IMG/VR virus record: IMGVR_UViG_3300030102_007788
Span: 97,149 to 161,148 of that record
Direction: 5' to 3' (one strand)
Source of the DNA: a virus
DNA length: 64,000 nucleotides
Every line of letters begins with the position of its first letter. Within the stretch, counting starts at the first letter, position 1. The notes beneath the pieces are model-generated. The model was not told where the DNA came from, did no database searches, and worked only from the letters and a program-made list of their open reading frames with translations. This document shows positions 1 to 64,000 of the stretch, piece after piece. The translations under genes were made by a program, and so were the position numbers.

Positions 1-1
1 T

Positions 2-289
2 GGCGAGCCGATTAAAGGCAAGTGGGACTCCACAATTCAATTAGCTATTGAAATGGGAGAACTAGAAGGTGAAGCAAAAAGTCGCTTCTTTTTCCATGAT
101 AAATGTATTAGATGCTCACCAAGTAGAGCGCAACATATAATTCACTCAGAATTTGTGCCTGTCAAAGATCGTAGAGAGCAGTATAATAAGTATTTTTGGG
201 ACAAGTATGAAAGAGTTAAGTATGAGAAACTATATACTAACGCATGGGTAAGGTTACAAGAGAAGTATAATCCAACTTGGAAAAAGTAA
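2..289 (+). CDS. Hypothetical protein, 5' end cut off by window edge
   Basis: The reading frame is open from base 2, so the gene starts outside the window; an internal ATG at 53 would give only 78 residues. The visible part is rich in charged and aromatic residues and has one CIRC motif that could belong to a zinc knuckle. Its stop overlaps the next start (TAATG), so it belongs to the forward operon that follows. I do not recognise a family. Confidence 0.75.
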   Translation, partial: GEPIKGKWDSTIQLAIEMGELEGEAKSRFFFHDKCIRCSPSRAQHIIHSEFVPVKDRREQYNKYFWDKYERVKYEKLYTNAWVRLQEKYNPTWKK

Positions 290-513
290 TGAAAATGATA
301 TACGGTAAAGCATCGAACAGGTTAAACGAATTAAAAACTCACGTTCCTTCTGCTAAAAGAGAATTCGACTCTCTAATCAATAGTATAGCAAGTTGGCAAA
401 ATTGCTACACGTTAAAGATGGAGGATAAATTAGTTAAAGATTTAAGGAAGCTGAGTAAAAAGTGGGAACACAAAGCAGCAAAATCTGCTGGTTGGTTTGA
501 TAAAAAAGGTTAA
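289..513 (+). CDS. Small hypothetical protein, 74 aa
   Basis: The ATG at 289 overlaps the preceding TAA, typical of translational coupling. An in-frame TTG at 277 is possible but less likely. The protein is basic and predicted helical (starts MKMIYGKASNRLNELK, ends WFDKKG). No family is recognised; the small size and operon position suit a phage accessory protein. Confidence 0.7.
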   Translation: MKMIYGKASNRLNELKTHVPSAKREFDSLINSIASWQNCYTLKMEDKLVKDLRKLSKKWEHKAAKSAGWFDKKG

Positions 514-537
514 TCTCGATTGGTAAAAATAATTTTT

Positions 538-1371
538 ATGAGTAGCAAGAAAAAACAGACTGAGGAAAAGCCAAGACGGTCTTATACGTTAAAGATATAC
601 GTTGACAATCACGTTCCTCCTCCGAGAAATGCGAGAAAAGGTCACAAGTGGTCGATAGGTTTTGATGACCGAGGATACTATTGGACTAAAGTCGTATCGG
701 CAAACAAAAGAGAAGAAGTGGTAGAGCAAGTTCTTTTATGGTTTCGCAATAATAAATGCAGGGCGAAAAAACGCTCCCCAAATGGCGGAATGAATACCGC
801 TTTCAAAGATAAAAAAATTGATGAAGTTGCAGTAGTTTTTGATGACTATAATGAAGTGTTCTATAATGATTTTATTAAAAGTCAGTTACCAAAGTATAGA
901 TTACTTTCTCAAGAGAAGATAGATGAGCTAATTGACAAATCGAGAGGTCAGCTTGAGCAAATTGTAGATTTTGAAAATCATGTTTATGGTTGTATTCGCT
1001 GGAATAGGAAGTTTAGGAAAGCTAAACAATGGAAAGAAAGGTTTGAGAAAACTCCTACTCAATTTTTATACAAAGAAGTTAAAACTGGTGCTTATTGGGC
1101 GAAGATACAAGTTCAGCCTCAAGTTACAGAAGGAACAGAGATCAAGTATCTAGGAGCAGAAAGAAAAGGTTCATTTTGGATTAAGCCAAAATGGGAAACT
1201 AAAGCGGGTAAAAGAGTTCAAACTAGCAAACGAAAAATGTTCAAGTTGAAATCGGTTGAGTTTTTTAAGGCAGCGCAAGAGGCTAGAAAACTTGCTGATG
1301 AGTATAGGGAAAAGCTAGATAAGCAATATGGCAAAAATCGGAGAGGTCATAAAAAAGTTATAGTAAATTAA
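538..1371 (+). CDS. Hypothetical basic protein, 277 aa
   Basis: The ATG at 538 (MSSKKKQTEEK) is preferred to an upstream in-frame TTG at 520. The product is very rich in Lys and Arg throughout, with a middle segment of aromatic and acidic residues and a basic tail (YGKNRRGHKKVIVN). Such composition suggests nucleic-acid binding, but this is inference; no catalytic motif is seen. It lies in the forward operon. Confidence 0.75.
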   Translation: MSSKKKQTEEKPRRSYTLKIYVDNHVPPPRNARKGHKWSIGFDDRGYYWTKVVSANKREEVVEQVLLWFRNNKCRAKKRSPNGGMNTAFKDKKIDEVAVVFDDYNEVFYNDFIKSQLPKYRLLSQEKIDELIDKSRGQLEQIVDFENHVYGCIRWNRKFRKAKQWKERFEKTPTQFLYKEVKTGAYWAKIQVQPQVTEGTEIKYLGAERKGSFWIKPKWETKAGKRVQTSKRKMFKLKSVEFFKAAQEARKLADEYREKLDKQYGKNRRGHKKVIVN

Positions 1372-1381
1372 AATTTAAGTT

Positions 1382-1630
1382 ATGTATATTATACTATCAT
1401 TAACACCAGACAGAAGTGGCTACCAAGGTCAGGTAGCGTTGAATACCGAAAGAATCAATGGGTTCAAAGAGAACTGCTATCACGATATCGGAGGCAACGT
1501 AGAAAAGGATTTAGCAGGATATCCTCAGACTTATACAGAAGTATTGATGAAAGGTGCTATCGTTTCCGTAACAGAACCGATTCCAACTATACTTGAGAAG
1601 ATTAAAGAAGCTAAACTAAAACAGTTATGA
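1382..1630 (+). CDS. Small hypothetical protein, 82 aa
   Basis: ATG at 1382 follows the previous stop by 10 bases. The protein starts MYIILSLTPDRSGYQGQVAL and ends in a Lys-rich helix. Its stop overlaps the next start as ATGA (1627-1630), indicating coupled translation. No family recognised. Confidence 0.7.
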   Translation: MYIILSLTPDRSGYQGQVALNTERINGFKENCYHDIGGNVEKDLAGYPQTYTEVLMKGAIVSVTEPIPTILEKIKEAKLKQL

Positions 1631-1758
1631 CTATAAACGGGAAGAAAAAGACTCCAGAAGATTTATGGAAGTGGATTACTTCTGGCCCAAAAGATATAAG
1701 AAAAAAAATGTATGCAAAAGGCGAAATGGGTCTTAAAGATAACCGAGTAGAAAAATGA
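1627..1758 (+). CDS. Very small hypothetical protein, 43 aa
   Basis: An open frame of 43 codons fills the gap between two neighbours and is joined to both by ATGA overlaps (1627 and 1755), the main argument that it is real. The sequence starts MTINGKKKTPEDLWKW and is basic. No family is recognised. Confidence 0.6.
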   Translation: MTINGKKKTPEDLWKWITSGPKDIRKKMYAKGEMGLKDNRVEK

Positions 1759-2024
1759 CAGGAAAATTAAAAATTTTATCTTTATCAAAAGATATAGAGG
1801 GACTGAAAGCAAAGAGAAGTTATTCAGACGTAAACATACATTTTAGAGACTTAAACAGTCATACTCTGACACTAAAGAATAAAAAAGAATATATCTTGTG
1901 CATTACAGCAACGTCGATTGAAGCAGAATCGCTTATGATTGAAGGCGATGTATGGACAAACGGCGAAGAAGAATGGCGAGCAGGAACTATATTTGAGTTT
2001 AGATTTTATCCTACTGGTAAATGA
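1755..2024 (+). CDS. Small hypothetical protein, 89 aa
   Basis: It starts with an ATGA overlap. The predicted protein alternates polar and hydrophobic residues (KEYILCITATSIEAESLMIEG), suggesting a beta-rich fold. Its end overlaps another ATGA at 2021, but that frame does not look like a protein (see 2049-2291). Function unknown. Confidence 0.7.
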   Translation: MTGKLKILSLSKDIEGLKAKRSYSDVNIHFRDLNSHTLTLKNKKEYILCITATSIEAESLMIEGDVWTNGEEEWRAGTIFEFRFYPTGK

Positions 2025-2048
2025 TAGATGTCCTAGATAAGCATATAG

Positions 2049-2291
2049 ATGCCCAACTCGAAACGTATAAGTCTGACAGACATGAGAATAGCAGTAGCAA
2101 AGGAATGTCTCATATACGAAGATTATTCAAAAGAAACTATAACGAGAATCACCAAGGCATATTTAGCTCAAATCAAAAGAGACGGCAAAGAAGTGATAGA
2201 TTGGAGGTATGGCAATATCCCGACTCAGACACAAAACGCAACTAAAGTTCAATTTGAGATAGAAAAATTAAAAAAAGAATGGCACATTTAA
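2049..2291 (+). CDS. Small hypothetical protein, 80 aa
   Basis: Two overlapping frames compete here. This one (MPNSKRISLTDMRIAVAKEC) has a regular helical pattern and its end overlaps the next start at 2279. The alternative at 2021-2245 has the expected ATGA overlap but a low-complexity Ser/Arg/Asn composition. The true start may be the later ATG at 2082. Function unknown. Confidence 0.6.
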   Translation: MPNSKRISLTDMRIAVAKECLIYEDYSKETITRITKAYLAQIKRDGKEVIDWRYGNIPTQTQNATKVQFEIEKLKKEWHI

Positions 2292-2482
2292 TTACATTAC
2301 ATACAGCAGGAAAAGGCGAGGAAATCGTTTTTAACTTGGACACAATGGTTTCAGCGGAGCGTAGCTACGATTATACTGCGATTCAAACTCGTTGGGGATT
2401 CCAAAACGTGAGAGAAACCTTGGAGGAAATCATGGAGAAGTCTAGGAAGTCAAGTCTTGACAATATGCCCGAAAGCAAGTAG
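2279..2482 (+). CDS. Small hypothetical protein, 67 aa
   Basis: It overlaps the preceding gene by 13 bases and starts MAHLITLHTAGKGEEIVF. Its 3' end contains a complete promoter for the following gene (2457-2485). No family recognised. Confidence 0.65.
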   Translation: MAHLITLHTAGKGEEIVFNLDTMVSAERSYDYTAIQTRWGFQNVRETLEEIMEKSRKSSLDNMPESK

Positions 2483-2485
2483 ACT
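2457..2485 (+). promoter_or_regulatory. Sigma70-type promoter for gene 2496-3017
   Basis: TTGACA at 2457-2462, a 17-bp gap and TAGACT at 2480-2485 lie inside the end of the previous gene. Exactly 10 nt separate the -10 box from the ATG at 2496, and the bases before the start read GTTATGA, as in the promoter family at 6 to 20 kb. Confidence 0.6.
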
Positions 2486-2495
2486 GTTCTATGTT

Positions 2496-3017
2496 ATGAA
2501 CATCTTCGCTACTGACGAAAACCCGATAATCGCAGCTAGAAATTTGTGCGATAAGCATATCAATAAAATGATTGTGGAGTCTGCACAAATGCTGGCAAAC
2601 GGTTTCTCACTTGAACGCTTGGCTCAAGATGACGTTCCTCGCAACCAGAAGGGGCAACCTCGCACTCACGGTTATAGTAAGCATCCTTGCACGTTATGGT
2701 GCTATGAGACTACTGGCAATATGGAGTGGTTATGTTCTCATGCTTTAGAAATGGGTAATGAGCGTAGATATCGTTGGCCTGACAGAGCAAAACACTTCTC
2801 ACTAGAATTCATTTCATGGTGCAGGGATAACATATACGACTCCCTCGCACCGATTGGAGAGCTTACAGATTTCTCTGTCGCAATATCTCAAGATATGAGT
2901 TGCCGTCAAGTTGATGGATTCAATGACCTTTCATCAATCGACCAGTATAGATTTTATTACAGAATGGATAAACCTTTTGCAAAATGGACAAAAAGAGAAA
3001 AACCGAGTTGGTTCTAA
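2496..3017 (+). CDS. Conserved phage protein, 173 aa (MNIFATDENP family)
   Basis: The N-terminus MNIFATDENPIIAARNL followed by DKHINKMIVESAQML resembles a family common in large phages in which a short N-terminal signature is followed by Trp- and Cys-rich helices. I know this family as uncharacterised. The start at 2496 is chosen because the promoter at 2457-2485 would place transcription start just upstream; an in-frame TTG at 2457 is the -35 box itself. The end overlaps the next small gene. Confidence 0.75.
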   Translation: MNIFATDENPIIAARNLCDKHINKMIVESAQMLANGFSLERLAQDDVPRNQKGQPRTHGYSKHPCTLWCYETTGNMEWLCSHALEMGNERRYRWPDRAKHFSLEFISWCRDNIYDSLAPIGELTDFSVAISQDMSCRQVDGFNDLSSIDQYRFYYRMDKPFAKWTKREKPSWF

Positions 3018-3145
3018 CACCTCACGATAAACTTCTAATCAGATGTTTCAACAAAGATATTATCACAATGGGAGGACTCACAAACAACGTAGTCAATATG
3101 ATAAGTAAGCATGGAATGAAAAAACTCATCACTTTAGCTAAATGA
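2984..3145 (+). CDS. Small hypothetical protein, 53 aa
   Basis: The ATG at 2984 lies inside the previous gene in another frame; the product (MDKKRKTELVLTPHDKLLIR ... KKLITLAK) is basic and helical. Its end overlaps the next ATG at 3142 as ATGA, supporting a real coupled gene. Function unknown. Confidence 0.6.
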   Translation: MDKKRKTELVLTPHDKLLIRCFNKDIITMGGLTNNVVNMISKHGMKKLITLAK

Positions 3146-3219
3146 CAATACTAATACCAATAACAATCGCACTAATCGCAGGATACTATTTTGTTAAATG
3201 GACAAGCGAAAAAGCCTAA
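3142..3219 (+). CDS. Tiny predicted membrane protein, 25 aa
   Basis: It starts in an ATGA overlap. The sequence MTILIPITIALIAGYYFVKW is one hydrophobic helix with a short charged tail. Tiny single-helix proteins are common in phages; this one is supported only by coupling and composition. Confidence 0.45.
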   Translation: MTILIPITIALIAGYYFVKWTSEKA

Positions 3220-3263
3220 AAACTTATTTTTTTTCAAATTTTCTAAACTCAGGACGTTTTAAT

Positions 3264-3710
3264 ATGATTGTAAACAGAAAAACAGGACTACCGAGGGTTC
3301 AATGGGAGAAAAACGGTATGATTCAAAGGAATCCGACCATTTCACCAGAGGACGTATTTGATAAATGCTCGACTGACCAGTTTCCAGAGGGAGCGTCAGT
3401 CAGGATGACAAGCCAGAAGAACGGTCATGCGACTGTTTACTTTAAATCACCACTCAAAGAAAAGAGTTGGGGCAACGGTCAAAAGTATTGGTATTGTGAT
3501 TCAACTCTGAAGGTAACATTACCAATGATTTCAGCATGGCCTAAAGGCAATCCACACACACGCACTTTTTCCTATACTGGACAGTTGCCAACCGATTTTA
3601 CTCTTGATGAAATGAATGCGGTGCTAAAATACGTCAGAGGGCAAGTCCAAGAGATGACGGGAAACACTCATATTGTTATTAAAGACGACAAACAAAAATT
3701 ATTCTCATAA
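3264..3710 (+). CDS. Hypothetical protein, 148 aa
   Basis: The ATG at 3264 is preceded by AGGA about 9 nt upstream and is preferred to the in-frame ATG at 3198, which would overlap the previous gene. The protein starts MIVNRKTGLPRVQWEKNG and is rich in Thr, Lys and aromatic residues. Its stop overlaps the next ATG (TAATG). No family recognised. Confidence 0.7.
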   Translation: MIVNRKTGLPRVQWEKNGMIQRNPTISPEDVFDKCSTDQFPEGASVRMTSQKNGHATVYFKSPLKEKSWGNGQKYWYCDSTLKVTLPMISAWPKGNPHTRTFSYTGQLPTDFTLDEMNAVLKYVRGQVQEMTGNTHIVIKDDKQKLFS

Positions 3711-3850
3711 TGGCTAAATCAACAACAACGAGTAAGGTTACTTTCGGTAAAGGTCGAAAGAAGCGTAAAGGAATCCACGCTAAAACGAAGTCATCGTGGA
3801 ATCATAAAAGTAAAAATTATAGGAAGCGTTACAATGGGCAAGGCAGGTAA
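3710..3850 (+). CDS. Small very basic phage protein, 46 aa
   Basis: Coupled by TAATG to the upstream gene. The C-terminal part carries KGRKKRKGIHAKTKSSWN followed by SKNYRKRYNGQGR. I recall short basic proteins with this HAKTKS...KNYKKxYxGQGR signature from many phages and bacteria, without known function. Nucleic-acid binding is plausible from charge alone. Confidence 0.75.
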   Translation: MAKSTTTSKVTFGKGRKKRKGIHAKTKSSWNHKSKNYRKRYNGQGR

Positions 3851-4076
3851 ACATGACGGGATAACTATTTGTGGGTTTTCCGTATCAATTTACGAGTTAC
3901 CCAAGCATTACGAGGCTCAGTTTATATATAAAGAGCCAAATGATATGGATGCTAGAATCAAAAGGTCGATAGACTATTTAGGGGAGGAAGGTTTCTTCAA
4001 GCCTCATAAGAAGATAAAAGCAACTGCAATTCACCTTTCAAACAGTTATCCATCAGATAATCCAAGCGATGAATAA
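3834..4076 (+). CDS. Small hypothetical protein, 80 aa
   Basis: It overlaps the end of the small basic gene by 17 bases. It starts MGKAGKHDGITICGFSVSIY and ends in a polar tail; it is followed by an overlapping start at 4069. Function unknown. Confidence 0.65.
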   Translation: MGKAGKHDGITICGFSVSIYELPKHYEAQFIYKEPNDMDARIKRSIDYLGEEGFFKPHKKIKATAIHLSNSYPSDNPSDE

Positions 4077-4263
4077 AGAAGATATTATTAAAAAGATAAA
4101 AGAAGATACTGGATGCAATGATTATGAAGCTGAAAGTATTTTTGAAAGAGCATTAGATGACGGTATCGTCAAGAGGCACTTAAATTGGAATTTTATTATC
4201 ACTATGTTAATATATCTTTTGGTGCTAATGACTGGAGCATGGGCTTTATGGAGGCATCTATGA
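4069..4263 (+). CDS. Small membrane-anchored protein, 64 aa
   Basis: An acidic helical N-terminal part (residues 1-38) is followed by one C-terminal transmembrane helix (FIITMLIYLLVLMTGAWALW) and a short basic end, the pattern of a C-tail-anchored protein. It overlaps both neighbours by a few bases. Function unknown. Confidence 0.65.
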   Translation: MNKEDIIKKIKEDTGCNDYEAESIFERALDDGIVKRHLNWNFIITMLIYLLVLMTGAWALWRHL

Positions 4264-4487
4264 TAAAAAACATATTTCTCATTTCATATTTTTTATTTTT
4301 TTGCGGTTGCCAATCGAATCGGCACTTAAATCCTGACAATTATGTCTATTATGTGATAGATATAAACGGGACAGAACCCGATGCAGAGTTTAATGATAGG
4401 AAAGATGCCAAGGATTACGTTGAAAAGTATAAGGAATTTCATACATACAGAATAGTAAAAGCACAACATTATACAAATCAGAATTAG
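4260..4487 (+). CDS. Small lipoprotein, 75 aa
   Basis: Starting at the ATG at 4260 gives a classic lipoprotein signal: MIKNIFLISYFLFFCGC with a Cys-containing lipobox, then a polar mature part. The longer in-frame reading from 4185 would bury this signal inside the protein, so the shorter start, which overlaps the previous stop (ATGA), is chosen. Its role is unknown; membrane lipoproteins in phages often act in exclusion or lysis. Confidence 0.65.
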   Translation: MIKNIFLISYFLFFCGCQSNRHLNPDNYVYYVIDINGTEPDAEFNDRKDAKDYVEKYKEFHTYRIVKAQHYTNQN

Positions 4488-4492
4488 TTATT

Positions 4493-4846
4493 ATGGATGG
4501 ATATAATCAGTCATCAGATTTTGGATTAGGTATTTTATCAGTTCTTCACCGAGCAGACCAAGAGATTGAGAAGCTCAAAAAAGGTCGTGTTAATACTAAA
4601 TCAAGGTATTGGAAACCGATTAGGAAGCAGGAATACGAGACAAGTAAGGTTGGAGTGAGGCAAACAGCATTCTCAGGGGGTCATTCAAGAGGTATTTACG
4701 ATGAGTGGAGTAGAGCTTTTGAGTGGTTTTGTAATCAAACAGTTAATACAAAGGGGCAAAAAGTGAATAGAAACGCATTAAAGCAGTATCTTTTCAATAA
4801 GGAGAAATTTGCAGGGGGCAAAGAGGTAAAACCCAATGAAGATTAG
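4493..4846 (+). CDS. Hypothetical protein, 117 aa
   Basis: It follows the lipoprotein gene by 5 bases and starts MDGYNQSSDFGLGILSVLHR. The protein is basic with several Trp and Phe residues, and ends overlapping the next start at 4836. No family recognised. Confidence 0.65.
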   Translation: MDGYNQSSDFGLGILSVLHRADQEIEKLKKGRVNTKSRYWKPIRKQEYETSKVGVRQTAFSGGHSRGIYDEWSRAFEWFCNQTVNTKGQKVNRNALKQYLFNKEKFAGGKEVKPNED

Positions 4847-5063
4847 AAAGGCAGTAGGTTATATCATACAAGAGCAGCGAGAGTTAGAAGTAGACTTTAT
4901 ACTCGATAAGACTCAAATTTCAGAAATCGTTAATTCTTTTTTTGACAAGATGGAATATGACGAGAGAAGAAGATGGATTTTTGATAATGTGCCAGAACCT
5001 AATGCGGTTTTAGTGGACGATGAGAAGGAGGGAGAACAGCCTCCTTTTTCACCTTTGAGTTAA
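4836..5063 (+). CDS. Small hypothetical protein, 75 aa
   Basis: Overlaps its neighbour by 11 bases. It starts MKIRKAVGYIIQEQRELEVD and ends in an acidic, proline-containing tail. Function unknown. Confidence 0.65.
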   Translation: MKIRKAVGYIIQEQRELEVDFILDKTQISEIVNSFFDKMEYDERRRWIFDNVPEPNAVLVDDEKEGEQPPFSPLS

Positions 5064-5107
5064 CTTTTTTTAGAAAAATCTAATCAGTAATTTAATATAT
5101 ATACAGT

Positions 5108-5428
5108 ATGGCAGAAGATACCAATACTCAAGATGGAGCGGGGCAAGCACAACAGCAGTTGCCGCCGCTATTTAACGCTACGTTGGCAAAGTTGTCAGCC
5201 GATAGGGAAGAAGCACTAGCAGTTTTAGAAATGCTATTTAATCGTTCAGTTGGATTGGGCGACCATACTAACGTAGTCGAGGAAATCACCAAATGGTCAG
5301 AGAAGCTCGCAAATGCGACAGGGACTATCCAAGTCCTATCTCAGACATTTGGACAGCAGGGACAGCAAGCTACGGGGCAAGACGGCCCACAAGTAGTTGG
5401 CGACCCTAATGTAAGCACCGAGGGTTAA
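5108..5428 (+). CDS. Hypothetical Gln/Gly-rich protein, 106 aa
   Basis: This is the last gene of the left operon. Disordered Gln/Gly-rich ends flank a helical centre (LFNATLAKLSADREEALAVL). An AT-rich TATATATAC box ends about 5 bases before the ATG, so it may have its own promoter. A strong terminator follows at 5460. Function unknown; a virion accessory role would fit the composition. Confidence 0.65.
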   Translation: MAEDTNTQDGAGQAQQQLPPLFNATLAKLSADREEALAVLEMLFNRSVGLGDHTNVVEEITKWSEKLANATGTIQVLSQTFGQQGQQATGQDGPQVVGDPNVSTEG

Positions 5429-5459
5429 TATAATTCCCCCCGTTACAACCCACAAAATT

Positions 5460-5492
5460 CCCCCTTTTCTAGCGATTAGGGGGAGTTTTTTG
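5460..5492 (+). terminator. Rho-independent terminator
   Basis: A CCCCCT/AGGGGG stem is followed by GAGTTTTTTG and further T runs. It ends the 1-5430 operon. Confidence 0.75.
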
Positions 5493-5564
5493 TTTTTGTA
5501 GTTAGTATATATACAAAGGAATGAAAAAGTAGTCAGTTTATATATAGATTATGAGGTAGAGTAT

Positions 5565-5648
5565 ATGGAGATAGTAGTAGGATTAACAATAGGGATAGTT
5601 TGGCATATAATTGCTTGTAAAAGAAAAAAGGAGCTACAAGATAACTAG
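5565..5648 (+). CDS. Possible tiny membrane peptide, 27 aa
   Basis: A short open frame (MEIVVGLTIGIVWHIIACKR) consists of one hydrophobic helix plus a basic tail and lies between two terminators. Only composition supports it. Confidence 0.3.
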   Translation: MEIVVGLTIGIVWHIIACKRKKELQDN

Positions 5649-5701
5649 ATAGATAAAGAATAGTCAATAAAGACAGTATTAAAGTCTAGGTAAGGAAAGG
5701 T

Positions 5702-5737
5702 AAAGAACGGGTCTGAAAGGGTCTGTTCTTTTTTTAT
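5702..5737 (+). terminator. Rho-independent terminator
   Basis: AAAGAAC and GTTCTTT pair around a 16-nt loop and run into TTTTTTT. It would stop transcripts from the 5493-5700 interval. Confidence 0.6.
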
Positions 5738-5887
5738 TTCTAAAAATAAAGAATAAAACAAAGAACTATTACTCTTTCTTCTTACTTCTCCCTCTATATA
5801 TACAATACAAACAACCAAACTAAAACCAGTTTAAGTTCAGTATATGTTAAATAAAGCTCAAGCCGCGCCATAAATCTTATTTTTTTG

Positions 5888-5980
5888 AATTGTGAATCCG
5901 ATTTTTGCAAATACCGACCTAATTGTGAATGATATTCTGCGAAATACCGAAGTCAATTGTGAATCAGAAAAACTCAAATA
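5888..5980. repeat. Iteron-like direct repeats, candidate replication origin
   Basis: AATTGTGAAT occurs at 5888, 5921 and 5955, that is at 33- and 34-bp steps, about three helical turns. Between them TTTGCAAATACCGA and CTGCGAAATACCGA repeat in phase, so the unit is about 33 bp in two full copies and one partial. The next 130 bases are extremely AT-rich. Regular iterons beside an unwinding-prone stretch, in a 700-base gene-free gap, fit an origin or a partition site. No replication initiator is identified in the window. Confidence 0.5.
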
Positions 5981-6116
5981 TGCTGCCCCAGAATTTATCC
6001 TAATTTTAACAAATTTTATGCCAATTTTTTTTGTCCAATAAATAATAAATTATGCTAATTTTATCGGCCAAAAATAAATTTTTTTTGCTTTTGCGATATT
6101 TTTAATTTTTTTGGAC

Positions 6117-6145
6117 TTGACCTGAATCCCTGTCTGAAGCATACT
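6117..6145 (+). promoter_or_regulatory. Sigma70-type promoter for gene 6156-6419
   Basis: TTGACC, 17-bp gap, CATACT; 10 nt later the ATG at 6156. Same geometry as the accessory-region promoter family. Confidence 0.7.
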
Positions 6146-6155
6146 TAAAGCGGAT

Positions 6156-6419
6156 ATGAAAACCAAAGGTGGTATTACATACATCGGAGTCTCATTGGGG
6201 GAGTTGAAGAAATACTTTACTGATGATGCTGTTATTCACGTTTCAAAGAAATTCTTAAAATCTTATGAGATGATTTCTGGCGTTGAAGAAAAGCCACAAG
6301 GCATTTCAATAAACATCGTAGACAAATCTTCTGATAAAATTACTGCACCAGTAAATGAACCAGTAAAGGAAGATGCACCTGCTCCTATCTCGATAAATTC
6401 TTTCGATGGAGACTGGTAA
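6156..6419 (+). CDS. Hypothetical protein, 87 aa
   Basis: This gene has its own promoter and starts almost at the predicted transcription start. The N-terminal half is compact (MKTKGGITYIGVSLGELKKY), the C-terminal half is a flexible Pro/Glu/Lys linker ending in SINSFDGDW, a layout seen in small phage DNA-binding or partner-binding proteins with an acidic C-terminal tip. That role is a guess. Confidence 0.75.
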   Translation: MKTKGGITYIGVSLGELKKYFTDDAVIHVSKKFLKSYEMISGVEEKPQGISINIVDKSSDKITAPVNEPVKEDAPAPISINSFDGDW

Positions 6420-6446
6420 AAAAATAAAATTTATCTTTTTGGGGGC

Positions 6447-6475
6447 TTGACAACGCCCCCAGATTGATTTAATAT
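6447..6475 (+). promoter_or_regulatory. Sigma70-type promoter for the RuvB-like gene
   Basis: TTGACA, 17-bp gap, TAATAT, then 10 nt to the ATG at 6486. An in-frame ATG at 6474 overlaps the -10 box and cannot be on this transcript. Confidence 0.75.
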
Positions 6476-6485
6476 GTTCTCTGTT

Positions 6486-7448
6486 ATGACAACTACTACT
6501 ACATTATTCCCTAACGTAATCGGTCAGCACCCTGCCAAGCGCAAGTTTGAGTTCTACATCAAAGCGTTTGAAAGAACAGGGGTTGTGCCGAATATCATGC
6601 TTACTGCTCCTAAAGGTGCTGGTAAGACTATGCTGGCAAGGGCATTTGCTCGTAATCTCATCATGGAAGATACCATGAAGCCCAAGAGATATATTGAGAT
6701 AAATTGCGCTACAATAAAAAATCTCAAACAATTTGTTGAGATGATAATGGTTCCTTATATGCAGAACATGGACGCTACTTTCTTATTTGATGAGTGTCAT
6801 ATGTTGCCCAAGGACGTTACAATGGCACTTCTCACTATCACCAATCCCAATAAAAATAACTTTAATACTTTTAGTTATGAGGGAACTGATATTGATATTG
6901 ACTTCAAAAAACTCACGTTTTTGTTCGCCACTACCGAACCACAAGAGGTATTCCATGCTTTGATTGACCGCATGGAACGTATCGACTTGGACGATTATTC
7001 CTACGATGAACTGGGACAGATTCTCCAATTAAATACTGAGAATATAAAGTTCTCTGGTGATGTAGTCTCTACTTACATTGCCCCTGCTCTCCGAGGCAAT
7101 GGTCGTGCTGCTCAGAAAATGGCAACGAATATTATCAGTTATTGTGCTGCTAACAGGACAAAAACATTCAAGTTAAAAGATTGGCATAATCTTTGTGACG
7201 TATTAGATATCCTCCCATTCGGGATGAATAAGACTGAACTCAAGTATCTGAGAGCATTGGCAAAGCATGGTTGCACTCGTTTATACAACTTGGCCGCCAA
7301 ATTACAGATGACTCGTTCAGCTATTCAATCAGATGCTGAAGTCTATCTGCAAAAGCTCAATTTTATTGACGTTACCCCACATGGTAGGCAGTTGACTATT
7401 GCTGCGAAAGAAATGTTTGATAAATTTCCAGATTTATTAGATAAATAA
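6486..7448 (+). CDS. RuvB-like AAA+ ATPase
   Basis: The 320-residue protein has a Walker A motif APKGAGKT (about residues 41-48), a Walker B FLFDECH (about 99-105), a sensor-1-like FLFATTEP, and a C-terminal winged-helix part (LPFGMNKTELKYLRALAKHG ... FIDVTPHGRQLT) that parallels the end of bacterial RuvB. RuvB drives Holliday-junction branch migration as a hexameric ring with RuvA; no ruvA is seen here, so the phage protein may use the host partner or act in replication or recombination alone. The start at 6486 is set by the promoter just upstream. It directly follows the candidate origin. Confidence 0.85.
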   Translation: MTTTTTLFPNVIGQHPAKRKFEFYIKAFERTGVVPNIMLTAPKGAGKTMLARAFARNLIMEDTMKPKRYIEINCATIKNLKQFVEMIMVPYMQNMDATFLFDECHMLPKDVTMALLTITNPNKNNFNTFSYEGTDIDIDFKKLTFLFATTEPQEVFHALIDRMERIDLDDYSYDELGQILQLNTENIKFSGDVVSTYIAPALRGNGRAAQKMATNIISYCAANRTKTFKLKDWHNLCDVLDILPFGMNKTELKYLRALAKHGCTRLYNLAAKLQMTRSAIQSDAEVYLQKLNFIDVTPHGRQLTIAAKEMFDKFPDLLDK

Positions 7449-7474
7449 TAGATGACCGCATACTATATAACTGT

Positions 7475-7663
7475 ATGAGAAATACAACGTATCGTGTTAA
7501 TGTAACTCAAGAGGGCAATTCTCTCACCGTGGATTCAGTAGAGAAATTGCGTAAGTTTAACCAGCATCGCAGCGAGTGGGAGTCGGTAGCAAAGTCTACC
7601 TTCTCCGTCTCAAATAAAGATGCGACAACGCTCAAGTTTTCAAAGAAACGAAAGCGTAAGTAG
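7475..7663 (+). CDS. Small basic hypothetical protein, 62 aa
   Basis: It begins MRNTTYRVNVTQEGNSLTVD and ends in KFSKKRKRK. A CATACT box at 7459-7464 lies 10 nt before the ATG, matching the local promoter geometry, but its -35 is poor. It is followed by a very strong terminator. The positive tail suggests nucleic-acid contact; function unknown. Confidence 0.7.
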   Translation: MRNTTYRVNVTQEGNSLTVDSVEKLRKFNQHRSEWESVAKSTFSVSNKDATTLKFSKKRKRK

Positions 7664-7700
7664 AATCCCCCCTCAGTAGTAGTCCTCATAACACACTACT

Positions 7701-7733
7701 TCCCCCACTCGAAAGAGTGGGGGATTTTTTTTT
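7701..7733 (+). terminator. Rho-independent terminator
   Basis: TCCCCCACTC and GAGTGGGGGA form a 10-bp perfect stem closed by a GAAA tetraloop and followed by nine T. It ends the 6447-7663 transcript. Confidence 0.9.
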
Positions 7734-7797
7734 GCCTGTTAATGCGAAATTGCCAAATAAAGCTTGCGAAATAATACATATCTGCTATAACTATATA

Positions 7798-7921
7798 ACG
7801 TTCCATCGAGTGATGATAACGTACCCTGATATAAATCAAATTATTATTATAAGATAAAGAAATAATCGTTACCCAATAAAATTGAAATAAGGGAGGGCAT
7901 GTGCGTGCCTTCCCTTTTTTT
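7798..7921 (+). ncRNA. Candidate small RNA with own promoter and terminator
   Basis: A promoter-like pair TTGCGA (7764-7769), 16-bp gap, TATAAC (7786-7791) would start transcription near 7798. The terminator at 7891-7921 closes it, giving about 124 nt without a good gene; a 14-codon frame starts at 7813. The inside is AT-rich and not obviously folded. Support is only the promoter-terminator pair. Confidence 0.35.
7891..7921 (+). terminator. Rho-independent terminator
   Basis: GGGAGGGCA pairs with TGCCTTCCC (one G-T pair) around a 6-nt loop and runs into seven T. Confidence 0.75.
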
Positions 7922-8043
7922 ATGATTGTAAATAAGTGATTGCGAAATAATGAATGCGAAATAAATAAATAACAAATAAAGGGGGTATACAATGTATATA
8001 CAATGATGCTAAAATCTTATGAGAATAAAATTCATTTAAAAGT

Positions 8044-8125
8044 CGTAAGTCATTGACTATCAAGCACTTACGTCGGCGGCGGGGGGGCGCCGCAGCCCTA
8101 AGTCACTGGCTATCAACGACTTAGG
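8044..8125. repeat. 82-bp triple-palindrome element, copy 1
   Basis: Two near-palindromic 29-mers (CGTAAGTC...ACTTACG and CCTAAGTC...GACTTAGG) flank a 24-bp GC core with seven G and the pair GCGGCG/CGCCGC. It lies between the AT-rich block and the first accessory cassette. The outer bases differ between the two 29-mers but change together (CG..CG versus CC..GG), so pairing is kept. Confidence 0.9.
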
Positions 8126-8194
8126 TACATTTTTAAATCACAACGTGGGCACGGTGTCAAGCAAAACAAAAATTTTATTTTTATATTTTTTGGG

Positions 8195-8223
8195 TTGACG
8201 GGGAACGTTTTTTAACATAGGAT
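8195..8223 (+). promoter_or_regulatory. Sigma70-type promoter for gene 8234-8476
   Basis: TTGACG, 17-bp gap, TAGGAT, then 10 nt ending in GTT before the ATG. Confidence 0.7.
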
Positions 8224-8233
8224 TAACGGCGTT

Positions 8234-8476
8234 ATGACAAGGCATATTGACAAACTACGGTACACGGAGGCATACGGCGAACAGGGTCACACTTATACTT
8301 TTACTGGCCCATGTATAGTCACGGGGGAGGAGTACAGCGTCACGGTTAAAGGGCCGGAACTTTTTAAGATGCGGCAAAATGATAGCATGATGGAATTAAA
8401 GTCATTAGATGCAGGCGACAGGGAGTTTTTGATTTCTGGAACCAGCCCGAAAGGATGGGACAAACTTTTTTCATAA
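8234..8476 (+). CDS. Small hypothetical protein, 80 aa
   Basis: Starts MTRHIDKLRYTEAYGEQGHT directly after its own promoter. A central segment (GPCIVTGEEYSVTVKGPEL) looks beta-rich. It is the first gene of the cassette between repeat copies 1 and 2. Function unknown. Confidence 0.75.
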   Translation: MTRHIDKLRYTEAYGEQGHTYTFTGPCIVTGEEYSVTVKGPELFKMRQNDSMMELKSLDAGDREFLISGTSPKGWDKLFS

Positions 8477-8492
8477 AAATTATTTTTATGGG

Positions 8493-8521
8493 TTGACTTG
8501 AACCAGTAAACAAAGTATTAT
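8493..8521 (+). promoter_or_regulatory. Sigma70-type promoter for gene 8533-9288
   Basis: TTGACT, 17-bp gap, TATTAT, then 11 nt ending CAGTT before ATG. Confidence 0.7.
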
Positions 8522-8532
8522 TTTTCTCAGTT

Positions 8533-9288
8533 ATGGCACTACTTAAATTCACATTTGAAAACGCAAAGCTGAAAGGCATTTGGCATTACTCACTACCAAG
8601 CGGCTTCACTTGCCCCGGCGCAAAAAGTTGTTTGACTTTCGCGGATAGGGTCACGGGTAAGATCACCGACAAGCAAACGGCGGTTGATGGCCAGAAGTTT
8701 CGCTGCTACGCTGCAATGGATGAGGCTCGGCGGCCTAATGTTCGCAAGCCACGTTGGGATAACTTCGATTTGTTAAAAGGTAAGACTATTAGCCAGATTG
8801 TCAAGTTGATAGTTGAGAGCATAAAGGAAACCGGATTGAAGCGGGGCGGGACGTTGCGTGTCCACATCGGCGGCGATTACTTTTCTCAAGTTTACTTCAA
8901 CGCATGGATGAAAGCAGCAAGTTTCTTTCCTAACATTATCTTTTATTCCTATACCAAAAGCATCAAGTTTTTACTGGACTACATTAAGAAAAACGGCGGC
9001 TTGCCAAGCAATTTTGTTTTTACCTGCTCGCGTGGTGGAAAGTATGATAATTTAATTCCCTCGACAATGGTTAAAAGCGCAAAGGTGTTTTTCTCCACCG
9101 ATGAGGCGAAGGCTCTCGGTTTGGATATCGACCACACCGACGACTTGGCAATCTCTGGTTCGGATGATTTTGCTTTGGTGATTCATGGAAGCCAGCCAGC
9201 AGGGAGCGAAGCAAGCAAGGCACTTTCGGCGAATAAGAAAAAGGGCTTTACAGGCTACAATAATTCTGCAACACTTGCCACCGCATAA
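8533..9288 (+). CDS. GP88-like conserved phage protein, 251 aa
   Basis: The N-terminal signature LPSGFTCPGAKSCLTFADR with a later CYAAMDEARRPNVRK strongly resembles the phage family called gene product 88, known from actinophages and many metagenomic phages and of unknown biochemical function. The conserved Cys residues (TCPGAKSC, then RCYA) could bind metal. Gly- and Ser-rich C-terminal residues follow. It has its own promoter and is coupled by TAATG to the tiny membrane gene downstream. Confidence 0.7.
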   Translation: MALLKFTFENAKLKGIWHYSLPSGFTCPGAKSCLTFADRVTGKITDKQTAVDGQKFRCYAAMDEARRPNVRKPRWDNFDLLKGKTISQIVKLIVESIKETGLKRGGTLRVHIGGDYFSQVYFNAWMKAASFFPNIIFYSYTKSIKFLLDYIKKNGGLPSNFVFTCSRGGKYDNLIPSTMVKSAKVFFSTDEAKALGLDIDHTDDLAISGSDDFALVIHGSQPAGSEASKALSANKKKGFTGYNNSATLATA

Positions 9289-9365
9289 TGGAAAGTCTTT
9301 GGGTCGTGGCCGGTTTGGTTATAGGTTTTATACTATGGATTAACTCACAACAACCAAGAGAATGA
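9288..9365 (+). CDS. Tiny membrane protein, 25 aa
   Basis: Start and stop overlap both neighbours (TAATG at 9288, ATGA at 9362). The sequence MESLWVVAGLVIGFILWINS is a single transmembrane helix with a polar tail. Coupling on both sides makes it likely real. Confidence 0.6.
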   Translation: MESLWVVAGLVIGFILWINSQQPRE

Positions 9366-9793
9366 AAAACAAAATCGAGTATGTAATGCAACAAGAGGGA
9401 GAGAAAAACGTGATTCTCGGAATCCGTGGTAACGATAGGGATTTAATCATTCGACATTACTGGGATTTTTGGAATCACGAAGCGACATCTTCAGAGGACA
9501 TAATCTGGGCGAATGATGTAGTGAAACCCTATTTGGGATATTTTTGGACTACTAAAACAAAACTAAAAAACGCTTTGGTTAATATGACTTTTAGCTCTCT
9601 ACTAAATTGTGAGAATTTAAGTCAGTTCAAGGGGTTGAAGGGTGGCGCGATGCCTTTCGCTAGGGACTACGCCAAATTGAGATATGACGACATTAAACCC
9701 GTCAGATTTCTTATGACAAAAAACAAATATGATTTTTACAGCTTGGGAAAGATAACAGCAGAAAATTTAACTGATTACGATGCAGCAAAATAA
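9362..9793 (+). CDS. Hypothetical protein, 143 aa
   Basis: Starts MKNKIEYVMQQEGEKNVILG in an ATGA overlap. Rich in Asp, Asn and aromatic residues (RHYWDFWNHEATSSEDIIW). It overlaps the next frame by 14 bases. Function unknown. Confidence 0.7.
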   Translation: MKNKIEYVMQQEGEKNVILGIRGNDRDLIIRHYWDFWNHEATSSEDIIWANDVVKPYLGYFWTTKTKLKNALVNMTFSSLLNCENLSQFKGLKGGAMPFARDYAKLRYDDIKPVRFLMTKNKYDFYSLGKITAENLTDYDAAK

Positions 9794-10001
9794 TAATACT
9801 GACACACACCAAACGGAGGAGGCTTTCGGAGTTCCTCAGGATCAATTAAGAGGATTAATATCTTCAGTAAATCAGGGATATAAAACTTTTTGTAAAAAGA
9901 AAAAAAACGCCTTGGGTAAAAAATGTGACCGAAGGCACATGATGCCAAATAGTGAGCGTTTATATAATCAGAATTTTGCCAACCCAAATAAAACTGATTA
10001 A
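9780..10001 (+). CDS. Small hypothetical protein, 73 aa
   Basis: Polar N-terminus (MQQNNNTDTHQTEEAF), then a basic segment with two Cys (FCKKKKNALGKKCDRRH). The last gene before the tRNA. Function unknown. Confidence 0.6.
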   Translation: MQQNNNTDTHQTEEAFGVPQDQLRGLISSVNQGYKTFCKKKKNALGKKCDRRHMMPNSERLYNQNFANPNKTD

Positions 10002-10022
10002 ATAATTATTAAATAATAACGG

Positions 10023-10096
10023 CGCGGGGTAGCCAAGTGGTAAGGCAGGTCTCTGCAAAAGACCCATCGTCGGTTCGATCCCGATCCTCGCGTCCA
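10023..10096 (+). tRNA. tRNA-Cys (anticodon GCA)
   Basis: All arms fold: acceptor CGCGGGG/CCTCGCG (one G-T), D arm GCC/GGC, anticodon stem GGTCT/AGACC with loop CTGCAAA giving GCA, 4-nt variable loop, T arm GTCGG/CCGAT with loop TTCGATC. The discriminator base is T, the identity element for cysteinyl-tRNA synthetase, and CCA is encoded. It is the only tRNA I find in the window and ends 14 bases before repeat copy 2. Confidence 0.95.
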
Positions 10097-10109
10097 TCTT
10101 CAAAACATA

Positions 10110-10191
10110 CGTAAGTCATTGACTATCAACGACTTAGGCGCGCAGCGCCCCCCCTCCGCCGGCGTAACCCATTGATAATCAGTCACTTAGG
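10110..10191. repeat. 82-bp triple-palindrome element, copy 2 (inverted)
   Basis: Same 29+24+29 layout and same 82-bp length, but the core runs the other way (seven C on the plus strand). The right-hand 29-mer has lost part of its palindrome (CGTAACCC). It sits between tRNA-Cys and the reverse DUF932 gene. Confidence 0.9.
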
Positions 10192-10219
10192 GCCTTTTTT
10201 CTGTCAAGCTTTTTTAATC

Positions 10220-10251
10220 AAAAAAAATCCCCCTCCCTTGCGGGAGGGGGT
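10220..10251 (-). terminator. Rho-independent terminator of the DUF932 gene
   Basis: On the minus strand a CCCCCTCCC/GGGAGGGGG stem with a short loop is followed by seven or more T. Confidence 0.85.
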
Positions 10252-10265
10252 TGATGGTGTTCCCC

Positions 10266-11201
10266 TTAGTTCGCGGCCAGATCGACCACGGTGGCAGTCT
10301 TCTGCTTTTCAGGAACCTTGGAGGTCAGCTTCTTAAAGAAGGCTGGCTCGCGGGTTGCCTTATGCAGATTGCCAAGCACGTTCCGGTTAGAGCGTGATGA
10401 CAGCTCAAACCGATGTTCCTGAACCTCGTGGGTGAGGTGTTGCGTGACCGCGTTGTACAGGTTGTACATATTGCGATCATGTGCCACGGCGTCATGGCCC
10501 GACTCGATCCGAAAAGACTTGTTAGTCCAGATCGGCGCGATGGAATCCTTGAGGGACTCAGACAGAACTTTTTTAATGACAAGATTGTCAAGAATCAGTT
10601 CGCCTTGCTCTTTGGACAGTTCAAACTCCCTCATTTTTTTGAAGACGTTCACCGACTCGCGGTATTTGTCCATGCACTCATTCAGCGAATCCGTGATTGA
10701 GTCGAAACTCAAACGGGTGCTGTGACGTTGGCTCAGGCTGGTATCGTTAACCATTGTGACCATGCCATTGCTGCAGATCTTCCGAAGAAGACCAAGACTC
10801 CAACTCAAACCACAACTCCGGTCAAAAGAGTTGTTGAGGGTCAGGCGCATCGAAACGATGTCACCGACGGCTACCTCCTCCTGCTGGCCGGGGAAGTCGT
10901 AAACCCCATAAAACCGCGCCCCATCACGGGTAGCTAGTTTTTTGGATTTGAATTCACCGAGGTTGCTACCACGAAGGGCTTCCTCGACCTTTTCAACAAC
11001 GACTCCGTTGTTGACGATTTCGTACTGCTTAGTGCTAGTACCCAGACAGACTCCATTGTCTGTGCGAAAGTTCCCGAAGATGGGGGACTTTCCGACCACT
11101 ACCGGTCTCTGCTTGTGATCATACAAGGGGCGTTGTTCCACCTCGTAATCATACTCGCGAGAGTGTAGCGTCTCTTTTGGTATGGATTGTTTTCTGCTCA
11201 T
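10266..11201 (-). CDS. DUF932 domain protein, 311 aa
   Basis: The sequence has the features of DUF932 (phage/plasmid-like protein family): GKSPIFGNFRTDNGVCLG, STKQYEIVNN, a central GARFYGVYDFPG, MRLTLNNSFDRSCGL and LRKICSNGMV, then a long helical C-terminus. The family is widespread in phages and plasmids; its biochemical role is not established. It forms a single-gene cassette between repeat copies 2 and 3 with its own promoter and terminator. Confidence 0.8.
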   Translation of the reverse strand: MSRKQSIPKETLHSREYDYEVEQRPLYDHKQRPVVVGKSPIFGNFRTDNGVCLGTSTKQYEIVNNGVVVEKVEEALRGSNLGEFKSKKLATRDGARFYGVYDFPGQQEEVAVGDIVSMRLTLNNSFDRSCGLSWSLGLLRKICSNGMVTMVNDTSLSQRHSTRLSFDSITDSLNECMDKYRESVNVFKKMREFELSKEQGELILDNLVIKKVLSESLKDSIAPIWTNKSFRIESGHDAVAHDRNMYNLYNAVTQHLTHEVQEHRFELSSRSNRNVLGNLHKATREPAFFKKLTSKVPEKQKTATVVDLAAN

Positions 11202-11232
11202 AACATTTTTAGTGCTTCCTCAGCACGCATTT

Positions 11233-11261
11233 ATATTCTCATAATCTGGCCACCGGGTCAA
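11233..11261 (-). promoter_or_regulatory. Promoter of the DUF932 gene
   Basis: On the minus strand: TTGACC, 17-bp gap, extended TGA-GAATAT. Unlike its relatives it has a 31-nt gap to the start codon. The leader contains a GTGCT/AGCAC hairpin (11212-11226) that shows GAGGA in its loop. Confidence 0.65.
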
Positions 11262-11331
11262 CCCTTTTTTTGTAATTATTTTTCTTTTTTTTATGCTTGA
11301 CTTTTCTGAACGAAACTCCGACAAGGTCCAT

Positions 11332-11413
11332 CCTAAGTCATTGGTAATCAAGGACTTAGGGCCGCGGCGGGGGGGCGCCGCCGGCGTAACCCACTGACTA
11401 TCAATAACTTACG
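11332..11413. repeat. 82-bp triple-palindrome element, copy 3
   Basis: Left 29-mer CCTAAGTC...GGACTTAGG, core with GGCGGGGGGGCGCC, right 29-mer CGTAACCC...ACTTACG. It abuts a minus-strand terminator. Confidence 0.9.
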
Positions 11414-11446
11414 ACAAAAAAAACCCACGGCGTTGGCCGTGGGTTA
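11414..11446 (-). terminator. Rho-independent terminator
   Basis: On the minus strand CCCACGGC/GCCGTGGG with loop CAAC is followed by eight T. It ends the transcript carrying gene 11580-11822 and its structured tail. Confidence 0.85.
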
Positions 11447-11453
11447 GTGTTAT

Positions 11454-11584
11454 GAAGAGACGTATAGATGTCTCAGGAGAGTGAAGCCCTCGCCTTGGTA
11501 AAACCCGCTAGGGTAGAAAGTATAAAACCCCTAACGGTAAAACCCAAGGCAAGGGCGACTTGAAGGAAAGGAGGAACCTTCAAG
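11454..11584 (-). ncRNA. Structured RNA in the 3' tail of gene 11580-11822
   Basis: Three hairpins lie between the stop codon and the terminator. The central one has a 13-bp stem (11486-11498 with 11544-11556), an internal loop carrying GGGTTTTACC on both sides and an inner 7-bp stem (11507-11513 with 11529-11535). In both stems the imperfect pair is C-A on the plus strand but G-U on the minus strand, so the RNA is expected on the minus strand, matching gene and terminator. The hairpin at 11559-11584 has a perfect 8-bp stem and loop TTCCTCCTTT, equal to the anti-Shine-Dalgarno CCUCCUU of 16S rRNA. Function unknown. Confidence 0.6.
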
Positions 11585-11822
11585 CACCTTTAGGAAGTAA
11601 CCAGCTCCCTAAAATTCTCAGAAAATTTGGCTTTGTGAGATAGCGGTCAACTTCTTTTTGAGTAGCCAACCGAAGGTGTTCGGCGGGAATCGCTTTCTGA
11701 TTCTTTCCGTGTCTTTCGGTGACAACTCTTGATTTGCTGAAGTTGTTTGAGATTACGCGCTCAACTTTTTTTGTCTTTGTATTGTAGTACAACGAACCGT
11801 TTCTTATCTTGGTAAGTTTCAT
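11580..11822 (-). CDS. Small basic hypothetical protein, 80 aa
   Basis: The start (MKLTKIRNGSLYYNTKTK) is set by the promoter at 11833-11861, 10 nt upstream. A longer in-frame reading to 11897 would run through that promoter. The protein is basic with a hydrophobic end (FLRILGSWLLPKGA). Its stop codon lies in the first hairpin of the structured 3' tail. Function unknown. Confidence 0.7.
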   Translation of the reverse strand: MKLTKIRNGSLYYNTKTKKVERVISNNFSKSRVVTERHGKNQKAIPAEHLRLATQKEVDRYLTKPNFLRILGSWLLPKGA

Positions 11823-11832
11823 AACTGAGAAA

Positions 11833-11861
11833 AGTATGCCCCACACAGGGAGCATTGTCAA
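11833..11861 (-). promoter_or_regulatory. Sigma70-type promoter for gene 11580-11822
   Basis: Minus strand TTGACA, 17-bp gap, CATACT, then 10 nt to ATG (CAGTTATGA). Divergent from the promoter at 11886-11914. Confidence 0.7.
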
Positions 11862-11885
11862 CATGAAAAAAAACAAAAAAAGGGG

Positions 11886-11914
11886 TTGACCATTCACAAA
11901 AAGTATGATTAAAT
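11886..11914 (+). promoter_or_regulatory. Sigma70-type promoter for gene 11925-12344
   Basis: TTGACC, 17-bp gap, extended TGA-TTAAAT, then 10 nt ending CGTT before ATGAGG. Confidence 0.7.
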
Positions 11915-11924
11915 TATCTCCGTT

Positions 11925-12344
11925 ATGAGGAAGTACATTCCATGGGAAAAGGCAGAGAGCTTCGCTCCGGATCGCGTCAAGGTGTATCGCAACCTCACTT
12001 ACAAGTGTTGGACTATATGCGATGCGAAGGATGGCAAGCTATATTGTCATGCGGATAGTGTTGACTTGCGTGATTGCAAGTTTCGGGTGCAGCCAGCAGG
12101 CCGCGCAAGAGTCTTGAAGGAGCGGCAGAAGAACGTCCACGCTTACGTGGTCGGAAAGTTCCACGATGTGAACTTCGAGCAGGCGCACTATATGCCTCGC
12201 GGCTACAAATTCGCGCAGGCTTTCTACAATCCTTATAGGGTTGAAACGTTTGTGAATTATCACAATGGCACGCCGCTATATGAAGCGGCACGGGTTGTCT
12301 GCAAAAAGGCAGCAGACGGGGCAATGAACATTTATTACGCTTGA
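11925..12344 (+). CDS. Hypothetical protein, 139 aa
   Basis: Starts MRKYIPWEKAESFAPDRVKV. It is rich in aromatic and basic residues with several single Cys; the codon use is more GC-rich than that of late genes, suggesting a separate origin. No family recognised. The next promoter begins inside its last codons (12341). Confidence 0.75.
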   Translation: MRKYIPWEKAESFAPDRVKVYRNLTYKCWTICDAKDGKLYCHADSVDLRDCKFRVQPAGRARVLKERQKNVHAYVVGKFHDVNFEQAHYMPRGYKFAQAFYNPYRVETFVNYHNGTPLYEAARVVCKKAADGAMNIYYA

Positions 12345-12369
12345 CAGCGTACCCTGTCTAATATATAGT
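12341..12369 (+). promoter_or_regulatory. Sigma70-type promoter for gene 12392-12643
   Basis: TTGACA, 17-bp gap, TATAGT. Here the leader is longer (22 nt to ATG) and contains AAGGGA as a ribosome-binding site, unlike the near-leaderless family members. Confidence 0.75.
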
Positions 12370-12391
12370 TATCAGCAGTTAAGGGAACAAC

Positions 12392-12643
12392 ATGAATCAG
12401 AATCAAATGGATGATCATTGGCTGAGGCCGCGAACAAAAGCGGGAACTGAAGAGATGCGGAAAAGACTCAAAGCTATGAGGTTTATGCTGGAAGAAGCAG
12501 CGGCTCAAAGCCTAGAGGGCCGGATAGCTTCTAAGGTATTCAATGAATACTTTTCTTTCGAGTGGGAGGATGTACCATCCCTAGAAGAAAAAAAAGTAGA
12601 TTTAACGAAAAAGGTGGTTGACACCGCTGCCAGTGTGCAGTAA
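12392..12643 (+). CDS. Small hypothetical protein, 83 aa
   Basis: Starts MNQNQMDDHWLRPRTKAGTE after a proper Shine-Dalgarno. The helical middle (MRKRLKAMRFMLEEAAAQSL) could form a coiled coil. The last codons contain the promoter of a downstream RNA. Function unknown. Confidence 0.7.
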   Translation: MNQNQMDDHWLRPRTKAGTEEMRKRLKAMRFMLEEAAAQSLEGRIASKVFNEYFSFEWEDVPSLEEKKVDLTKKVVDTAASVQ

Positions 12644-12646
12644 GAT
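12618..12646 (+). promoter_or_regulatory. Promoter of structured RNA 1
   Basis: TTGACA, 17-bp gap, TAAGAT; the -10 box contains the stop codon of the upstream gene. No start codon follows; instead a folded RNA begins near 12653. Confidence 0.65.
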
Positions 12647-12652
12647 GAGTTT

Positions 12653-12813
12653 TCCCTTCGGGGACTTGTTAATATAACTTGTATATCTGTCTCCCTGTTA
12701 GTGGAGGTTAACTAACAAAGGTTATAGTAGTCGCACCTTCAATTGTATTATTGTTGTGTTTCATAGTAAAGGGAGTCAGACTGGGCTGACTTAAAACAAC
12801 CCAGACGCTTTTT
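12653..12813 (+). ncRNA. Candidate structured RNA 1
   Basis: About 160 nt between a strong promoter and a terminator-like hairpin (CTGGG 12781-12785 with CCCAG 12800-12804, then TTTTT). A long-range stem joins TCTGTCTCCC (12686-12695) and GGGAGTCAGA (12771-12780). Inside are TGTTAGT/ACTAACA with loop GGAGGTTA (12696-12717) and AAGGT/ACCTT. The GGAGG in the loop is a bare Shine-Dalgarno. There is no open frame of note. No known RNA family is recognised. Confidence 0.55.
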
Positions 12814-12840
12814 GAAAATTTGAGTTGACGGAGTTAAATA
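12812..12840 (+). promoter_or_regulatory. Possible promoter of structured RNA 2
   Basis: TTGAAA, 17-bp gap, TAAATA. An alternative -35 TTGACG at 12825 lacks a good -10. RNA 2 could also be made by read-through from RNA 1. Confidence 0.4.
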
Positions 12841-12846
12841 CCCCTG

Positions 12847-13101
12847 CGAGTTTCCGTACATTTACTCGTGCCCGTTTTACTGCTGGTGGTGCGGCAGCAA
12901 CTCATTAATTTCCCTTCTCGACGGAGAAGGGCGGTGTGACGGAATTAATCTCTCCCAAGGAGATAACGTAGCACCTGCGGAAGTACCAACGGCTAAGTGG
13001 TTGAGGGAAAACGTGGGTGAGTCCGAAGTAGGTTGATAAGAAACTTTGTTTCTCGGGAACCGAAAAGGTGTTGGTAAACAAATAATCCAACCACCATTTT
13101 T
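12847..13101 (+). ncRNA. Candidate structured RNA 2
   Basis: About 255 nt with several stems: CGAGT/ACTCG; ATTAATT (12905 region) with AATTAAT enclosing a perfect CCCTTCTC/GAGAAGGG hairpin; TCTCC/GGAGA; GAAAC/GTTTC; and a final GGTGTTGG/CCAACCACC stem before TTTTT. It has no convincing coding frame. I looked for tmRNA, RNase P and group I intron landmarks and did not find them. Confidence 0.5.
13067..13101 (+). terminator. Terminator of structured RNA 2
   Basis: GGTGTTGG pairs with CCAACCACC (one bulged base), followed by ATTTTTAATTT. Confidence 0.55.
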
Positions 13102-13112
13102 AATTTATAACA

Positions 13113-13328
13113 ATGAAAACTAAACACGCCCAAAGAAAGGCAGAGAAAAGAAAGGCAACCCGCAGCCTTAAACTTGATGCGGTCAAGACTCGCGACATAA
13201 TTGTCCGTGGCTTGAAGCAAGAAGTTAAAAGAGACTTTCGTCGCTGGAAAAAGAATCATGCTGGCAAGGTTGAGATAATTTCTCATATTAAAAAATTGGA
13301 ATCGCAGGTTAATCAAATATTCTCATAA
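13113..13328 (+). CDS. Small basic hypothetical protein, 71 aa
   Basis: Starts MKTKHAQRKAEKRKATRSLK; strongly basic and helical, so nucleic-acid binding is plausible. It lies 11 bases after the terminator of RNA 2, and is coupled by TAATG to the zinc-knuckle gene. A separate promoter is not evident. Confidence 0.65.
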   Translation: MKTKHAQRKAEKRKATRSLKLDAVKTRDIIVRGLKQEVKRDFRRWKKNHAGKVEIISHIKKLESQVNQIFS

Positions 13329-13507
13329 TGATTTGCTATGAGTGTGGCATCAAAGCCCAACGCAAAGAAACAAGATCAGCCAAGAAAGAAAGCCGCGATC
13401 CTCAAATAACTATTAGATGCGGCACATGGCGTAAAGGTTCATGCGATAAGTGTAAGAAAAAAAGAATTCATGTAACAGAAATTTCTGATTTTATTCTGAT
13501 TAAATAA
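13328..13507 (+). CDS. Small zinc-knuckle protein, 59 aa
   Basis: The ATG overlaps the previous stop. The protein has CYECG near the N-terminus and CDKCKKKR later, two CxxC-type pairs that could hold one zinc ion, with many Lys and Arg between them. Probably a nucleic-acid-binding or regulatory protein; function unknown. Confidence 0.65.
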   Translation: MICYECGIKAQRKETRSAKKESRDPQITIRCGTWRKGSCDKCKKKRIHVTEISDFILIK

Positions 13508-13602
13508 GAAGTAAATAAGGATTAAATAAATAACAAATATTGTTAAATTCTTTTAATTTCTGAGAAAAAAATTATTTTTTTGAAAAAAATTCTTAAAAAG
13601 CA

Positions 13603-13684
13603 CCTAAGTCACTGGTAATCAGTCACTTACGACTCCGGAGGGGGGGCGCCGCAGCCGTAAGTCATTGGTATTCAACGACTTAAG
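13603..13684. repeat. 82-bp triple-palindrome element, copy 4
   Basis: Left 29-mer CCTAAGTC...CACTTACG, core GGAGGGGGGGCGCCG, right 29-mer CGTAAGTC...GACTTAAG. It separates forward from reverse genes. Confidence 0.9.
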
Positions 13685-13706
13685 GTGTTTTTTTTGTCAA
13701 GGTTTT

Positions 13707-13931
13707 TTAGCCTTGATAGCGGTAGGCTCCGAGCAGGTCGCCGCCCCAACCGTGGGCAACGGTGCAGCCGTCCTCTTCCAGAATCCAAGGCCACATATTG
13801 TCATCAGCCTGCTGGGCCAACTCCAAAGCCTTGTCCATTGCCGAATGGTCAACACCGGCTTCATTGGTGAATTCCTTGCTGCTCACCCTGTTGGTGTCCT
13901 CGTTCTTCCAGTACAATGTATATGTCCTCAT
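13707..13931 (-). CDS. Small acidic hypothetical protein, 74 aa
   Basis: MRTYTLYWKNEDTNRVSSKE follows its own promoter. Acidic with a Trp-rich segment (NMWPWILEEDG). Single-gene unit in the cassette after copy 4. Function unknown. Confidence 0.75.
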   Translation of the reverse strand: MRTYTLYWKNEDTNRVSSKEFTNEAGVDHSAMDKALELAQQADDNMWPWILEEDGCTVAHGWGGDLLGAYRYQG

Positions 13932-13940
13932 AACGGAATT

Positions 13941-13968
13941 ATCTTATCACAAGTTCAGAAAAAGTCAA
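13941..13968 (-). promoter_or_regulatory. Sigma70-type promoter for gene 13707-13931
   Basis: Minus strand TTGACT, 16-bp gap with TTTTCTGA after the -35, extended TGA-TAAGAT, 9 nt, then GTTATGAG. Confidence 0.7.
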
Positions 13969-13989
13969 CAGGTTTTTTTAATTTTTTGA

Positions 13990-14018
13990 CAAAAAAAAGC
14001 CGCCCCGAAGGGCGGCCT
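13990..14018 (-). terminator. Rho-independent terminator for gene 14030-14512
   Basis: Minus strand GCCGCCC/GGGCGGC with a 4-nt loop, then eight T. Confidence 0.85.
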
Positions 14019-14029
14019 AGGTAACCCCG

Positions 14030-14512
14030 TTAGGAAAGTTCCTTGATTTGGGCCTTGACGGCGATGAGTCGCGCCGTTTGTTTCGCGATCTCGTCGCGGG
14101 TCACGGAGCGGCGTTTGTCGTAATCCTGAAGCTCTTCGAGCTTCGCGGTGATGTCGCGCAGATCACTCTGCAACTCGTCGAGCTTTTGCTGCTTGACGTT
14201 GTCCACCGGCTTGGCCTTTTCGGCTTTGGCTTTCGCCTTTTCGGCTTTGGCTTTCGCCTTGGCCTCAAGCTCATGGGTTGGAAGCTCTCTGGCGATCCTC
14301 GCGAAGTACGGATTGGTTTTCGCGCTGGATTTGCCGTTGAGCTTGGCCTCGGTTTGGTGTCCGCGTTGTTGAGCGCACTTCACCGCAAAGCCCTTGATGG
14401 CGAGGTTAATCGCGTCAAGGTTAGTTGCTTTGCCCGACAGTAGGTCGCTGATTACGTTGCTCAGCATGATTGAGTCGTCAGCCCTGTTCATTCCGTTATT
14501 GGATTTTTTCAT
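14030..14512 (-). CDS. Coiled-coil hypothetical protein, 160 aa
   Basis: The middle carries a repeated KAKAEKAKAKAEKAK segment and the last third heptad-like Leu repeats (LDELQSDLRDITAKLEELQD), so a coiled coil is expected. AGGAC stands 7 nt before the ATG. It follows the zinc-rich gene 14557-15585 on the same strand and is closed by a terminator. Function unknown. Confidence 0.75.
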   Translation of the reverse strand: MKKSNNGMNRADDSIMLSNVISDLLSGKATNLDAINLAIKGFAVKCAQQRGHQTEAKLNGKSSAKTNPYFARIARELPTHELEAKAKAKAEKAKAKAEKAKPVDNVKQQKLDELQSDLRDITAKLEELQDYDKRRSVTRDEIAKQTARLIAVKAQIKELS

Positions 14513-14535
14513 TTAGTTTTGTCCTTTCGTTTTGT

Positions 14536-14552
14536 GTTAGCGTTACGCTAAC
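14536..14552. other. Perfect 7-bp inverted repeat
   Basis: GTTAGCG-TTA-CGCTAAC between genes 14512 and 14557. No T run on either side, so it is more likely an operator or an mRNA-processing hairpin than a terminator. Confidence 0.5.
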
Positions 14553-14556
14553 GGGG

Positions 14557-15585
14557 TTAATGCCACCACCTACTATTCGCAGTCGAGCTATAACTCAAAC
14601 TCTGCATGCTGCATCCGGTGGCTTTTATGTACGCTCTCTTGAGTTTAAGAAGATTTCTGTGATCTTCTATCATCTCTTGAGAAATTTCTTTACTACTTAC
14701 TGAAAAACCTTCTTGTAAAAACTGGGCTTGTATTACAGATTTTACATAGGAGTCTTCAAGATTATCTCTGCATTTTTGACCTGCTGCTATACTCTGGTCT
14801 CGATACTTATTTTTTTGTTCTTTTGTTATCAACTCCTCCCGATAATGTTTATCAAAGCATGATTCCTTGCAATATGCGCGGGCTTGACCGCCGGGAATTA
14901 TAGGTTTCCCTTCCGCATCCCACCAACTGATAAAACTAAAATCTTTTTTGCAGCCAATACAGTTATGAGTAAACTCTCTTTTTGTTATATCTTTTGGAAT
15001 GTATGGCCAGTTCTTAATTGAGCCATATTTTTTATTCCAAACACCTTGGAACAGTCTCCAGCCGTGTTGACATTTAGCGTTTTTGCATACTTTTTGCCTG
15101 TTGCCATACCTTCGTTCAAAGGTTCCTTGGCAGTATGGGCAAGTGGCCGTGGGGTAGTTTCCGTTTTTGTCGTGAGTCAATCTTGGATTACCGTTGATGT
15201 CCAGCTTTGGTTTTTGCTGTTTAGCAACTTGATTCCGTCTTGCCGCTTCTTTTCTGCTGCATTTTACAGAGCAAAATTTGAATCGGCTCTTTTCGCTTGG
15301 CTTTGATAATTTACCCCTAGTTGTCCACTTTTTCCTTGTTATCTGGTATGTTTTTTCGCAACCTTCAGCCTCGCATACGAATGTATTAGTGACAGTCTCT
15401 TTATATTTGTCGGACTTCAGAAAATTCTGGATTTTTTCGCGTGATTTTGCACCAATTCTTTCGGCGGCGATTCTTCGCGCCATTCCCCCATTATTGTCAA
15501 AGCAAGTTTTGTTTTCATCTTCTCTGCAATACTTCGCTCCTAGTTTTGGATTTATTTTTGAGCCGCAGGCTTTGCACTTCCTCAT
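14557..15585 (-). CDS. Multi-zinc-knuckle protein, 342 aa
   Basis: The protein carries at least five Cys pairs or clusters: MRKCKACG, FVCEAEGCEKTY, KFCSVKCSRKEA, ATCPYCQG, KVCKNAKC, NCIGCKKDF and AYCKESC. This layout of treble-clef-like knuckles separated by basic helices recalls phage-borne homing endonucleases and zinc-finger regulators, but no His-Asn-His core is seen. It has its own promoter with a near-leaderless start. Function unknown. Confidence 0.75.
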   Translation of the reverse strand: MRKCKACGSKINPKLGAKYCREDENKTCFDNNGGMARRIAAERIGAKSREKIQNFLKSDKYKETVTNTFVCEAEGCEKTYQITRKKWTTRGKLSKPSEKSRFKFCSVKCSRKEAARRNQVAKQQKPKLDINGNPRLTHDKNGNYPTATCPYCQGTFERRYGNRQKVCKNAKCQHGWRLFQGVWNKKYGSIKNWPYIPKDITKREFTHNCIGCKKDFSFISWWDAEGKPIIPGGQARAYCKESCFDKHYREELITKEQKNKYRDQSIAAGQKCRDNLEDSYVKSVIQAQFLQEGFSVSSKEISQEMIEDHRNLLKLKRAYIKATGCSMQSLSYSSTANSRWWH

Positions 15586-15595
15586 AACAGAGATA

Positions 15596-15624
15596 ATCCT
15601 AATTTATTCTGGCTGGAGAGTCAA
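15596..15624 (-). promoter_or_regulatory. Sigma70-type promoter for gene 14557-15585
   Basis: Minus strand TTGACT, 17-bp gap, TAGGAT, 10 nt ending TGTT before ATGAGG. Confidence 0.7.
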
Positions 15625-15633
15625 CAATTTATT

Positions 15634-16302
15634 TTAATTATTTTTAATTAAAGACCGATACATTTTTTCACAATTAACGAATGCCATCATCAACATTTTA
15701 CTTTGGGGCGAGGTTGCGTAAGGATGCGACCAAATGCACAACCAATCTTTTTCTGAAAATTTTCTTTCAACATATGGCTCCAAATTGTGTGCATAGTTGC
15801 CGCCACCGTCTCGAATTTCCCAGTCCAAATCATGTGAGCCGCGTCCACTTGTTCTGAGGAAAGTCACGACAACAATTGAACCCTTTGCGCATTGTTCTGT
15901 TGATTCTGCCATGCGCGTTCTCGTTGCCGCTCCGCAGTAATCGCGCCAGATAAACATTGGATTATTATAATAATTAAAATCAACCACACCGTTTCGGGGC
16001 ATTTCAATATTCTGATAAGTTAAAATGTCATCATTCTGGTCAATCATCCTGCTTACTTTTGGTGAGTCGAGATTACGCCAAAATATGTCTTCCTCTTTCT
16101 CATAACAAAACAGTTTTGTATTTTCTTGCCTTGCTGTTTTCAATATTTCTTTTTCTTGAGCCCAGACAACATATGGTAACGTAGCAATGGCTTTTGCTTT
16201 TTTAGAGTGATACCTTTCAAAGTTTACCCGCAACCCATCAACTAAGTGACGAGCCTTTACCTTTTCATTCTTCTCACTTATCTCTGCCTTGTAGTTTGTC
16301 AT
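15634..16302 (-). CDS. Hypothetical protein, 222 aa
   Basis: An N-terminal basic helix region is followed by VDFNYYNNPMFIWRDYCGAA and SIVVVTFLRTSGRGSHDLDW. The combination of an aromatic DYCG motif and a following hydrophobic strand recalls phage-borne Rossmann-type methyltransferase-like proteins, but I cannot identify a cofactor motif, so the function stays open. The leader upstream contains a GCCG/CGGC hairpin. Confidence 0.7.
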   Translation of the reverse strand: MTNYKAEISEKNEKVKARHLVDGLRVNFERYHSKKAKAIATLPYVVWAQEKEILKTARQENTKLFCYEKEEDIFWRNLDSPKVSRMIDQNDDILTYQNIEMPRNGVVDFNYYNNPMFIWRDYCGAATRTRMAESTEQCAKGSIVVVTFLRTSGRGSHDLDWEIRDGGGNYAHNLEPYVERKFSEKDWLCIWSHPYATSPQSKMLMMAFVNCEKMYRSLIKNN

Positions 16303-16467
16303 TTTTGATTGGTTTTAAGCCGAGGGTGGTTAGTCCCCCGGCACAGGAATATATTGGCATAAAAAAACTTTTAAGACAAGGGAAAAAAGTATTTTTTTTG
16401 CAATAAAATTATTTTTTTAAATGGGGAAGATGGCACAGAACCTGCACCGGAGAAGGGGTCAAAAAAA

Positions 16468-16549
16468 CGTAAGTCATTGATTACCAGTGGTTTACGCCTG
16501 CGGCGGGGGGGCGCCGAGGCCGTAAGTCATTGATACTCAGTCACTTACG
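16468..16549. repeat. 82-bp triple-palindrome element, copy 5
   Basis: Left 29-mer CGTAAGTC...GTTTACG, core GCGGCGGGGGGGCGCCG, right 29-mer CGTAAGTC...CACTTACG. It is in a 406-base gene-free interval that also holds a terminator. Confidence 0.9.
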
Positions 16550-16581
16550 ACTTTTTTTATTATTTTAATTTTTTTACTTGA

Positions 16582-16621
16582 CAAAAATGCCCCGCCGAGC
16601 TCATGAGGACTCGACGGGGCT
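16582..16621 (-). terminator. Rho-independent terminator downstream of the SleB gene
   Basis: Minus strand GCCCCGTCGAG pairs with CTCGGCGGGGC and runs into TTTTT. Confidence 0.8.
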
Positions 16622-16643
16622 GCGTTATGAGATTGGGGTCTTA

Positions 16644-16704
16644 TTAAGTGCGACAGCTTCCCCCGTTGCCGTTGTCTAGGTCACTATCATGCCTCCGCAC
16701 TTAA
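16644..16704. other. Long hairpin between SleB gene and terminator
   Basis: TTAAGTGCG (16644-16652) pairs perfectly with CGCACTTAA (16696-16704), enclosing an inner GACAGC/GTTGTC stem. It would be the folded 3' tail of the SleB transcript, but the inner stem pairs slightly better on the plus strand, so the active strand is unclear. Confidence 0.4.
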
Positions 16705-16708
16705 ATTA

Positions 16709-17191
16709 TTATAATTTATAAAACACGTGTTGGCCGATTGTCTTGACGGGCTTTTGACCTTTTGCCCAGTAAGGTAATTTTTTCATCCATGTGGCATGGT
16801 AGTGATTAGCGAAGCCAACATATTCGCGGCTTAAAGTTTTGACATTCTTTGCAACGGTGATGGCGTATTTTGCCTGTGGCACTTTCAACAAATGCTCAAG
16901 GTCTTTTAGCTTTTTTCCATTCCAACAACTAAATTGCCATTTTTTAAGGCATACCTCCGTGGGAGTTTGTTTTCTTTCAAATGCTCGTTGAGCAATGACA
17001 GCACCCACCGCGTACATTCCTTTTTCCCCTTCCCCTCTGGCTTCCGCCAATATAGTAATTGCGACGACTTTTTCCTCACGGGTGAGGCTTTGGTTGCTGT
17101 GTGTGTGGGCGTAAGCATAAACAGAGTTAACAATTAAAAACAATTGAAAAACAACAGGTAATAAACAAACTGATATAATTAATTTTCTCAT
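16709..17191 (-). CDS. SleB-type cell wall hydrolase (endolysin)
   Basis: The protein (160 aa from ATG at 17191) has an N-terminal hydrophobic signal (MRKLIISVCLLPVVFQLFLI) and a domain matching the cell wall hydrolase SleB family: AITILAEARGEGEKGMYAVG with the likely catalytic Glu, a CLKKWQFSCW segment and ANHYHATWMKKLPYW. Such enzymes cut peptidoglycan. The signal suggests export by the host Sec system, as in signal-arrest or secreted endolysins. GGAG precedes the ATG, and the upstream gene ends 4 bases away. A longer reading to 17224 lacks such a site. It lies far from the holin and spanins at 59 kb. Confidence 0.85.
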   Translation of the reverse strand: MRKLIISVCLLPVVFQLFLIVNSVYAYAHTHSNQSLTREEKVVAITILAEARGEGEKGMYAVGAVIAQRAFERKQTPTEVCLKKWQFSCWNGKKLKDLEHLLKVPQAKYAITVAKNVKTLSREYVGFANHYHATWMKKLPYWAKGQKPVKTIGQHVFYKL

Positions 17192-17195
17192 TTTT

Positions 17196-17414
17196 TTATT
17201 CTCCATCCATTGAGGTTGGTTCACCGTGCAGGGCGTTAGTGATTTTGGCCCGTGATTGGGCTAGGTCGTCGGCAAGCCGTTTGCAAGTCTCGCGCATTTC
17301 CTCAACTGTTAAGTATGTGGATTTTGCGAGGTGTTCTAGGACTCCTTCAGTCTCGGCGATTGTCACTTGGGCCGTGCTGATTTTTCTTTCGTTTGCGTAG
17401 TCAATCATTCTCAT
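17196..17414 (-). CDS. Small helical hypothetical protein, 72 aa
   Basis: MRMIDYANERKISTAQVTIA, almost wholly helical and polar. It shares a transcript with the SleB gene. Function unknown. Confidence 0.7.
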   Translation of the reverse strand: MRMIDYANERKISTAQVTIAETEGVLEHLAKSTYLTVEEMRETCKRLADDLAQSRAKITNALHGEPTSMDGE

Positions 17415-17424
17415 AACAGAAAAA

Positions 17425-17453
17425 AGTATAGTTTAGTTTTCGGGTAAGGTCAA
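17425..17453 (-). promoter_or_regulatory. Sigma70-type promoter for 17196-17414 and SleB
   Basis: Minus strand TTGACC, 17-bp gap, TATACT, 10 nt ending CTGTT before ATGAG. One of the clearest members of the family. Confidence 0.8.
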
Positions 17454-17503
17454 CAGTAAAATTGCATTTAATAGCAAAAAAATTATTGTGCAGGTTAGGA
17501 CGG

Positions 17504-17770
17504 TCATTTGCTGAAATGGCCGTGATCTTCAAAACATTTGACGATCTCAACGACACGGTGAATGTCACCAGTCAACACCTTGTTTCCGTCAAGGTCTTTC
17601 TCTAGCACCACGCTGTTGTGGTATTGGTCAATCATCTCCTGCTCAGTTGTGCCAAGCGGGAAAGTGCAGCCTCCTACATTGTTAACACGGGCCATAAAGT
17701 GGTTGCCGGTGTAGGTTGGGTTCTTCTCCACTTTGAAGGTAACATTTAAGAATGGTTTCTTATCTCTCAT
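17504..17770 (-). CDS. Small hypothetical protein, 88 aa
   Basis: The start MRDKKPFLNVTFKVEKN is fixed by the promoter at 17781-17808; the frame is open further upstream to 17884, but that reading crosses the promoter and the next gene. Mixed alpha/beta composition. Function unknown. Confidence 0.75.
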   Translation of the reverse strand: MRDKKPFLNVTFKVEKNPTYTGNHFMARVNNVGGCTFPLGTTEQEMIDQYHNSVVLEKDLDGNKVLTGDIHRVVEIVKCFEDHGHFSK

Positions 17771-17780
17771 AACGGGAATT

Positions 17781-17808
17781 AGTATATCAGAATTTTTTAA
17801 AAAGTCAA
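17781..17808 (-). promoter_or_regulatory. Sigma70-type promoter for gene 17504-17770
   Basis: Minus strand TTGACT, 16-bp gap, extended TGA-TATACT, 10 nt, CGTTATGAG. Confidence 0.8.
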
Positions 17809-17828
17809 CAACTATTTTCAACTTTTTT

Positions 17829-18026
17829 TCAACCGCCGATGGCGATCTCGGCGATTGCCTCACGCCATGCGTCACAAGCCGCATCTACGTCGAGCTTGTT
17901 CTCGTAGGCCCAGCGAATGACTTCGCCCTCGTAGTCCTTGTCGATGCCACCGAAGCCCAGCTCCCAGTAGTTGCAATGTTTCGTGACCTCGTTGAAGTAG
18001 TCTTTGTAATTGTTCATATCTCTCAT
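17829..18026 (-). CDS. Small acidic hypothetical protein, 65 aa
   Basis: MRDMNNYKDYFNEVTKHCNY; acidic, Ala- and Trp-containing helical C-terminus. Single gene with its own promoter. Function unknown. Confidence 0.75.
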   Translation of the reverse strand: MRDMNNYKDYFNEVTKHCNYWELGFGGIDKDYEGEVIRWAYENKLDVDAACDAWREAIAEIAIGG

Positions 18027-18036
18027 AACGGAAAAC

Positions 18037-18064
18037 AGTATATCACAGCCTCAGAAAATTGCAA
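18037..18064 (-). promoter_or_regulatory. Promoter for gene 17829-18026 (TTGCAA type)
   Basis: Minus strand TTGCAA, 16-bp gap starting TTTTCTGA, extended TGA-TATACT, 10 nt, CGTTATGAG. Confidence 0.75.
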
Positions 18065-18164
18065 GCTTTTTTTCTCATATTTTTTTATTTTTATTAAAAA
18101 AACTTTTTTTAATAATTCGCACAGGTTGGCACGGAAACCCATCGGCAAAACACGCCTTAGAATA

Positions 18165-18246
18165 CGTAAGTCACTGATAGTCAACGACTTACGCCGCCGG
18201 CGGGGGGGCGCCGCGCTCCTAAGTGACTGATACTCAAGGACTTACG
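18165..18246. repeat. 82-bp triple-palindrome element, copy 6
   Basis: Left 29-mer CGTAAGTC...CGACTTACG, core CCGGCGGGGGGGCGCCG, right 29-mer CCTAAGTG...GACTTACG. Confidence 0.9.
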
Positions 18247-18274
18247 ACTTCAAACAGAGTTTTTTATTTAATCA

Positions 18275-18300
18275 CAAAAAAACCCCGCCTTGGCGGGGTG
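18275..18300 (-). terminator. Rho-independent terminator of gene 18319-18513
   Basis: Minus strand CCCCGCC/GGCGGGG with a two-base loop, then seven T. Confidence 0.85.
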
Positions 18301-18318
18301 ACTTGGCACGGTTCCTGA

Positions 18319-18513
18319 TTAACCGGCGGCGATCAGCAGGTCAAGGGCAGCGTCCTCGGCGAGCTGCGCGTCAGACTGGCGGCCCATCTCATCCGCGACC
18401 ATGTCCGCGTCCTGCGCGGCGATGTCCGCCTCGCGACGCTCATCACACCACGCGTTCAACTCAAACTCCTCCTCGCAGGAGAGTTCCATGAATAACGATT
18501 TCATCATTCCCAT
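18319..18513 (-). CDS. Small acidic protein, 64 aa
   Basis: From the promoter-defined ATG at 18513 the product begins MGMMKSLFMELSCEEEFELN and is very acidic with Asp/Glu/Ala-rich helices. Small acidic proteins are typical phage DNA mimics and host-enzyme inhibitors, but this is only a compositional hint. The frame is open to 18597, which would cross the promoter. Confidence 0.7.
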   Translation of the reverse strand: MGMMKSLFMELSCEEEFELNAWCDERREADIAAQDADMVADEMGRQSDAQLAEDAALDLLIAAG

Positions 18514-18523
18514 AACAGAAAAA

Positions 18524-18551
18524 AGAGTAACAGAATCAGAAAAAAAGTCAA
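18524..18551 (-). promoter_or_regulatory. Sigma70-type promoter for gene 18319-18513
   Basis: Minus strand TTGACT, 16-bp gap, extended TGT-TACTCT, 10 nt, CTGTTATGGG. Confidence 0.7.
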
Positions 18552-18560
18552 CGAAAAAAA

Positions 18561-18776
18561 TCAGTTTTTTTCGGGATCCTCCCACACGATTTCCCAATCG
18601 TATGGGGAGTTGGACAAGTCACACGGAGCGACCTTGCACTTGACAGCGGACTTGGCCTCACGGGCACAAGTGATAGCAGCCTCAAGACCCTCATGGCTCG
18701 GAGCGAACCAGCGAACAAACTCAAGCCGACCAGTGGCGGACTTGACCTCAACGAAGTATTTAGCATGAAACCTCAT
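18561..18776 (-). CDS. Small hypothetical protein, 71 aa
   Basis: MRFHAKYFVEVKSATGRLEF; a beta-alpha-beta-like pattern with two Cys. Own promoter; the next gene's promoter lies just behind its stop. Function unknown. Confidence 0.7.
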   Translation of the reverse strand: MRFHAKYFVEVKSATGRLEFVRWFAPSHEGLEAAITCAREAKSAVKCKVAPCDLSNSPYDWEIVWEDPEKN

Positions 18777-18786
18777 AACAGAAAAA

Positions 18787-18814
18787 AGAATATCAGAATC
18801 TCAGGAAAAGTCAA
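18787..18814 (-). promoter_or_regulatory. Sigma70-type promoter for gene 18561-18776
   Basis: Minus strand TTGACT, 16-bp gap with TTTCCTGA, extended TGA-TATTCT, 10 nt, CTGTTATGAGG. Confidence 0.75.
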
Positions 18815-18823
18815 CAATAAATC

Positions 18824-18958
18824 TCACTTTTTTTTTCTTTTTAATCCGCGCTTAAACTGCTCCCATGTGGGGCGTTCAGCTTCGGGGATTGCCTTCCATT
18901 CTTTCATCTGCGCTTGACGTAGCAGCGCACCACCAAAAGATTTAATATTATCACTCAT
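18824..18958 (-). CDS. Very small hypothetical protein, 44 aa
   Basis: Short open frame (MSDNIKSFGGALLRQAQMKE, tail LKRKKK) found because it starts exactly 10 nt behind a family promoter. Basic C-terminus. Function unknown. Confidence 0.65.
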   Translation of the reverse strand: MSDNIKSFGGALLRQAQMKEWKAIPEAERPTWEQFKRGLKRKKK

Positions 18959-18968
18959 AACGAAAAAA

Positions 18969-18996
18969 ATTTTATCAGAATTTCAGGAGATTGCAA
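18969..18996 (-). promoter_or_regulatory. Promoter for gene 18824-18958 (TTGCAA type)
   Basis: Minus strand TTGCAA, 16-bp gap, extended TGA-TAAAAT, 10 nt, CGTTATGAG. Confidence 0.7.
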
Positions 18997-19007
18997 CCTT
19001 TTTTTAA

Positions 19008-19169
19008 TTATTTTCCCATGTTCAGCCAAGTGCTGAATGAACGTTGCATGCGGTTGCGTCGAGCTTGGCGATTGAGCTTGCGGTATCGTGCATTCCATTT
19101 GTCGGCTGTGCTGTCCAAAACTTTTTTGATTGTTTCTTCGCTGATGTTTAATCCTTTGTTATCTTTCAT
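19008..19169 (-). CDS. Very small basic protein, 53 aa
   Basis: MKDNKGLNISEETIKKVLDS followed by WNARYRKLNRQARRNRMQRS: a helical, Arg-rich protein starting just behind a promoter. Nucleic-acid binding is plausible. Function unknown. Confidence 0.6.
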   Translation of the reverse strand: MKDNKGLNISEETIKKVLDSTADKWNARYRKLNRQARRNRMQRSFSTWLNMGK

Positions 19170-19175
19170 AGTATT

Positions 19176-19204
19176 AAAGTATCATAATTTTTTTAGGTTT
19201 GCAA
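19176..19204 (-). promoter_or_regulatory. Promoter for gene 19008-19169 (TTGCAA type)
   Basis: Minus strand TTGCAA, 17-bp gap, extended TGA-TACTTT, only 6 nt to ATG, so the transcript would be leaderless. Confidence 0.6.
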
Positions 19205-19246
19205 GAAAAACTTTTAATTATTTTTGGCATGGTTCCTGCCTAGGTG

Positions 19247-19328
19247 CGTAAGTCACTGATAGTCAATGGGTTATGGGCGCGGGAGGGGGGCGCCGCCGGC
19301 GTAAGTCCTTGGTAGTCAACGACTTACG
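19247..19328. repeat. 82-bp triple-palindrome element, copy 7
   Basis: Left 29-mer CGTAAGTC...GGGTTATG (decayed), core GCGGGAGGGGGGCGCCGCC with six G, right 29-mer CGTAAGTC...CGACTTACG. The length is again exactly 82 bp. Confidence 0.9.
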
Positions 19329-19349
19329 TACTGGCGTTGGCGTTGGGGG

Positions 19350-19511
19350 TTACCCCCCGAAACAAGAGGGGCACGACTCAAAAAATTTGCACCAGCACCG
19401 GTCATCAGCCTCGGTCTCGGCCTCGTCGAAGCCGTTGGCGACTGTGACGTTGGCGACCCAAGCGTCAGACTGCATTTCGAAAACCTCTTCGCATGTAATG
19501 TTATCTCTCAT
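19350..19511 (-). CDS. Very small acidic Cys-containing protein, 53 aa
   Basis: From the promoter-defined ATG at 19511: MRDNITCEEVFEMQSDAWVA, ending RCWCKFFESCPSCFGG. The C-terminal Cys cluster (CWC, CPSC) could bind metal. The open frame continues to 19715 but crosses the promoter. Function unknown. Confidence 0.65.
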   Translation of the reverse strand: MRDNITCEEVFEMQSDAWVANVTVANGFDEAETEADDRCWCKFFESCPSCFGG

Positions 19512-19521
19512 AACGGGGATC

Positions 19522-19549
19522 AGTATACCACAACCGCAGAAAAGTGCAA
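19522..19549 (-). promoter_or_regulatory. Promoter for gene 19350-19511 (TTGCAC type)
   Basis: Minus strand TTGCAC, 16-bp gap, extended TGG-TATACT, 10 nt, CGTTATGAG. Confidence 0.7.
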
Positions 19550-19603
19550 GCATTATTTTCATTTTTTTGAAAAAAGTTTTTCTTATTTTTTTTGATTTAG
19601 GGC

Positions 19604-19632
19604 TTGCATTATTCGGCGATTCATGCGACACT
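19604..19632 (+). promoter_or_regulatory. Promoter for gene 19642-19869 (TTGCAT type)
   Basis: TTGCAT, 17-bp gap, extended TGC-GACACT, 9 nt, CTGTTATGAGG. Confidence 0.6.
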
Positions 19633-19641
19633 ATTTCTGTT

Positions 19642-19869
19642 ATGAGGAACTTCCTTATTGAATACAGACCAGCCGTCCACGAGGGACGGGAGAACCTAAA
19701 GGGCTTGGTGTTCAACTACACCGTAGAAGTCGAGGAACAGTTTGCCAACCGGCAAAACCCATCCTGCAAAGCCGACACCGTATGCGCTGGCATTACTGCC
19801 CGATGCACCGAGACCGGCGAGTGGAAGCGATTCCGCTGGGATTGCATCCTGAGCATGGTGGCCAAGTAG
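19642..19869 (+). CDS. Small hypothetical protein, 75 aa
   Basis: MRNFLIEYRPAVHEGRENLK starts behind the promoter; the frame is open upstream to 19273 across repeat copy 7, but that part would be antisense to the neighbouring gene. Beta-rich with three Cys. Its stop codon lies in the loop of the terminator. Function unknown. Confidence 0.75.
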   Translation: MRNFLIEYRPAVHEGRENLKGLVFNYTVEVEEQFANRQNPSCKADTVCAGITARCTETGEWKRFRWDCILSMVAK

Positions 19870-19883
19870 GCCACCTTTTTTTT
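19858..19883 (+). terminator. Rho-independent terminator overlapping a stop codon
   Basis: GTGGCC-AAGTA-GGCCAC then eight T. The TAG stop of the gene is in loop and stem. Confidence 0.85.
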
Positions 19884-19893
19884 ATCTTTTTAC

Positions 19894-19922
19894 TTGCATT
19901 CAACAAAAACTTTTGATATTAT
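19894..19922 (+). promoter_or_regulatory. Promoter for genes 19933-20429 (TTGCAT type)
   Basis: TTGCAT, 17-bp gap, extended TGA-TATTAT, 10 nt, CAGTTATGAG. Confidence 0.75.
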
Positions 19923-19932
19923 TTTTCCAGTT

Positions 19933-20142
19933 ATGAGAGCTACAACAAGACAGCACCTGTGCGATGAGATTGCCGAGCTTGCCGGTGTGCGCGGCGGCCT
20001 TCAGTCATTAACCGCCACGACGTGGCAGGACGCCGATTACCTTCGGAACAAAATTAACGAAGCGAATGAGCGTTTGACCGAAATCCAAAACAAGCTGCAT
20101 GAGGCGACATGGAGCGAAGAAACCGAATGGCTAGACGAATGA
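19933..20142 (+). CDS. Small coiled-coil-like protein, 69 aa
   Basis: MRATTRQHLCDEIAELAGVR then a long polar helix (NKINEANERLTEIQNKLHEA). Coupled by ATGA to the next gene. Function unknown. Confidence 0.75.
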   Translation: MRATTRQHLCDEIAELAGVRGGLQSLTATTWQDADYLRNKINEANERLTEIQNKLHEATWSEETEWLDE

Positions 20143-20429
20143 GATTTCACGCCCTAACTGATAATACAAACAATTATTTGCCAATGCATGCGGCGAATAA
20201 TTTTCCCTATGGTGCGCCACCTGTATTAGAAAACAACGTCATGGAATATAACGAACCGACTTGGGACGATGTCCCTGACAAGTTCACCAATTACGATGAT
20301 GACGCGGCCAAGTGTTTTAGCTGCCGTGGATGGTTCCCGATAGAAGACTGCGTTATTAATCATGACGAGGAACATAAAGCTGTGCCTGTCTGTGCCACCT
20401 GTGCGGATGGGCGTATAGTATGTATATAA
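20139..20429 (+). CDS. Zinc-ribbon-like hypothetical protein, 96 aa
   Basis: The start at 20139 overlaps the previous stop (ATGA). The N-terminal half is disordered and Asn-rich; the C-terminal half has CFSC and CATCADG pairs about 30 residues apart, a likely single zinc ribbon. Function unknown. Confidence 0.7.
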   Translation: MRFHALTDNTNNYLPMHAANNFPYGAPPVLENNVMEYNEPTWDDVPDKFTNYDDDAAKCFSCRGWFPIEDCVINHDEEHKAVPVCATCADGRIVCI

Positions 20430-20585
20430 ATTATATAACCACCCCCCCTTTTCTAAAAGGAGATATCTCAGATTTACGCGAGGGCGGCGGGGGGTGGGCA
20501 ATTTCATTCTCCCCGATCCTTTTTATCTGACTTTTTCAAAAATACGCGAGACAGCGTAAGAATAGTTTTTTCAAAAATACTCAAC
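20430..20585. other. Gene-free spacer with inverted and direct repeats
   Basis: CCACCCCCCC (20439) can pair with GGGGGGTGG (20488 region), with a nested CCTTTT/AAAAGG hairpin. The stretch TTTACG followed by GGCGGCGGGGGG recalls part of the 82-bp element and may be a decayed copy. TTTTTCAAAAATAC occurs twice (20532 and 20567). Confidence 0.4.
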
Positions 20586-20996
20586 CTAAGTCTTCTTTTT
20601 AGTTCTCTTCTTTCGCTTAGGCTTTGGCCGCTTGATAGCTTTATCTTTTTTTGCTTTAGCTGTTAGGTACTTTTGCGGAATTAGAGCTTTTATAGCATCT
20701 TTGGAAGCTTTTTCGAAGTTATAACCGGGCCGCTTACTATAGAATTTATTTTTGTATTGATCTATTAAGGCATGTACGAGCATATGATGGTATTCGCACA
20801 GGGGTATAAGGTCTTCCATTGATTCCTTCCCGGGGCCTTTTCTATTTAAGTTGAGATAGGAGATGTGATGTATATGAATTTTGTCCTTGGCCCCGCAAGC
20901 GGCACATTCGCGGCCATGGTGAGCAAGAGCTTGAAGTCTCTTTCTTTGCCAAGCTTTGGATTTTAGATACTTTCTATGTTCTTCGGCTCTTCCCAT
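20586..20996 (-). CDS. HNH endonuclease, 136 aa
   Basis: A classic HNH core: CAACGAKDKIHIHHISYLN then EDLIPLCEYHHMLVHALI, with two CxxC-like positions for the structural zinc. The C-terminus is Lys-rich. HNH proteins in phages are free-standing homing endonucleases or packaging nickases; its place beside a second HNH gene, away from the terminase, favours a homing role. It overlaps the upstream gene by 34 bases. Confidence 0.85.
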   Translation of the reverse strand: MGRAEEHRKYLKSKAWQRKRLQALAHHGRECAACGAKDKIHIHHISYLNLNRKGPGKESMEDLIPLCEYHHMLVHALIDQYKNKFYSKRPGYNFEKASKDAIKALIPQKYLTAKAKKDKAIKRPKPKRKKRTKKKT

Positions 20997-21643
20997 TTAT
21001 TGCTTTTACTACAATTATCTGTTGCCCATAGAGGCCTTAAGTTTAAATAGTTAAAACACTCCCTCTGAACCTCTTCTTTTGTGAAGTCTTTATTCTTTAT
21101 GAACCAATCTATAGGTTTATGATGATCTATATGCCATTCGCCATGGTTATCCCAAGACATACCTTCTGAGAAATAGGATTCGATGTGATACTGTACTTGT
21201 TCCCAGCTTTGGGCGCCTAACAGGTTAAGTGTCTTTATACTTTTAATAGCGTTAAACCCGTATTTTTTTGCCGCTCCAAAGGCTTTTGAGGTTCTATTTC
21301 TTAGTGTTGTAGCTATTTTATATGGAGGGTTTTCCATTCTTTTTTTATGCGACGCCTTTGCTTTTTCTTTACCCTTTTCACTTCTTAAATACTTGTACTG
21401 AGCATCCCGCCAAGCCTCTGGATTTTCTTTTGCCCATTCGTGGGCTTTATATTTTTTCCAACAGGACTTACATTCTCTTCTCCTTATATGGGGCTCCTTA
21501 TTGCTTTTAGGGTAAAAGTCTTTAATATCTAATATTTCGTGACATGTTTTGCACTCCCTGCTAATTTCTCTACCATTGAGATAAATTGATTTGCCAAAAC
21601 GCGATTGAACCACTTCTTTAACAGGGATGCCTACCGTAAGCAT
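20963..21643 (-). CDS. HNH-family endonuclease, 226 aa
   Basis: N-terminal zinc-knuckle part (CKTCHEI ... CKSCWKK), then a basic helical linker, then WHIDHHKPIDWF with LNLRPLWATDNCSKSNK, the signature of phage HNH homing endonucleases. A TTGTAATAT box lies 6 nt upstream of the ATG (21650-21658). It forms an operon with the second HNH gene. Confidence 0.85.
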   Translation of the reverse strand: MLTVGIPVKEVVQSRFGKSIYLNGREISRECKTCHEILDIKDFYPKSNKEPHIRRRECKSCWKKYKAHEWAKENPEAWRDAQYKYLRSEKGKEKAKASHKKRMENPPYKIATTLRNRTSKAFGAAKKYGFNAIKSIKTLNLLGAQSWEQVQYHIESYFSEGMSWDNHGEWHIDHHKPIDWFIKNKDFTKEEVQRECFNYLNLRPLWATDNCSKSNKWEEPKNIESI

Positions 21644-21649
21644 AAAGTC

Positions 21650-21658
21650 ATATTACAA
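21650..21658 (-). promoter_or_regulatory. Late-type promoter box
   Basis: Minus strand TTGTAATAT, 6 nt before the ATG of gene 20963-21643; one base off the GTGTAATAT consensus. Confidence 0.4.
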
Positions 21659-21719
21659 CGGCCAAAATATTTTTTCTAAAATCTTTTGAATTCACAGCGG
21701 CCAAAGTTATAATACGTTT

Positions 21720-21989
21720 ATGTTGAAAGTATGTACAAAATGCAAAGAGGCTCTCCCTTTATCCGACTTTAGGAAGCAGAGTAGTACGAAGGATGGCTTG
21801 AAGTATTATTGTAAACAATGCGATAACGAACTCGCGAAAAGCTACTATAAAAAGAATAAAGAGAAGATTGTCAGTAAAGTTAAGGAATGGCAGGAAAAAA
21901 ATCCTGAAAAGGTTAAGGGATATAAAAAATCGTACTATGGCAAAAATAGAACTGTACAACCACCAACCATTTCCGAAGACAATACATAG
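21720..21989 (+). CDS. Zinc-knuckle protein, 89 aa
   Basis: MLKVCTKCKEALPLSDFRKQ with CKQCDNELAKSYYKKNKEK: a treble-clef-like N-terminal zinc knuckle of the kind found in front of phage HNH nucleases, here without a nuclease part. A TATAAT box ends about 6 nt upstream of the ATG. It may be a truncated homing endonuclease or a stand-alone DNA binder. Confidence 0.7.
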   Translation: MLKVCTKCKEALPLSDFRKQSSTKDGLKYYCKQCDNELAKSYYKKNKEKIVSKVKEWQEKNPEKVKGYKKSYYGKNRTVQPPTISEDNT

Positions 21990-22902
21990 GTGGGGTTGGA
22001 ACGGGGTTACCCGACTAATTGCCAAACATTTTCATGATCATAGCGCAGAGGTAATGCTTGACGCTATGATCGAGCATACTTTTCACGTAGGGAGAGGTAA
22101 AAAAATGGATTTTACTTGTTTTCCCCACATGAAGAAGAAATGGATTAATATGTTCCATAATCCTTGTACTTCGTTAGGGTCTACAGAAACAAGATGGGAG
22201 CAAAATATATTTTCTCTTTATGGCAACAAGCACTATAGAGCTTTTATGGAGAATTGTATTGGATTTATTACATTTAGCAAAAGCGCCGCTTTAAAAACTA
22301 GAAAATCTCTACATCATTTAGATATTAATTTACCAGTAGGTTTTGTCCATCACCCATCCGAAGAATCTAATATAAAATTCAATTTAGAACATTTTGAGCG
22401 CCAAGTAATTCATGTCGGCTGGTGGCTTAGGAATTTTGATTCATTTTTTAGGCTTAAGACTAAATATAAGAAAATTGTATTACAAGGCCCCGGAGAATAC
22501 GGAATGGATAGCTATTACAACAGTAAGGCTAAATTAAAAACACGACACGAGCAGAATTGCACGCATTTAACCAACGGTTATCTTTCTAACGAGCAATACG
22601 ATGAAATTATGTCAAAGTCAGTTGTCTTTTTGGATTTGTATGACTCTATTGCAAATAACGCTATCCTTGAATGTATATCTCGCCAAACACCCATCTTAGT
22701 TAACCCTCTAGACTCAGTTGTCGAGTACCTAGGCAAAGATTACCCGTTTTATTACTACTCGCTAGATGAAGCGGCGGAAAAGTTAGAGGATGATGATTTA
22801 CTACAAGAAACCTCTGAATATTTACAAAGCCGCCAAAGCTTGGTAGCTAAAGACAAGTTTGTGAAAGATTTAGACCATGTCTTGGAAACATTTTTAAAAT
22901 AA
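21937..22902 (+). CDS. Glycosyltransferase-like protein (GT-B), 321 aa
   Basis: The start at 21937 (MAKIELYNHQPFPKTIHRWG) overlaps the zinc-knuckle gene by 53 bases; an earlier in-frame ATG at 21868 would give an unnatural basic extension. The C-terminal half has the GT-B pattern: VIHVGWWLRNF, then NEQYDEIMSKSVVFLDLYDS and NNAILECISRQTPILVNPLD, where the conserved Glu-containing segment usually contacts the sugar nucleotide. Donor and acceptor are unknown; modification of virion protein or host surface is possible. Confidence 0.7.
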   Translation: MAKIELYNHQPFPKTIHRWGWNGVTRLIAKHFHDHSAEVMLDAMIEHTFHVGRGKKMDFTCFPHMKKKWINMFHNPCTSLGSTETRWEQNIFSLYGNKHYRAFMENCIGFITFSKSAALKTRKSLHHLDINLPVGFVHHPSEESNIKFNLEHFERQVIHVGWWLRNFDSFFRLKTKYKKIVLQGPGEYGMDSYYNSKAKLKTRHEQNCTHLTNGYLSNEQYDEIMSKSVVFLDLYDSIANNAILECISRQTPILVNPLDSVVEYLGKDYPFYYYSLDEAAEKLEDDDLLQETSEYLQSRQSLVAKDKFVKDLDHVLETFLK

Positions 22903-22935
22903 GATTTTAAAAAAAATGGATTTTATGTTTTTTCT

Positions 22936-22944
22936 GTGTAATAT
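22936..22944 (+). promoter_or_regulatory. Late-type promoter box
   Basis: GTGTAATAT, 8 nt before the ATG at 22953; no -35 hexamer. Confidence 0.55.
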
Positions 22945-22952
22945 CATTTAAC

Positions 22953-23381
22953 ATGGGACTTAATTTAAATTATACCAAGGAAGACGGTCAACAGGCTTTT
23001 TACTGGAAGGTTAGCCGAGTTGAGAATTGGTTCCAAGGCACTACTGGTCCGGATTACGGCTCCAATATCAACACCTTGGGATTCACGAATGAAACCTATC
23101 GAAACCAAGGAGCTCCCTCTGTAGCTGATAATATGTTCAACTGCCCATACTCTGGCGCAGTAGATTATTACGATTACGCAGACCTTACAGGAGTTTCTGG
23201 TGAGGTAACTGGAACTAAACGTTTAGGTCCGCCTCTCCCCTCTGATTGGGATTGGGCAGAAAATGGAGTATCCGGTTGGATGCAGCGGAGTGACGATATC
23301 AGGAGCGGAGCGTATGTTTGGTTAAAGAACTGCGTACCTTTCTTCTCAGGAGCAACAGACGCATTAACAGAAGGAGAATAA
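22953..23381 (+). CDS. Putative structural protein, 142 aa (paralogue A)
   Basis: The protein is rich in Gly, Trp and Tyr and shares the segment DLTGVSGEVTGTKRLGP and the following LPSDW and VSGWM with the next gene, so the two arose by tandem duplication. The DNA of the shared segment differs at many synonymous sites, so the duplication is old and the protein constrained. Likely a minor virion or secreted protein; no known family recognised. Confidence 0.75.
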   Translation: MGLNLNYTKEDGQQAFYWKVSRVENWFQGTTGPDYGSNINTLGFTNETYRNQGAPSVADNMFNCPYSGAVDYYDYADLTGVSGEVTGTKRLGPPLPSDWDWAENGVSGWMQRSDDIRSGAYVWLKNCVPFFSGATDALTEGE

Positions 23382-23385
23382 TACA

Positions 23386-23820
23386 ATGGGACTTTATAAA
23401 TCAATTACAACAGACGCTGGCTCAACACTTAATTACTGGGATTTCGGTATCGTTGAGGTTAATACTGCTGCATCAAAAAAAGAAGATCAAAACGCCGTTG
23501 TTAACATTTGGGGTTATCATGACGTAGATTATTATAACGCTGGCAAGCCACCTATCGAAAGATGGAACCAATATACTTGTAATATGGTTAGTGGCACCGA
23601 TCATTATTCTTACATGGATTTGACGGGTGTTAGCGGTGAAGTAACAGGTACAAAAAGACTTGGACCTGCTCTTCCATCTGACTGGAGCTGGACAGCTAAT
23701 AGTGTTTCTGGTTGGATGGCTAATAGCTCCGATATTCGTAACGGAGCTCAAGCATGGGCTCTTAACTGTGTTCCTGCTTTTTCAGGAGCTGTTGTGACCG
23801 GTCAGGTATATCCAGATTAA
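23386..23820 (+). CDS. Putative structural protein, 144 aa (paralogue B)
   Basis: Paralogue of 22953-23381 (shared core at the same relative place, similar length and end NCVPxFSGA). It follows by 4 bases. Function unknown. Confidence 0.75.
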   Translation: MGLYKSITTDAGSTLNYWDFGIVEVNTAASKKEDQNAVVNIWGYHDVDYYNAGKPPIERWNQYTCNMVSGTDHYSYMDLTGVSGEVTGTKRLGPALPSDWSWTANSVSGWMANSSDIRNGAQAWALNCVPAFSGAVVTGQVYPD

Positions 23821-23844
23821 TTCCCAAAAGAAAGTATATAAATT

Positions 23845-24114
23845 ATGAGCAATACAGAAAAAACAGGCGGTAGAGACGTTAATTATTGGAGACGCCGTAT
23901 GGGTCTCCCCGTAGAAGAAGGAAACGTAGGTGCTGGCACCGACGGAAATGTTGGTGCTGGTAGTTCAGCCCCGGCTCCCGAGCCAGCGCCAGAACCGGCG
24001 CCAGAGCCAGCGCCAGAGCCCGTTGAAGACGGTAATGTGGGCGTCGGCACTAGCGAAGGCAATGTCGGCGCAGGTGACGACGATGGTAATGTAGGTGTCG
24101 GTACGACTTCCTAA
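23845..24114 (+). CDS. Repeat protein with GNVGAGT motifs, 89 aa
   Basis: After an N-terminal SNTEKTGGRDVNYWRRRMG segment it carries GNVGAGT, GNVGAGS, an (EPAP)n linker, then GNVGVGT, GNVGAGD and GNVGVGT. The motif is close to the GNVGIGT repeat of the giant tail fibres, suggesting it binds or derives from them. A TATAAAT box stands just before the ATG. A strong terminator follows. Confidence 0.7.
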   Translation: MSNTEKTGGRDVNYWRRRMGLPVEEGNVGAGTDGNVGAGSSAPAPEPAPEPAPEPAPEPVEDGNVGVGTSEGNVGAGDDDGNVGVGTTS

Positions 24115-24140
24115 TACGTTAATTAAATTAGTTCCTCAGT

Positions 24141-24172
24141 CGCAGCCCCCCAGCGGGGCTGCGATTTTTTTT
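24141..24172 (+). terminator. Rho-independent terminator
   Basis: CGCAGCCCC/GGGGCTGCG stem followed by A and eight T. Confidence 0.9.
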
Positions 24173-24208
24173 ACTCTTATCTTTTTAGAGATCGTCGTCA
24201 ATGAGGTA

Positions 24209-24589
24209 CTAGTCGTTGACAAACATTTCCTCATCTTCAAGCAATCCGTATTCTCCTCCCTTCCACATAGATTCGATTGCCGCCGCTCCCCCCGCATAGG
24301 CATTAAAGCAAGTAAGCAGAACATTAGCTTCCCCAGCGATGTTGTTCCTTGCTGCTTCATACCCCGGAATAATCACTAAACTTTTGCCGTCTTCTGCGAC
24401 TCCTGTCCACGGGCCGCTACAATTAGTAAGCGCCCATTTTTTAATTACAATATCTTCTCCCTCATTGTTTTTACCTTTGATTTCATTTTGCTGATATGTT
24501 GCTATAGCCATCCAACTCCAGTCTTCACTAACCCATTGTGCAGTGATACCGTGATCGTGTTTTAATAATACGTGTTGATTGAATTTCAT
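24209..24589 (-). CDS. Hypothetical protein, 126 aa
   Basis: The ATG at 24589 (MKFNQHVLLKHDHGITAQWV) has AGGAAA 5-6 nt upstream and is preferred to longer readings up to 24724 that overlap the HMA gene. The protein is mixed alpha/beta with an acidic C-terminus (LLEDEEMFVND). Function unknown; last gene of a reverse operon. Confidence 0.7.
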   Translation of the reverse strand: MKFNQHVLLKHDHGITAQWVSEDWSWMAIATYQQNEIKGKNNEGEDIVIKKWALTNCSGPWTGVAEDGKSLVIIPGYEAARNNIAGEANVLLTCFNAYAGGAAAIESMWKGGEYGLLEDEEMFVND

Positions 24590-24653
24590 AATTTTCCTTT
24601 TCTTGAAGTGCCATCCTTCCCCTAATGGCTTTGTGGACTCCCCACCGGAAAAT

Positions 24654-24962
24654 TTATGGTTGATTGTACCTATTAGGCTTTTTATTCCAAAGCCTTTTAA
24701 TACTGGTGACTTCATAACCAGCATCTTTTATAATTTTTATAATTTTAGTATTCTTGATCCAATATACTCTCCCTGAATCACTTTCGGCCAAATCAATTAA
24801 AGCTACCTGTTTTTTTGTATCAAATTTTATATTTAATACATTAATCTCTTTTTTGAAACCGCGTTTAATCCCTATACCACACGAAGAACAAACTAACCCA
24901 TTGATCTTTATCTCCAAGTCAGGTTGGAAGGATAAAGCGGCAACTAGCATCAAAGAAGTCAT
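24654..24962 (-). CDS. Heavy-metal-associated (HMA) domain protein, 102 aa
   Basis: Residues about 16-95 match the HMA fold of copper chaperones and MerP: EIKINGLVCSSCGIGIKRGF with the CxxC pair at Cys25/Cys28, KKQVALIDL strand and IIKDAGYEV helix-strand. The N-terminus (MTSLMLVAALSFQPD) looks like a short signal, so a periplasmic location is possible. It probably binds a soft metal such as copper, zinc or mercury. It sits in an operon behind a membrane coiled-coil protein, with a 4-base overlap. Confidence 0.7.
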   Translation of the reverse strand: MTSLMLVAALSFQPDLEIKINGLVCSSCGIGIKRGFKKEINVLNIKFDTKKQVALIDLAESDSGRVYWIKNTKIIKIIKDAGYEVTSIKRLWNKKPNRYNQP

Positions 24963-25240
24963 TGATTTTTCTGATGTTTAGCTAACTCAATTTCTATTTC
25001 CCTCAGCCTATTATTCAAACTATTTATAGCTGCGGTATTATTTGAAGTGTCTTTTTGTAGAATAGTGATTTCAGTTATCTTTTTGTCCATTTGAATTAAA
25101 TGGTCCTCCAATTTCTCAAACTCCACTTTACTAGGAAATAAAGTTTGAAGATATGCCAATATCCCAATCCCTATAATAGGAGCAAACTTAAGGAACCCAT
25201 CTAAATCCGTAAAAGATATTTTTTTATTTTCACTTGGCAT
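24959..25240 (-). CDS. Membrane coiled-coil protein, 93 aa
   Basis: The ATG at 25240 (MPSENKKISFTDLDG) lies 8 nt behind a GTGTAATAT box; an in-frame TTG at 25246 is less likely. One transmembrane helix (FAPIIGIGILAYLQTLF) is followed by a long coiled coil (EFEKLEDHLIQMDKKITEIT). The layout resembles phage holin- or spanin-associated proteins but is not diagnostic. Confidence 0.65.
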   Translation of the reverse strand: MPSENKKISFTDLDGFLKFAPIIGIGILAYLQTLFPSKVEFEKLEDHLIQMDKKITEITILQKDTSNNTAAINSLNNRLREIEIELAKHQKNQ

Positions 25241-25248
25241 TTCCAATA

Positions 25249-25257
25249 ATATTACAC
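25249..25257 (-). promoter_or_regulatory. Late-type promoter box
   Basis: Minus strand GTGTAATAT, 8 nt before the ATG of 24959-25240. Confidence 0.55.
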
Positions 25258-25291
25258 AGAAATTTATATTTTTCTAAATGTAATACATAAT

Positions 25292-26017
25292 ATGGCACAA
25301 TTAAATGCAAATACCCCCTACATACAATGTTTCATTCGTAACCGGTATATACTGGGTCCAGAAGATAACGGATTGACCGAAGGTTATATATTCGGTGTAA
25401 AATCTATGATAAATCGTCCCATGCACTTTCATTTTCAATCGTGCTTCGGGGCGATTTTTTGGCAGATGCCAATTTCGGCGTTTTGTCATAAAGAGGACTA
25501 TGAAGTATTATCTGAGGAAGAAGAAAAACGACTATCCTTATTGCAAACATGGGATTGTCAGGATAATGATATCGCAGTTACTACATTCGGCTTTTTGCAA
25601 AACCGCAGAGTTGACGTATTTTGCCGGGACCAAGTATGGCGTTCTGGTAAGTATGTTTTTACTATTGACGACTACGAGGGAGACCTTAACGAGCTCAATA
25701 TTGGATACGCTAACGATCAAGATTCAAAATGTTACCACTTTTTGGAATTGGATGATGGGAACTATGCCATACCCCCTAATAATCTTTTACGCTGGCATAA
25801 TCCTGATTTTATTGTACCGTATCCTAAGGATAAACCCCCTAAAATAAAAATATTCAATAACCCTCTCAGCTCTGAAGATATAGACAGATCCTATGGAAAT
25901 AGCCCTTACTACTTCTATAATCATTACCCGGAAGAGGAAAAAAAAGAAATAGAACCTACCCCGTTAAGATCAAAATCTGCTTATAGAGAAGATTTACCAG
26001 AATATCCCTCAGCTTAG
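25292..26017 (+). CDS. Hypothetical protein, 241 aa
   Basis: MAQLNANTPYIQCFIRNRYI; mixed alpha/beta, rich in aromatic and acidic residues, Pro-rich tail (EEEKKEIEPTPLRSKSAY). ATGTAATAC, close to the late box, ends 5 nt before the ATG. I do not recognise the family. Confidence 0.7.
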   Translation: MAQLNANTPYIQCFIRNRYILGPEDNGLTEGYIFGVKSMINRPMHFHFQSCFGAIFWQMPISAFCHKEDYEVLSEEEEKRLSLLQTWDCQDNDIAVTTFGFLQNRRVDVFCRDQVWRSGKYVFTIDDYEGDLNELNIGYANDQDSKCYHFLELDDGNYAIPPNNLLRWHNPDFIVPYPKDKPPKIKIFNNPLSSEDIDRSYGNSPYYFYNHYPEEEKKEIEPTPLRSKSAYREDLPEYPSA

Positions 26018-26039
26018 TATTTGTAGCATAGATGTTTCT

Positions 26040-26048
26040 GTGTAATAT
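26040..26048 (+). promoter_or_regulatory. Late-type promoter box of the cyclase operon
   Basis: GTGTAATAT, 5 nt before the ATG at 26054, implying a leaderless transcript. Confidence 0.55.
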
Positions 26049-26053
26049 TTTTT

Positions 26054-27646
26054 ATGGGGGAACTGCATACCATAGCAAGCAATGGTAATTTAAATGTTAT
26101 AAAAAAAGCGCTTTCGAAAAATAAAGACGCATTTCTTGTCGTAGATGAAGAGTTAGGATGGTCTCCTTTACATTACGCCGCTAGCAAAAGCAAAACTAAA
26201 ATTGTAGAAGCTATTTTAGAGGCTGGCGTTGACCCTAATATTCCAAGTGTTCCTCGCACTAAATATAAACAAAATGCTTGGAACTTAGCTATGGAGGAAG
26301 ACAAAGAGAATGTTGACCCAATCGTTTTCCCACTGGATGTTGCAGATGGCCCTTCTCGCACAACAGTATTCAAAACGATTTTAATGTACGGTGGAATTTT
26401 TTATGGAGATGAATTAACTCTTCATCAAGCTGTACAGTTAGACGATATGGAAGAAGTCGAGGGATTACTACAAGACGAAACTCTTAAAATTAATGCTAGA
26501 GATAATAGAGGATGGATGGCGATTCATTACGCTGTAGATCTTGCTAATATGGAAATGTTAAAAATATTAATTGCAAATAAAGCTGCTATAAACGGTTCCA
26601 CTTATGCAAAAGATGCTATAATTCATTTTAATCCTTGGGAAATTGCTAACATTAAAAATGATGAAGTAATGCTTAAATTTTTAGAATCTAAAGGCGCTAA
26701 ACGTCACCCGGGTATACTGCATGATCAAAGGGCAACGTTAAAAAATAAAACTAAATTATACGACAGGTCAAAATCTGACTTAACTATGTCAGCAGTTAGA
26801 GAAAAATTAAAAGAAAAAGAAGCCTCGTTTAAAAAAGTTCCTAAAGCTCCTGAAGGATTTTTGGGCAAGCTATTTGAAAATAAACACGATAAAGAAAAAA
26901 GATTAGCTTTAGAAGCCGCTGCCGAAAAAGAGCGGGAAAAAGAAGAAGAAGCCAAAAGAATAAAGCAACAAGAGCAAGAAGAAGAAAGAAGAAAACAGCA
27001 AGTTATAAAATGGTCTGGAGGCGTAGATCCTTTTAAATTAAAGGGTGAGTCATTAACTTATGACGAACAGTGTGAGGCTCATATTTATTTTATGGATATC
27101 GTAGGGTATTCGCAGAAAAGCACAAGTGAACAAAAACAAGTTTCAGATGAGTTGGTTTCAATTGTAAAAAGCACCGAGAGCTTTCAGAAGGCAGATAAAA
27201 AAGGTAAGTTAGTTATTCTGCCTACAGGTGACGGTATGGCTTTAGTTTTCTTCGATTCCGTTCATACAGCTTTTAAATGCGCTATAGATGTCGGCATCAG
27301 GACATTTAAGCATCCTCAAATAGGATTACGTCACGGTGTTTATACCGGACCCGTAGTTCCTGTTAAAGACATAAATGATAACCCTAACGTTTCTGGTACA
27401 GGTATAAATATGGCTCAACGCTGCATGGATGCTGGAGACAGTGATCATATCTTGATCTCAGATCATGTGTATCAATACGTTAGAGAATCTATACCTGCAT
27501 TAAAATTTGAAGATTGGGGACCTGTAGTCGTCAAACACGGAGCTACAGTACATATGTGGACAGCTTTTGGCGTTAATTGTGGGAGACAAGAATTTCCTCA
27601 TTGGAGAGGGATTAAGAGATTAGAGTATAAGGAAGATGAAGAATAA
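26054..27646 (+). CDS. Ankyrin-repeat class III nucleotidyl cyclase, 530 aa
   Basis: Residues about 1-215 contain ankyrin repeats (ELGWSPLHYAASKSKTKIVE; RGWMAIHYAVDLANMEMLKI). About 215-320 is a charged coiled coil. About 335-510 is a class III adenylyl/guanylyl cyclase domain: FMDIVGYS with metal-binding Asp348, LPTGDGMALVFF with second metal Asp393, GLRHGVYTGPVV, and SGTGINMAQRCMDA with the Asn452/Arg456 transition-state pair. The Lys expected just before the second Asp in typical adenylyl cyclases is not present (LPTGD), so the base used (A, G, C or U) cannot be told. The enzyme should make a 3',5'-cyclic nucleotide. It heads an operon with a ferredoxin. Confidence 0.9.
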   Translation: MGELHTIASNGNLNVIKKALSKNKDAFLVVDEELGWSPLHYAASKSKTKIVEAILEAGVDPNIPSVPRTKYKQNAWNLAMEEDKENVDPIVFPLDVADGPSRTTVFKTILMYGGIFYGDELTLHQAVQLDDMEEVEGLLQDETLKINARDNRGWMAIHYAVDLANMEMLKILIANKAAINGSTYAKDAIIHFNPWEIANIKNDEVMLKFLESKGAKRHPGILHDQRATLKNKTKLYDRSKSDLTMSAVREKLKEKEASFKKVPKAPEGFLGKLFENKHDKEKRLALEAAAEKEREKEEEAKRIKQQEQEEERRKQQVIKWSGGVDPFKLKGESLTYDEQCEAHIYFMDIVGYSQKSTSEQKQVSDELVSIVKSTESFQKADKKGKLVILPTGDGMALVFFDSVHTAFKCAIDVGIRTFKHPQIGLRHGVYTGPVVPVKDINDNPNVSGTGINMAQRCMDAGDSDHILISDHVYQYVRESIPALKFEDWGPVVVKHGATVHMWTAFGVNCGRQEFPHWRGIKRLEYKEDEE

Positions 27647-27833
27647 AATATTAAACTGCGAAGAAGAAGATTGCCCTTCGTATTTTGAAGATCTAGCTAG
27701 CTGCGGGGAAACCCATTTAGCCACTTGTATGAGCTGTTTTAAAAGAGTTCAGTTGGTGAGTACTAAAGATATGTACGAATCAATGAATGAGCAAAATATG
27801 AAAGTCGCAATGGAGGAATGCATCAATGGCTGA
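27636..27833 (+). CDS. Small Cys-rich protein, 65 aa
   Basis: Overlaps the cyclase gene by 11 bases. MKNKILNCEEEDCPSYFEDL and CGETHLATCMSCFKRVQL provide six Cys in CxxxxC, CxxC-like spacing, which suggests metal or iron-sulfur binding. Downstream it overlaps the ferredoxin gene by 8 bases. Function unknown. Confidence 0.75.
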   Translation: MKNKILNCEEEDCPSYFEDLASCGETHLATCMSCFKRVQLVSTKDMYESMNEQNMKVAMEECING

Positions 27834-28056
27834 TTTACAAAATAAATATTCCGATAACATAGAAGGTCGTTATTTCGTCGATGAACAATGCATTGATTGT
27901 GACCTTTGTAGAGAGGTTGCCCCTGAATCTTTTGGTAGGAACAATGAAGAAGGTTACTCTTACGTTTTTAAACAGCCAGAAAACAGTGAGGAAGAAGAGC
28001 TTTGTAAAGAAGCCATGGACGGTTGCCCAGTAGAAGCTATTGGAGATTTTGGATAA
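27826..28056 (+). CDS. [4Fe-4S]-type ferredoxin, 76 aa
   Basis: CIDCDLCREVAPESF near the N-terminus (Cys22, Cys25, Cys28) and LCKEAMDGCPVEAI near the C-terminus match single-cluster ferredoxins of the Fer4 type. The protein is acidic and small, as expected for a soluble electron carrier. Phage ferredoxins are known from cyanophages, but those are [2Fe-2S]; here it is translationally coupled to the cyclase operon. The partner redox enzyme is not visible. Confidence 0.85.
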   Translation: MADLQNKYSDNIEGRYFVDEQCIDCDLCREVAPESFGRNNEEGYSYVFKQPENSEEEELCKEAMDGCPVEAIGDFG

Positions 28057-28386
28057 ATGATAAACAAAGACGTTAAAATAAAAAGAGACTTTTTTGGCAG
28101 GATTGATTTTCAGGGAGCTTTGTTATTTTTAATATATATCTTAAGCTGCATTTACTATGGATTTTTATACGTCTTAAAATGGAGTAGGAATAAATTAAAA
28201 ATAGGAGCAACAATTTTATGTTTTTTGACTATGGGATGTACTGGCAAGTGGGTTTGGCAAGAAGACTACCCTAAACATAAAACGATGTCATTTAAATGCC
28301 CAAGGTGGAATTATAATGAAGCTTACGATGAACTGCACCACATTTATACCACTAAGCAATATAAACCTATAAAAATAAAGAATTAA
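28057..28386 (+). CDS. Membrane protein, 109 aa
   Basis: Starts directly at the ferredoxin stop. Two hydrophobic segments (ALLFLIYILSCIYYGFLYVL and IGATILCFLTMGC) flank a basic loop; the second resembles a lipobox (TMGC), so a shorter secreted lipoprotein form cannot be excluded. Last gene of the cyclase operon. Function unknown. Confidence 0.65.
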   Translation: MINKDVKIKRDFFGRIDFQGALLFLIYILSCIYYGFLYVLKWSRNKLKIGATILCFLTMGCTGKWVWQEDYPKHKTMSFKCPRWNYNEAYDELHHIYTTKQYKPIKIKN

Positions 28387-28727
28387 GATTTCCAGTATTT
28401 GTGAGGATAGTCTGGAGTGTTTTCTTTTATAACAGCCTGAACCCAGCTCACGTCTAAACCTTCGTGATACAAATTGTGGTTAGTAGTGTGCGTATTCGGG
28501 TGAGGTTCCCACCTTCTAGCTAAAGCATACAGTTGATTCTGTTCGTACTGACGAACTGCTGCCAATATGCAAAAGCACCTAAGTAAAGATTTTTTTGGAG
28601 GGGGATTTATACCTCTTTCTATTTTGCGCCACATTTGATAATCTACTTTAAGAAGTCTAGATAATTTTGTAATATTATCAAACTTCCTCATTCTTAATTC
28701 TTTGAGGTATGTGTGAAACTGGTTCAC
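28383..28727 (-). CDS. XRE-type helix-turn-helix regulator, 114 aa
   Basis: Residues about 18-50 (NITKLSRLLKVDYQMWRKIE RG) have the helix-turn-helix shape of Cro/C1-type regulators. The C-terminal part (about 60-114) is unrelated and Trp-rich. It lies at the convergent end of the cyclase operon and shares a promoter with the membrane peptide 28724-28936, so it may control nearby genes; this is inference. Confidence 0.65.
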   Translation of the reverse strand: MNQFHTYLKELRMRKFDNITKLSRLLKVDYQMWRKIERGINPPPKKSLLRCFCILAAVRQYEQNQLYALARRWEPHPNTHTTNHNLYHEGLDVSWVQAVIKENTPDYPHKYWKS

Positions 28728-28936
28728 GGAAGTAGCTTATCTAAAACTTCTTCTTTTAGCTTTTCTTTAGCTTTGTCAGCGGCTTTGTCTACTACTTTCT
28801 CTACAATAGCCTCTTTTGCCGCCTCCTTTGCGTTCTCAGCGACTTTTTCCTTAATTTCCTCTCCCTGTAGCATCCATATAACAAAAACCAACAGAGCGAC
28901 TCCTAGGGCGACTATTAGGATATCCTTTTTCTTCAT
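28724..28936 (-). CDS. Membrane-anchored amphipathic protein, 70 aa
   Basis: MKKKDILIVALGVALLVFVI is one N-terminal transmembrane helix; the rest is a single Lys/Glu/Ala amphipathic helix. Its stop overlaps the regulator's start (ATGA). A GTGTAATAT box lies 6 nt upstream. Confidence 0.7.
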   Translation of the reverse strand: MKKKDILIVALGVALLVFVIWMLQGEEIKEKVAENAKEAAKEAIVEKVVDKAADKAKEKLKEEVLDKLLP

Positions 28937-28942
28937 AAAAAA

Positions 28943-28951
28943 ATATTACAC
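28943..28951 (-). promoter_or_regulatory. Late-type promoter box
   Basis: Minus strand GTGTAATAT, 6 nt before the ATG of 28724-28936; divergent with the box at 28959. Confidence 0.55.
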
Positions 28952-28958
28952 GCAAAAA

Positions 28959-28967
28959 GTGTATAGT
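28959..28967 (+). promoter_or_regulatory. Late-type promoter box
   Basis: GTGTATAGT, 11 nt before the ATG at 28979. Confidence 0.45.
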
Positions 28968-28978
28968 AAATTAGTACC

Positions 28979-29365
28979 ATGTTGGTAAAAAATATTTTCA
29001 AGTATGGACTGATGGCAATTATTGCGTCAGTGTTAACAACCGCCGAAGCCAAACCTAGTAAAGGTAAGGGAAAACCTCGTCCAGAAAAGGTAGATAAAGA
29101 AAAACTTAAAGAAAGATTTAAGGCCGCGGCAGAAAAAAGAAAAAAGCATATCGAAAGTAAAAAACGCCGACATCATTGGAAGGGGAAGAAAATAGACAAT
29201 GAAGAGCTAAATGAGCTTCGGGAAAAAATGAAAGAGCTCCATAAAGAGATGCATGAGCTAAGAAAAAAGCATCGCGAGGAGATGAAGAAAAGAATGGAGC
29301 AGATAAAAAAAGAATTCGCTAATAAGCGCGATAAAGTTATCGACGAGAATAAACCGGGAGAATAA
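28979..29365 (+). CDS. Secreted charged coiled-coil protein, 128 aa
   Basis: An N-terminal signal (YGLMAIIASVLTTAEA) is followed by a very basic linker and a coiled coil made almost only of Lys, Glu, Met, Leu and His. It probably acts in the periplasm. A bidirectional terminator follows. Function unknown. Confidence 0.7.
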   Translation: MLVKNIFKYGLMAIIASVLTTAEAKPSKGKGKPRPEKVDKEKLKERFKAAAEKRKKHIESKKRRHHWKGKKIDNEELNELREKMKELHKEMHELRKKHREEMKKRMEQIKKEFANKRDKVIDENKPGE

Positions 29366-29387
29366 AAATACACATACATAAAAAGAA

Positions 29388-29416
29388 ACCCCCGCATTGC
29401 GCGGGGGTTTTTATTT
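29388..29416. terminator. Bidirectional terminator between convergent genes
   Basis: ACCCCCGC-ATTGC-GCGGGGGT with TTTTT on one side and an A-rich run on the other. Confidence 0.8.
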
Positions 29417-29431
29417 TTCATTGAGTTAGAG

Positions 29432-29995
29432 TTAGTATAGCTCTGAATAATCAAGCGATGCATCTGCTTCGCTTACCTTAACTCCGAATTTTTTAGCTGC
29501 GGCTTTAATTTTTTTCAAGGCCGATTTTTTAGCTTCCTCACTAATTTTTGTTTGGTTTAGTCTGGCCAATGCGTTGCGTACATGAGCCGCATCATTTATA
29601 GGAAGGTGTCTTAATGATCGAGGGACAGTCTTACCCTCGTCGTCTTTTTTTCCACCGGGTTCAATGTATGCAAATTCTGAATCAGGGAGATCGTTTTTGT
29701 TTTTAGTTGACAAAACTGCGCTCTCCATTTCTTTTAGATTTTTCTTATCGTATTTCTCGTCTTTTTTAATATCATGGATTTCGACACTCTTTTTTTCTGA
29801 GGGCTTGCCCTTTTTAAGCTTTTTGATTTTACTGTCATCATCTTTTAAGGCATCTTTTTCGTGCTCTTTTTTTTCTTTCTTATCGTCACGTTTAAGCTCT
29901 TTAGTATCGATTTTTTCGTACTGTTTCTTAGTCATGGCAGCTTCTTGTTCTTCGCGCCATTTAACAATCTGTTCTGAGAAATCAATTTCTTTCAT
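29432..29995 (-). CDS. Phage protein with DUF6582-like C-terminus, 187 aa
   Basis: The first 90 residues are a Lys/Asp/Glu-rich disordered segment. The C-terminal part LPDSEFAYIEPGGKKDDEGK, PRSLRHLPIND, HVRNALARLNQT and KKIKAAAKKFGVKV matches a small conserved domain often found attached to phage head or prohead-protease proteins. Exact role unknown; a head-assembly partner is likely. Confidence 0.7.
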   Translation of the reverse strand: MKEIDFSEQIVKWREEQEAAMTKKQYEKIDTKELKRDDKKEKKEHEKDALKDDDSKIKKLKKGKPSEKKSVEIHDIKKDEKYDKKNLKEMESAVLSTKNKNDLPDSEFAYIEPGGKKDDEGKTVPRSLRHLPINDAAHVRNALARLNQTKISEEAKKSALKKIKAAAKKFGVKVSEADASLDYSELY

Positions 29996-30005
29996 GTTTC
30001 TAAAT

Positions 30006-30305
30006 TTATTTTACACTTTTTTTAGGGGTCATTTCCATTAATTTTCCAGCTGGTTCCCATAAACTTACGGGAGCGTTAGTTCTGACAGATAAATTTTCAG
30101 GCTTTAACAACACTGCTCCCGGGGCATTAGTTTTAATTATTGGTTTACCCATATTTTCTTTATCTTTGTAATAATCCATTTCCACTTGAAAAAAGGCGGG
30201 GACAGAAAATCTAACTTTTTCCAACCTACCTTTTTTGTCAACTGACATGCAGCCTTTTGCGCCTAAGCTTATAAATATTATACATAAAAATAGTGTTTTT
30301 TTCAT
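30006..30305 (-). CDS. Lipoprotein, 99 aa
   Basis: MKKTLFLCIIFISLGAKGCM is a lipoprotein signal with lipobox GAKGC. The mature part is polar and basic. It overlaps the MscS-like gene by 4 bases (ATGA), so the two are probably made together in the envelope. Function unknown. Confidence 0.75.
   Translation of the reverse strand: MKKTLFLCIIFISLGAKGCMSVDKKGRLEKVRFSVPAFFQVEMDYYKDKENMGKPIIKTNAPGAVLLKPENLSVRTNAPVSLWEPAGKLMEMTPKKSVK
30008..30016 (-). promoter_or_regulatory. Late-type promoter box
   Basis: Minus strand GTGTAAAAT, 12 nt before the ATG of 29432-29995. Confidence 0.45.
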
Positions 30306-30814
30306 TTTTTACTTCTTGTTCTTCTGGTAGGTTTTTCTACCACTTCAACCTGCATAGGCGGAGGATTTACGGGAACTTCTTCCCAGCCAACAAAACTGGG
30401 ATCACTAGCTTTTGGTAAATAAGCATCTCCGCCATTTTTAGGTAAAGTCTTTTCAATAGTAAGCTGTTTTAACTGCTCATTTGGCACCAACATCTTAGTT
30501 TTGCGGTCTGTCATGTAGAAAACCGTATTACGAATTCCGACCCGAACTATACGGGCTTGACGACCAGAAATATAAATGATATCGTCATTGTTAAAATTAT
30601 TTCCCATAAATACAAGTATACCTTGAGCAAAATTCATTATCATGTCTTTTGCCATTATGGTTATAATAGCTATCATCAATAGCCATCCATATTCCCCAAT
30701 AAGGCTTTCCAAAAAGCCTTCCACATTTTCTTTATTCATCCCTCCGTCAGACAATTGATTCAAATTTGTGCCTAAGTTGACTAACTGCGGGATTGCGTTT
30801 GTAATCTCTTCCAT
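30302..30814 (-). CDS. Mini MscS-like membrane protein, 170 aa
   Basis: One transmembrane stretch (GWLLMIAIITIMAKDMIM) runs into NFAQGILVFMGNNFNNDDII, YISGRQARIVRVGIRNTVFY and KTKMLVPNEQL. This reproduces the pore helix (TM3) and the beta domain of the small mechanosensitive channel MscS, without TM1-TM2 and the C-terminal alpha/beta domain; a Pro-rich basic tail replaces it. E. coli MscS has about 286 residues. It may make a pore or a dominant partner of the host channel. Confidence 0.7.
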   Translation of the reverse strand: MEEITNAIPQLVNLGTNLNQLSDGGMNKENVEGFLESLIGEYGWLLMIAIITIMAKDMIMNFAQGILVFMGNNFNNDDIIYISGRQARIVRVGIRNTVFYMTDRKTKMLVPNEQLKQLTIEKTLPKNGGDAYLPKASDPSFVGWEEVPVNPPPMQVEVVEKPTRRTRSKK

Positions 30815-30827
30815 GACTTTTCCTTTA

Positions 30828-30836
30828 ACATTACAC
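30828..30836 (-). promoter_or_regulatory. Late-type promoter box
   Basis: Minus strand GTGTAATGT, 13 nt before ATG with AGGAAA between; divergent from the phoH box. Confidence 0.5.
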
Positions 30837-30843
30837 TAAAACC

Positions 30844-30852
30844 GTGTATTAT
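30844..30852 (+). promoter_or_regulatory. Late-type promoter box of phoH
   Basis: GTGTATTAT, 7 nt before the ATG at 30860. Confidence 0.5.
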
Positions 30853-30859
30853 ATTACTG

Positions 30860-31621
30860 ATGTCAAAAGTAAAACGTGCAGGAGACTTTGAGTCTCTTGA
30901 AGTTAGCGACGGGAGAGTCAAGATCCATCAGAGGGATCCAATTAAACCAAAAGACAATTTTTATATAGAAGAATTGCCTTGGACAGAAAAACAAAAACGA
31001 TTTATAGACTTATCTTTAGACAAAAATACTAGGTTGATATTATGTAAAGGTCCAGCGGGTAGCTCTAAAACACTTTCTGCTGTATATTCAGCACTGCACC
31101 TTTTGAACAACTCAAAAGTTTCTGATGTTATCTACATGCGCTCAGCGGTAGAAAGTTCCGACTCTCGATTAGGTTTCCTCCCCGGAGACGCAGATGAGAA
31201 ACTTCATTATTATAATTTACCTTTTATGGATAAATTAGACGAGCTCTTGAGTGAAGAGACTGTAAAAAAACTACAAAAAGAAAAAAGGGTTTCAATACAC
31301 CCTGTCAACTTTGCGAGAGGTATGAGCTGGAACGGAAAAGCTATTCTTTTAGATGAAGCTCAAAATAGTTCTTTTCGTGAAATTGTTACAGTTTTAACAA
31401 GAATAGGTAAGTATTCCAGATGCTTTATTATGGCTGACCCTATGCAAACAGACTTAAAAAATGGAAACAGAGGAGGCTTTGAAAAATTATTCGCGGCTTT
31501 TAATGATGACGAAAGTAAGAGTATGGGAATTCATACTTTTGAATTCAATGCTGATGATATTGTTAGATCAGAGCTAACTAAGTTTATTGTGGAAAAAGTG
31601 AATACTATTGAGACTCATTAA
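30860..31621 (+). CDS. phoH: PhoH-like ATPase
   Basis: The 253-residue protein has the PhoH P-loop domain: WTEKQKRFIDL near the N-terminus, Walker A GPAGSSKT (about 64-71), VIYMRSAVE, Walker B ILLDEAQN (about 162-169) and the sensor segment FIMADPMQTDL. PhoH is widespread in marine phages; its cellular task (RNA- or DNA-related ATPase) is unresolved. No pho box was identified upstream. The 3' end overlaps the convergent gene by 17 bases. Confidence 0.9.
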   Translation: MSKVKRAGDFESLEVSDGRVKIHQRDPIKPKDNFYIEELPWTEKQKRFIDLSLDKNTRLILCKGPAGSSKTLSAVYSALHLLNNSKVSDVIYMRSAVESSDSRLGFLPGDADEKLHYYNLPFMDKLDELLSEETVKKLQKEKRVSIHPVNFARGMSWNGKAILLDEAQNSSFREIVTVLTRIGKYSRCFIMADPMQTDLKNGNRGGFEKLFAAFNDDESKSMGIHTFEFNADDIVRSELTKFIVEKVNTIETH

Positions 31622-31928
31622 CATTTTCTTCAATCAATTTAGCAGCTAAAGCTGAAAATTTTCTGACTTTATACTCGGGAATATCCCAGAAGAAAGCGTG
31701 AGTTAATTCTTCTATAAGAACGCTCATTTTCCTTCTGTCTTTTAACTTTGGGTCAATAAGGATTGTGGGGCTATCTAATTCTGGATTGCCGCACAAACCG
31801 TCAGCGTTGTATTTATAATGAGGTTTTCTCCATATTAGCTTATACTCTATACCGTCTGAATTGGTGAATTTCGAGCTTCGCATACCTAAAAGGTAATACA
31901 CTTTTTTTGAAAAAGGTTTAATTTTCAT
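31605..31928 (-). CDS. Zincin-like protein with altered active site, 107 aa
   Basis: The segment MSVLIEELTHAFFWDIPE takes the place where small phage zincins usually have VLIHELLHA followed by Asp/Glu. The first His of HExxH is Glu here (EELTH), so metal binding and catalysis are doubtful. The N-terminal half is basic. Function unknown. Confidence 0.6.
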   Translation of the reverse strand: MKIKPFSKKVYYLLGMRSSKFTNSDGIEYKLIWRKPHYKYNADGLCGNPELDSPTILIDPKLKDRRKMSVLIEELTHAFFWDIPEYKVRKFSALAAKLIEENVNESQ

Positions 31929-31939
31929 TAGTATATATA

Positions 31940-31948
31940 GTGTAATAT
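31940..31948 (+). promoter_or_regulatory. Late-type promoter box of the packaging operon
   Basis: GTGTAATAT, 6 nt before the ATG at 31955. Confidence 0.55.
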
Positions 31949-31954
31949 TTTTTT

Positions 31955-32356
31955 ATGAAAGCGTATTGTCCAGACTGTGGCTCAGCCACAGAGTACTCGT
32001 TACAGAAGCCTAAATTTTGTGCTTCTTGCGGTAGCTCTTTTTCTATTGCGTCTTCCGCGCCAAGTAAAAAGATTTTTAAAACTGCCGCTAAAGTTGTTAA
32101 ATCAAAACCTAAAGTGGAGTTTATGGAAGAGGAAGAGGAGTCTTTTAACATTCCTCAGATAGATAAGCTGGATGTAAGCTTTACATCGTCTTCATTTGCT
32201 AAATCAAATAAGCTGGGTGACATTGTAGGGTCTAACGTCGATGGTGATCGAGAAGAGTTTACTAGGGAAAAAGATACTTCTTATTCTCTGGAAAGCTTCG
32301 AGCAGGACTTCATGAGGGATGCAGGGAGTTCACGTAGACCGGATGCCGAAAGCTAA
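31955..32356 (+). CDS. Zinc-ribbon protein, 133 aa
   Basis: YCPDCGSATEYSL and KFCASCGSSFS form an N-terminal zinc ribbon (about residues 4-26); the rest is acidic and disordered. It overlaps the sigma-factor gene. First gene of the forward late operon; a regulatory partner of the sigma factor is possible. Confidence 0.75.
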   Translation: MKAYCPDCGSATEYSLQKPKFCASCGSSFSIASSAPSKKIFKTAAKVVKSKPKVEFMEEEEESFNIPQIDKLDVSFTSSSFAKSNKLGDIVGSNVDGDREEFTREKDTSYSLESFEQDFMRDAGSSRRPDAES

Positions 32357-33026
32357 AATAAAATTTGAAGATTATATTGAACAGATAGATGCAGAGATAA
32401 AAAAAAGAAGATCCAAGTGGAATTTGACAGCGCTTTCTTGGATGGACTTTGATGACGTATCTCAAATCCTGAGGATTCATATATTTAAAAAGTGGCATTT
32501 GTATGATACAAAAAAGCCCCTCAATCCTTGGATCAATAGGATTATATCTAATCAGATAAAAAATCTTATACGTAACAATTACGGTAACTATTGTCGACCT
32601 TGCTTAAAATGTGCGGCAGCAGAGGCGGGGGACTTATGTTACATATACGGTAAACAAAGTGAGGCGTGCCCTTTGTTTGCAAATTGGTCTAGAACTAAAA
32701 AACAAGCTTACAACGCTAAACTTCCTGTATCAATAAACGATCACACTTACGAAATAAATTCTACAGAGTATAGCGATATAGACATCTTAGGCGTTATGGA
32801 TAGAATTAGCGCCAAGATGAAAGAAGTTTTAAAACCCGCCGAATGGAAAATTTACCAAGCTCTCTACATAGAGCATATGTCAGAGGAAGACGCTGCTACC
32901 TTGATGGGGTACAAGACTAATGAGAAAAATAGAGTTCCCGGGTATAAGCAAATCAAGAACGTAAAAAAAGCTATAATTAAAAAAGTAAAACGGATGCTGG
33001 AAGATGGAGAGATAGAAATCTTATGA
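32343..33026 (+). CDS. Phage sigma factor-like protein, 227 aa
   Basis: The segment WMDFDDVSQILRIHIFKKWH, DTKKPLNPWINRIISNQIKN and LIRNNYGNYCRPC corresponds to sigma-70 region 2 as seen in T4 gp55-like late sigma factors; a Cys-rich insertion (CLKCAAAEAGDLCYIYGKQ) follows, then a helix-turn-helix region 4-like part (EWKIYQALYIEHMSEEDAAT). It should direct host RNA polymerase to phage late promoters. The start MPKAKIKFED at 32343 overlaps the previous gene by 14 bases; an in-frame ATG at 32319 is possible. Confidence 0.75.
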   Translation: MPKAKIKFEDYIEQIDAEIKKRRSKWNLTALSWMDFDDVSQILRIHIFKKWHLYDTKKPLNPWINRIISNQIKNLIRNNYGNYCRPCLKCAAAEAGDLCYIYGKQSEACPLFANWSRTKKQAYNAKLPVSINDHTYEINSTEYSDIDILGVMDRISAKMKEVLKPAEWKIYQALYIEHMSEEDAATLMGYKTNEKNRVPGYKQIKNVKKAIIKKVKRMLEDGEIEIL

Positions 33027-34132
33027 GCTCTAAAAATGTAAAACTTACTGAAGATCAAGAACTTGCGATCCTTGAAGAATGGAACAAAAGAAATGAACCA
33101 CCATACATCTCCGAATTAATTGAGTTAGCGTTCCCTGATATTCCTGACGAGAGAAAAAATGGAAGGTCAAAAGAGGGGAGAGCAGTAAAAGAGTTTTTAG
33201 CAAGAAAAAGCTTAGAGGCGCGGGTTACTAGTAAGCATTATCCAAAAGAGAGAACAGAGCTAACAGAAGATCAAAAAGAATTTATCTACAATAACTGCGG
33301 GGCCATGAGGCCTATGGAACTCGCTAAAGTAGTTTTTGATGATCCAAAAATTTCCTCTTTAGACCTAAGGTATAAAGTACTTATAGAATACTATAACACA
33401 ATCGATAACAAGGTCAAGTACTCAGATATAACAAATGAAGATGCCTCTGTGGAAGGTGGGTATGCCCCACCAAAATCTGAAAGTAGAGCTTTGGTTAGAG
33501 TTAACAAATATGTTCACAACGGAATCAACAAAGACAAATTAACTTCTAAGGATAAGAAAAATTTGGCGACCTTAATCGGTTATATGCACACCTACAGATT
33601 CCTTCATCAAATAGGCACCTATGGTATAGAAACAGATAGAGAGTTATTTGAGAGTAGTTTTGTTAGGTATACTTGGGACAAAGATGATTTAACCCAAGAA
33701 GAAGTAGACCAGTATATCGTACTTTCAGCCGAGGTGGTAATTGCTTCTAACATTCAACGTCGAGTAGAAAGGCTCCAAACCCTGCTGGATCAAAACGCAG
33801 AAGATACAGAAGGACGTAAGATGGCTATGAGTTTGGTCGAAGCTATTAACACTGCGCAAACTGAATACAACCAATGCGTTAACAGACAGACTAAACTCCT
33901 CAACGAACTGAAAGAAAAAAGAAGCCAGAGAATGAGTAAGATGATGCAAGACTCTGCTTCGATTTTAAATCTAGTGGAACTTTGGAAAGATGAAGAGTCT
34001 AGAAATAAAATGATTAAACTTGCCGATTTAAGGCGGCAAAATGTTTCTTCTGAGATTGAAAGGTTAAGCAGTATGGAGGAAATCAAATCTAGAATTTTAG
34101 GGATAAGTGAAGAAGAAGTTTTAAATGGCTAG
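33023..34132 (+). CDS. Putative small terminase or packaging protein, 369 aa
   Basis: The N-terminal part (SSKNVKLTEDQELAILEEWN, then PYISELIELAFPDIP) looks like a helix-turn-helix, and a long coiled coil follows in the C-terminal half (IQRRVERLQTLLDQ ... LLNELKEKRSQRM). Position upstream of the large terminase in the same operon, with overlapping ends, suggests a DNA-recognition subunit. The assignment rests on context and layout. Confidence 0.5.
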   Translation: MSSKNVKLTEDQELAILEEWNKRNEPPYISELIELAFPDIPDERKNGRSKEGRAVKEFLARKSLEARVTSKHYPKERTELTEDQKEFIYNNCGAMRPMELAKVVFDDPKISSLDLRYKVLIEYYNTIDNKVKYSDITNEDASVEGGYAPPKSESRALVRVNKYVHNGINKDKLTSKDKKNLATLIGYMHTYRFLHQIGTYGIETDRELFESSFVRYTWDKDDLTQEEVDQYIVLSAEVVIASNIQRRVERLQTLLDQNAEDTEGRKMAMSLVEAINTAQTEYNQCVNRQTKLLNELKEKRSQRMSKMMQDSASILNLVELWKDEESRNKMIKLADLRRQNVSSEIERLSSMEEIKSRILGISEEEVLNG

Positions 34133-35063
34133 CTGTAAAATATGTGGAAAAGAGTTTGAGAAAGATAAAGGCCTTCACTTGCATCTGAAGGCTCATAAAA
34201 TTTCTGTTAAAGACTATTATCAAAAGCATTATCCTCGATACGATTTACATACAAAAGATTTAATAAAATTTAAAAACAAAGAACAGTATTTCTCGGCTGA
34301 CTTCAACAATAAATCCAATTTAAAATACTGGCTTAAAAAAGCTCCAATAAAAAAAGCGCAAGAATATTGCCGAAACCTTTTGGAAAAAAGGCGTAAAGAA
34401 AAAAATATTGAGTACGCTCCCACTGAGGTTGAGTTAAGAACATTACCTTTCCCTCCCATTCCATATTATGAAGTTATATTTGGAGATTACTATAAATTGT
34501 GTGAAGATATAGGTTTAAAAAATAAATTGTCTCCATTGCCTAAGAACATGCAGTTTGAAGAGAATTATACAAAAGATCATTTAATCTATATAGACTCTCG
34601 AGAGCAGAAACCTCTAAATATCTCGGATTTTCCAACAGAAGTTAAAGGGCTAAAGTTTGGAGATTATTGCCTAAACGATAAAAGTAAAACTCATAATACT
34701 TATATAGAAAGAAAGTCTGTTCCCGATTTAATTGGTACTCTAAGCTCAGGGCTAGAAAGGTTTAAGAATGAAATAAACAGAGCAGCCGAAGAGGAGGCCT
34801 ATATGGTTATCTTGGTAGAAAGGAAGCTTGAAGAATGCTTAGCTTTTAACAGATTAGCTCACGTCTATAAAAAAAATACAAGAGTAACCCCAGACTTTAT
34901 TTTTCATAATGTTCGAGACCTTATACAGGAATTTCCCCACATTCAGTTTCTATTTGCTAATGGTAGAAAAGAGTGCGTAAGGATAGTAAAAAAACTTTTA
35001 TTGTCTGATGTTTTAAAAGATAAATTTGATTTACAGTTAGCTTATGATTTAGAATTATTATAA
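34125..35063 (+). CDS. C2H2 zinc finger-ERCC4 nuclease, 312 aa
   Basis: Residues 4-24 form a C2H2 finger (CKICGKEFEKDKGLHLHLKAH). Residues about 153-300 form an ERCC4/XPF-type nuclease: IYIDSREQKPL (Asp157, Glu160), GLKFGDYCL (Gly179-Asp180) and YIERKSVPDLIG with the GDx(n)ERKxxxD signature (Glu195, Arg196, Lys197, Asp201). Such enzymes cut branched or flap DNA. It overlaps both the putative small terminase and the large terminase (TAATG), so it is made together with the packaging motor and may trim branched concatemers before packaging. Confidence 0.85.
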   Translation: MASCKICGKEFEKDKGLHLHLKAHKISVKDYYQKHYPRYDLHTKDLIKFKNKEQYFSADFNNKSNLKYWLKKAPIKKAQEYCRNLLEKRRKEKNIEYAPTEVELRTLPFPPIPYYEVIFGDYYKLCEDIGLKNKLSPLPKNMQFEENYTKDHLIYIDSREQKPLNISDFPTEVKGLKFGDYCLNDKSKTHNTYIERKSVPDLIGTLSSGLERFKNEINRAAEEEAYMVILVERKLEECLAFNRLAHVYKKNTRVTPDFIFHNVRDLIQEFPHIQFLFANGRKECVRIVKKLLLSDVLKDKFDLQLAYDLELL

Positions 35064-36895
35064 TGTGGTTTTGTCCAGAAAAATATAATACAACTCTACC
35101 AAATTTAAATGAAGAGTTTTCAAAACTTGAAGGAGAGTTGGGAAATAGGCAAGCTAAAATCAGTTTGGCTAAATTTTTGCGTCAGAACTTGGGGTTTACA
35201 ACAGAGCTATTATCTGGGATTAAGCTGGCCCCTTTTCAGGAAATAACTCTCAAAGCATTTTTTAATAGAAACTTTAATATGTGCGTGTGGGGTCGTGGCT
35301 GTGGTAAAAGTTTCATAGCTGCTGTTTATTGCTTCCTTCAATGTATATTTGAACCACGTACTAAAATTTTGATTGCTGGCCCTACCTTTCGTACCGCAAG
35401 ATTTATCTTCAATAATATAGAAAAGATTGTAGAGACTAAAGAGGCGACGATGCTTGCTCAAGCTTTCGGCGCTAAATCTAAACGCAACGATCAGTTTGAA
35501 TGGAAGATAAACGAAGGCACAATTACAGCCATCCCCCTTAGCGGAGAAAAGATTCGTGGTTTCCGTGCTAACATTCTAGTTCTTGATGAGTTTTTGCTAC
35601 TTCCAGAAGAGACTATTAAAACTGTGCTGATGCCATTCTTGGTTGCTCCACAGGATATGGCGGAAAGAATTAAGATCAGGGAAATGGAGGATGAGTTAAT
35701 ATCTAAAGGTAAGATGGAGGAAAAAGATAGAATGGTTTTCCAGAATAACTCTAAGATGATTGCTCTGTCTTCAGCTAGTTTTAGCTTTGAAAACTTGTAC
35801 AAAACTTACAAGGACTGGATGAACAATATCTATTCTGACGACATTCTTCAATCGAACTATTTTATATCTCAAATGTCTTTTGATTCTATCCCTCCAGACA
35901 TGATAGATAGTACTGTAATTGAAGAAGCTCAATCTGGAGGATCCTCTAATTCATCTTTTCTGCGGGAATATTGCGCTCAGTTTACAGATGGAAGCGATAG
36001 TTACTTTAGCGCAAAGAAGATGCATGACTGCACAATTCCTGACGGTGAAAAGCCCAACACCTTGTTGAAAGGTGATAAAGACAAACAATACATTTTAGCA
36101 ATTGACCCTAGTTTTAGTAACAGTCCAAGCTCTGATTATTTTGCAATGTCTATTCTGGAGTTAGATGAAGAGTCGATGAATCATTCTACCTTGGTGCATT
36201 CTTACGCTGTTGCGGGTGGAGATTTAAAAGATCATATAAAATATTTATATTATGTTGTTACGCATTTTAACCTAGCGCTAATTATTATTGATAACGCGGG
36301 GTATCAGTTCATAGACAGCGCTAATGAATCAGAGCTTTTTACGAGTGCTCGTATAAACATAAAGTTTTTTGACTACAATAGTGATAAATCTGGATTGGAT
36401 TACGAAAACATGTTGCTAAAAGCCAAGCAGCAATACAACAAGAAAGAAGGGGTTATTTGTTTTAAGCAGTTGTTTTCTACAACCTTTTTGCGAGAAGCTA
36501 ACGAATACCTTCAGGCTTCTATCGACCATAAGAGAATTTGGTTTGGCTCAAGAACCGCCGCTTGCGGTAGCTATTTTGATAAATCGTCTGCTCAAGCGAT
36601 ACCTTTAAAATTTGTTCCACATGAAACAAAAGGTGATTTTATTGAGTTCCAAGACGACATGATTCACCAGACTAAAAAGCAATGCGCTTTGGTTGAGGTG
36701 AAAACAACAGCTAAAGGTACTCAGACCTTCGATTTGCCACAGCATTTACGTCGAAGCACTTCTGTAAATAGAGCCAGAAAAGATAACTATACCACACTAA
36801 TGTTGGGTAACTGGGCAGTTAAGGCCTATAATGACATTAAAAATACCAAGCAAGCGGAAATTAACTATACGTTTACTCCCAAAATGTTCGGTTAA
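35063..36895 (+). CDS. terL: Terminase large subunit, 610 aa
   Basis: ATPase domain: adenine-binding FQEITLKAFF, Walker A WGRGCGKS (about 76-83), Walker B ILVLDEFLLLPEE (about 171-183), coupling motif SSAS. Nuclease domain in the C-terminal half: YILAIDPSFS with the first catalytic Asp, LALIIIDNAG with the second, and a downstream DDMIH. It pumps DNA into the prohead and cuts concatemers. It is coupled to the ERCC4 nuclease upstream and followed by the portal gene. Confidence 0.9.
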   Translation: MWFCPEKYNTTLPNLNEEFSKLEGELGNRQAKISLAKFLRQNLGFTTELLSGIKLAPFQEITLKAFFNRNFNMCVWGRGCGKSFIAAVYCFLQCIFEPRTKILIAGPTFRTARFIFNNIEKIVETKEATMLAQAFGAKSKRNDQFEWKINEGTITAIPLSGEKIRGFRANILVLDEFLLLPEETIKTVLMPFLVAPQDMAERIKIREMEDELISKGKMEEKDRMVFQNNSKMIALSSASFSFENLYKTYKDWMNNIYSDDILQSNYFISQMSFDSIPPDMIDSTVIEEAQSGGSSNSSFLREYCAQFTDGSDSYFSAKKMHDCTIPDGEKPNTLLKGDKDKQYILAIDPSFSNSPSSDYFAMSILELDEESMNHSTLVHSYAVAGGDLKDHIKYLYYVVTHFNLALIIIDNAGYQFIDSANESELFTSARINIKFFDYNSDKSGLDYENMLLKAKQQYNKKEGVICFKQLFSTTFLREANEYLQASIDHKRIWFGSRTAACGSYFDKSSAQAIPLKFVPHETKGDFIEFQDDMIHQTKKQCALVEVKTTAKGTQTFDLPQHLRRSTSVNRARKDNYTTLMLGNWAVKAYNDIKNTKQAEINYTFTPKMFG

Positions 36896-36904
36896 GTGTA
36901 AAAT
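36896..36904 (+). promoter_or_regulatory. Late-type promoter box
   Basis: GTGTAAAAT, 11 nt before the ATG of the portal gene. Confidence 0.45.
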
Positions 36905-36915
36905 TAAAGTAAATT

Positions 36916-38793
36916 ATGGCAGTAAGGAAGAAAACGGAACAAGGCGCGGAACCCTTGATGGCTATGCATCAATCTAAAGCTAGTCAGACAAGGACTCGTA
37001 GAAACGCGGCGGCTGATATTCCGCGTACTGACAGGTTCAGGAACATTGAGAATGGGATGATACCATTCAAGTATTCTCATGGTGTCAAAAATAACTCTAA
37101 TATTGACGTAAGGGATACAATTATCCTATGTCAGAAAGCTTACTACAATTTTTCTGTTTTTAGAAATACGATAGATCTAATGACGGAGTTCTCAATTAGT
37201 GACCTTTACTATACTGGAGGTAGTCGAAAGTCTCGAGAGTTCTTTGACACTCTGTTTAGAAAGATCAATATCGATGACTTGCAGAGCCGCTTCTTTAGGG
37301 AATACTACAGGTCGGGAAATGTTTTTATTCACAGGTTCAATGCAAAAATGGACCGTTCTGACGCTATCAAAATTAATCAAACTTTTGGATTGGCTGAAGC
37401 TTCAGAAGAATTGGAAATACCTTCTAAGTATATCATTTTAAATCCCTCAGACATACAACTTCAGGGAAGCATCACATTTAGTACTGGTATCTATTACAAG
37501 GTTGTGACTGATTACGAACTACAGAGACTTAGATACCCCCAAACAGAAGAGGACAAAGAAGTCTATGACAGTCTTCCTGAGGAGACTAAAAAACTTATTC
37601 AACAGTCTAAAAATGTAGGGGCAGCGGCAATTACAATTCCCTTAGATGTAGAGAAGCTGACAGCAATCTTTTACAAGAAGCAAGATTACGAACCGTTTGC
37701 AGTTCCTATGGGTTATCCAGTGTTGGAAGATATCAACTGGAAGCAGGAAATGAAGCAGATGGACATGGCTGTAGCTAGAACTACTAATCAAGCCATTCTC
37801 TTGATCACCATGGGCGCTAAACCCGCGGATGGTGGTGTCAACCAACAGAACTTGATGGCAATGCAGAAGTTATTTGAAAACGAATCTGTAGGCCGCGTTT
37901 TGATTTCGGATTATACAACTGATGCTAAGTTTATTATTCCAGACATAGGGAATATCCTAGACCCAAGAAAGTACGATGTCGTAAATCAAGACATTCAAAT
38001 GGGGCTAAATAACATTTTGCTTAGCGATGAAAAATTTGCAAATAGTAGCATAAAAGTTCAGGTCTTTATGGAAAGACTTAAACAGGGTAGGAGAGTTTTC
38101 CTTGAGAATTTCTTAATGCCTGAAATTCGCCGTATTTCAAAAGAGATGGGTTTTAAGAACTATCCCAGAGCTCATTTTGAGGACGTAGACCTAAGAGACA
38201 CTTCAGTTTACTCTAGAATTTATAGCCGGTTAATTGAGCTTGGAGTTCTTACTCCAGAGGAAGGTATTCAGGCTATTGAGTCTGGCCGCTTCCCGACGGA
38301 AGAAGAGTCCTTGGAGTCTCAGTATAAGTTTAAGGAGTTGAGGAATGAAGGTTTATACGAACCGATTATTGGCGGCGCTAAGGGTGCTCAAATGAACGGT
38401 AGGCCTGCGGCCAGTAACAAACCCAAGGAAACGGATACTAAAACTCCAATCGGAACTAAAGCCGCGAAGACTCATTTTAGTTTATCTAGAATTCAAGAGA
38501 ACTTAAGTCTATCTGATAAGCTCAACCTAGAGGTCGAATCGTCATTGAGGCAATTACATAATCGGAAAAGGTTAAGTAAACAGCAAAAGGAAATTGCAAA
38601 AGAGATTACTAACATTGTGATCGCTAACGAAGATCCTGAAAACTGGTTAGCAAAAGCTGGCAGGTATGCCGCTGAACCCACCGACAGAAACCATGAAAGG
38701 GTTAATAAAGTTCAAGGTGTTGCTCTAGAGCATCAAGTTGATGACTTTTTAGCCGGAATACTGTATGCAAGCGTTTATGAAGGAGATAAGTAA
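36916..38793 (+). CDS. Portal protein, 625 aa
   Basis: Length, position after the large terminase and features such as YYNFSVFRNTIDLMTEFSIS, REYYRSGNVFIHRF and the SNIxVQVFMERLKQGR segment near the long C-terminal helices support a portal. Portals form the dodecameric DNA gate at one capsid vertex. A disordered basic N-terminus precedes the core, and a C-terminal extension (from about residue 500) is rich in Lys and Leu. Confidence 0.75.
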   Translation: MAVRKKTEQGAEPLMAMHQSKASQTRTRRNAAADIPRTDRFRNIENGMIPFKYSHGVKNNSNIDVRDTIILCQKAYYNFSVFRNTIDLMTEFSISDLYYTGGSRKSREFFDTLFRKINIDDLQSRFFREYYRSGNVFIHRFNAKMDRSDAIKINQTFGLAEASEELEIPSKYIILNPSDIQLQGSITFSTGIYYKVVTDYELQRLRYPQTEEDKEVYDSLPEETKKLIQQSKNVGAAAITIPLDVEKLTAIFYKKQDYEPFAVPMGYPVLEDINWKQEMKQMDMAVARTTNQAILLITMGAKPADGGVNQQNLMAMQKLFENESVGRVLISDYTTDAKFIIPDIGNILDPRKYDVVNQDIQMGLNNILLSDEKFANSSIKVQVFMERLKQGRRVFLENFLMPEIRRISKEMGFKNYPRAHFEDVDLRDTSVYSRIYSRLIELGVLTPEEGIQAIESGRFPTEEESLESQYKFKELRNEGLYEPIIGGAKGAQMNGRPAASNKPKETDTKTPIGTKAAKTHFSLSRIQENLSLSDKLNLEVESSLRQLHNRKRLSKQQKEIAKEITNIVIANEDPENWLAKAGRYAAEPTDRNHERVNKVQGVALEHQVDDFLAGILYASVYEGDK

Positions 38794-40229
38794 TGGCAAG
38801 GCCAACTGTAATTTACAACTGTCAGGCCTTATTTGTAGGACCTGCGCCTGAAAGCGATTATAATTTTTTTGATTATAATGGTGGCCCAGCCACTAATGAC
38901 CATACCCCGCTTGTTCAAAAAATAAATAGGCTAGCGCCGATAGACAGGGTGCAATCTGTTAGCTATCAGATAAATGTACCCCATACAGATATATTACAAT
39001 TAAACCAAAGAGGTATTGTAGATCGCCCAATCATTAATCACCCTACTGTAGATTTGTCTTTTGATTATTTATTGTGCGGAACGAAAAACGAAGCTAGGCT
39101 TGGGTTTAATGTAAACTATCCTTTGTATCATTTTCCCTACTCCGGTCAATCGTACTATACATCTAATAATGATGTATCTTTATTGAGTGGATTTTTTGAA
39201 GAAAGCAAACAGAAAACCAGTCAAAGAATTTGGGAAAAATTTCCTGTAAATCAATATCGGGATTGTAAAAATATATATCTTGTAGTCAATCAGGACGGTA
39301 ATGATATAAATAAATTTTATCAAAAAGAAGATTTTTTATCCCCCGACCTTTACCAATCAATTGACCCCAACGCTCCAAATTATCATGTGATATCTTTTGG
39401 AAATTGTTATATAAATAGCTATTCCACAGATGGTTCAGTGGGGCAGATTCCAAAAGCCTCCGCATCATTTTCTGCTTACAATGTTAATTTTGACATGAAT
39501 GGAAGCGGTTTTCAAGCGCCGGGAATAGAGACTAAAAGCGGAACTATATCACCTGAAAAAGATGTAGTTATACCCAGAGTTTTAGCAGATGAGGGATACG
39601 CGGCTTTAAAACCCGGAGACATAACTTTAACGACAGATTCTTTTTCGGGGCTTGGAGTTGATTTTAATAAACTTCATATACAGGGATATGACATCTCCTT
39701 AGATTTTAATAGAGAGCCATTAAATAGCTTAGGGTACAAATTTCCATTAGATAATAAAGCTACTAGTCCGATTATGGTTAATCTCTCTATAGATGGAATA
39801 GTAGAATCAGGAAATAGTGGATCTTTAGTGGATTTGATATCCATAAACAGTGGATACGATTTTACAATTAAAGTAGATCCAGATGGGTGTCCCAAAAGAA
39901 CTACAGCGCCTATTAACGCAGGAACTATACCAATTAATACTGAAGTGGAAAGTTTAAGATACACGTTTCTAGGAGCAAAACTTAATGACTTTAGTTATAA
40001 TACAAACATTGGGGATAATAAAACCTTTAATGCTTCTTTTTCAGTAGAGGCTAACCCCAACCCTAATTACTTAAACAGCGGGTTCTTTATGAGTGGGGTT
40101 TTAGGGATGGAGAAAGTGGAGGATTTCATATTGTTAGAAGGTACTGCCAATGGTACAGATCAAGACGGCTATTACCTACAGCAAGAAACAAACGATTTAT
40201 TAGTAACAAACCTAATTCCACCGTATTAA
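38793..40229 (+). CDS. Virion structural protein, 478 aa
   Basis: Coupled to the portal by TAATG. It is long, Asn/Gly/Ser-rich and beta-sheet-like throughout (VDLSFDYLLCGTKNEARLGF, SFSAYNVNFDMNGSGF, TFNASFSVEANP). Such a protein could be a tail tube, neck or baseplate part, but I recognise no family. Confidence 0.6.
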   Translation: MARPTVIYNCQALFVGPAPESDYNFFDYNGGPATNDHTPLVQKINRLAPIDRVQSVSYQINVPHTDILQLNQRGIVDRPIINHPTVDLSFDYLLCGTKNEARLGFNVNYPLYHFPYSGQSYYTSNNDVSLLSGFFEESKQKTSQRIWEKFPVNQYRDCKNIYLVVNQDGNDINKFYQKEDFLSPDLYQSIDPNAPNYHVISFGNCYINSYSTDGSVGQIPKASASFSAYNVNFDMNGSGFQAPGIETKSGTISPEKDVVIPRVLADEGYAALKPGDITLTTDSFSGLGVDFNKLHIQGYDISLDFNREPLNSLGYKFPLDNKATSPIMVNLSIDGIVESGNSGSLVDLISINSGYDFTIKVDPDGCPKRTTAPINAGTIPINTEVESLRYTFLGAKLNDFSYNTNIGDNKTFNASFSVEANPNPNYLNSGFFMSGVLGMEKVEDFILLEGTANGTDQDGYYLQQETNDLLVTNLIPPY

Positions 40230-40232
40230 ACA

Positions 40233-40241
40233 GTGTATAAT
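40233..40241 (+). promoter_or_regulatory. Late-type promoter box
   Basis: GTGTATAAT, 19 nt before the ATG at 40261, with AAAAGGA as ribosome-binding site between. Confidence 0.45.
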
Positions 40242-40260
40242 AAAGGTAAGGTAAAAGGAT

Positions 40261-41220
40261 ATGGCAAATAAAAAAATATCTCAGTTAGTAGGAATAGGAA
40301 CGAGTTCAACAGTTAGTGGCACGTTCCTTTTACCTGTTGGGGCAGGCTCCTCTTCAGGGCCGTACACAACCAACAAAATAACGACTTCAGAATTAGCTTC
40401 TTATATATTTACAGGAGACAGCGGTGGGGGAGGTTTTCCCGCAACAGCTTTATCCGGACAGAAGGATGTATATTTCAATAACCCAAACTATCAAAATACT
40501 ACCGCTGCCGCTGACGGGGTAGATTATGCATACTTAATGTTGAAAACTTCTAATGGGCTACTTACCACAGGAAGTGGTATAGCCCGCCCAGTGGGAGGTG
40601 ACAATCTAGGAAATCATACTGCAACCACAACGTTAAACATGCAGGATAATATAATTAATAACGTTGGGCAGTCAATTAATTTTCAAGACGGCGGAAATGT
40701 AGGGAGTACTGCATCTGAAATTTCTATAGCACATGGGACAAAGATAAGATTGGATGCTCCAACCGTACAGTTAGGAGACGCAGATAACGTAACGGTTAAT
40801 GGGTCGTTTAGCGCAAGGTCTGCTGATTTTGCTGGCGCAATTACAGGAGATTCCCTAGAGGTTCAAGGGGCTTCTTATCATAACGTAACTGCTCTAAGCA
40901 GTAACACTATAGATTGGAGAGATGGAAATATACAGCATAGAACTATTAATCAAAATACTTCAATGACTTTTCAGGCGAATACTCTCAAAGAGGGCCAAAC
41001 GCTTACTCTATATGTAGAAAATAGTGACACGGACCCTCACACAATTTATTTTAGATCCGGAGCAAATACTGGGAACGTTTTGTTTCCACCCATGCCCGAA
41101 AGTGTCAAACATGTAGTAAATTCTACGCCGGGTATTTCCGGAAGAAAAACTAACGTTTATACTTTTGTTAATATTCATACAGGCATATTTGCTTCATCGG
41201 TAACAGGATACGTATACTAA
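40261..41220 (+). CDS. Tail fibre-like structural protein, 319 aa
   Basis: The N-terminus MANKKISQLVGIGT is typical of phage tail fibre attachment ends. The central part is Ser/Thr/Gly-rich with repeated short strands, and the C-terminal part (TLTLYVENSDTDPHTIYFRS) a compact beta domain. It starts the fibre gene block and is coupled to the next gene (TAATG). Confidence 0.65.
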   Translation: MANKKISQLVGIGTSSTVSGTFLLPVGAGSSSGPYTTNKITTSELASYIFTGDSGGGGFPATALSGQKDVYFNNPNYQNTTAAADGVDYAYLMLKTSNGLLTTGSGIARPVGGDNLGNHTATTTLNMQDNIINNVGQSINFQDGGNVGSTASEISIAHGTKIRLDAPTVQLGDADNVTVNGSFSARSADFAGAITGDSLEVQGASYHNVTALSSNTIDWRDGNIQHRTINQNTSMTFQANTLKEGQTLTLYVENSDTDPHTIYFRSGANTGNVLFPPMPESVKHVVNSTPGISGRKTNVYTFVNIHTGIFASSVTGYVY

Positions 41221-42203
41221 TGAGTGTTAATTTCCCAACGGCATTTTGGAAAAATCAACCTGCAGAGTCAGAAACTTCTAACCCTGTAGAAAATACTATT
41301 ATTACTTGGGATAAAAAACTTTATTATGGATCTAGCTATGGAACACCTGAGGATTTAAATTCTGTAGATTTTGCTGATGCTGGATTACAAACCACGACAA
41401 CCTTTCCTTTTAATGACTATAGTGTTGATGGGGAAAACAACCCAAATGGAACGAATTTTTATCCTGAGTATATTGTTGATGTAATTCCTAGTGAGAGTAA
41501 TGCAAATGATGTTTACTTTGGTTGGTATTTAAACGAAACTGCCAACAATGTTGGTTATAACCCTGCTAATATATTAAGCAGATACCATAGAGCGGACCCT
41601 TTTATAGTGTCCGCAGATACTCAAGAAATAAATTTATTTTTTGAAACTGATTACGATACTGCTTACGAATTATATTGGGTGCAGTATGAGAACAATTATC
41701 CCAATGAAGAAGGTAAGGGTTATTTTAACCGTTTTGTACAAAGTGGTTATGCTGAAGGAACTTTTTCTTTACAGTCTAACGCTACTCTTGAAATTAAAGC
41801 ATCGGGGTTAGGGGAAGTGGACCCATCGAGTGATGACTTTGATCAATTGCAACTTTACTTAAATAATAATTTAATTTGTAAAGGTAAAGCTCCGCAAAAC
41901 AATTACAATAACAGGCAGTGGGATATGGATCATTCGAAATTTACAAATAGTGCTGGGAATCCGGACCCTTCAAGCCCCGGCAACAGGTTTGATCGCTCAA
42001 CTAATATCAATGGTGGTAATGGTGAAGAAATAGATAATGTGGTTAACCAATACGAAAGAACACTGTATGTGAAAAGTAGCGCGCAATTTTCTACTAGTGT
42101 TAACTTAACAGCGGGAAATCACACTATAAAAATATATTACAACACAAATGATGGATTGTGGAATAGTGGGGCTTTTTACGGAACTAAATTTACCTTTTCA
42201 TAA
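41220..42203 (+). CDS. Putative tail or fibre-associated protein, 327 aa
   Basis: Asn-, Tyr- and Asp-rich, beta-like protein (DKKLYYGSSYGTPEDLN; LQLYLNNNLICKGKAPQNN) ending in TAGNHTIKIYYNTNDG, a pattern seen in carbohydrate-binding and adhesin domains. It lies between two fibre genes. Family unknown. Confidence 0.6.
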   Translation: MSVNFPTAFWKNQPAESETSNPVENTIITWDKKLYYGSSYGTPEDLNSVDFADAGLQTTTTFPFNDYSVDGENNPNGTNFYPEYIVDVIPSESNANDVYFGWYLNETANNVGYNPANILSRYHRADPFIVSADTQEINLFFETDYDTAYELYWVQYENNYPNEEGKGYFNRFVQSGYAEGTFSLQSNATLEIKASGLGEVDPSSDDFDQLQLYLNNNLICKGKAPQNNYNNRQWDMDHSKFTNSAGNPDPSSPGNRFDRSTNINGGNGEEIDNVVNQYERTLYVKSSAQFSTSVNLTAGNHTIKIYYNTNDGLWNSGAFYGTKFTFS

Positions 42204-42205
42204 TT

Positions 42206-45200
42206 ATGGCAATTACGAGATACGCAGGAGATAGATTTACGACAAACAGCTCGGATACAAAACCGACAGGTGTTCTCGATGGGGCGTATCTTATTGATAC
42301 TGGGAACTTGACCCAGTGGGTGAGGAGAACGGTAGGTGGCAGCTCCCAATGGAATCAATTAGCTGGCGGCGGAGGTGGAGGAGGCACTCCCGGCGGCGCG
42401 AATACTCAGGTTCAGTTTAATAACGCAGGGGCTTTCGGCGGGAATGCCAATTTAACTTTTGACGGCAGTAAGCTTGCCGTAAACGATCTTGCTTTAAGTG
42501 GAATAATTTATGATTCCAACAACTCTATTGGTAATGGGGGTATGGTTCTTACTAACGAGGGAACAACCGGCGTTAATTGGAAAAGTATTGAATCTGTTTT
42601 ATCCGGCGTTGGAGGTTCCGGCGTTGCTAATTATGTAGCTCGTTGGTCTGATGAGGATACTATAACAACTGGAGTTTTAGTTGATGATGCGACGAATGTT
42701 GGTATAGGTACAGCTAGTCCACAACGGTTACTTGCTATAAAAGGGGACTCTAAACATTTTGGAGCTTACGCTACTGACGATAGTCTTTCTGCTTTATTAG
42801 GAACCGATGCTAATGGAGATGGTCAGCTATTGTTAGCAGACCTTAATGGAACCACAAAAATTCTTCTTGAAGCTGAGGCTGACGCTAACAGCTACATAAA
42901 TAATGGCGGTAATTTTGGTTTAGGCACAGCTGCTCCTGCTGCCCCGCTAGACGTCCAATCTGCCAATGGGTCTAGCGTTGGCATCAGGGTGACTGATGGC
43001 CATAAAATGCAGTTTTTAAATAGCTCTAATAACACTAACTCAAATATATATAATAATGGAGCGTCAGGATTAGCTCAATTAGCTTTTCAAATTGCGGGAG
43101 CGACTAAAGTAACTATAATCAATGACGGAAATGTTGGCATAGGAACTACTGCTCCTACTGGTTTATTATCTTTAGCCAAAGGAACTCGCACACTAGATTT
43201 CAAATTGGAAACTAGTCCAGCAACCGGGGACATGGGCGTGCAGATTAGAGCGGGTAGCGGAGACTATATAGGCTTGGCTGGTGGAGGTGGAACGGGAGTA
43301 GGCTTAGTTGTAGACTCAGCTAATCAAGCTGGTTTTGGTACAGGTACTTTTGGTTCTAATAATGTCCTAACAATTACAAACGTAGGTAATAATGCATCCT
43401 ATTCTGCTATCGCTCTTGGTACAGCTACAACGGGTCACGGTAATAGTGAGGGATATTGGATAGGGATGCTAGAGAATGGTCAAGCTTACCTTTGGAATTA
43501 CGAGAATCGGCATATCTTATTTGGCGCAAATAATGCCGAGAGAATGCGTATTACCTCTGTAGGTAATCTTGGCATAGGCCTAACTGTTCCCCTTAATAGA
43601 CTTCAGGTTATGCCTTCTACTTCTGGGGGGAACGCTTCTAACGCATCAGAAGATGCTGCATATTTTGGAGGAAATGAGCTTGGAGGTATAGGTGGTTATA
43701 CAGGAATACGTTTAGGAGGTTTTGGTGCAAGTGGCTACGGAACTTATATACGTTCAGTTAAAACCTCTGCTTACGGAGGTTACTGGAATGAGGCGATAAC
43801 TTTTAGTGTTACCCGAACCGGCACTTCAAGCACGGTAGATGAGGCGATGCGTATTACAGCTGACAGTAATGTTGGCATAGGAACAACTGCTCCAGCTACA
43901 AAATTTCATGTAGAAGACTCAACCGCGAATACTACTGCCACTAAAATAACAGTTCAAGGCGGAAGTCGAGGATTTACTTTAGGAAAAGCTCACACTGCTG
44001 ATAATTATCAACACTTAAAACCTATAACTGATACTGCTATGGCATTGAGGGTCATGCCAAATGGCACTACAGCTAGGGAGGCGTATGTTGAAGTCTGGAA
44101 CAAGGATTTTGAAAACGGCGCTAACTCTACCTCTTGGCATAGAGGAATGTTCTATATTGATGCGTCCAATGATGTCTATCTTCGCGCAGATGGGCTTGGA
44201 ACAGCTGGAAGAGTTTATATAGGCACAGAGAATAATACTCAAACCCTTACTGTTAAAGATGACGGTAATGTTGGTATAGGTACAACAGGTCCTGATTCGA
44301 AGTTAGAAATCTCAGGTGGAAGCTACAATTCATCACTTAAAATAAAAGGCTCGGGTGCTGAGACAGGAATACAGTTTGAAGATAGCGCGGGTAATACAGA
44401 TGGTTATATATATGCAAACGGTGGCATGGTAGGGTTTTTAGACGCAGGTACCCATTGGACAATTCAATGTAAGGATGATGATTATATCAAATTTCTCACA
44501 AATAACGGTACTGAGCATATGCGTATTACCTCTGTTGGTAATGTTGGCATAGGCACAGATAACCCCACTGGTAAATTACAAATAGGCGCTAATTATACAA
44601 TACCGGGAACTGCATATGGCGGTAATGATATTTATATCGCCAACACAGGTAGCCACAGCGACTACGATCCTTATGTTACTAATACTGATGATTTCAGAGC
44701 ATTAATTACTATTTCAGATGCAACTACGGAAGGCCCAACAAAACCCGGTTTAATATTATACAATGACTCTACTACCGCAGGCGGGTTCTCCCCGATGCTT
44801 CTTTTCGCAAAAAGGGAAACTGGATCTAGTCCTTATAAGGCGGCGACGGCAGCTATTTATGCTAGATCACCATTAGGTACGGGGAATGGCGATGGTTGGA
44901 TTGATGGTGAATTAATTTTTGCAACGGCTGGTGCTGCGACGCAAGGCATCCGGCAAAGAATGGTTATTAATAAAGAGGGCCTTGTAGGTATAGGTACAAA
45001 TAATCCGGGTCAAAATTTACAAATTCATCAGGCCGACAGTGACGTTAACTATCTTGAATTTACCAACACTACTGCAACTACAGGGACTCTTGTGGGTTTA
45101 AACGCAGCCGAGGAATTTATACTTTGGCATAGGCACGATTCGGATATGGTTTTCGCTACCAATGCTGTAGAGAAAATGCGTATCGAGAACGGTGGAGACG

Positions 45201-48200
45201 TTGGTATAGGTACAGCTTCCGCAGTGAGCCTACTTCACATTTACTCATCTGCTCCTGAGTTTACAATTCAAGACGGAGGATCATGGGGTACTAACGCAAC
45301 TGGGTACATAAGCCTAAAAGATAATTCGTCTAGCATGGCTCAAATTGGCGTTACTGGTACAGCTGGTCACTTAGATATAAAACAATTAAAAGCAGGAAGC
45401 CTCCGCTTATATACAAATAACTTAGAAAGATTTACAATTTTGTCAAGCGGCAGTGTTGGTATAGGTACAACAAGTCCTAGCGTAAAACTTCATGTGGTAG
45501 GTAGTGGAACCGACGATGGCATTAAGGTGCATTCGGGAACCAATGTTTATCTAGAACTGGACTCAACGGATTCATCTACAACGAGAGAAGTTGCAGCAAA
45601 ATACAAGAACTACAGCACGGGGACTAATTTCTGGTGGACAGGTTTAAATCAGGCATCGCGTTATGATTTTGCGTATGGAACTACTTTTATAAATGCCAAT
45701 ATAAAGTTAAGCATTCTAACTGACGGTAATGTTGGCATAGGAACAGTAACTCCCAACTTTGCTGCTGCGGCTGGAAATACTGTTAAAGGATTAAACATAC
45801 AAAATGTTGGGCAAGATACCCAAGCGAGTCTTCGCTTAACGGGACATAATGCAACTGGAAATCCGGGAGTAGCAACTTATACAGAATTACTTCATGCTGG
45901 AGCTAACCTAAGATTTGATATAAATCATAATGGAACAGTTCGGTTTTCTATTGGTTCTGGCGGAGCTATTACATTCAACAGCGCATTTACCTTTCCAACT
46001 GCAATAGGAAGTGCAGGACAAGTCCTTAAAGTTCCTAGTAGCGGAACTGTTTTGGAGTGGAGCACGGAGACAGGCCCCGTATCGGGAACCGGAACTACTA
46101 ACACTATACCGAGGTGGACGGGTACTGCTTCTCTTGGTGATTCAATTATCACAGTTCCAAGTAATACTTCAGTTCAAATGGCGGGGGAATTAACGCTAAA
46201 CTATACCTCCCCTATTTTAAATATTGGGAAATTAAATACCTCAACAGGAAACGCTAAACTTCGATTTAATAGCAAGAACGGAACGGCATCAAACGCCTTC
46301 GATATACAGTTTGTAAAAAGTGCCACTGAAGACAGGTTGGACTTTTTAGCCGGTGGCGCTACGGCAACAGTTAGTTTCCTAAACAGCGGTCAAGTTGGTA
46401 TAGGAACAACTGCTCCGGATTATCTTCTTCATGTTCAAGGTGCTGGCCCTGATCTTCTCAAACTTAAGAGTACAACCTCTGGTAGTGGCGGTGCACCCAA
46501 GATTCATTTTGAACATTCCAGCGGCGGAACCCAAACGGCTGATATAGTATTTGATCAGTCGGGGCAAAACAAGTTGAAGTTTACTACTTATTACCAGTCA
46601 GCCACAGATGGAAATTTAATACAATTTGCCCCAGCAGACACTGTAGCCATGACAATTCGTGGTGGAACAGGCTCGTCTGATGGTTTTGTTGGCATAGGAA
46701 CGGATGCGCCAGTACAGCAACTCCATGTCCTTGGAGATGCGATGAGATTTGAGCGAGCCAATAATGCAGTAGCTTTACAACTATATAATAATAACGCTTC
46801 TCCCGCTGATGATGCACCATTGGGATACCTCCAGTTCATGGGGAAAGACAACGATGGTACAGCTAGTATAGTTCACGCTGAAGTGCGAGGGGGAGTTCAG
46901 TCTAATACCAATAGTGCGGTTAGTGGGTACTTATCGTTTTTAACAACCAATAACGGAACGGCTGTTACTGAAGCGATGCGTATAAAAGCTGACGGCAGTG
47001 TTGGAATAGCAACAACCAATCCGGCAGCTAAATTAGATGTTCGCGGGAATATTTTAAGAAGTGGATTAACCTATAGTAGTTGGACAAGTAGGAGTATTAA
47101 CACTTTAACTCAAGCTAGCGCTACAATTAACTATATACTTATAGCACCAAAAACTACTATCAACGTAAGATTGAGCGGAAGATTTAAATGCGCTAGGAGT
47201 AATGGTGTTTCTGCCGTTTCAATCGCTCATGCAGATGTAGTTTTTTGTACTGATAACGATGCTAACCCTCAATCTGGAGGAATACATTCTGCTTCTAGTG
47301 ATATACCAAGTTATGGACATGCTAACTTTGAAATAGTAGAGTTAGAATACAGCTCAACAGAATACTACGCTTTAAAGATAAGTCCAAGCGCGTCTTGGAC
47401 AGCGTCTTTCGGGCAAATTGAATTTGAAGGTATTTCTAATAATGTTACTTGGACAAATATTGATTCTGGTAACGTTAGTAATGTTGGAGCTTTCGTCGGC
47501 GGCCAAGCAGTATTCACTTACAACCATGCAAATGTCGGTATAGGAACAAATTCCCCTAATGCAAAATTAGACGTTAGAGGGTCACAAGGCTATTTAAAGT
47601 TTGATACTAGTGGCTCAGATGGCACAATTAAATCAGATTATAATTTAAAACTATATGCGGATGATACCGGAAATAACAGTAGTGGTTATCAAAACATTCA
47701 GTTTTATACTGATGGAGCTAATGAGCGGATGCGAATTGCTCATGATGGCAACATTGGAATAGGAACAACTGATCCTTCTGAAAAGCTTGATGTAGAGGGC
47801 TCTTTAGTTGTAAACGTGGCAAATAGTGGCCTTGGCGAGGAAGGTATATTCTTTAGAAGGGGCTTTAGTGATTCTAATAAATATAATATTTCAATATTGG
47901 CCTATGCTCACGATGGTGCTGGAAATTTTTCTGATGGCATTTCTATAAATGGATATGATGGCGTGTCGTTCTGTACTGGTGCAAGCACTAGACAAGAAAG
48001 AATGCGTATTGTCGGAGGAACGGGTGCAACTAGTGGTTTTGTTGGTATAGGAACAGCTGGCCCCAGCGCACTTTTACATATAAGAAAAATAGATTTAGTA
48101 GATGATTCAAGGAACGCTTTATTACTGCTAGATGGAAAATTTGCTGCGGCTGGCGTTAACTCAGGGGATGAGGTTGGAATTGCATTTAGGGTTGAAAATT

Positions 48201-51200
48201 CTGGGGGCGGCGCACAGCAAACAACTTGTATAACATCGTCTTATCAACCTAACCGCAACAGTTTAAATTTACAACCAAACGGAGGAAATGTTGGAATAGG
48301 AACAAATAACGCTGTTTATAATGTTCACGCGCAGACGACTTCAGCCTCTTTCACTCATAACATAAAATTAAACAAATCCTCAAATGGCGGGGATTATGCT
48401 GAAATTGCATTTCAGTTATGGAGCGGAGCGGGGACTGGCACTAATACATTTGGTGGCTCAGGGACCTCTAGGCCTAGCGTTGTCTTAAGGGCGCTCAATG
48501 AGTCAACAAGCTCAGCTGCAGGAGCGTTAGTTGTAGGAACGTTTACTGGTGGAGCAACCAACTCAACTTTAACAGAAAAATTCAGAATAGCATCTGATGG
48601 TAATGTTGGTATAGGTACAAATGCTCCAGATTCTTTATTGATGGTTTATAAATCTGGGGCAGATTCAATAATTCACGTAAGGGGAGCGTCCAATGGCGGA
48701 GATGCCAGAGTCAGGATTAATGGATATAATAGTTCAGAACTTTATCTTGACAGGAATGGACTAGGCCGATTCGCTTTTAGACGAACAACAGGAACGGATG
48801 ATCTTTCACTTCTTAAATTAAACGATAATTATACAGATAATTCCACAATTATGTTTTGGGATTATAGCAGCGGCAATGTCGGTATAGGGACAAATAATCC
48901 GGGTGCCAGACTGCATGTCCATCTTACTGGTAGCGCGGGAAGTTTTTCTAATATAGGTTTATTTAGGGCTGGCCCAGACTCTAATTACTCAGGAGCTGAA
49001 ATTTTTGTAGGTCAACAGGGGAATAGTCGCGGCTTAGTAATTCGTGGAGGTAGAGGTACAGGTGATCAAGCTTTAGCACATTTTTATCTTAACCAGTCTG
49101 GAGGAACGATCCCTAGCACAACTCAAGATCATGTAATGACGTTCCTCCAAGGGGGAAAAGTTGGCATAGGGACAACGCAACCCGGAGTAGACTTAGATGT
49201 AAACGGTAAATTATCTATTGGATCTACAAATGCCAGCTTTGATTTATATAACAACGGAACTACATATTTAAATGGGAACGTAACAGTAGATGCAACTTTG
49301 AGCGTAACCGGGGGAGTTGCTGGAGTTAGCGTGATTAATTCCAGCACTACTGATTCTGCTGCCGCTGACTCTTATTTAAATATTTTCAAAACCGCTGGTT
49401 CCGGTGGGGGATCAAGAGCAACCTTAAGAGTTGGTTATGATGCTGCTAGTTGTTTTCAAGTTTCACGAATAAGAAACAACGCAAACATTTATATAAACTC
49501 GCGACAGAGTGGAAGCGAGATGGTCTTTCAGATTGCCGACAATGAACAAATGGCATTAAGCTCAGGTCAATTAAAGTTCCCAGACAACAAAAAAATTATA
49601 ATGGGAGCTAGTAATGACCTGCAAATTTATCATGATGGTAATAATTGGATTGATGCGAATGGTGCAGGGGATCTATATTTAAGAAATTTAAATTCAAGTG
49701 GTGATGTTATTGTACAAGCAGGTGCAAGTGGTGATGTATATATTAAAGTTCATTCTGGAGAAACTGCTCTTAAAGCTACTAATAATGGCGCAGTAGAACT
49801 TTACTATAACAACACCAAGACGTTTCAGACTACAGCTAGCGGGGTAAAATTAACACAATCTACTAGTTATTTATTCGGCGGGGATAGTGAAATATTAGCA
49901 GGGCAGGATTCTGGTGGTTATTATTTTGCCACCGGTAATGGTCAAAATGTAAACAAGCCAATTTTCATTGGGGATAATGCTTCTTATATAAAATTCAAGA
50001 CTTCAGATTCGGAGGTAGTAAGAATAGATGCTAGTGGTAATGTTGGTATAGGCACAACAAATCCGGGATCGTACAAACTATTAGTAAGCGGGAATAGTTA
50101 TCTTGACGGCACTGCTTACGTTGACGATGCATTAACTGTTGACGGTTATATCAATTTTGAATCAGTAGGTGATTATCTCACGTTTTATGGTAACTCTAAT
50201 GCCCACCATTCTATTTCCTCTCGTAATTCTTCGGGTAATCCAGATGACGATATAAGAATTAACACATACGGGGGGCTTTTCATAAATCTAGATAGTAATG
50301 GTAATGACAGTTCAGAATCACATTCAAGTTTCCAAATAGGTAGGCACGCGGGTACGGGGGCAGTCTCAGCTAGTGACTTATTTTTAAATTTATCAGGTGA
50401 AACAGGAAAGTTAAGATTATATAAATACGGCTCAGGAACTCATACAGGAACTGCTGCTTATAAATTATCTGTAGATTCATCCGGGAATGTTATAGAGACC
50501 GCAATCGGGGCCGGAGCAGTAGATGGTTCAGGTACGGCCAATAAGGTGACTAAGTGGACCGATGCTGATACCATCGGCAATTCTCAGATAACTGACAACG
50601 GAACGTCAGTAGGAATTAATGTCTCTCCAAATACCGCTAATAAGCTGGAAGTAAATGGCCAACTTAGAGCTACGACTGGAATGTTTGGTAATTCGTCATT
50701 GGGTAATACCGCCGTTAAACCAATTCACATTAAGTACGGAGGAACTGCAGAACTTCGGCTTGAAGATTCTACAAGTTCAAACTATGTCTATGACATTAGT
50801 TGTGACTTTACAAATGGATTTAGAATAACAGATGTTACTAGCAGTTTAGTTCCTTTTGCGATTGAGAAAGCTACCGGTTCTGTTGGTATAGGAACTACAA
50901 GTCCAGACTATAAGTTACATGTTGCAGCAAATGGAGGTTCTACTAATGGTATAAAAGTAATCAATAACAGCGCCAGCACATCCGCTAGAGCAGTAGTTAG
51001 TTTGTTCAACAATTCGGGTTCTGCGTCTGGCCTTATTTTGTCTGGCAGCAATTACACAGGAGTTAGTGGTTGGGCTAATCGGCTTGTGATAAACACTGAT
51101 TCAGGTATTTCAAATGGAATAATGGTTCGTCCTTCAACAGGAGGATTCAAAGTGTCAGCCAGTGGAGTCAATAATAATGATTTATTTGTATCCTCCAACG

Positions 51201-51838
51201 GTAATGTTGGAATAGGCACCGCAACACCCAGAACTAACCTTCACGTTTACGGCACGGGGGTAGATAATGGACTAGCTAAGGTTAGAATCGGCGGTAACAC
51301 CAATAATACAGCTATGCTAGAGTTAGCAGAAACTGAAAACAATTCAGGAGTCATGACTTATGGATTCTCCATAAGAGCTGATGGTGGAAGCGGTGGAGGT
51401 TCTACTAATGATTTTCAAATAAGATACCATGACAATAGTACTTCTGGCGTGACCGGTTTCCACATGGAGAGGAGTGATGGAAACATTGGTATAGGAACCA
51501 TTAGTACTGGGTATAAGTTAAGTGTTGGGGGTAACGTTTACATTTCGGGAACTTTAACTGAAGCTTCGAGTTTAGCTATAAAAGAAAACGTCGAAACATT
51601 TGAGCCGAGTTTAGATATAATAAACAAAATACGTCCAGTAAAATATGATAAGAAAACAACCGGTAAAAAAGAAATCGGTTTAATCGCGGAAGAACTCGCA
51701 GAACTCTTCCCAGAATTAGTTGAAAAGGATAAAAACGGTAACCCTTCGGGTGTAAATTACAGTCGAGCAGTAACCGTGCTGTTGGGAGGATTTAAAGAAC
51801 TCTATAAAGAAGTTCAAGAATTGAAAAAAAGGATTTAA
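42206..51838 (+). CDS. Giant tail fibre with GNVGIGT repeats and S74 chaperone, 3210 aa
   Basis: The N-terminus (MAITRYAGDRFTTNSSDTKP, then a Gly run and GANTQVQFNNAGAFGG) is typical of fibres. About 27 copies of a GNVGIGTTxPxxKLxV motif recur every 60-180 residues, each joining two beta-rich segments, often with ERMRI just before. The last about 120 residues are a peptidase S74 intramolecular chaperone (SSLAIKENVETFEPSLDIIN ... GLIAEELAELFPELV ... NYSRAVTVLL) with the Ser-x4-Lys pair needed for self-cleavage; it trimerises the fibre and then cuts itself off. At 9.6 kb it takes 15 percent of the window. Confidence 0.9.
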   Translation: MAITRYAGDRFTTNSSDTKPTGVLDGAYLIDTGNLTQWVRRTVGGSSQWNQLAGGGGGGGTPGGANTQVQFNNAGAFGGNANLTFDGSKLAVNDLALSGIIYDSNNSIGNGGMVLTNEGTTGVNWKSIESVLSGVGGSGVANYVARWSDEDTITTGVLVDDATNVGIGTASPQRLLAIKGDSKHFGAYATDDSLSALLGTDANGDGQLLLADLNGTTKILLEAEADANSYINNGGNFGLGTAAPAAPLDVQSANGSSVGIRVTDGHKMQFLNSSNNTNSNIYNNGASGLAQLAFQIAGATKVTIINDGNVGIGTTAPTGLLSLAKGTRTLDFKLETSPATGDMGVQIRAGSGDYIGLAGGGGTGVGLVVDSANQAGFGTGTFGSNNVLTITNVGNNASYSAIALGTATTGHGNSEGYWIGMLENGQAYLWNYENRHILFGANNAERMRITSVGNLGIGLTVPLNRLQVMPSTSGGNASNASEDAAYFGGNELGGIGGYTGIRLGGFGASGYGTYIRSVKTSAYGGYWNEAITFSVTRTGTSSTVDEAMRITADSNVGIGTTAPATKFHVEDSTANTTATKITVQGGSRGFTLGKAHTADNYQHLKPITDTAMALRVMPNGTTAREAYVEVWNKDFENGANSTSWHRGMFYIDASNDVYLRADGLGTAGRVYIGTENNTQTLTVKDDGNVGIGTTGPDSKLEISGGSYNSSLKIKGSGAETGIQFEDSAGNTDGYIYANGGMVGFLDAGTHWTIQCKDDDYIKFLTNNGTEHMRITSVGNVGIGTDNPTGKLQIGANYTIPGTAYGGNDIYIANTGSHSDYDPYVTNTDDFRALITISDATTEGPTKPGLILYNDSTTAGGFSPMLLFAKRETGSSPYKAATAAIYARSPLGTGNGDGWIDGELIFATAGAATQGIRQRMVINKEGLVGIGTNNPGQNLQIHQADSDVNYLEFTNTTATTGTLVGLNAAEEFILWHRHDSDMVFATNAVEKMRIENGGDVGIGTASAVSLLHIYSSAPEFTIQDGGSWGTNATGYISLKDNSSSMAQIGVTGTAGHLDIKQLKAGSLRLYTNNLERFTILSSGSVGIGTTSPSVKLHVVGSGTDDGIKVHSGTNVYLELDSTDSSTTREVAAKYKNYSTGTNFWWTGLNQASRYDFAYGTTFINANIKLSILTDGNVGIGTVTPNFAAAAGNTVKGLNIQNVGQDTQASLRLTGHNATGNPGVATYTELLHAGANLRFDINHNGTVRFSIGSGGAITFNSAFTFPTAIGSAGQVLKVPSSGTVLEWSTETGPVSGTGTTNTIPRWTGTASLGDSIITVPSNTSVQMAGELTLNYTSPILNIGKLNTSTGNAKLRFNSKNGTASNAFDIQFVKSATEDRLDFLAGGATATVSFLNSGQVGIGTTAPDYLLHVQGAGPDLLKLKSTTSGSGGAPKIHFEHSSGGTQTADIVFDQSGQNKLKFTTYYQSATDGNLIQFAPADTVAMTIRGGTGSSDGFVGIGTDAPVQQLHVLGDAMRFERANNAVALQLYNNNASPADDAPLGYLQFMGKDNDGTASIVHAEVRGGVQSNTNSAVSGYLSFLTTNNGTAVTEAMRIKADGSVGIATTNPAAKLDVRGNILRSGLTYSSWTSRSINTLTQASATINYILIAPKTTINVRLSGRFKCARSNGVSAVSIAHADVVFCTDNDANPQSGGIHSASSDIPSYGHANFEIVELEYSSTEYYALKISPSASWTASFGQIEFEGISNNVTWTNIDSGNVSNVGAFVGGQAVFTYNHANVGIGTNSPNAKLDVRGSQGYLKFDTSGSDGTIKSDYNLKLYADDTGNNSSGYQNIQFYTDGANERMRIAHDGNIGIGTTDPSEKLDVEGSLVVNVANSGLGEEGIFFRRGFSDSNKYNISILAYAHDGAGNFSDGISINGYDGVSFCTGASTRQERMRIVGGTGATSGFVGIGTAGPSALLHIRKIDLVDDSRNALLLLDGKFAAAGVNSGDEVGIAFRVENSGGGAQQTTCITSSYQPNRNSLNLQPNGGNVGIGTNNAVYNVHAQTTSASFTHNIKLNKSSNGGDYAEIAFQLWSGAGTGTNTFGGSGTSRPSVVLRALNESTSSAAGALVVGTFTGGATNSTLTEKFRIASDGNVGIGTNAPDSLLMVYKSGADSIIHVRGASNGGDARVRINGYNSSELYLDRNGLGRFAFRRTTGTDDLSLLKLNDNYTDNSTIMFWDYSSGNVGIGTNNPGARLHVHLTGSAGSFSNIGLFRAGPDSNYSGAEIFVGQQGNSRGLVIRGGRGTGDQALAHFYLNQSGGTIPSTTQDHVMTFLQGGKVGIGTTQPGVDLDVNGKLSIGSTNASFDLYNNGTTYLNGNVTVDATLSVTGGVAGVSVINSSTTDSAAADSYLNIFKTAGSGGGSRATLRVGYDAASCFQVSRIRNNANIYINSRQSGSEMVFQIADNEQMALSSGQLKFPDNKKIIMGASNDLQIYHDGNNWIDANGAGDLYLRNLNSSGDVIVQAGASGDVYIKVHSGETALKATNNGAVELYYNNTKTFQTTASGVKLTQSTSYLFGGDSEILAGQDSGGYYFATGNGQNVNKPIFIGDNASYIKFKTSDSEVVRIDASGNVGIGTTNPGSYKLLVSGNSYLDGTAYVDDALTVDGYINFESVGDYLTFYGNSNAHHSISSRNSSGNPDDDIRINTYGGLFINLDSNGNDSSESHSSFQIGRHAGTGAVSASDLFLNLSGETGKLRLYKYGSGTHTGTAAYKLSVDSSGNVIETAIGAGAVDGSGTANKVTKWTDADTIGNSQITDNGTSVGINVSPNTANKLEVNGQLRATTGMFGNSSLGNTAVKPIHIKYGGTAELRLEDSTSSNYVYDISCDFTNGFRITDVTSSLVPFAIEKATGSVGIGTTSPDYKLHVAANGGSTNGIKVINNSASTSARAVVSLFNNSGSASGLILSGSNYTGVSGWANRLVINTDSGISNGIMVRPSTGGFKVSASGVNNNDLFVSSNGNVGIGTATPRTNLHVYGTGVDNGLAKVRIGGNTNNTAMLELAETENNSGVMTYGFSIRADGGSGGGSTNDFQIRYHDNSTSGVTGFHMERSDGNIGIGTISTGYKLSVGGNVYISGTLTEASSLAIKENVETFEPSLDIINKIRPVKYDKKTTGKKEIGLIAEELAELFPELVEKDKNGNPSGVNYSRAVTVLLGGFKELYKEVQELKKRI

Positions 51839-54800
51839 ATGGCATCATTAGTAAGTACAACTGTAAATGGAGATTTAAAAGTAACAGGAAGCAGCAACCT
51901 TTTCTTTGAGGGTTCTGCTAGTTCAAACACTTTTGAGCCGGGGACTAGAATCTATGGCGCGGGGATAACTCTTACTGGCGGCGCTTATACTTCTGTTTTT
52001 GAGTATACCGTTCCCGGCGGGTTAGCTGGAAATTTCAGATTTTTTGTTAAAGGAACGACTGGTAACGTTGTTGTGCCTACCCAAGTAGATGTTGTATTAA
52101 ACCATTCTAAGGATATCACTATAAAGTCTCAGACTGGAAACTATACTCCGCTTCATGTTAAAGTGCTTACAAACAACAATGAGGACTGCTTAGTTCAATT
52201 AAAAGCTGATACTTCTGGTAATGCAAACGTTACTGTATACATTGACGTTATAGCTTTCGGCGATGGGTCTGTTAGTTTTAGCAGCTTCGGAAGCTATACA
52301 GGAACTTCCCTAGAACATAAATGTAATTTTGGTTTCTCTTTCAGTACAATTGACAATACCAATGCATCTAAATTCGTAATGGATGGCGGAAATGCTGACG
52401 GCGGCAGATTAGGTATAGGAACAAATAGCCCCGCTCAACCATTGGATGTTTTGGGTAAAGTTTCAATTAATTCTGATGGGACATTGAATTGGGGAGCGGC
52501 CCGAGACTATGGCAGATTAACTTGGGATACAACTAACTCAAGAGCTATTGTTAGAGGAGAATCTGGCAAAAATTTATCTTTAGGAGCTAACGGTACGCAA
52601 GACTACGTATTTATTAAAACTGACGGTAACGTTGGCATAGGCACCACTGGCCCCGAAGCACGACTTGATCTTCACGCTGGAAACATGCTAATAGGTGATT
52701 CATATTTAGATCATCATAGCAGTAATGATAACTATGGATTACAAATTAAATCTACAGATGCTACTCAGGTTGGGTTAGAGTTAAGGTCTAACGGCGGAAG
52801 TAACGCTGCTGGAACATGGCACGCGACACTGTATGGAGCGGGCAGTTATTATGGCTTTCTTGATGCCCCGTGGGGCGCCTGGGATGTCAGAAAAACTGTT
52901 AACGGTGCATTGCAGATAGACCAAGGTAGCGGGCTAGAGACTGTATTGACAACTGCTACGACTCCTACATGGGCAAATCTGGGGGCAGGCTATCGGACTA
53001 ATTATACTTTAGGATTTCGAGCTCCATCAAGTGCTTATGCTGGACTTTATTTTGAGGGGACGAATGGGGGTAGCGCTGGATACTTTTTAATTAGAGGTAC
53101 AAGTGATACTGGTGTTTATACAGCAGAAGGTATAACTCTAGTTGCTGATCAAGGCTGGCTGACTTTAGCGCAACGAACTACAAGCTCAAAAGGTGTCCGT
53201 ATAATGACTGGAAGCAGCACTTCTCGAGATAGGATAACTGTTTCAACTGATGGCGATATTGTGTTGGGCGTCCCGACAAATAGTTTAGCCCCAGCAACAA
53301 CCACAACACTTAAAGGATATTCTGTTCAATATGATTCAGGAGGCGCGGGAGAGCGACTAAGTAATACCGGATTTTTAACTTGGCACACCGGAGGGAGTTG
53401 GACGGGTAACGAAAGAATGTGGGCGCTTACTAACGCTAGCAATATGGCTGGGGGAGGAGGTCCAAGATTCACGCTTTTAAGAGGAACCGCTAACAACGTT
53501 GTCCCGACGCTTGGTAATAATGGAACTCTTGGAACTAATACTGTGATAACATGTTTTTGGACAAATAATGGAGATTTTCATAACGCCGGCCCTGTTAGTA
53601 TAGTAACTCAAACACTGCCAAGCTCTAACAAATTTCACGTTTCATCTAACCAAGCGGGAAGCGCAAGCAAGTCCAGTATTGCAGTAGTGTCTGTAGCTGA
53701 CAATTCTACGTTTAATAATGGTACTGCCGCACTTCACGTTATCAACAGTGGAAATAGAGGAACAGCGGGTAATTCAATTGGTTCAGATTTATTACGGCTG
53801 GAATTCAGTAATGGCATCCATACTATTTTTAATAAAGACGGGTCAGTTGGTATAGGAACAACAAATCCGGGACAAAAACTTGATGTCGTCGGAGCCGGGA
53901 ACTTTACTGGCAACCTGTACCTTGCTGGAAATAGTGCAAGTCGATTTTATTTTGGGTCAAAACGTGCATTGGAGGGACAAATTATCAATAACTTTCTGGA
54001 CGTAGGTGAGGATTTTGGTAGCACTAGAATGAGATCCTCAACGTCTGTCTACCCCACTAACAGCATAACGCTAGGCACATCGTCAAGCCGATGGTCTACC
54101 ATCTATGGTGCGGCTGGAAATTTTAGCGGGACAGTTACAGCAACTACATTCTCCGGAACTCTTTCTGGTACTGCCGACAAATCAAACATGGTTACTGGTA
54201 GCGCATTTGCGACAACAGGATCACCCAGTAGCGTTTTAGAATATCAACAAGCCGCCAGCATAACTGATACAAAATTAGCTCCTACTTCAGACTGGTATAA
54301 TACTATCAGAATGGGACATGGCAATCCATATAGTTATTATAGTAATACTATTGCAATGCAGATGACTGGTACTGGTGCTGGTCAAATTAAAACACAGCGA
54401 ATTGCTAACAATGTCGCGCAAGGTTGGAGAACAGTTTGGGACTCAGGTAACGATGGTTCTGGGTCGGGTCTGGACGCAGATAAATTAGATGGTTTAGAAT
54501 ATAATCATTTCGCTTATAGGGCTTCAGGCGGTACTGGATATTATATAGTAAGTAGCTGGTTGCAGTTTAGTGGAACTTACGGACCTTATTGGAACGCGGG
54601 TGTAGGAGCAGGCTGGCACATATATCCTGCGAGCACTGATTCGATGAGATGGCGTGCAAGTAGCAGTGCCGTTAGGTCAAACTTACGCTTGGATGTAGGC
54701 TCTAGTAACTATGGTAACTTATGCGCTTCAACGACCATGGGGTATGGTTTGAGAAAAGCGAATGTCAATCTATCAACCGACAGCGACTGGGATTTATTAA

Positions 54801-56419
54801 TAAACACTGATGGTAACGTTGGTATAGGAACAACGAACCCGAGCCAAAAACTTGACGTTAATGGAAACACGGAACTTAACGGAGCGGTGAATATAGTTGG
54901 TGGCGGATGGCTTTCTTTTGACGGAGAGCAGGGGCTCAGAAAATCTGGTAGCTGGCTTTATTTAGCTGACGGGGGATTCACAAGTGGATTGTATACTCGT
55001 ATAAAAATAAGGGTAGACGGATATGATGTTTCTCCATATCAAGATACCGCAAGTGTCACGTCAGCCACAACGCTAGGTATATCTACTAAACGATGGTATA
55101 ATGTCTACTCTCAAGCTGGGAACTTTAGTGGCACCGTGACAGCCGGTGGAATAGCCTTGGGAGCCGGTAATCTAACAACTACTGGCAACATAAGCGGAAA
55201 TGGATCAGGCTTGACCGCTTTAAATGCTTCAAACATTGGCTCAGGCACAATTAACGTCGCTAGATTAGGTAGCGGCGCAACAAGTAGTAAATTCTTAAGG
55301 GGAGATAATACTTGGCAAACTATTAGCAGTGGATCAAGCCCAAATAACTCTACCATTACTATAAGCACAGGAACTGGTATTACTGGGTCTACTAGTTTTA
55401 CCCTTAATCAAGCATCCAATCAAACTATTAGTTTGGCATGTGATTTGGGTGAGTTGCCTGATATGACTCAAAGTTGGTCTAGTAATGATGAGTTTATTGT
55501 TTTGGATAGTGGATCGCAAAAAAGAAAGCGGTCTGCAGAGATTTTTGGTTCCAACGCTTTTAATAGTACTACTATACCAACAAATAATAATCAGCTAACT
55601 AATGGCGCGGGCTACACAACGAATACAGGTACAATGTCTAGCTGGAATTGGGGTATAAACTCTGAATCCACGGGAGCTAACATAGGCAATGGAGAGTTAG
55701 TTAGAATAATAGCGGGAACAAATGTAACAGTTAGTAGAAGTGGAAATGATGTTACTGTCAGTGCTAGCGGCGGCGGGTCAACTCCAAATAACAAAACCAT
55801 AACACTGTCAGCAGGAAATGGTTTAAGTAATGGTGGTGCTTTTACTACTAACCAAAGTTTTAACGAAACGATTACTTTTAACATTACTGGTCTTAATTCA
55901 AGCGGTAACGGCTCGACGGTAATGAAGCATATATCTGTAGGCGCTGGCACCGCACAGACTTCATCTAATGGTATCAGCTTTAGTCAAAGCGGAGGCATTA
56001 GCATATCGGCAAGTGGAAGCACGGTTTCATTTAGTTCGTCTTCAGCTTCTGATTACAGGCTAAAGAAAAACGTAACCGACTTTAACTCAGAGTCTTGGAC
56101 AAAAGTTAAAAGCGTTAGCTGTCGCAAATTTGATTTCGATGCTGAAAAATTTGCTCAAGCCATGCAGGACGATTATACTATTCCTCGTCCTGCATCTTAC
56201 GGAGGAAGAATAGGATTTATTGCTCACGAGCTTGAAGCTTTAGGTATTGATGGAGCGGTAGAGGGCGAAAAAGATGGCGTAGATGAAAACGGAATACCTA
56301 TATACCAAAAGGTAAGTTATACGACTCTTGTGCCTGTTTTATGGGGTGCTCTAAACGAAGCGATAAGAAAAATAGAAATATTGGAAAGTAAAGTCCAAGC
56401 CCTTGAAGATAGTAGTTAG
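51839..56419 (+). CDS. Second long tail fibre with S74 chaperone, 1526 aa
   Basis: It starts one base after the first fibre's stop. It has four clear GIGT repeats (such as NVGIGTTGPEARLDL), SGTVTATTFSGTLSGTADK-like segments, and a YHxFAYR-like region near residue 890. It ends in a second S74 domain: SASDYRLKKNVTDFNSE with the Ser-x4-Lys pair and GFIAHELEALGIDGAV. Both fibres probably assemble on one tail; whether they are alternative or sequential receptors is not known. Confidence 0.88.
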   Translation: MASLVSTTVNGDLKVTGSSNLFFEGSASSNTFEPGTRIYGAGITLTGGAYTSVFEYTVPGGLAGNFRFFVKGTTGNVVVPTQVDVVLNHSKDITIKSQTGNYTPLHVKVLTNNNEDCLVQLKADTSGNANVTVYIDVIAFGDGSVSFSSFGSYTGTSLEHKCNFGFSFSTIDNTNASKFVMDGGNADGGRLGIGTNSPAQPLDVLGKVSINSDGTLNWGAARDYGRLTWDTTNSRAIVRGESGKNLSLGANGTQDYVFIKTDGNVGIGTTGPEARLDLHAGNMLIGDSYLDHHSSNDNYGLQIKSTDATQVGLELRSNGGSNAAGTWHATLYGAGSYYGFLDAPWGAWDVRKTVNGALQIDQGSGLETVLTTATTPTWANLGAGYRTNYTLGFRAPSSAYAGLYFEGTNGGSAGYFLIRGTSDTGVYTAEGITLVADQGWLTLAQRTTSSKGVRIMTGSSTSRDRITVSTDGDIVLGVPTNSLAPATTTTLKGYSVQYDSGGAGERLSNTGFLTWHTGGSWTGNERMWALTNASNMAGGGGPRFTLLRGTANNVVPTLGNNGTLGTNTVITCFWTNNGDFHNAGPVSIVTQTLPSSNKFHVSSNQAGSASKSSIAVVSVADNSTFNNGTAALHVINSGNRGTAGNSIGSDLLRLEFSNGIHTIFNKDGSVGIGTTNPGQKLDVVGAGNFTGNLYLAGNSASRFYFGSKRALEGQIINNFLDVGEDFGSTRMRSSTSVYPTNSITLGTSSSRWSTIYGAAGNFSGTVTATTFSGTLSGTADKSNMVTGSAFATTGSPSSVLEYQQAASITDTKLAPTSDWYNTIRMGHGNPYSYYSNTIAMQMTGTGAGQIKTQRIANNVAQGWRTVWDSGNDGSGSGLDADKLDGLEYNHFAYRASGGTGYYIVSSWLQFSGTYGPYWNAGVGAGWHIYPASTDSMRWRASSSAVRSNLRLDVGSSNYGNLCASTTMGYGLRKANVNLSTDSDWDLLINTDGNVGIGTTNPSQKLDVNGNTELNGAVNIVGGGWLSFDGEQGLRKSGSWLYLADGGFTSGLYTRIKIRVDGYDVSPYQDTASVTSATTLGISTKRWYNVYSQAGNFSGTVTAGGIALGAGNLTTTGNISGNGSGLTALNASNIGSGTINVARLGSGATSSKFLRGDNTWQTISSGSSPNNSTITISTGTGITGSTSFTLNQASNQTISLACDLGELPDMTQSWSSNDEFIVLDSGSQKRKRSAEIFGSNAFNSTTIPTNNNQLTNGAGYTTNTGTMSSWNWGINSESTGANIGNGELVRIIAGTNVTVSRSGNDVTVSASGGGSTPNNKTITLSAGNGLSNGGAFTTNQSFNETITFNITGLNSSGNGSTVMKHISVGAGTAQTSSNGISFSQSGGISISASGSTVSFSSSSASDYRLKKNVTDFNSESWTKVKSVSCRKFDFDAEKFAQAMQDDYTIPRPASYGGRIGFIAHELEALGIDGAVEGEKDGVDENGIPIYQKVSYTTLVPVLWGALNEAIRKIEILESKVQALEDSS

Positions 56420-57570
56420 TGGCATCCATTGAATTAAATTTAATAGATTACCCAAAGGTAAAAGTTGATTCTGAAAAGGAGCTGCTTGTAAAAATCCGCG
56501 AAGAATCTGGCGAATATTACATAGAACAAAAAATAAAAAAAGGCACTGTCAGCCTTAAGATGCCTATTGTTAGAGAATGGATCATCGAAGCTTTCAACGG
56601 CGATAAAAAAGTTTTTAATTACCAATACAAATTAGAAGGGCAAATAGTATTCATTAGATTTGTTAATACTGCTCTAGGTGATGCTATTGTATGGCCAGAG
56701 TACATTGAAAAATTTAGAAAGAAATATAAATGCAAAGTCTATGTAAAGGTAAGATACCCGGAGCTATTTGAAAAAAGTTATCCTAATATTACTTTTCTTA
56801 AAAAAGGTCAGAACTTAGAGAAGATTGACGTACAGGTAAACGCAAGTGTTATATTCGGCGGAGTGCCGATGCTTCAATGGCCCACTACAATACTTAATTT
56901 AAAAAAAGAAGAATTACGCCCAAAGATAGACAAGCCAAAATTTAAAAGAAATATTGAAAAGAAATATGTTTGTATTGCTACTCACGCCAGTTCATATCAT
57001 AAATACTGGCTGCGAAAGAACGGATGGAACGATGTAATAAAATATCTTAAAGATTTAGGTTATGAAGTTCTTTGTATAGATGGTGATGACGTAGCTGATT
57101 ATGGGTTAGTAAAAATGCACGTACCTGACGGTTGTATAAAAAGAACAGGAAAAAGACCTCTATCTGAAAGAATTAACGACTTACATTTCTGCGACTTTTT
57201 CATAGGTCTTGGTTCGGGTTTATCTTGGTTAGCTTGGGCTGTTGGTAAACCTGTTGTTATGATAGCGGGGTTTAGCGATGAAGAATGTGAATTTGAAAAT
57301 CCGTACAGAGTTATAAACAAAGATGTTTGTCATGGTTGCTGGGGGAAGCATGAACATGAAGAAGTAATAGATAGGTTTATAAAAAACTCAGAAGGAGTTG
57401 TTTGTAGATTTAAAAGCGGTATAGCAGATCCTTTCTATTGCCCAAAACATTACGGCACATCAAGACAGCACGAATGTTCCCGCGAGATAACTTTCGAAAT
57501 GGTTAAAGAAAAGATTACTAAGTTAGTATCCTCATTTTCTCATGGCCAACAACAACCTGTGGGTCAATAA
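56419..57570 (+). CDS. Autotransporter-type O-heptosyltransferase, 383 aa
   Basis: The GTG start overlaps the fibre's stop (TAGTG). The N-terminal about 75 residues are an extra domain. Then FVNTALGDAIVWPEYIEKFR, ELFEKSYPNITF and the GT-B C-terminal part HFCDFFIGLGSGLSWLAWAV, GKPVVMIAGFSDEECEF, NPYRVIN and CHGC...YCPKHYGTSRQHECSREIT match the autotransporter heptosyltransferase family (TibC/Aah-like), in which Cys residues bind a metal and ADP-heptose is the donor. The known targets are repetitive autotransporter adhesins. Position right behind the repetitive fibres suggests they are its substrate. Confidence 0.85.
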   Translation: MASIELNLIDYPKVKVDSEKELLVKIREESGEYYIEQKIKKGTVSLKMPIVREWIIEAFNGDKKVFNYQYKLEGQIVFIRFVNTALGDAIVWPEYIEKFRKKYKCKVYVKVRYPELFEKSYPNITFLKKGQNLEKIDVQVNASVIFGGVPMLQWPTTILNLKKEELRPKIDKPKFKRNIEKKYVCIATHASSYHKYWLRKNGWNDVIKYLKDLGYEVLCIDGDDVADYGLVKMHVPDGCIKRTGKRPLSERINDLHFCDFFIGLGSGLSWLAWAVGKPVVMIAGFSDEECEFENPYRVINKDVCHGCWGKHEHEEVIDRFIKNSEGVVCRFKSGIADPFYCPKHYGTSRQHECSREITFEMVKEKITKLVSSFSHGQQQPVGQ

Positions 57571-58204
57571 AGATTTTAAATCCTGCTTTTTTTGCAAGGT
57601 GGCAGAATGCAACATCTTCAGAACAGTAATCTTCTAAATCGCCGATTTGTTTTTTAAGCTGACAGAACCAAGGGTATTCAACTTTTTCAAATACTCCCTT
57701 TTTAATTAACATGAAACCCATGCCGTTGTAATCAACTTCCATCAAACCTTTATGGTTAGCAACGTCTTGTTGTTGCAAGAAATAAAATGAGCCGTTCTTT
57801 TTATAATACTTTTGATCCCAGTCCTTAACGCAGGCGAAGTTCTGCCCGTTCTCAGTTTTATAAATTCCAGAAACAATATCTTGATCGTAAGACATTAGCT
57901 TTTGTATTTGTTCAAAGCCAAAAACAATATCTGAATCGATCCACATTATATATTCGTAATCGATTTTACCATCAAAGGGGGCTTGGTGGATGCCTCGTCG
58001 TACATCGGCGCCAAGGCACAGGCATCTTGCGTAACTTACCATCGAAGAATACTTGTTGGAAAGCAATGGGTTGATTCCATTCTTGATACACTTAAGTAAA
58101 GTGTCTGTCCAACAATTTAAAAAGTTTCCTGAGAACTCCCTACCGGGAATTGCAAAAATGATATTCTTCATATGCAGGAAATATTCTACCGATATTTTAG
58201 ACAT
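57518..58204 (-). CDS. GT-A type glycosyltransferase-like protein, 228 aa
   Basis: MKNIIFAIPGREFSGNFLNC starts the domain, then YEYIMWIDSDIVFGFEQI carries the DxD-type metal and sugar-nucleotide site, followed by GMGFMLIKKGVFEKV and CSEDVAFCHLAKKAGFKIFI, the usual second half of small GT-A enzymes. It converges with and overlaps the heptosyltransferase gene by 53 bases. An inner ATG at 58171 is a possible start. Acceptor unknown; possibly adds to the heptose on fibres or acts on the host surface. Confidence 0.75.
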   Translation of the reverse strand: MSKISVEYFLHMKNIIFAIPGREFSGNFLNCWTDTLLKCIKNGINPLLSNKYSSMVSYARCLCLGADVRRGIHQAPFDGKIDYEYIMWIDSDIVFGFEQIQKLMSYDQDIVSGIYKTENGQNFACVKDWDQKYYKKNGSFYFLQQQDVANHKGLMEVDYNGMGFMLIKKGVFEKVEYPWFCQLKKQIGDLEDYCSEDVAFCHLAKKAGFKIFIDPQVVVGHEKMRILT

Positions 58205-58263
58205 AAGTCAAACAATAGTGTATTTTATATTAGTAGCTGCAGCTTGAGTTGTTTTAATACAAA

Positions 58264-58359
58264 GTCGGCGCTACCATATAAATACTTGGCTCATTGCGAG
58301 AAAGTATCTTCTCACCCAGCCGACGGCGGTAAACAACAAAAAAAACGCTAGGGTGAGAT
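58264..58359 (+). other. Possible pseudoknot upstream of gene 58373
   Basis: GTCGGC (58264-58269) pairs with GCCGAC (58319-58324); TCTCACCC (58310-58317) pairs with GGGTGAGA (58352-58359). The second stem starts inside the loop of the first and closes outside it, an H-type pseudoknot layout. An inner ATACTT/AAGTAT stem also exists. It ends at the AT-rich box before the ATG. Confidence 0.4.
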
Positions 58360-58372
58360 ATATACTAATGAC

Positions 58373-58879
58373 ATGCTAACAAAAGAAGATATCAAGTTTC
58401 TCGCGAGGAAGACAAAGTTACCCGCCGAAAAAGCTCAATCTTTATTTGAAGAAAAAACCGACTCTGACTTGGTCCTTGAGCAGATCAGCAATAAAAGACT
58501 TACAAAAAAAGAGCTGCTAGAATTATCCTTCCCAATTTTCATCAAAATACTTATCAACAGAGAGATGAAAGACATAGATCAAAAATATAAAAATTATGTT
58601 TCTGATTTTGTGGGTGTTTTTTATCCTCAGATAATGCTAGCTAATAGAATCAAAACTAAGGTTCCAAGAAAGCCTTCTGAAGAAAATGCTCAATACTTTT
58701 TTACTTTAGCTAGTTTTTTTGAAGAGGACATGGTGGCTCAAATGAATGTCCAGCAGGTTCATAAAATTTTAAAATACACAATGGATACATTTGCAGAAAA
58801 GAAGGGAAAAGACTATGTGGAGGCTATGTCTGTAGGTTATGAGTATTTTGGTAAGATAAGAAAAAAGTGGATGTCATAG
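58373..58879 (+). CDS. Hypothetical protein, 168 aa
   Basis: MLTKEDIKFLARKTKLPAEK; helical and basic, with QYFFTLASFFEEDMVAQMNV in the second half. A GATATATAC box precedes the start. Upstream of holin in the lysis region. Function unknown. Confidence 0.65.
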   Translation: MLTKEDIKFLARKTKLPAEKAQSLFEEKTDSDLVLEQISNKRLTKKELLELSFPIFIKILINREMKDIDQKYKNYVSDFVGVFYPQIMLANRIKTKVPRKPSEENAQYFFTLASFFEEDMVAQMNVQQVHKILKYTMDTFAEKKGKDYVEAMSVGYEYFGKIRKKWMS

Positions 58880-58887
58880 ACTATATT

Positions 58888-58896
58888 GTGTAATAT
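58888..58896 (+). promoter_or_regulatory. Late-type promoter box of the lysis genes
   Basis: GTGTAATAT, 9 nt before the ATG of the holin gene. Confidence 0.55.
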
Positions 58897-58905
58897 TAAT
58901 TTGAT

Positions 58906-59100
58906 ATGAAAGCACTTTCAGGTAAAAAAACCTACTTCACCGCTGGTGCAGCGGTACTGACGGCTCTCGGCGCTTATTTCGCTGGAGAGGTAGATCTCAC
59001 GGTAACTATTCAAAGCTGTTTTGCAGCTCTTATGGTAGTTTTTCTCAGAAAAGGAGTTACTTCCGAAGCTGCGAAAACTACTGAAAAGCCTAGCGAGTGA
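58906..59100 (+). CDS. Putative holin, 64 aa
   Basis: Two hydrophobic helices (YFTAGAAVLTALGAYFAG and TIQSCFAALMVVFLRKG) with a short loop and a polar C-terminus, typical of small class II phage holins. It overlaps the i-spanin gene (ATGA). It would set the timing of lysis by permeabilising the inner membrane. The endolysin partner here may be the SleB enzyme at 16.7 kb. Confidence 0.75.
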   Translation: MKALSGKKTYFTAGAAVLTALGAYFAGEVDLTVTIQSCFAALMVVFLRKGVTSEAAKTTEKPSE

Positions 59101-59309
59101 TGAGTTGGATCTCTTCTATCCTTGAAATTCTAAAGTCTTTGTTTGGATATTTAAATAAAAAAACATTGACAGAAGAGGAAAAAATTGCAAGAATAAAAAG
59201 AGAAGAGAAACAGCAAGTAAAGAATGACTGGAAAAGTACTCAGGATGAAATTGATCGTGCTTTTAAGTTTGCTAAGTCTCGCCAACGGGTGCAGGACGAC
59301 AAAAACTGA
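59097..59309 (+). CDS. Putative inner-membrane spanin (Rz-like), 70 aa
   Basis: A hydrophobic amphipathic N-terminus (WISSILEILKSLFGYL) and a charged coiled-coil rest (LTEEEKIARIKREEKQQVKN). The next gene, a lipoprotein, starts inside it in another frame, as in the Rz/Rz1 pair. Short for an i-spanin; identification rests on arrangement. Confidence 0.6.
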   Translation: MMSWISSILEILKSLFGYLNKKTLTEEEKIARIKREEKQQVKNDWKSTQDEIDRAFKFAKSRQRVQDDKN

Positions 59310-59475
59310 AGCTATATCAATCCCTGAAGTTCCCCAAAACATTGTTCAGAGAATGATGACCCATCCTCAAATTGACCAAGCTTGGGAACATGCTCCAGAA
59401 TTCACGCGAGATGTTTTAAAAACAATTTCAGATCAAGCTGCGCAGCTTGAGTTGAAAAACATAAATAACAACTAA
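59245..59475 (+). CDS. Putative outer-membrane spanin lipoprotein (Rz1-like), 76 aa
   Basis: From ATG 59245: MKLIVLLSLLSLANGCRTTK, a lipoprotein signal with lipobox ANGC. The gene begins 64 bases inside the preceding spanin gene. O-spanins are outer-membrane lipoproteins that reach the inner-membrane partner and fuse the membranes at lysis. Confidence 0.65.
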   Translation: MKLIVLLSLLSLANGCRTTKTEAISIPEVPQNIVQRMMTHPQIDQAWEHAPEFTRDVLKTISDQAAQLELKNINNN

Positions 59476-59477
59476 TT

Positions 59478-59780
59478 ATGAAGAATATTATTCTAATGAT
59501 TGTACTGCTTGGGCTGACTACCAGCGTCAACGCAGGAGAGAAGAAGGAAAAGTGGTTTGGTGTTGGTGTTAAGCCTGACCCAAACATCACTGTTCCATTC
59601 CTTGGAGTCAAAGCTCCACTGCCCACTGTTTGTGCTGGTAAAGATGTTTCGGCATCTTTTGACCTCAAATGCAACAAGCAAGGCGTAACCTTTAAACTAC
59701 CTTATTTTAAGTTTGATTGGGAATTTCCCGGTGTCTCTGTAGGTAGGGGGGAGAAGAAGGTTACTATCGGTAAGAAGTAA
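59478..59780 (+). CDS. Secreted small protein, 100 aa
   Basis: A clean signal peptide (MKNIILMIVLLGLTTSVNA) precedes a beta-like, Gly- and Lys-rich protein with a Cys pair (TVCAGKDV; DLKCNKQG) that could form a disulfide in the periplasm. Last gene of the lysis group, ended by a terminator. Function unknown. Confidence 0.75.
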   Translation: MKNIILMIVLLGLTTSVNAGEKKEKWFGVGVKPDPNITVPFLGVKAPLPTVCAGKDVSASFDLKCNKQGVTFKLPYFKFDWEFPGVSVGRGEKKVTIGKK

Positions 59781-59803
59781 TCTTATATAAATTACTTATG
59801 AGG

Positions 59804-59840
59804 AAGCTCTGGGCCTTACGGGTCTAGAGCTTTCTTTTTT
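59804..59840 (+). terminator. Rho-independent terminator
   Basis: AAGCTCT pairs with AGAGCTT around a 15-nt loop, followed by CTTTTTT. Confidence 0.75.
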
Positions 59841-59858
59841 CCATTTTTGGAAAAAATC

Positions 59859-59867
59859 GTGTAGAAT
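59859..59867 (+). promoter_or_regulatory. Late-type promoter box of the head genes
   Basis: GTGTAGAATATATAG, 11 nt before the ATG at 59879. Confidence 0.45.
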
Positions 59868-59878
59868 ATATAGTAACA

Positions 59879-60361
59879 ATGAGCAAAATAGACAAACTAG
59901 ATTTTGACGTTAGCTTAAACGCTTCGTTTAATAAAACCGAGTCTAGAGTTGTCGACTTTTACGAGAAAAAAGATACTGACGAAAATCGCGACAAAGAAGA
60001 TGATTTAGTTTCTTTTTCTTCTATTTTAGTAGGGTGTTTTAAAAACAAAATTAAAGCAAGCGAAAAAAGAGTTCGTGTCGATTCCGTTATCGATGTTTAT
60101 AAAAACGCTGAAGACACTTATAACCTAAAACAAAACATAACTCTTTCTGAGTGGTGCATGGCATGCGTAAATAATTACTTAAGCATATCTCAAGGAACAA
60201 GCTTCAATTTAATTCCTACCGAAGCTCATATCGAGCAAGCTAAAGAAGACTTAAAAGAATACAAGCTAGAAGAAAATTTTGCAAGTGTTGATGAATTATA
60301 CTTGGAAACTCGTAAAGAGTCGATTCAACACGCAGTAAGCGCTCATTGTAGATACTTTTAA
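59879..60361 (+). CDS. Head-region hypothetical protein, 160 aa
   Basis: MSKIDKLDFDVSLNASFNKT; helical, acidic, with several Cys. It directly precedes the prohead protease (1-base gap), so a capsid-assembly role is likely. No family recognised. Confidence 0.7.
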   Translation: MSKIDKLDFDVSLNASFNKTESRVVDFYEKKDTDENRDKEDDLVSFSSILVGCFKNKIKASEKRVRVDSVIDVYKNAEDTYNLKQNITLSEWCMACVNNYLSISQGTSFNLIPTEAHIEQAKEDLKEYKLEENFASVDELYLETRKESIQHAVSAHCRYF

Positions 60362-60362
60362 A

Positions 60363-61853
60363 ATGAAAAAGCCCAAATATACAACCACATTTAGCTCGGT
60401 AATCAAACCAGTTGTATCTGAGGAAAAAGACAAATATCTAGCTTTGGCTTCTATGGTCGAGTTGGAAAAGTTTTTACCACAAGTAGATGTAGAAAAAAAC
60501 GTTGATTTGTTACCCGTAGCTTTTAACGCATTCGTCGCCAACAGAGTAAATAAGAATGGTGATGTAGTTGATACCGATACGGCCATCGCTATGCATGACA
60601 ACTTTGTTAATAAACCAATTAACATTGAGCACAACAGAAAATCAGTAGTTGGAACTATTCTAACCGCTGGCTTTTCGCGTTTTGGTAGCGACGAGCCAGT
60701 AACTAAAGAAGAGCTTAAAGATACTAAAGAGCCATTCAATGTCACTTTAGGTGGCGTAGTTTGGAAAATAGTAGATCAAAATCTAGCTGATAAAATTGAA
60801 AGCTCAAGCGATCCTACCAGTAATGAATACATGGGTATTAGCGCAAGCTGGGAGTTAGGATTTAGTGATTATAATTTAGTCGTTCTTGAAGGTGAAGAGA
60901 AAAATATAGAAAACGGTTTGGAAATCTCTGATCCAGCAGAAGTTGAAAAATACGCTGAAAAACTAAAAGGTTTTGGCGGCCAAGGTAAGTTTGACGAAAA
61001 CTCAAGCATTTACCGAAAAGTAATCAACGAAGTAGTTCCGTTAGGTATCGGTTTAACTGAAAACCCTGCTGCCGATGTGCAAGGGGTATTAACTGAAAAA
61101 GGAACTGAAGAACATAAAGCTTTGGCGAAGGAGTCTCTTGAAGAAGAAACAATTTCCCAAAATCCAAACAATACTGTAAAAACAAAGAAAGTAGAAGCTA
61201 TGAAAATAGAAAATCTAAAAGACATATCGGATGAGTCTCTACAGACTCTGACTGCTTCTGCTATTCATGAGTTTATTCAGGAAAGCCTTAAGAAAGCGTC
61301 TGAAGAGTTTAGTGCTCAGAATGCTGAAAAAGAGGAATCCTTGAAAGATGCTCGTGAACAGCACGAGACGCTCTCCAAGGAACATGATTCCTTGAAGACG
61401 CAGTTAGAAGACATAAAGGCTCAGTTGGAAAAGCTTGAGGCCGAAAAGGCTGAAGCTGAAAAGTTGGAAATGTTTAATCAAAGAATGGCCTCTTTTGATG
61501 AGAGATATGCTTTGAATGACGAAGACCGTAAGGTTATCGCCTCTCAAATCAAAGATCTCGATGAAGAATCCTTCGCAGAATTTGATAAAACTATTTCTGT
61601 ACTTCTTTCTACCAAAACTCATTCAGCTGTTGAAGCCTCTCAGGCCGATCCAGAAGAAGAGGAAGAGACTCAGGAAGAAGAGCAGGCTGAAGAAGCATCC
61701 GCTTCTGCAGTGTCGGAGGTTGTTGAGCAAGCAGTAGATAATGCAAAGAGTGAGACAGTTAACATTCCTGCATCTGCTCCCGCTGAAGAGCCTACAATCT
61801 TTGAGAAATATGGCAAAGCTTTTGCCATGGATCAATTTGATTTTAAACCTTAA
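60363..61853 (+). CDS. Prohead protease fused to scaffold, 496 aa
   Basis: Residues about 30-250 form a prohead protease-like domain: NAFVANRVNKNGDVVDTDTA, KPINIEHNRKSVVGTI (probable catalytic His) and NEYMGISASWELGF (probable catalytic Ser), then IGLTENPAADVQGV. From about residue 275 to 400 a long coiled coil (EKEESLKDAREQHETLSKEH ... QLEDIKAQLEKLEAE) resembles a capsid scaffold. The acidic C-terminal tail ends IFEKYGKAFAMDQFDFKP. Protease-scaffold fusions cut themselves and the capsid during maturation. Cutting sites were not looked for. Confidence 0.75.
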   Translation: MKKPKYTTTFSSVIKPVVSEEKDKYLALASMVELEKFLPQVDVEKNVDLLPVAFNAFVANRVNKNGDVVDTDTAIAMHDNFVNKPINIEHNRKSVVGTILTAGFSRFGSDEPVTKEELKDTKEPFNVTLGGVVWKIVDQNLADKIESSSDPTSNEYMGISASWELGFSDYNLVVLEGEEKNIENGLEISDPAEVEKYAEKLKGFGGQGKFDENSSIYRKVINEVVPLGIGLTENPAADVQGVLTEKGTEEHKALAKESLEEETISQNPNNTVKTKKVEAMKIENLKDISDESLQTLTASAIHEFIQESLKKASEEFSAQNAEKEESLKDAREQHETLSKEHDSLKTQLEDIKAQLEKLEAEKAEAEKLEMFNQRMASFDERYALNDEDRKVIASQIKDLDEESFAEFDKTISVLLSTKTHSAVEASQADPEEEEETQEEEQAEEASASAVSEVVEQAVDNAKSETVNIPASAPAEEPTIFEKYGKAFAMDQFDFKP

Positions 61854-61882
61854 CCCAAATATAATTAGAAAGCTAAAACATT

Positions 61883-62470
61883 ATGGCAAACGAAAGATTA
61901 AAGCCCTTTAGGGATTATAGTGAGCACGATGTTATCAATCTATTTGCTTTTGGTGATCATGCTGTCACATTGGGCACAACTGACGTAGTTTACGCTGGAT
62001 CAGTTGTTAAAGTCCGTACTGGCTGGCAGAACACTGACGAGCTGTCATTTATTGGTAATGTCGGAGCTGGATACAACAATACCGTTTCTCAACGGTATGG
62101 AGTGAGCGCGGAAGTTGAGTATACTGATGGTGGAGCTGATGAAGCTGCTCTTGGTATTACTCTCTACGACGTGAGAGAATTCGACGAAAACGGTGAGAAG
62201 CTTGCCTTCAATCCACGCAAACAGGCTGAACTTCAGGCTAGCTTGACTGGTCAAGCAGTTCCGATTGCTACACGAGGACTATTCCTCATGGCTACCGGAG
62301 CATGGGCTAGTTCTCCGGGTGTTGTGTTCAACCAAGACGTTTTCGCTACTGGCGATGGTAAAATTACTACCCTCGGTAATAAAGCAGATAATAATCGAAT
62401 TGGTAGAACGTTGGGTAACCCTGACGCAGATGGTTCTGTGTTGGTTAAGTTCGACTTCACACAAGGTTAA
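61883..62470 (+). CDS. Putative head decoration or minor capsid protein, 195 aa
   Basis: MANERLKPFRDYSEHDVINL, then beta-rich Gly/Ala/Thr segments (AVTLGTTDVVYAGSVVKVRT). Its size and place directly before the major capsid gene (21-base gap) are those of head decoration proteins. No sequence family recognised. Confidence 0.65.
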   Translation: MANERLKPFRDYSEHDVINLFAFGDHAVTLGTTDVVYAGSVVKVRTGWQNTDELSFIGNVGAGYNNTVSQRYGVSAEVEYTDGGADEAALGITLYDVREFDENGEKLAFNPRKQAELQASLTGQAVPIATRGLFLMATGAWASSPGVVFNQDVFATGDGKITTLGNKADNNRIGRTLGNPDADGSVLVKFDFTQG

Positions 62471-62491
62471 TAAGAAAGGAGATTATATAAA

Positions 62492-63574
62492 ATGAAATTA
62501 AAACTTAAAAATACTCCAGAGCAAGTTGAACTGATTAAGGCTATGGGTTCTAAGAATCCTGAAGTCTCTCGCCCCGCAACTGAAGCTTTTGCAGCTTTTA
62601 TCGGGCCGGTTGTTCAACAGGTTTTGCAGCAGGCTAATACCGCTGCATATCTTTATACTGACGTAGAATACGACGAAGATGATAACCCAAGTTATCCTCT
62701 TGATTTGTTTTACGAGCAGAACGGTAAGGATAACTATATCACCATTTACTCTCAGCAAATGGCTGGTGGTCTTCCTTCTTCGCAAATTGCTGGCAATGCA
62801 GAGCTTAAGGTCTCAACCTACAAGCTGGACAGCGCAGTTAGCTTCCTCAAAAAGTATGCTCGTAAGAGCCGCTTGGACGTGGTAAGCAAAGCTATTGAGC
62901 GTATGTCTAACGAGATTGTTGTAAAACAGGATCGTAACGCTTGGGCTGTTGCTCTTAAGGGTCTTGCAGAAGGTAAGGGTAAGTTTGGTACTGGTAGTGC
63001 TGGTGACAACGTTATCAATGCTAGTGCTGGTGCTTTTGGTCTTGCTGACATCAACTCAATGATGACCAAGATGAAGAGAATTAATGCTTCTTACGCTGAC
63101 GGTACTCCTACCGCTGCTTATTCTAAGGGTCTGACTGATATCTTCACTTCTGCTGAAGTTGTTGAAGACATTAGAGCAATCGCTTACAACCCATTCAGCA
63201 ACAGTGCTGAGCAGGTTGGAGATATTGTAAAAGACGAAATGTATAAGGCGGCTGGTGCAAACTCCATCTTTGGTATTAACATCGTTGATCTCTATGAGCT
63301 CGGTAACGGTCAAAAATATAACACATTGTATACTGCAATGGGTGGTACTTTGACTGGTGTTCAGGAAATCATTGTTGGTGTTGATAGATCAGCTGAAGCT
63401 TTTGTTCGCCCTGTTGCTCGCAACTCTGAAACTGGAAGCACATTTACTGCTCTTCCAGATGATCAGTTCGTTCAACGTCAGGACAAAACTGGCTTCTATG
63501 GCGGCTTGGAAGAGGGACGTGTCCTTCTTGATGCTCGCGCCATCGTTGGTCTTCGCAAAGACGTAACTAGCTAA
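62492..63574 (+). CDS. Major capsid protein, 360 aa
   Basis: Place after protease-scaffold, length, GC-richer well-adapted codons and the predicted fold point to an HK97-type major capsid protein: an N-terminal helix, DNPSYPLDLFYEQNGKDNYI extended loop, KKYARKSRLDVVSKAIERMS spine helix, and C-terminal VGVDRSAEAFVRPVARN and FVQRQDKTGFYGGLEEGRVL. AAAGGAG precedes the ATG by about 9 nt. It is followed by a strong terminator. Confidence 0.8.
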   Translation: MKLKLKNTPEQVELIKAMGSKNPEVSRPATEAFAAFIGPVVQQVLQQANTAAYLYTDVEYDEDDNPSYPLDLFYEQNGKDNYITIYSQQMAGGLPSSQIAGNAELKVSTYKLDSAVSFLKKYARKSRLDVVSKAIERMSNEIVVKQDRNAWAVALKGLAEGKGKFGTGSAGDNVINASAGAFGLADINSMMTKMKRINASYADGTPTAAYSKGLTDIFTSAEVVEDIRAIAYNPFSNSAEQVGDIVKDEMYKAAGANSIFGINIVDLYELGNGQKYNTLYTAMGGTLTGVQEIIVGVDRSAEAFVRPVARNSETGSTFTALPDDQFVQRQDKTGFYGGLEEGRVLLDARAIVGLRKDVTS

Positions 63575-63600
63575 TAGAAAATATTAGATTATAAAATATC

Positions 63601-63630
63601 AACCCCGGTCCCGCAAGGGCCGGGGTTTTC
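63601..63630 (+). terminator. Rho-independent terminator after major capsid gene
   Basis: AACCCCGG/CCGGGGTT with inner CCC/GGG and a GCAA tetraloop, then TTTTC. Confidence 0.85.
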
Positions 63631-63679
63631 TATTTTTTAGAAAAAAAGTGTACTTTTTAGTACTATAAGGAATAAGATT

Positions 63680-64000
63680 ATGGCAGCAAAAAAAATCAGA
63701 GCGAAGAAAAGCGTGAAAAATATGTCACAAACTCACGCTAAACAGGAGTTCCAACCTACGACTTTAGACCAAATTTGGGGCGATACGGGCAGTTCTGCTT
63801 ATGGGACTATGGACGAAGAGGTTTATGCCAAAAGAGTTGATGATATGAACTTATCTGACCTGCAAGCCCATGCATCCACAGTTGGAATTATCCCAATTGA
63901 CAATAGGACAATGCTGCGAGACAGGCTCTTAAGAGAATTTAGAAAACACGTAGCCGCTTACCAGAAGCCAATTCAAGAAGTTGATGGTCCGAAGACATTA
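63680..64000 (+). CDS. Head-region protein, 3' end cut by window edge
   Basis: An open frame runs from ATG 63680 (MAAKKIRAKKSVKNMSQTHA) to the window edge, 107 codons without a stop. AAGGAA stands about 9 nt upstream, and GTGTACTTT at 63648 may be a weak late box. Basic N-terminus, then SSAYGTMDEEVYAKRVDD and LRDRLLREFRKHV. Place suggests a head-completion protein or a head-tail connector; no family recognised. Confidence 0.7.
   Translation, partial: MAAKKIRAKKSVKNMSQTHAKQEFQPTTLDQIWGDTGSSAYGTMDEEVYAKRVDDMNLSDLQAHASTVGIIPIDNRTMLRDRLLREFRKHVAAYQKPIQEVDGPKTL

Follow-up and report, generated by a model that had tools for sequence, protein, structure and literature searches.

Late genes of phage T4 are transcribed from a promoter, TATAAATA, that is read by gp55 and consists of a single −10-type element with no −35 (PMC2988020). 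The middle/late promoters mapped for gp36 of phage phiEco32 likewise consist of a single element, tAATGTAtA, and have no −35; transcription starts 6–8 bp downstream of the element (PMC8948821). Phage 7-11 encodes a sigma factor with region 4 (SaPh711_gp47) that drives late genes via the host polymerase from bipartite promoters, GTAAtg-(16)-aCTA, and the authors of that study attributed the missing −35 of phiEco32 to the lack of region 4 in gp36 (PMC8948821). Bacterial genomes avoid sigma70 −10 motifs, their coding DNA being under selection to stay free of accidental promoter words (PMC1939733).

The GTGTA promoter and the sigma factor described here are a strongly marked, new form of this known type of phage sigma factor with a single-element promoter. 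Like the T4 late promoter, the GTGTA promoter has one −10-type element and no −35, but it differs in sequence from TATAAATA and the sigma factor is of another family. It resembles the phiEco32 system in having a sigma factor in phrog_1740, one −10-type element without a −35 and a TGTA core with an A/T tail, whereas the core here is GTGTAAWWW and not tAATGTAtA. No relevant account of a phage GTGTAA promoter emerged from a literature search. The reading that we favour, with a probability of about three in four, is that GTGTAAWWW is a phage-specific promoter core which is read by a phage sigma factor with the host polymerase, gives near-leaderless mRNAs and has had its stray copies purged from coding DNA.

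The window analysed is a stretch of 64,000 nucleotides (positions 97149–161148) of a 170,406-base virus record. The genome carries genes for terminase, portal, tape measure, minor tail, DNA polymerase, helicase, primase and rIIA, which identify it as that of a large tailed phage; its terminase shares just ~25% identity with those of phages that infect Bacillus, Clostridioides and other hosts, and the matches include ten Synechococcus phages. Relatives of the window sigma factor were found in 416 viral contigs, and a search for cultured carriers did not find it in any cultured phage. The phages with the GTGTA element are a large, uncultured, marine group, and the analysis provides a promoter map, made from sequence only, for a large phage lineage for which no cultured relative was found. 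Only two contigs from bacterial genomes (L180 and L181) carry the sigma factor, and both are binned in Flavobacteriales MAGs; this binning may hint at the phage host, and misbinning is possible. Against a flavobacterial host, the GTTGAC/TATAAT-type promoters of the phage are not flavobacterial in appearance. These promoters form a first class, in which GTTGAC and a TATAAT-like box lie ~40 nt before the ATG and the leaders are also very short; examples are found at 8533, 14557–15585 (−) and 17504–17770 (−) in the window and at 92725 and 55504 in the genome.

A sequence-only reading of the window had placed a second promoter element at 13 start codons, and all 13 sites are present at those places and on those strands, 5–19 nt before the start codon. 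The form GTGTAATAT is found at 22936–22944 (+, 8 nt before the ATG at 22953), 25249–25257 (−, 8 nt before the minus-strand gene 24959–25240), 26040–26048 (+, 5 nt before the ATG at 26054), 28943–28951 (−, 6 nt before the minus-strand spanin-like gene 28724–28936), 31940–31948 (+, 6 nt before the zinc-ribbon gene of the sigma operon) and 58888–58896 (+, 9 nt before the ATG at 58906, located by sequence match). The form GTGTAAAAT precedes the minus-strand gene 29432–29995 by 12 nt (30008–30016, −) and the portal gene 36916–38793 by 11 nt (36896–36904, +). Back to back with the site at 28943 is GTGTATAGT (28959–28967, +), 11 nt before the ATG at 28979. The other forms are GTGTAATGT (30828–30836, −, 13 nt before the minus-strand gene 30302–30814), GTGTATTAT (30844–30852, +, 7 nt before the PhoH-like gene 30860–31621), GTGTATAAT (40233–40241, +, 19 nt before the ATG at 40261, with a Shine–Dalgarno-like spacer) and the variant GTGTAGAAT (59859–59867, +, 11 nt before the ATG at 59879), which is the weakest site owing to the G at position 6. 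The sites proposed earlier stand; 145 non-redundant sites give W4-N2-GTGTAAWWW as a better consensus, and the sites span the whole genome. Near the perfect element at 25249, on the opposite strand, ATGTAATAC (with A for G) occupies 25278–25291 directly before the start of a ferredoxin-like ORF at 25292 and is possibly a weakened site.

Raw counts of the motif are by themselves weak (27 matches in the window with one mismatch allowed, against 18.6 expected); it is the position of the sites that is far from chance. Upstream of the 176 called genes GTGTAATA occurs eight times where 0.2 would be expected, and genome-wide 16 of the 25 GTGTAWWWT sites fall in the 0–25 nt ahead of called gene starts, where chance would give 0.3, with two of the 25 inside genes. 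All ten exact copies of GTGTAATAT in the 170-kb genome stand 2–11 nt before an ATG, a figure that counts start codons missed by the gene caller. In two groups of relatives GTGTA is enriched 25.9-fold (339 versus 13.1) and 20-fold (216 versus 10.8) in the 0–25 nt before starts, while the control words TGTGA, GTAGT and ATGTG range from 0.2- to 2.2-fold. The motif is therefore far from being equally frequent away from gene starts, both in this genome and in its relatives.

The upstream regions of orthologues in the relatives retain the GTGTA core while the flanks have diverged. Element and spacing are the same as at 22936 in 12 of 13 distinct orthologous regions; GTGTA precedes most orthologues of the gene served from 25249, down to ~58% protein identity; and GTGTAAT stands just before the start in all eight distinct relatives for the site at 26040. 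For the sites at 30008 and 30828, GTGTA is present in 30/30 orthologue upstream regions listed and in 33/33 distinct orthologous regions, respectively; GTGTAA is kept before the portal gene in 25/25 distinct regions (to 55% protein identity), and GTGTATA in 13/13 for the site at 40233. As an inner control, genes lying within these operons (35063, 38793 and 41220) lack GTGTA upstream. Even in contig L181, the sigma factor of which is 41% identical, GTGTA still precedes a portal-sized gene and others. The earlier proposal of a lineage-specific late promoter is borne out as far as a lineage-specific promoter is concerned, since enrichment, conservation, purge and geometry all point to one. The genes served include virion genes, as had been suggested: a tape measure assigned by sequence features, a portal assigned by its match to phage G gp14, and minor tail and virion proteins. 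Non-virion genes are served too, namely PhoH and ribonucleotide reductase (a weak site with a 14-nt spacer), so that the class may be middle as well as late; late timing is suggested by the type of gene downstream.

The geometry of the sites was analysed over the same 145 non-redundant sites. No −35 signal or information was detected upstream of them, in keeping with the earlier description, and unlike in phage 7-11 an upstream element is undetectable. The spacer to the ATG is at least 5 nt at 139/145 sites (<5 nt at six, 5–9 nt at 88 and longer at 51), and the distribution drops abruptly below 5 nt; in phiEco32 the spacers are 10–65 nt. Among sites with spacers of at least 8 nt, a YR step is present at position 13/14 in 49 of 91 (0.54), compared with 0.08–0.31 at every other position tested. 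This peak makes the sixth base after the 9-mer the probable transcription start, a distance that agrees with that of phiEco32, and a 5-nt spacer would then put the A of the ATG at +1. The YR step and the spacer edge thus support the very short leaders that had been proposed, placing many predicted transcript starts at, or 0–4 nt before, the AUG. In the relatives, Shine–Dalgarno-like words are found in 1/88 spacers of 5–9 nt and in 8/19 spacers of at least 14 nt, partly because there is little room in the short ones. Within this genome the Shine–Dalgarno contrast between promoter-proximal genes (19%) and internal genes (30%) is weak and was not used as evidence.

The main enriched word upstream of the GTGTA sites is TTACAC, which is present at 37/145, often 6–8 nt away, and would suit an inverted-repeat operator, GTGTA…TACAC, bound by a repressor or activator in place of a −10 element. 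TACAC is nevertheless concentrated where a divergent gene starts (36/41, against 17/96 elsewhere) and hence is usually the divergent neighbour's own promoter; the distance between GTGTA and TACAC ranges from 6 to 39 nt, and most sites have one half only, directed at the ATG. We regard the operator as largely refuted, with a small residual probability. On the favoured reading, GTGTAAWWW would be a −10-type core read by host RNA polymerase with the phage sigma factor, region 2 of which would bind the element while nothing specific is contacted at −35. The transcript would begin ~6 nt past the 9-mer, and because the element stands 5–9 nt before most ATGs, the mRNAs of virion and associated genes would begin at the AUG or 1–4 nt ahead of it and be translated as leaderless or near-leaderless messages. 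Both the RNA 5′ ends and leaderless translation are predictions made from the DNA. A minority of genes, including that at 40261, have longer spacers, often with a Shine–Dalgarno-like run.

The element has also left a mark on coding DNA. When synonymous codons were shuffled within each gene, 178 copies of GTGTA/TACAC were expected and 41 were found. The deficit affects both the sense (17 versus 67 expected) and antisense (24 versus 106 expected) strands and extends to each of the genome's four parts. The pair ranks second in depletion among 512 five-mer pairs, behind CCAGG/CCTGG alone, and GTGTA is again the second most depleted word in both groups of relatives (262 versus 524 and 275 versus 534). 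All 15 one-base neighbours of GTGTA are at 0.84–1.15 of expectation, so none is purged; ATGTA, for example, is barely depleted (0.86). The depletion tracks the promoter consensus at the following position, being strongest before A (0.14) and T (0.18) and weaker before C (0.25) and G (0.43). No depletion of TATAAT or TTGACA was found in coding DNA of the same genome, and GTGTA is not purged in either T4 (48 versus 56 expected) or phiEco32 (58 versus 59 expected). Unlike GTGTA here, AATGTA is not purged in phiEco32 (20 versus 22 expected), nor is TATAAATA from T4 coding DNA (5 versus 4.5 expected in the 45 kb tested, a comparison of low power because TATAAATA is rare). In contrast to the −10 avoidance of bacteria, the word avoided here belongs to the phage's own promoter, and the purge is exact to the base and about fourfold. 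It is most simply read as the mark of a short DNA signal that works in both orientations; copies would be removed from both coding strands because so short an element suffices to fire. Purge and enrichment together offer a reusable route to unknown promoters.

A role of the element in translation, as a ribosome or leader signal, would account for its constant proximity to start codons; a signal in RNA, however, would not require a purge of both coding strands, and the spacer ranges from 5 to 21 nt, which makes this less probable still than an operator. Least probable of all is that GTGTA is rare in coding DNA as a restriction or modification target, its place at gene starts being secondary. 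The only more depleted word, CCWGG, does resemble restriction avoidance, but CCWGG is near-absent while GTGTA persists at gene starts and is conserved there across dozens of relatives. CCWGG itself occurs once in the coding DNA of the phage against 123 expected, is similarly scarce in the relatives (0 versus 407 and 22 versus 369; loci L022–L181) and in phiEco32 (2 versus 54.5), and is likely avoided as a restriction site.

The candidate reader of the element is a sigma factor of 227 residues (32343–33026, +), characterized by Pfam (Sigma70_r2), PHROG assignment, an AlphaFold2 model with structural alignment, and a family alignment. It had been called gp55-like, a label that has to be withdrawn: the one PHROG family that it matches is phrog_1740, to which phiEco32 gp36 belongs, while T4 gp55 falls in phrog_234. 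Profile comparison with gp55 revealed no similarity, and a region-4-like domain is modelled in the window sigma factor; T4 gp55 has no region 4. Full activity of T4 late promoters further depends on gp33 and the clamp; no match to the sliding clamp family PF00712 was found in the phage genome, which may carry a divergent clamp. The match to phrog_1740 is made by 33 of 35 members of the window sigma factor's own family but is weak (1e-5 to 5e-4) and confined to region 2, whereas gp36 matches at 1.9e-45, and the window sigma factor has no alignable similarity to gp36 itself.

The protein consists of region 2, a Cys-rich insert and a region-4-like domain at residues 150–221, with five cysteines invariant between the two domains (C84, C87, C90, C99 and C109). 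Confidence in the AlphaFold2 model is moderate (pLDDT 71.7, pTM 0.41), but residues 150–221 align to region 4 of SigD with a Z-score of 8.6 and an r.m.s.d. of 1.8 over 62 residues; whole-chain fits to sigma factors (r.m.s.d. near 15 Å) were not relied on, and the single-domain match alone is informative. Pfam PF08281 did not match and a sequence search of solved structures returned nothing meaningful, so region 4 is assigned from the predicted fold. Sigma factors of the ECF type have region 2 and region 4 without region 3; in the window sigma factor Sigma70_r2 comes from Pfam, region 4 comes from the predicted fold only and a Cys-rich insert separates the two, so that the layout may or may not be of this type. 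The ECF-type trait of a promoter with a specific −35 was not found for the GTGTA element. A region-4-like domain normally predicts a −35; here such a domain is predicted, yet the presumed promoters have none. This differs from gp36, which is said to lack region 4 (PMC8948821), and the Cys-rich insert is a further difference from gp36. How a region-4 sigma factor works without a −35 is now directly testable, as are leaderless late mRNAs in this lineage.

Residues 62–94, around the −10-reading helix, are nearly invariant across the family, which fits an unchanged motif and falls short of proof that the window sigma factor reads it. A second phage sigma factor, or an alternative sigma factor of the host, might instead read the promoter and leave the window sigma factor with another role. 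A second Sigma70_r2 protein does exist (genome 54857–55456, L011:15257–15856; 199 aa) and also weakly matches phrog_1740, and the pairing of motif and window sigma factor is one that we infer from sequence. The second gene is, however, matched in one other viral contig in a single-sequence scan, while the window sigma factor and the motif are family-wide and the former is nearly invariant where it would read DNA. We therefore consider a different reader unlikely. The favoured reading, with the window sigma factor as the reader, can be put in a more detailed form that we hold tentatively, at somewhat below even odds: the phages use their own sigma factor, GTGTA with its A/T tail fires alone, virion mRNAs are leaderless, the purge is base-exact, region 4 no longer reads a −35 and the Cys-rich insert may read part of the element.

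The sigma operon has its own element at 31940, which would create a positive feedback loop. Because the operon begins with the element, the initial supply of sigma factor would have to come from elsewhere, perhaps by read-through or from an overlapping promoter of the sigma70 type. The first gene of the operon (31955–32356, +) encodes a zinc-ribbon protein of 133 residues, recognized by sub-threshold Pfam zinc-ribbon matches, and orthologues are present in 121 of 128 loci; the protein is a possible co-factor of the sigma factor. Its C-terminal motif (EDF-RDAGSSR-like) is kept in relatives.

Follow-up and report, generated by a model that had tools for sequence, protein, structure and literature searches.

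Bacterial adhesins are known to carry protein-linked heptose. In the AAH-AIDA-I and TibC-TibA systems (PMC4358343), the enzyme gene adjoins one for a very large surface protein made of repeats, in which small polar residues abound; in TibC, D110 is the catalytic base, an Arg reads adenine, a Trp contacts heptose O4, and a Lys binds phosphate. Phage transferases have also been proposed to glycosylate components of the virion: virus-encoded glycosylation of the mycobacteriophage capsid and tail tube is cited in PMC12619734 and PMC12894461, and glycoproteins are described for XacN1 (PMC5852040); the available portions of these three accounts name no TibC-type enzyme. No publication describing a TibC-type enzyme from a phage turned up in the open PMC literature. 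The locus described here resembles the AIDA-I and TibA loci in that a transferase gene adjoins a giant, polar surface protein, but, unlike them, it encodes no autotransporter or secretion barrel, and the protein modified would be a fibre of the assembled virion.

The window analysed is a stretch of 64,000 nucleotides from an IMG/VR virus record (IMGVR_UViG_3300030102_007788, positions 97,149–161,148). The carrier of the transferase gene is a marine phage. The ORF (56419–57570, + strand) has a GTG start and encodes 383 aa, and its initial G doubles as the final base of the TAG that ends the fibre 2 ORF (51839–56419, + strand). The resulting TAGTG junction (56417–56421, + strand) is identical in L001, a 91% relative, and translational coupling of the two genes is expected there. 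No terminator-like site was found on the + strand from fibre 2 to the end of the transferase gene, and consensus promoter scans gave nothing informative on the transferase, which is under purifying selection (dN 0.041, dS 0.463).

Family, residue, and fold evidence identify the product as a TibC/AAH-type (BAHT) protein O-heptosyltransferase. It matches TIGR04414 (hepto_Aah_TibC) at 2.4e-84 and 283.4 bits, against a cut-off of 200, across profile positions 36–373 of 374, and its only solved sequence relatives are the TibC structures 4rap and 4rb4 of enterotoxigenic E. coli (3.7e-50). The AlphaFold2 model (pLDDT 86.2, with residues 313–336 below 50) fits TibC over 361 residues with Z 40.2 and rmsd 2.1; model residues 1–381 align to TibC 21–399, predicting an N-terminal beta-barrel plus a GT-B catalytic domain. 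GT9 (Z 21.4) is the next fold family among Foldseek's best 1000 matches, the only source of fold families used, so that a family missing there is no evidence.

The active site is likewise intact. The catalytic base D110 maps to D88 (56680–56682, + strand; role from PMC4358343), a position that is Asp in 67/67 viral and 40/40 bacterial alignment rows. The donor-binding residues K230, R286, and W305 are identical in the phage enzyme (K195, R251, and W270), while T226 is replaced by S191, Ser also occurring in 16 of the 40 bacterial rows. TibC C339, C342, C358, and C370 correspond to phage C304, C307, C341, and C353 (57328–57477, + strand), four residues kept in every row of both sets, and the phage transferase carries a predicted four-Cys iron finger. 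Of the residues through which TibC forms its dodecamer, the thumb pair F265 and V266 corresponds to L230 and V231, still a hydrophobic tip, but F368 corresponds to H351. The first-pass annotation had read a TibC/Aah-like enzyme with the metal-binding Cys set, encoded by a gene overlapping the stop of the second fibre gene, and had named structure comparison with TibC as a check; these points are all borne out. The two enzymes differ in that they share 32–34% identity, Gly replaces the selectivity residue P300 of TibC in the phage and His replaces F368, they occupy different parts of the tree, and the partner of TibC is an autotransporter whereas that proposed for the phage enzyme is a fibre. 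A heptosylated autotransporter system of the AIDA-I/TibA type was rejected, the neighbours being S74-type phage fibres and a convergent glycosyltransferase-like gene, with no autotransporter partner.

The ADP- and heptose-binding residues make heptose the probable transferred sugar and ADP-heptose the probable donor. Searches of the phage record, which may be incomplete, for GmhA-type SIS_2, NTP_transf_3, and PfkB found no gene. Its sole CTP_transf_like protein scores 49.5 bits against the rfaE_dom_II cut-off of 181.5 and is not assignable to HldE; the nearest solved relatives of this protein are ethanolamine-phosphate and glycerol-3-phosphate cytidylyltransferases. With only this one such protein found in a possibly incomplete record, a complete heptose pathway inside the phage was rejected. 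Since no complete ADP-heptose pathway is recognised in the record, the donor would have to come from the host.

The leading alternative, which we nevertheless consider unlikely, is that a TibC-fold transferase uses another donor, such as an activated sugar from a phage sugar cluster, or initiates a larger fibre glycan. Consistent with this, proteins resembling GDP-fucose synthase (460.8 bits, cut-off 500) and GDP-mannose dehydratase (354.8 bits, cut-off 415) are encoded in the record, alongside a GalE-like epimerase and transferases of the GT4 type; relatives contain TibC domains fused to GT4, GT9, and FkbM domains; and the stereoselectivity residue is Gly in 48/67 viral versus 8/40 bacterial rows. 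However, the adenine-reading Arg, the heptose-O4 Trp, and the phosphate-binding Lys (roles as given in PMC4358343) are all conserved, which speaks against this alternative.

The proposed acceptor is fibre 2 (1526 aa), and the second candidate is fibre 1 (42206–51838, + strand; 3210 aa). Both carry a C-terminal S74 (endosialidase-type) chaperone region, at residues 3123–3172 of fibre 1 (51572–51721, + strand; 36.1 bits, cut-off 22) and residues 1404–1468 of fibre 2 (56048–56242, + strand; 21.9 bits, just below the Pfam cut-off of 22). Ser, Thr, and Asn make up 27.9% and 31.5% of the two fibre ORFs, compared with a mean of 17.9% (sd 4.3) for the 35 other ORFs in the window, and with Gly included the values of 41.7 and 45.2% fall within the range of bacterial TibC-neighbour proteins. 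The fibres had been annotated as having tens of Ser/Thr/Asn-rich repeats; both are indeed giant and S/T/N-rich, but tens of repeats fits fibre 1, with 23 [VIL]GIG motifs spaced 72–294 aa apart, and just 4 of these motifs occur in fibre 2. An AlphaFold2 model of fibre 2 residues 150–560, built from 4 sequences, was unusable (pLDDT 31).

Behind fibre 2 lies a variable slot, whose conserved flank is a convergent glycosyltransferase-like gene (57518–58204, − strand; phrog_1574, weak GT2/GT21 resemblance). Many lineage members were recovered using as queries the terminase, the end of fibre 2, the convergent gene, and the genes at 62492–63574 and 60363–61853, and the slot was visible in only four (L001, G001, G002, and L305) besides the phage record itself (G000). 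A transferase occupies it in three of these five. Within the lineage, the TibC-fibre arrangement is found in G000 and its close relative L001, between which the transferase is 91% identical, the fibre 2 protein 44%, and the fibre end 89%. L305 instead encodes a GT4-like transferase that is unrelated to TibC and homologous to proteins of other phages in which GT4 domains are fused to TibC domains. The slot ORF of G002 (200 aa, truncated where the contig stops) has no Pfam match at E 1 and no relative among the compared loci. A TibC match is absent from the 144 kb of G001 despite its 85% identical terminase and similar fibres, and thus TibC is dispensable for the fibres in this lineage.

The transferase falls in a large branch of the TibC/AAH family whose members are mostly viral: relatives are encoded on at least 531 viral stretches, and 60 of the 61 tips in its clade are viral. 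One named isolate with a TibC-like gene was identified, Microcystis phage Mel-JY01 (PP395634.1). Among BFVD predicted structures, A0A6J5SVC1 and A0A7S9XE01 (Virus NIOZ-UU157) show the TibC fold (TMq 0.79 each), there a domain of 924- and 985-residue proteins, unlike the 383 aa phage enzyme; the name 'Glycosyltransferase Aah/TibC' of the former is a database label, and we saw no functional claim attached to it. Viral TibC genes often adjoin collagen-like fibres, tail sheaths, and other glycosyltransferases. Large S/T/N/G-rich proteins account for 39/236 near genes versus 4/531 far genes in bacterial relatives (69 of 80 loci used, the other 11 having no GT ORF in the gene list) and for 20/259 versus 16/674 around viral TibC genes, and the Fisher tests on these counts assume independence between genes, an assumption that does not hold. 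From 67 viral clusters, 66 loci were used (one was left out, its GT ORF missing from the gene list), and 24 held a fibre gene, detected by regular expression only. The TibC gene adjoins the fibre gene in 17 of the 24, against 6.1 expected when the TibC gene is moved (0/5000 shuffles) and 9.7 under the more trusted null, in which TibC stays fixed and fibre genes are shuffled (p 0.001). With one locus per GT group the ratio is 6/10 against 3.8 expected (p 0.11); fibre adjacency is therefore weakened by lineage collapse and significant only before it.

Such neighbourhoods also bear on a second alternative, likewise improbable, in which the enzyme modifies a different part of the virion (sheath, capsid, or decoration protein) and the place behind the fibres only secures late expression. 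In other phages, TibC-like genes do adjoin a tail sheath (8/130 direct neighbours match phrog_23) or lie near a Hoc-like decoration protein (L137). Here, however, the gene overlaps the fibre stop by one base and accompanies the conserved fibre end, and G001, with similar structural genes, does without TibC; we infer that a fibre is the acceptor.

That the enzyme instead modifies the host surface (the LPS core or an adhesin), for instance to prevent superinfection, seems very unlikely. The GT9 fold is common to TibC and LPS heptosyltransferases, and phage glycosyltransferases altering host serotype are known (PMC12619734). Yet the LPS heptosyltransferase (WaaC/WaaF/RfaQ, GT9) models, on which this assignment was rejected, score far below their cut-offs (RfaQ 29.4 bits versus 467, heptosyltransferase I 22.6 versus 185.3, and III 20.5 versus 170.2), the gene is placed in the fibre operon, and the TibC-type N-terminal barrel and iron finger are present. 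Least probable of all is that the gene is a moron, a passenger inserted behind the fibres with no part in the virion, since, although slot content differs among the five lineage members, the gene is under purifying selection, the slot is occupied by transferases of two unrelated families, and viral TibC gene neighbours are not random.

Taken together, the enzyme class, the gene neighbourhoods in the viral branch, and the slot contents behind fibre 2 make self-glycosylation of virion fibres the best reading: a TibC-type O-heptosyltransferase, probably fibre-coupled, that probably heptosylates the phage's own fibres with host ADP-heptose. The cytoplasmic enzyme would be produced with the tail fibres, probably via translational coupling, and during infection would draw ADP-heptose most likely from the host LPS pathway. 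Single heptoses would be added to Ser residues of the repetitive fibre shafts before virion assembly, yielding a glycosylated fibre, and the benefit may be shaft stability, receptor binding, or shielding. As to the original proposal that the phage heptosylates its own fibres, the enzyme class, intact active site, and fibre coupling stand, while the fibre as acceptor is suggested by genomic context and heptose by residue conservation.

More tentatively, the viral TibC radiation may represent a general virion-glycosylation toolkit, with which unrelated tailed phages put heptose-based glycans on fibres, collagen-like fibres, and sheaths; in some lineages the transferase could be an exchangeable cassette travelling with the fibre tip, and glycan type would thus be part of host range or defence evasion. 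A TibC-type gene that shares one base with the end of a giant tail-fibre operon indicates that this phage probably sugar-coats its own fibres. If this is true, a large viral branch found beside fibres and sheaths would mean that phages sugar-coat their virions by the chemistry of bacterial adhesin maturation, and such a coat would matter for how virions bind receptors, how stable the particles are, and how defence or immunity recognises them.

The transferase ORF at 56419-57570 (+; 383 aa, GTG start) is real and lies where the first-pass annotation had placed it, its GTG start overlapping by one base the TAG stop of the gene for the 1526-aa fibre 2 (51839-56419); this junction is letter-identical in L001, the closest relative. 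Its proposed identity as a TibC/Aah-like enzyme is supported by the NCBIfam model TIGR04414 (autotransporter strand-loop-strand O-heptosyltransferase; 283.4 bits, cut-off 200), and NCBIfam models of LPS heptosyltransferases score far below their own cut-offs. By sequence, the only PDB relatives are the TibC entries 4rap and 4rb4. Residues were mapped onto TibC from the printed pairwise alignment, with roles taken from passages of PMC4358343. The catalytic base (TibC D110, here D88), donor-binding K230, R286, and W305 (K195, R251, and W270), and the four iron-finger Cys (C304, C307, C341, and C353), the metal-binding set already recognized by eye, are kept. Elsewhere, Ser replaces T226, Gly stands in for P300 (the residue that sets stereoselectivity), His replaces F368, and the thumb tip reads Leu-Val where TibC has F265-V266. 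An AlphaFold2 model (pLDDT 86.2, 36 input sequences) ranks TibC first in Foldseek (E 1.3e-36, TM 0.86 and 0.84), and the structural comparison that had been suggested as a check aligns this predicted model with TibC over 361 residues, starting at model residue 1 (VIA-align Z 40.2, rmsd 2.1); GT9 heptosyltransferases are the next family (Z 21.4). Comparison of the window gene with its L001 counterpart gives dN 0.041 and dS 0.463, indicating that the gene is maintained.

Profile scans found TibC relatives encoded in at least 531 stretches of viral contigs, among at least 600 matched, and in 298 of 407 bacterial stretches; 79 viral and 80 bacterial loci were kept for analysis. A 108-row tree, midpoint-rooted for drawing, divides into two parts (support 100/98): one holds the window enzyme, in a clade of 60 viral rows and 1 bacterial row, and the other holds TibC, among 40 bacterial rows (TibC included) and 7 viral rows. 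Every row of the tree set (67/67 viral, 40/40 bacterial) has D110, K230, W305, and the four Cys, R286 is retained in 55/67 viral rows, and Gly occupies position 300 in 48/67 viral versus 8/40 bacterial rows. The TibC dodecamer depends on a hydrophobic thumb tip; polar residues mostly take its place in viral rows, but the window protein retains Leu-Val. Many viral copies are domains within proteins of 650-1736 aa, alongside GT4, GT9, and FkbM domains, and others are tandem and lack the N-terminal barrel. Giant multi-domain glycosylation proteins are encoded at L003:5158-10359 (GT4-GT4-FkbM-TibC), L004:1623-6833, and L016:6193-9309 (GT9-GT4-TibC), and carbamoyltransferase, SDR, ADH, E1/transketolase, and PfkB genes adjoin TibC in L006 and L016.

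Both proteins in front of the transferase are S74-type fibres, fibre 2 scoring just below the Pfam cut-off (21.9 bits, cut-off 22), and S74 is a domain that assists fibre assembly. Their Ser/Thr/Asn shares (27.9% and 31.5%, versus 17.9% for 35 other window ORFs) uphold the richness first described; the tens of repeats ascribed to them hold for fibre 1 (42206-51838; 23 [VIL]GIG motifs) but not for fibre 2, which has only 4. The slot behind fibre 2 is visible in five lineage members, and a TibC gene occupies it in the window's own record and in L001, where the transferases are 91% identical, the fibre 2 proteins only 44%, and the fibre ends 89%. In G001, whose terminase is 85% identical, fibre 2 has a different end followed by a 123-aa ORF with no Pfam match, and TibC finds no match across its 144 kb. 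The L305 slot encodes a GT4-like transferase akin to phage proteins fusing GT4 and TibC domains (E 3.9e-36 to L005; domains read from a similar protein, P0005). In G002, a 2524-aa fibre is followed first by an 86-aa ORF and then by an ORF cut off at the contig end, which has neither a Pfam match at E 1 nor a relative among the collected loci. These contents indicate that fibres of this kind can do without the transferase and that the slot has housed two unrelated transferase kinds. A convergent glycosyltransferase-like gene (phrog_1574; 57518-58204, -), 91% identical between window and G001, forms a conserved slot boundary. The last 53 bases of the TibC gene lie within this convergent gene, which is 89-95% identical in the three relatives found, irrespective of slot content.

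Glycosyltransferases (15 and 8 members), tail sheath (8), and tail fibres (about 4) are the PHROGs most often represented in the 130 genes immediately flanking 66 non-redundant viral copies. Selected neighbours checked singly include tail sheath in L136, L149, and L165, collagen-like fibre families in L127, L146, L149, L165, L167, and L173, and a Hoc-like protein in L137; those examined in L151, L172, and L133 are not structural by PHROGs. The sheath proteins at L136:11882-15835 and L149:11132-14437 (1317 and 1101 aa), directly downstream of TibC-like genes, match sheath over roughly their last 300 residues only, and the long remainder of each may represent a glycosylated surface domain. Large S/T/N/G-rich proteins are more frequent among genes within two positions of TibC than among those further off, both in viruses (20/259 versus 16/674) and in bacteria (39/236 versus 4/531). 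Adjacency to regex-named fibres reaches p 0.001 when 24 loci are tested but loses significance (p 0.11) at the level of 10 lineages. Many loci of this phage's wider kin (e.g., L012) have the TibC cluster close to PhoH and terminase genes rather than fibres.

The window belongs to a 170-kb virus record in which the order of the phage terminase, portal-like, and ERCC4-type nuclease genes is conserved. TTGAC-N6-CCC, picked post hoc after a consensus promoter scan, occurs 8 times in the window versus 1.4 expected (0/100 shuffles reach 8), always within the first 17 kb (2457, 3469(-), 6117, 6447, 8147(-), 11848(-), 12341, and 16754), and is perhaps a phage-specific early promoter element. Domain searches of the record gave no match to SIS_2, NTP_transf_3, PfkB, or FkbM and a single CTP_transf_like protein, so ADP-heptose would be host-derived. 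That 140-aa nucleotidyltransferase, encoded after a cupin gene (G000:C1:83233-84008; L041:3633-4408), scores 49.5 bits against rfaE_dom_II (cut-off 181.5), and its nearest solved structures are cytidylyltransferases. Outside the window, a sugar/glycosyltransferase cluster (G000:C1:55803-67659; L039 and L040) encodes GDP-fucose-synthase-like (460.8 bits, below the cut-off of 500) and GDP-mannose-dehydratase-like (354.8 bits, cut-off 415) proteins, together with GalE-like, radical SAM-like, and GT4 genes.

Searches of the open PMC literature turned up no report of a phage-encoded TibC-type enzyme; one phage protein (A0A6J5SVC1) already carries a TibC-like label, and the Microcystis phage gene is named FkbM. 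Mycobacteriophage virion glycosylation has been reported, as cited in passages of PMC12619734 and PMC12894461, and passages of PMC5852040 suggest it for XacN1. TibC heptosylates Ser of repetitive passengers from ADP-D,D-heptose, according to sections of PMC4358343, and the simplest reading is that this chemistry may act on the phage fibres. Because the selectivity residue is Gly and the phage has GDP-sugar genes of its own, a different donor might be used or the glycan might be extended. The gene arrangement fits such a role: the phage would supply a cytoplasmic heptosyltransferase coupled with its giant fibre acceptor, and the fibre would be modified before trimerisation and S74-assisted assembly.
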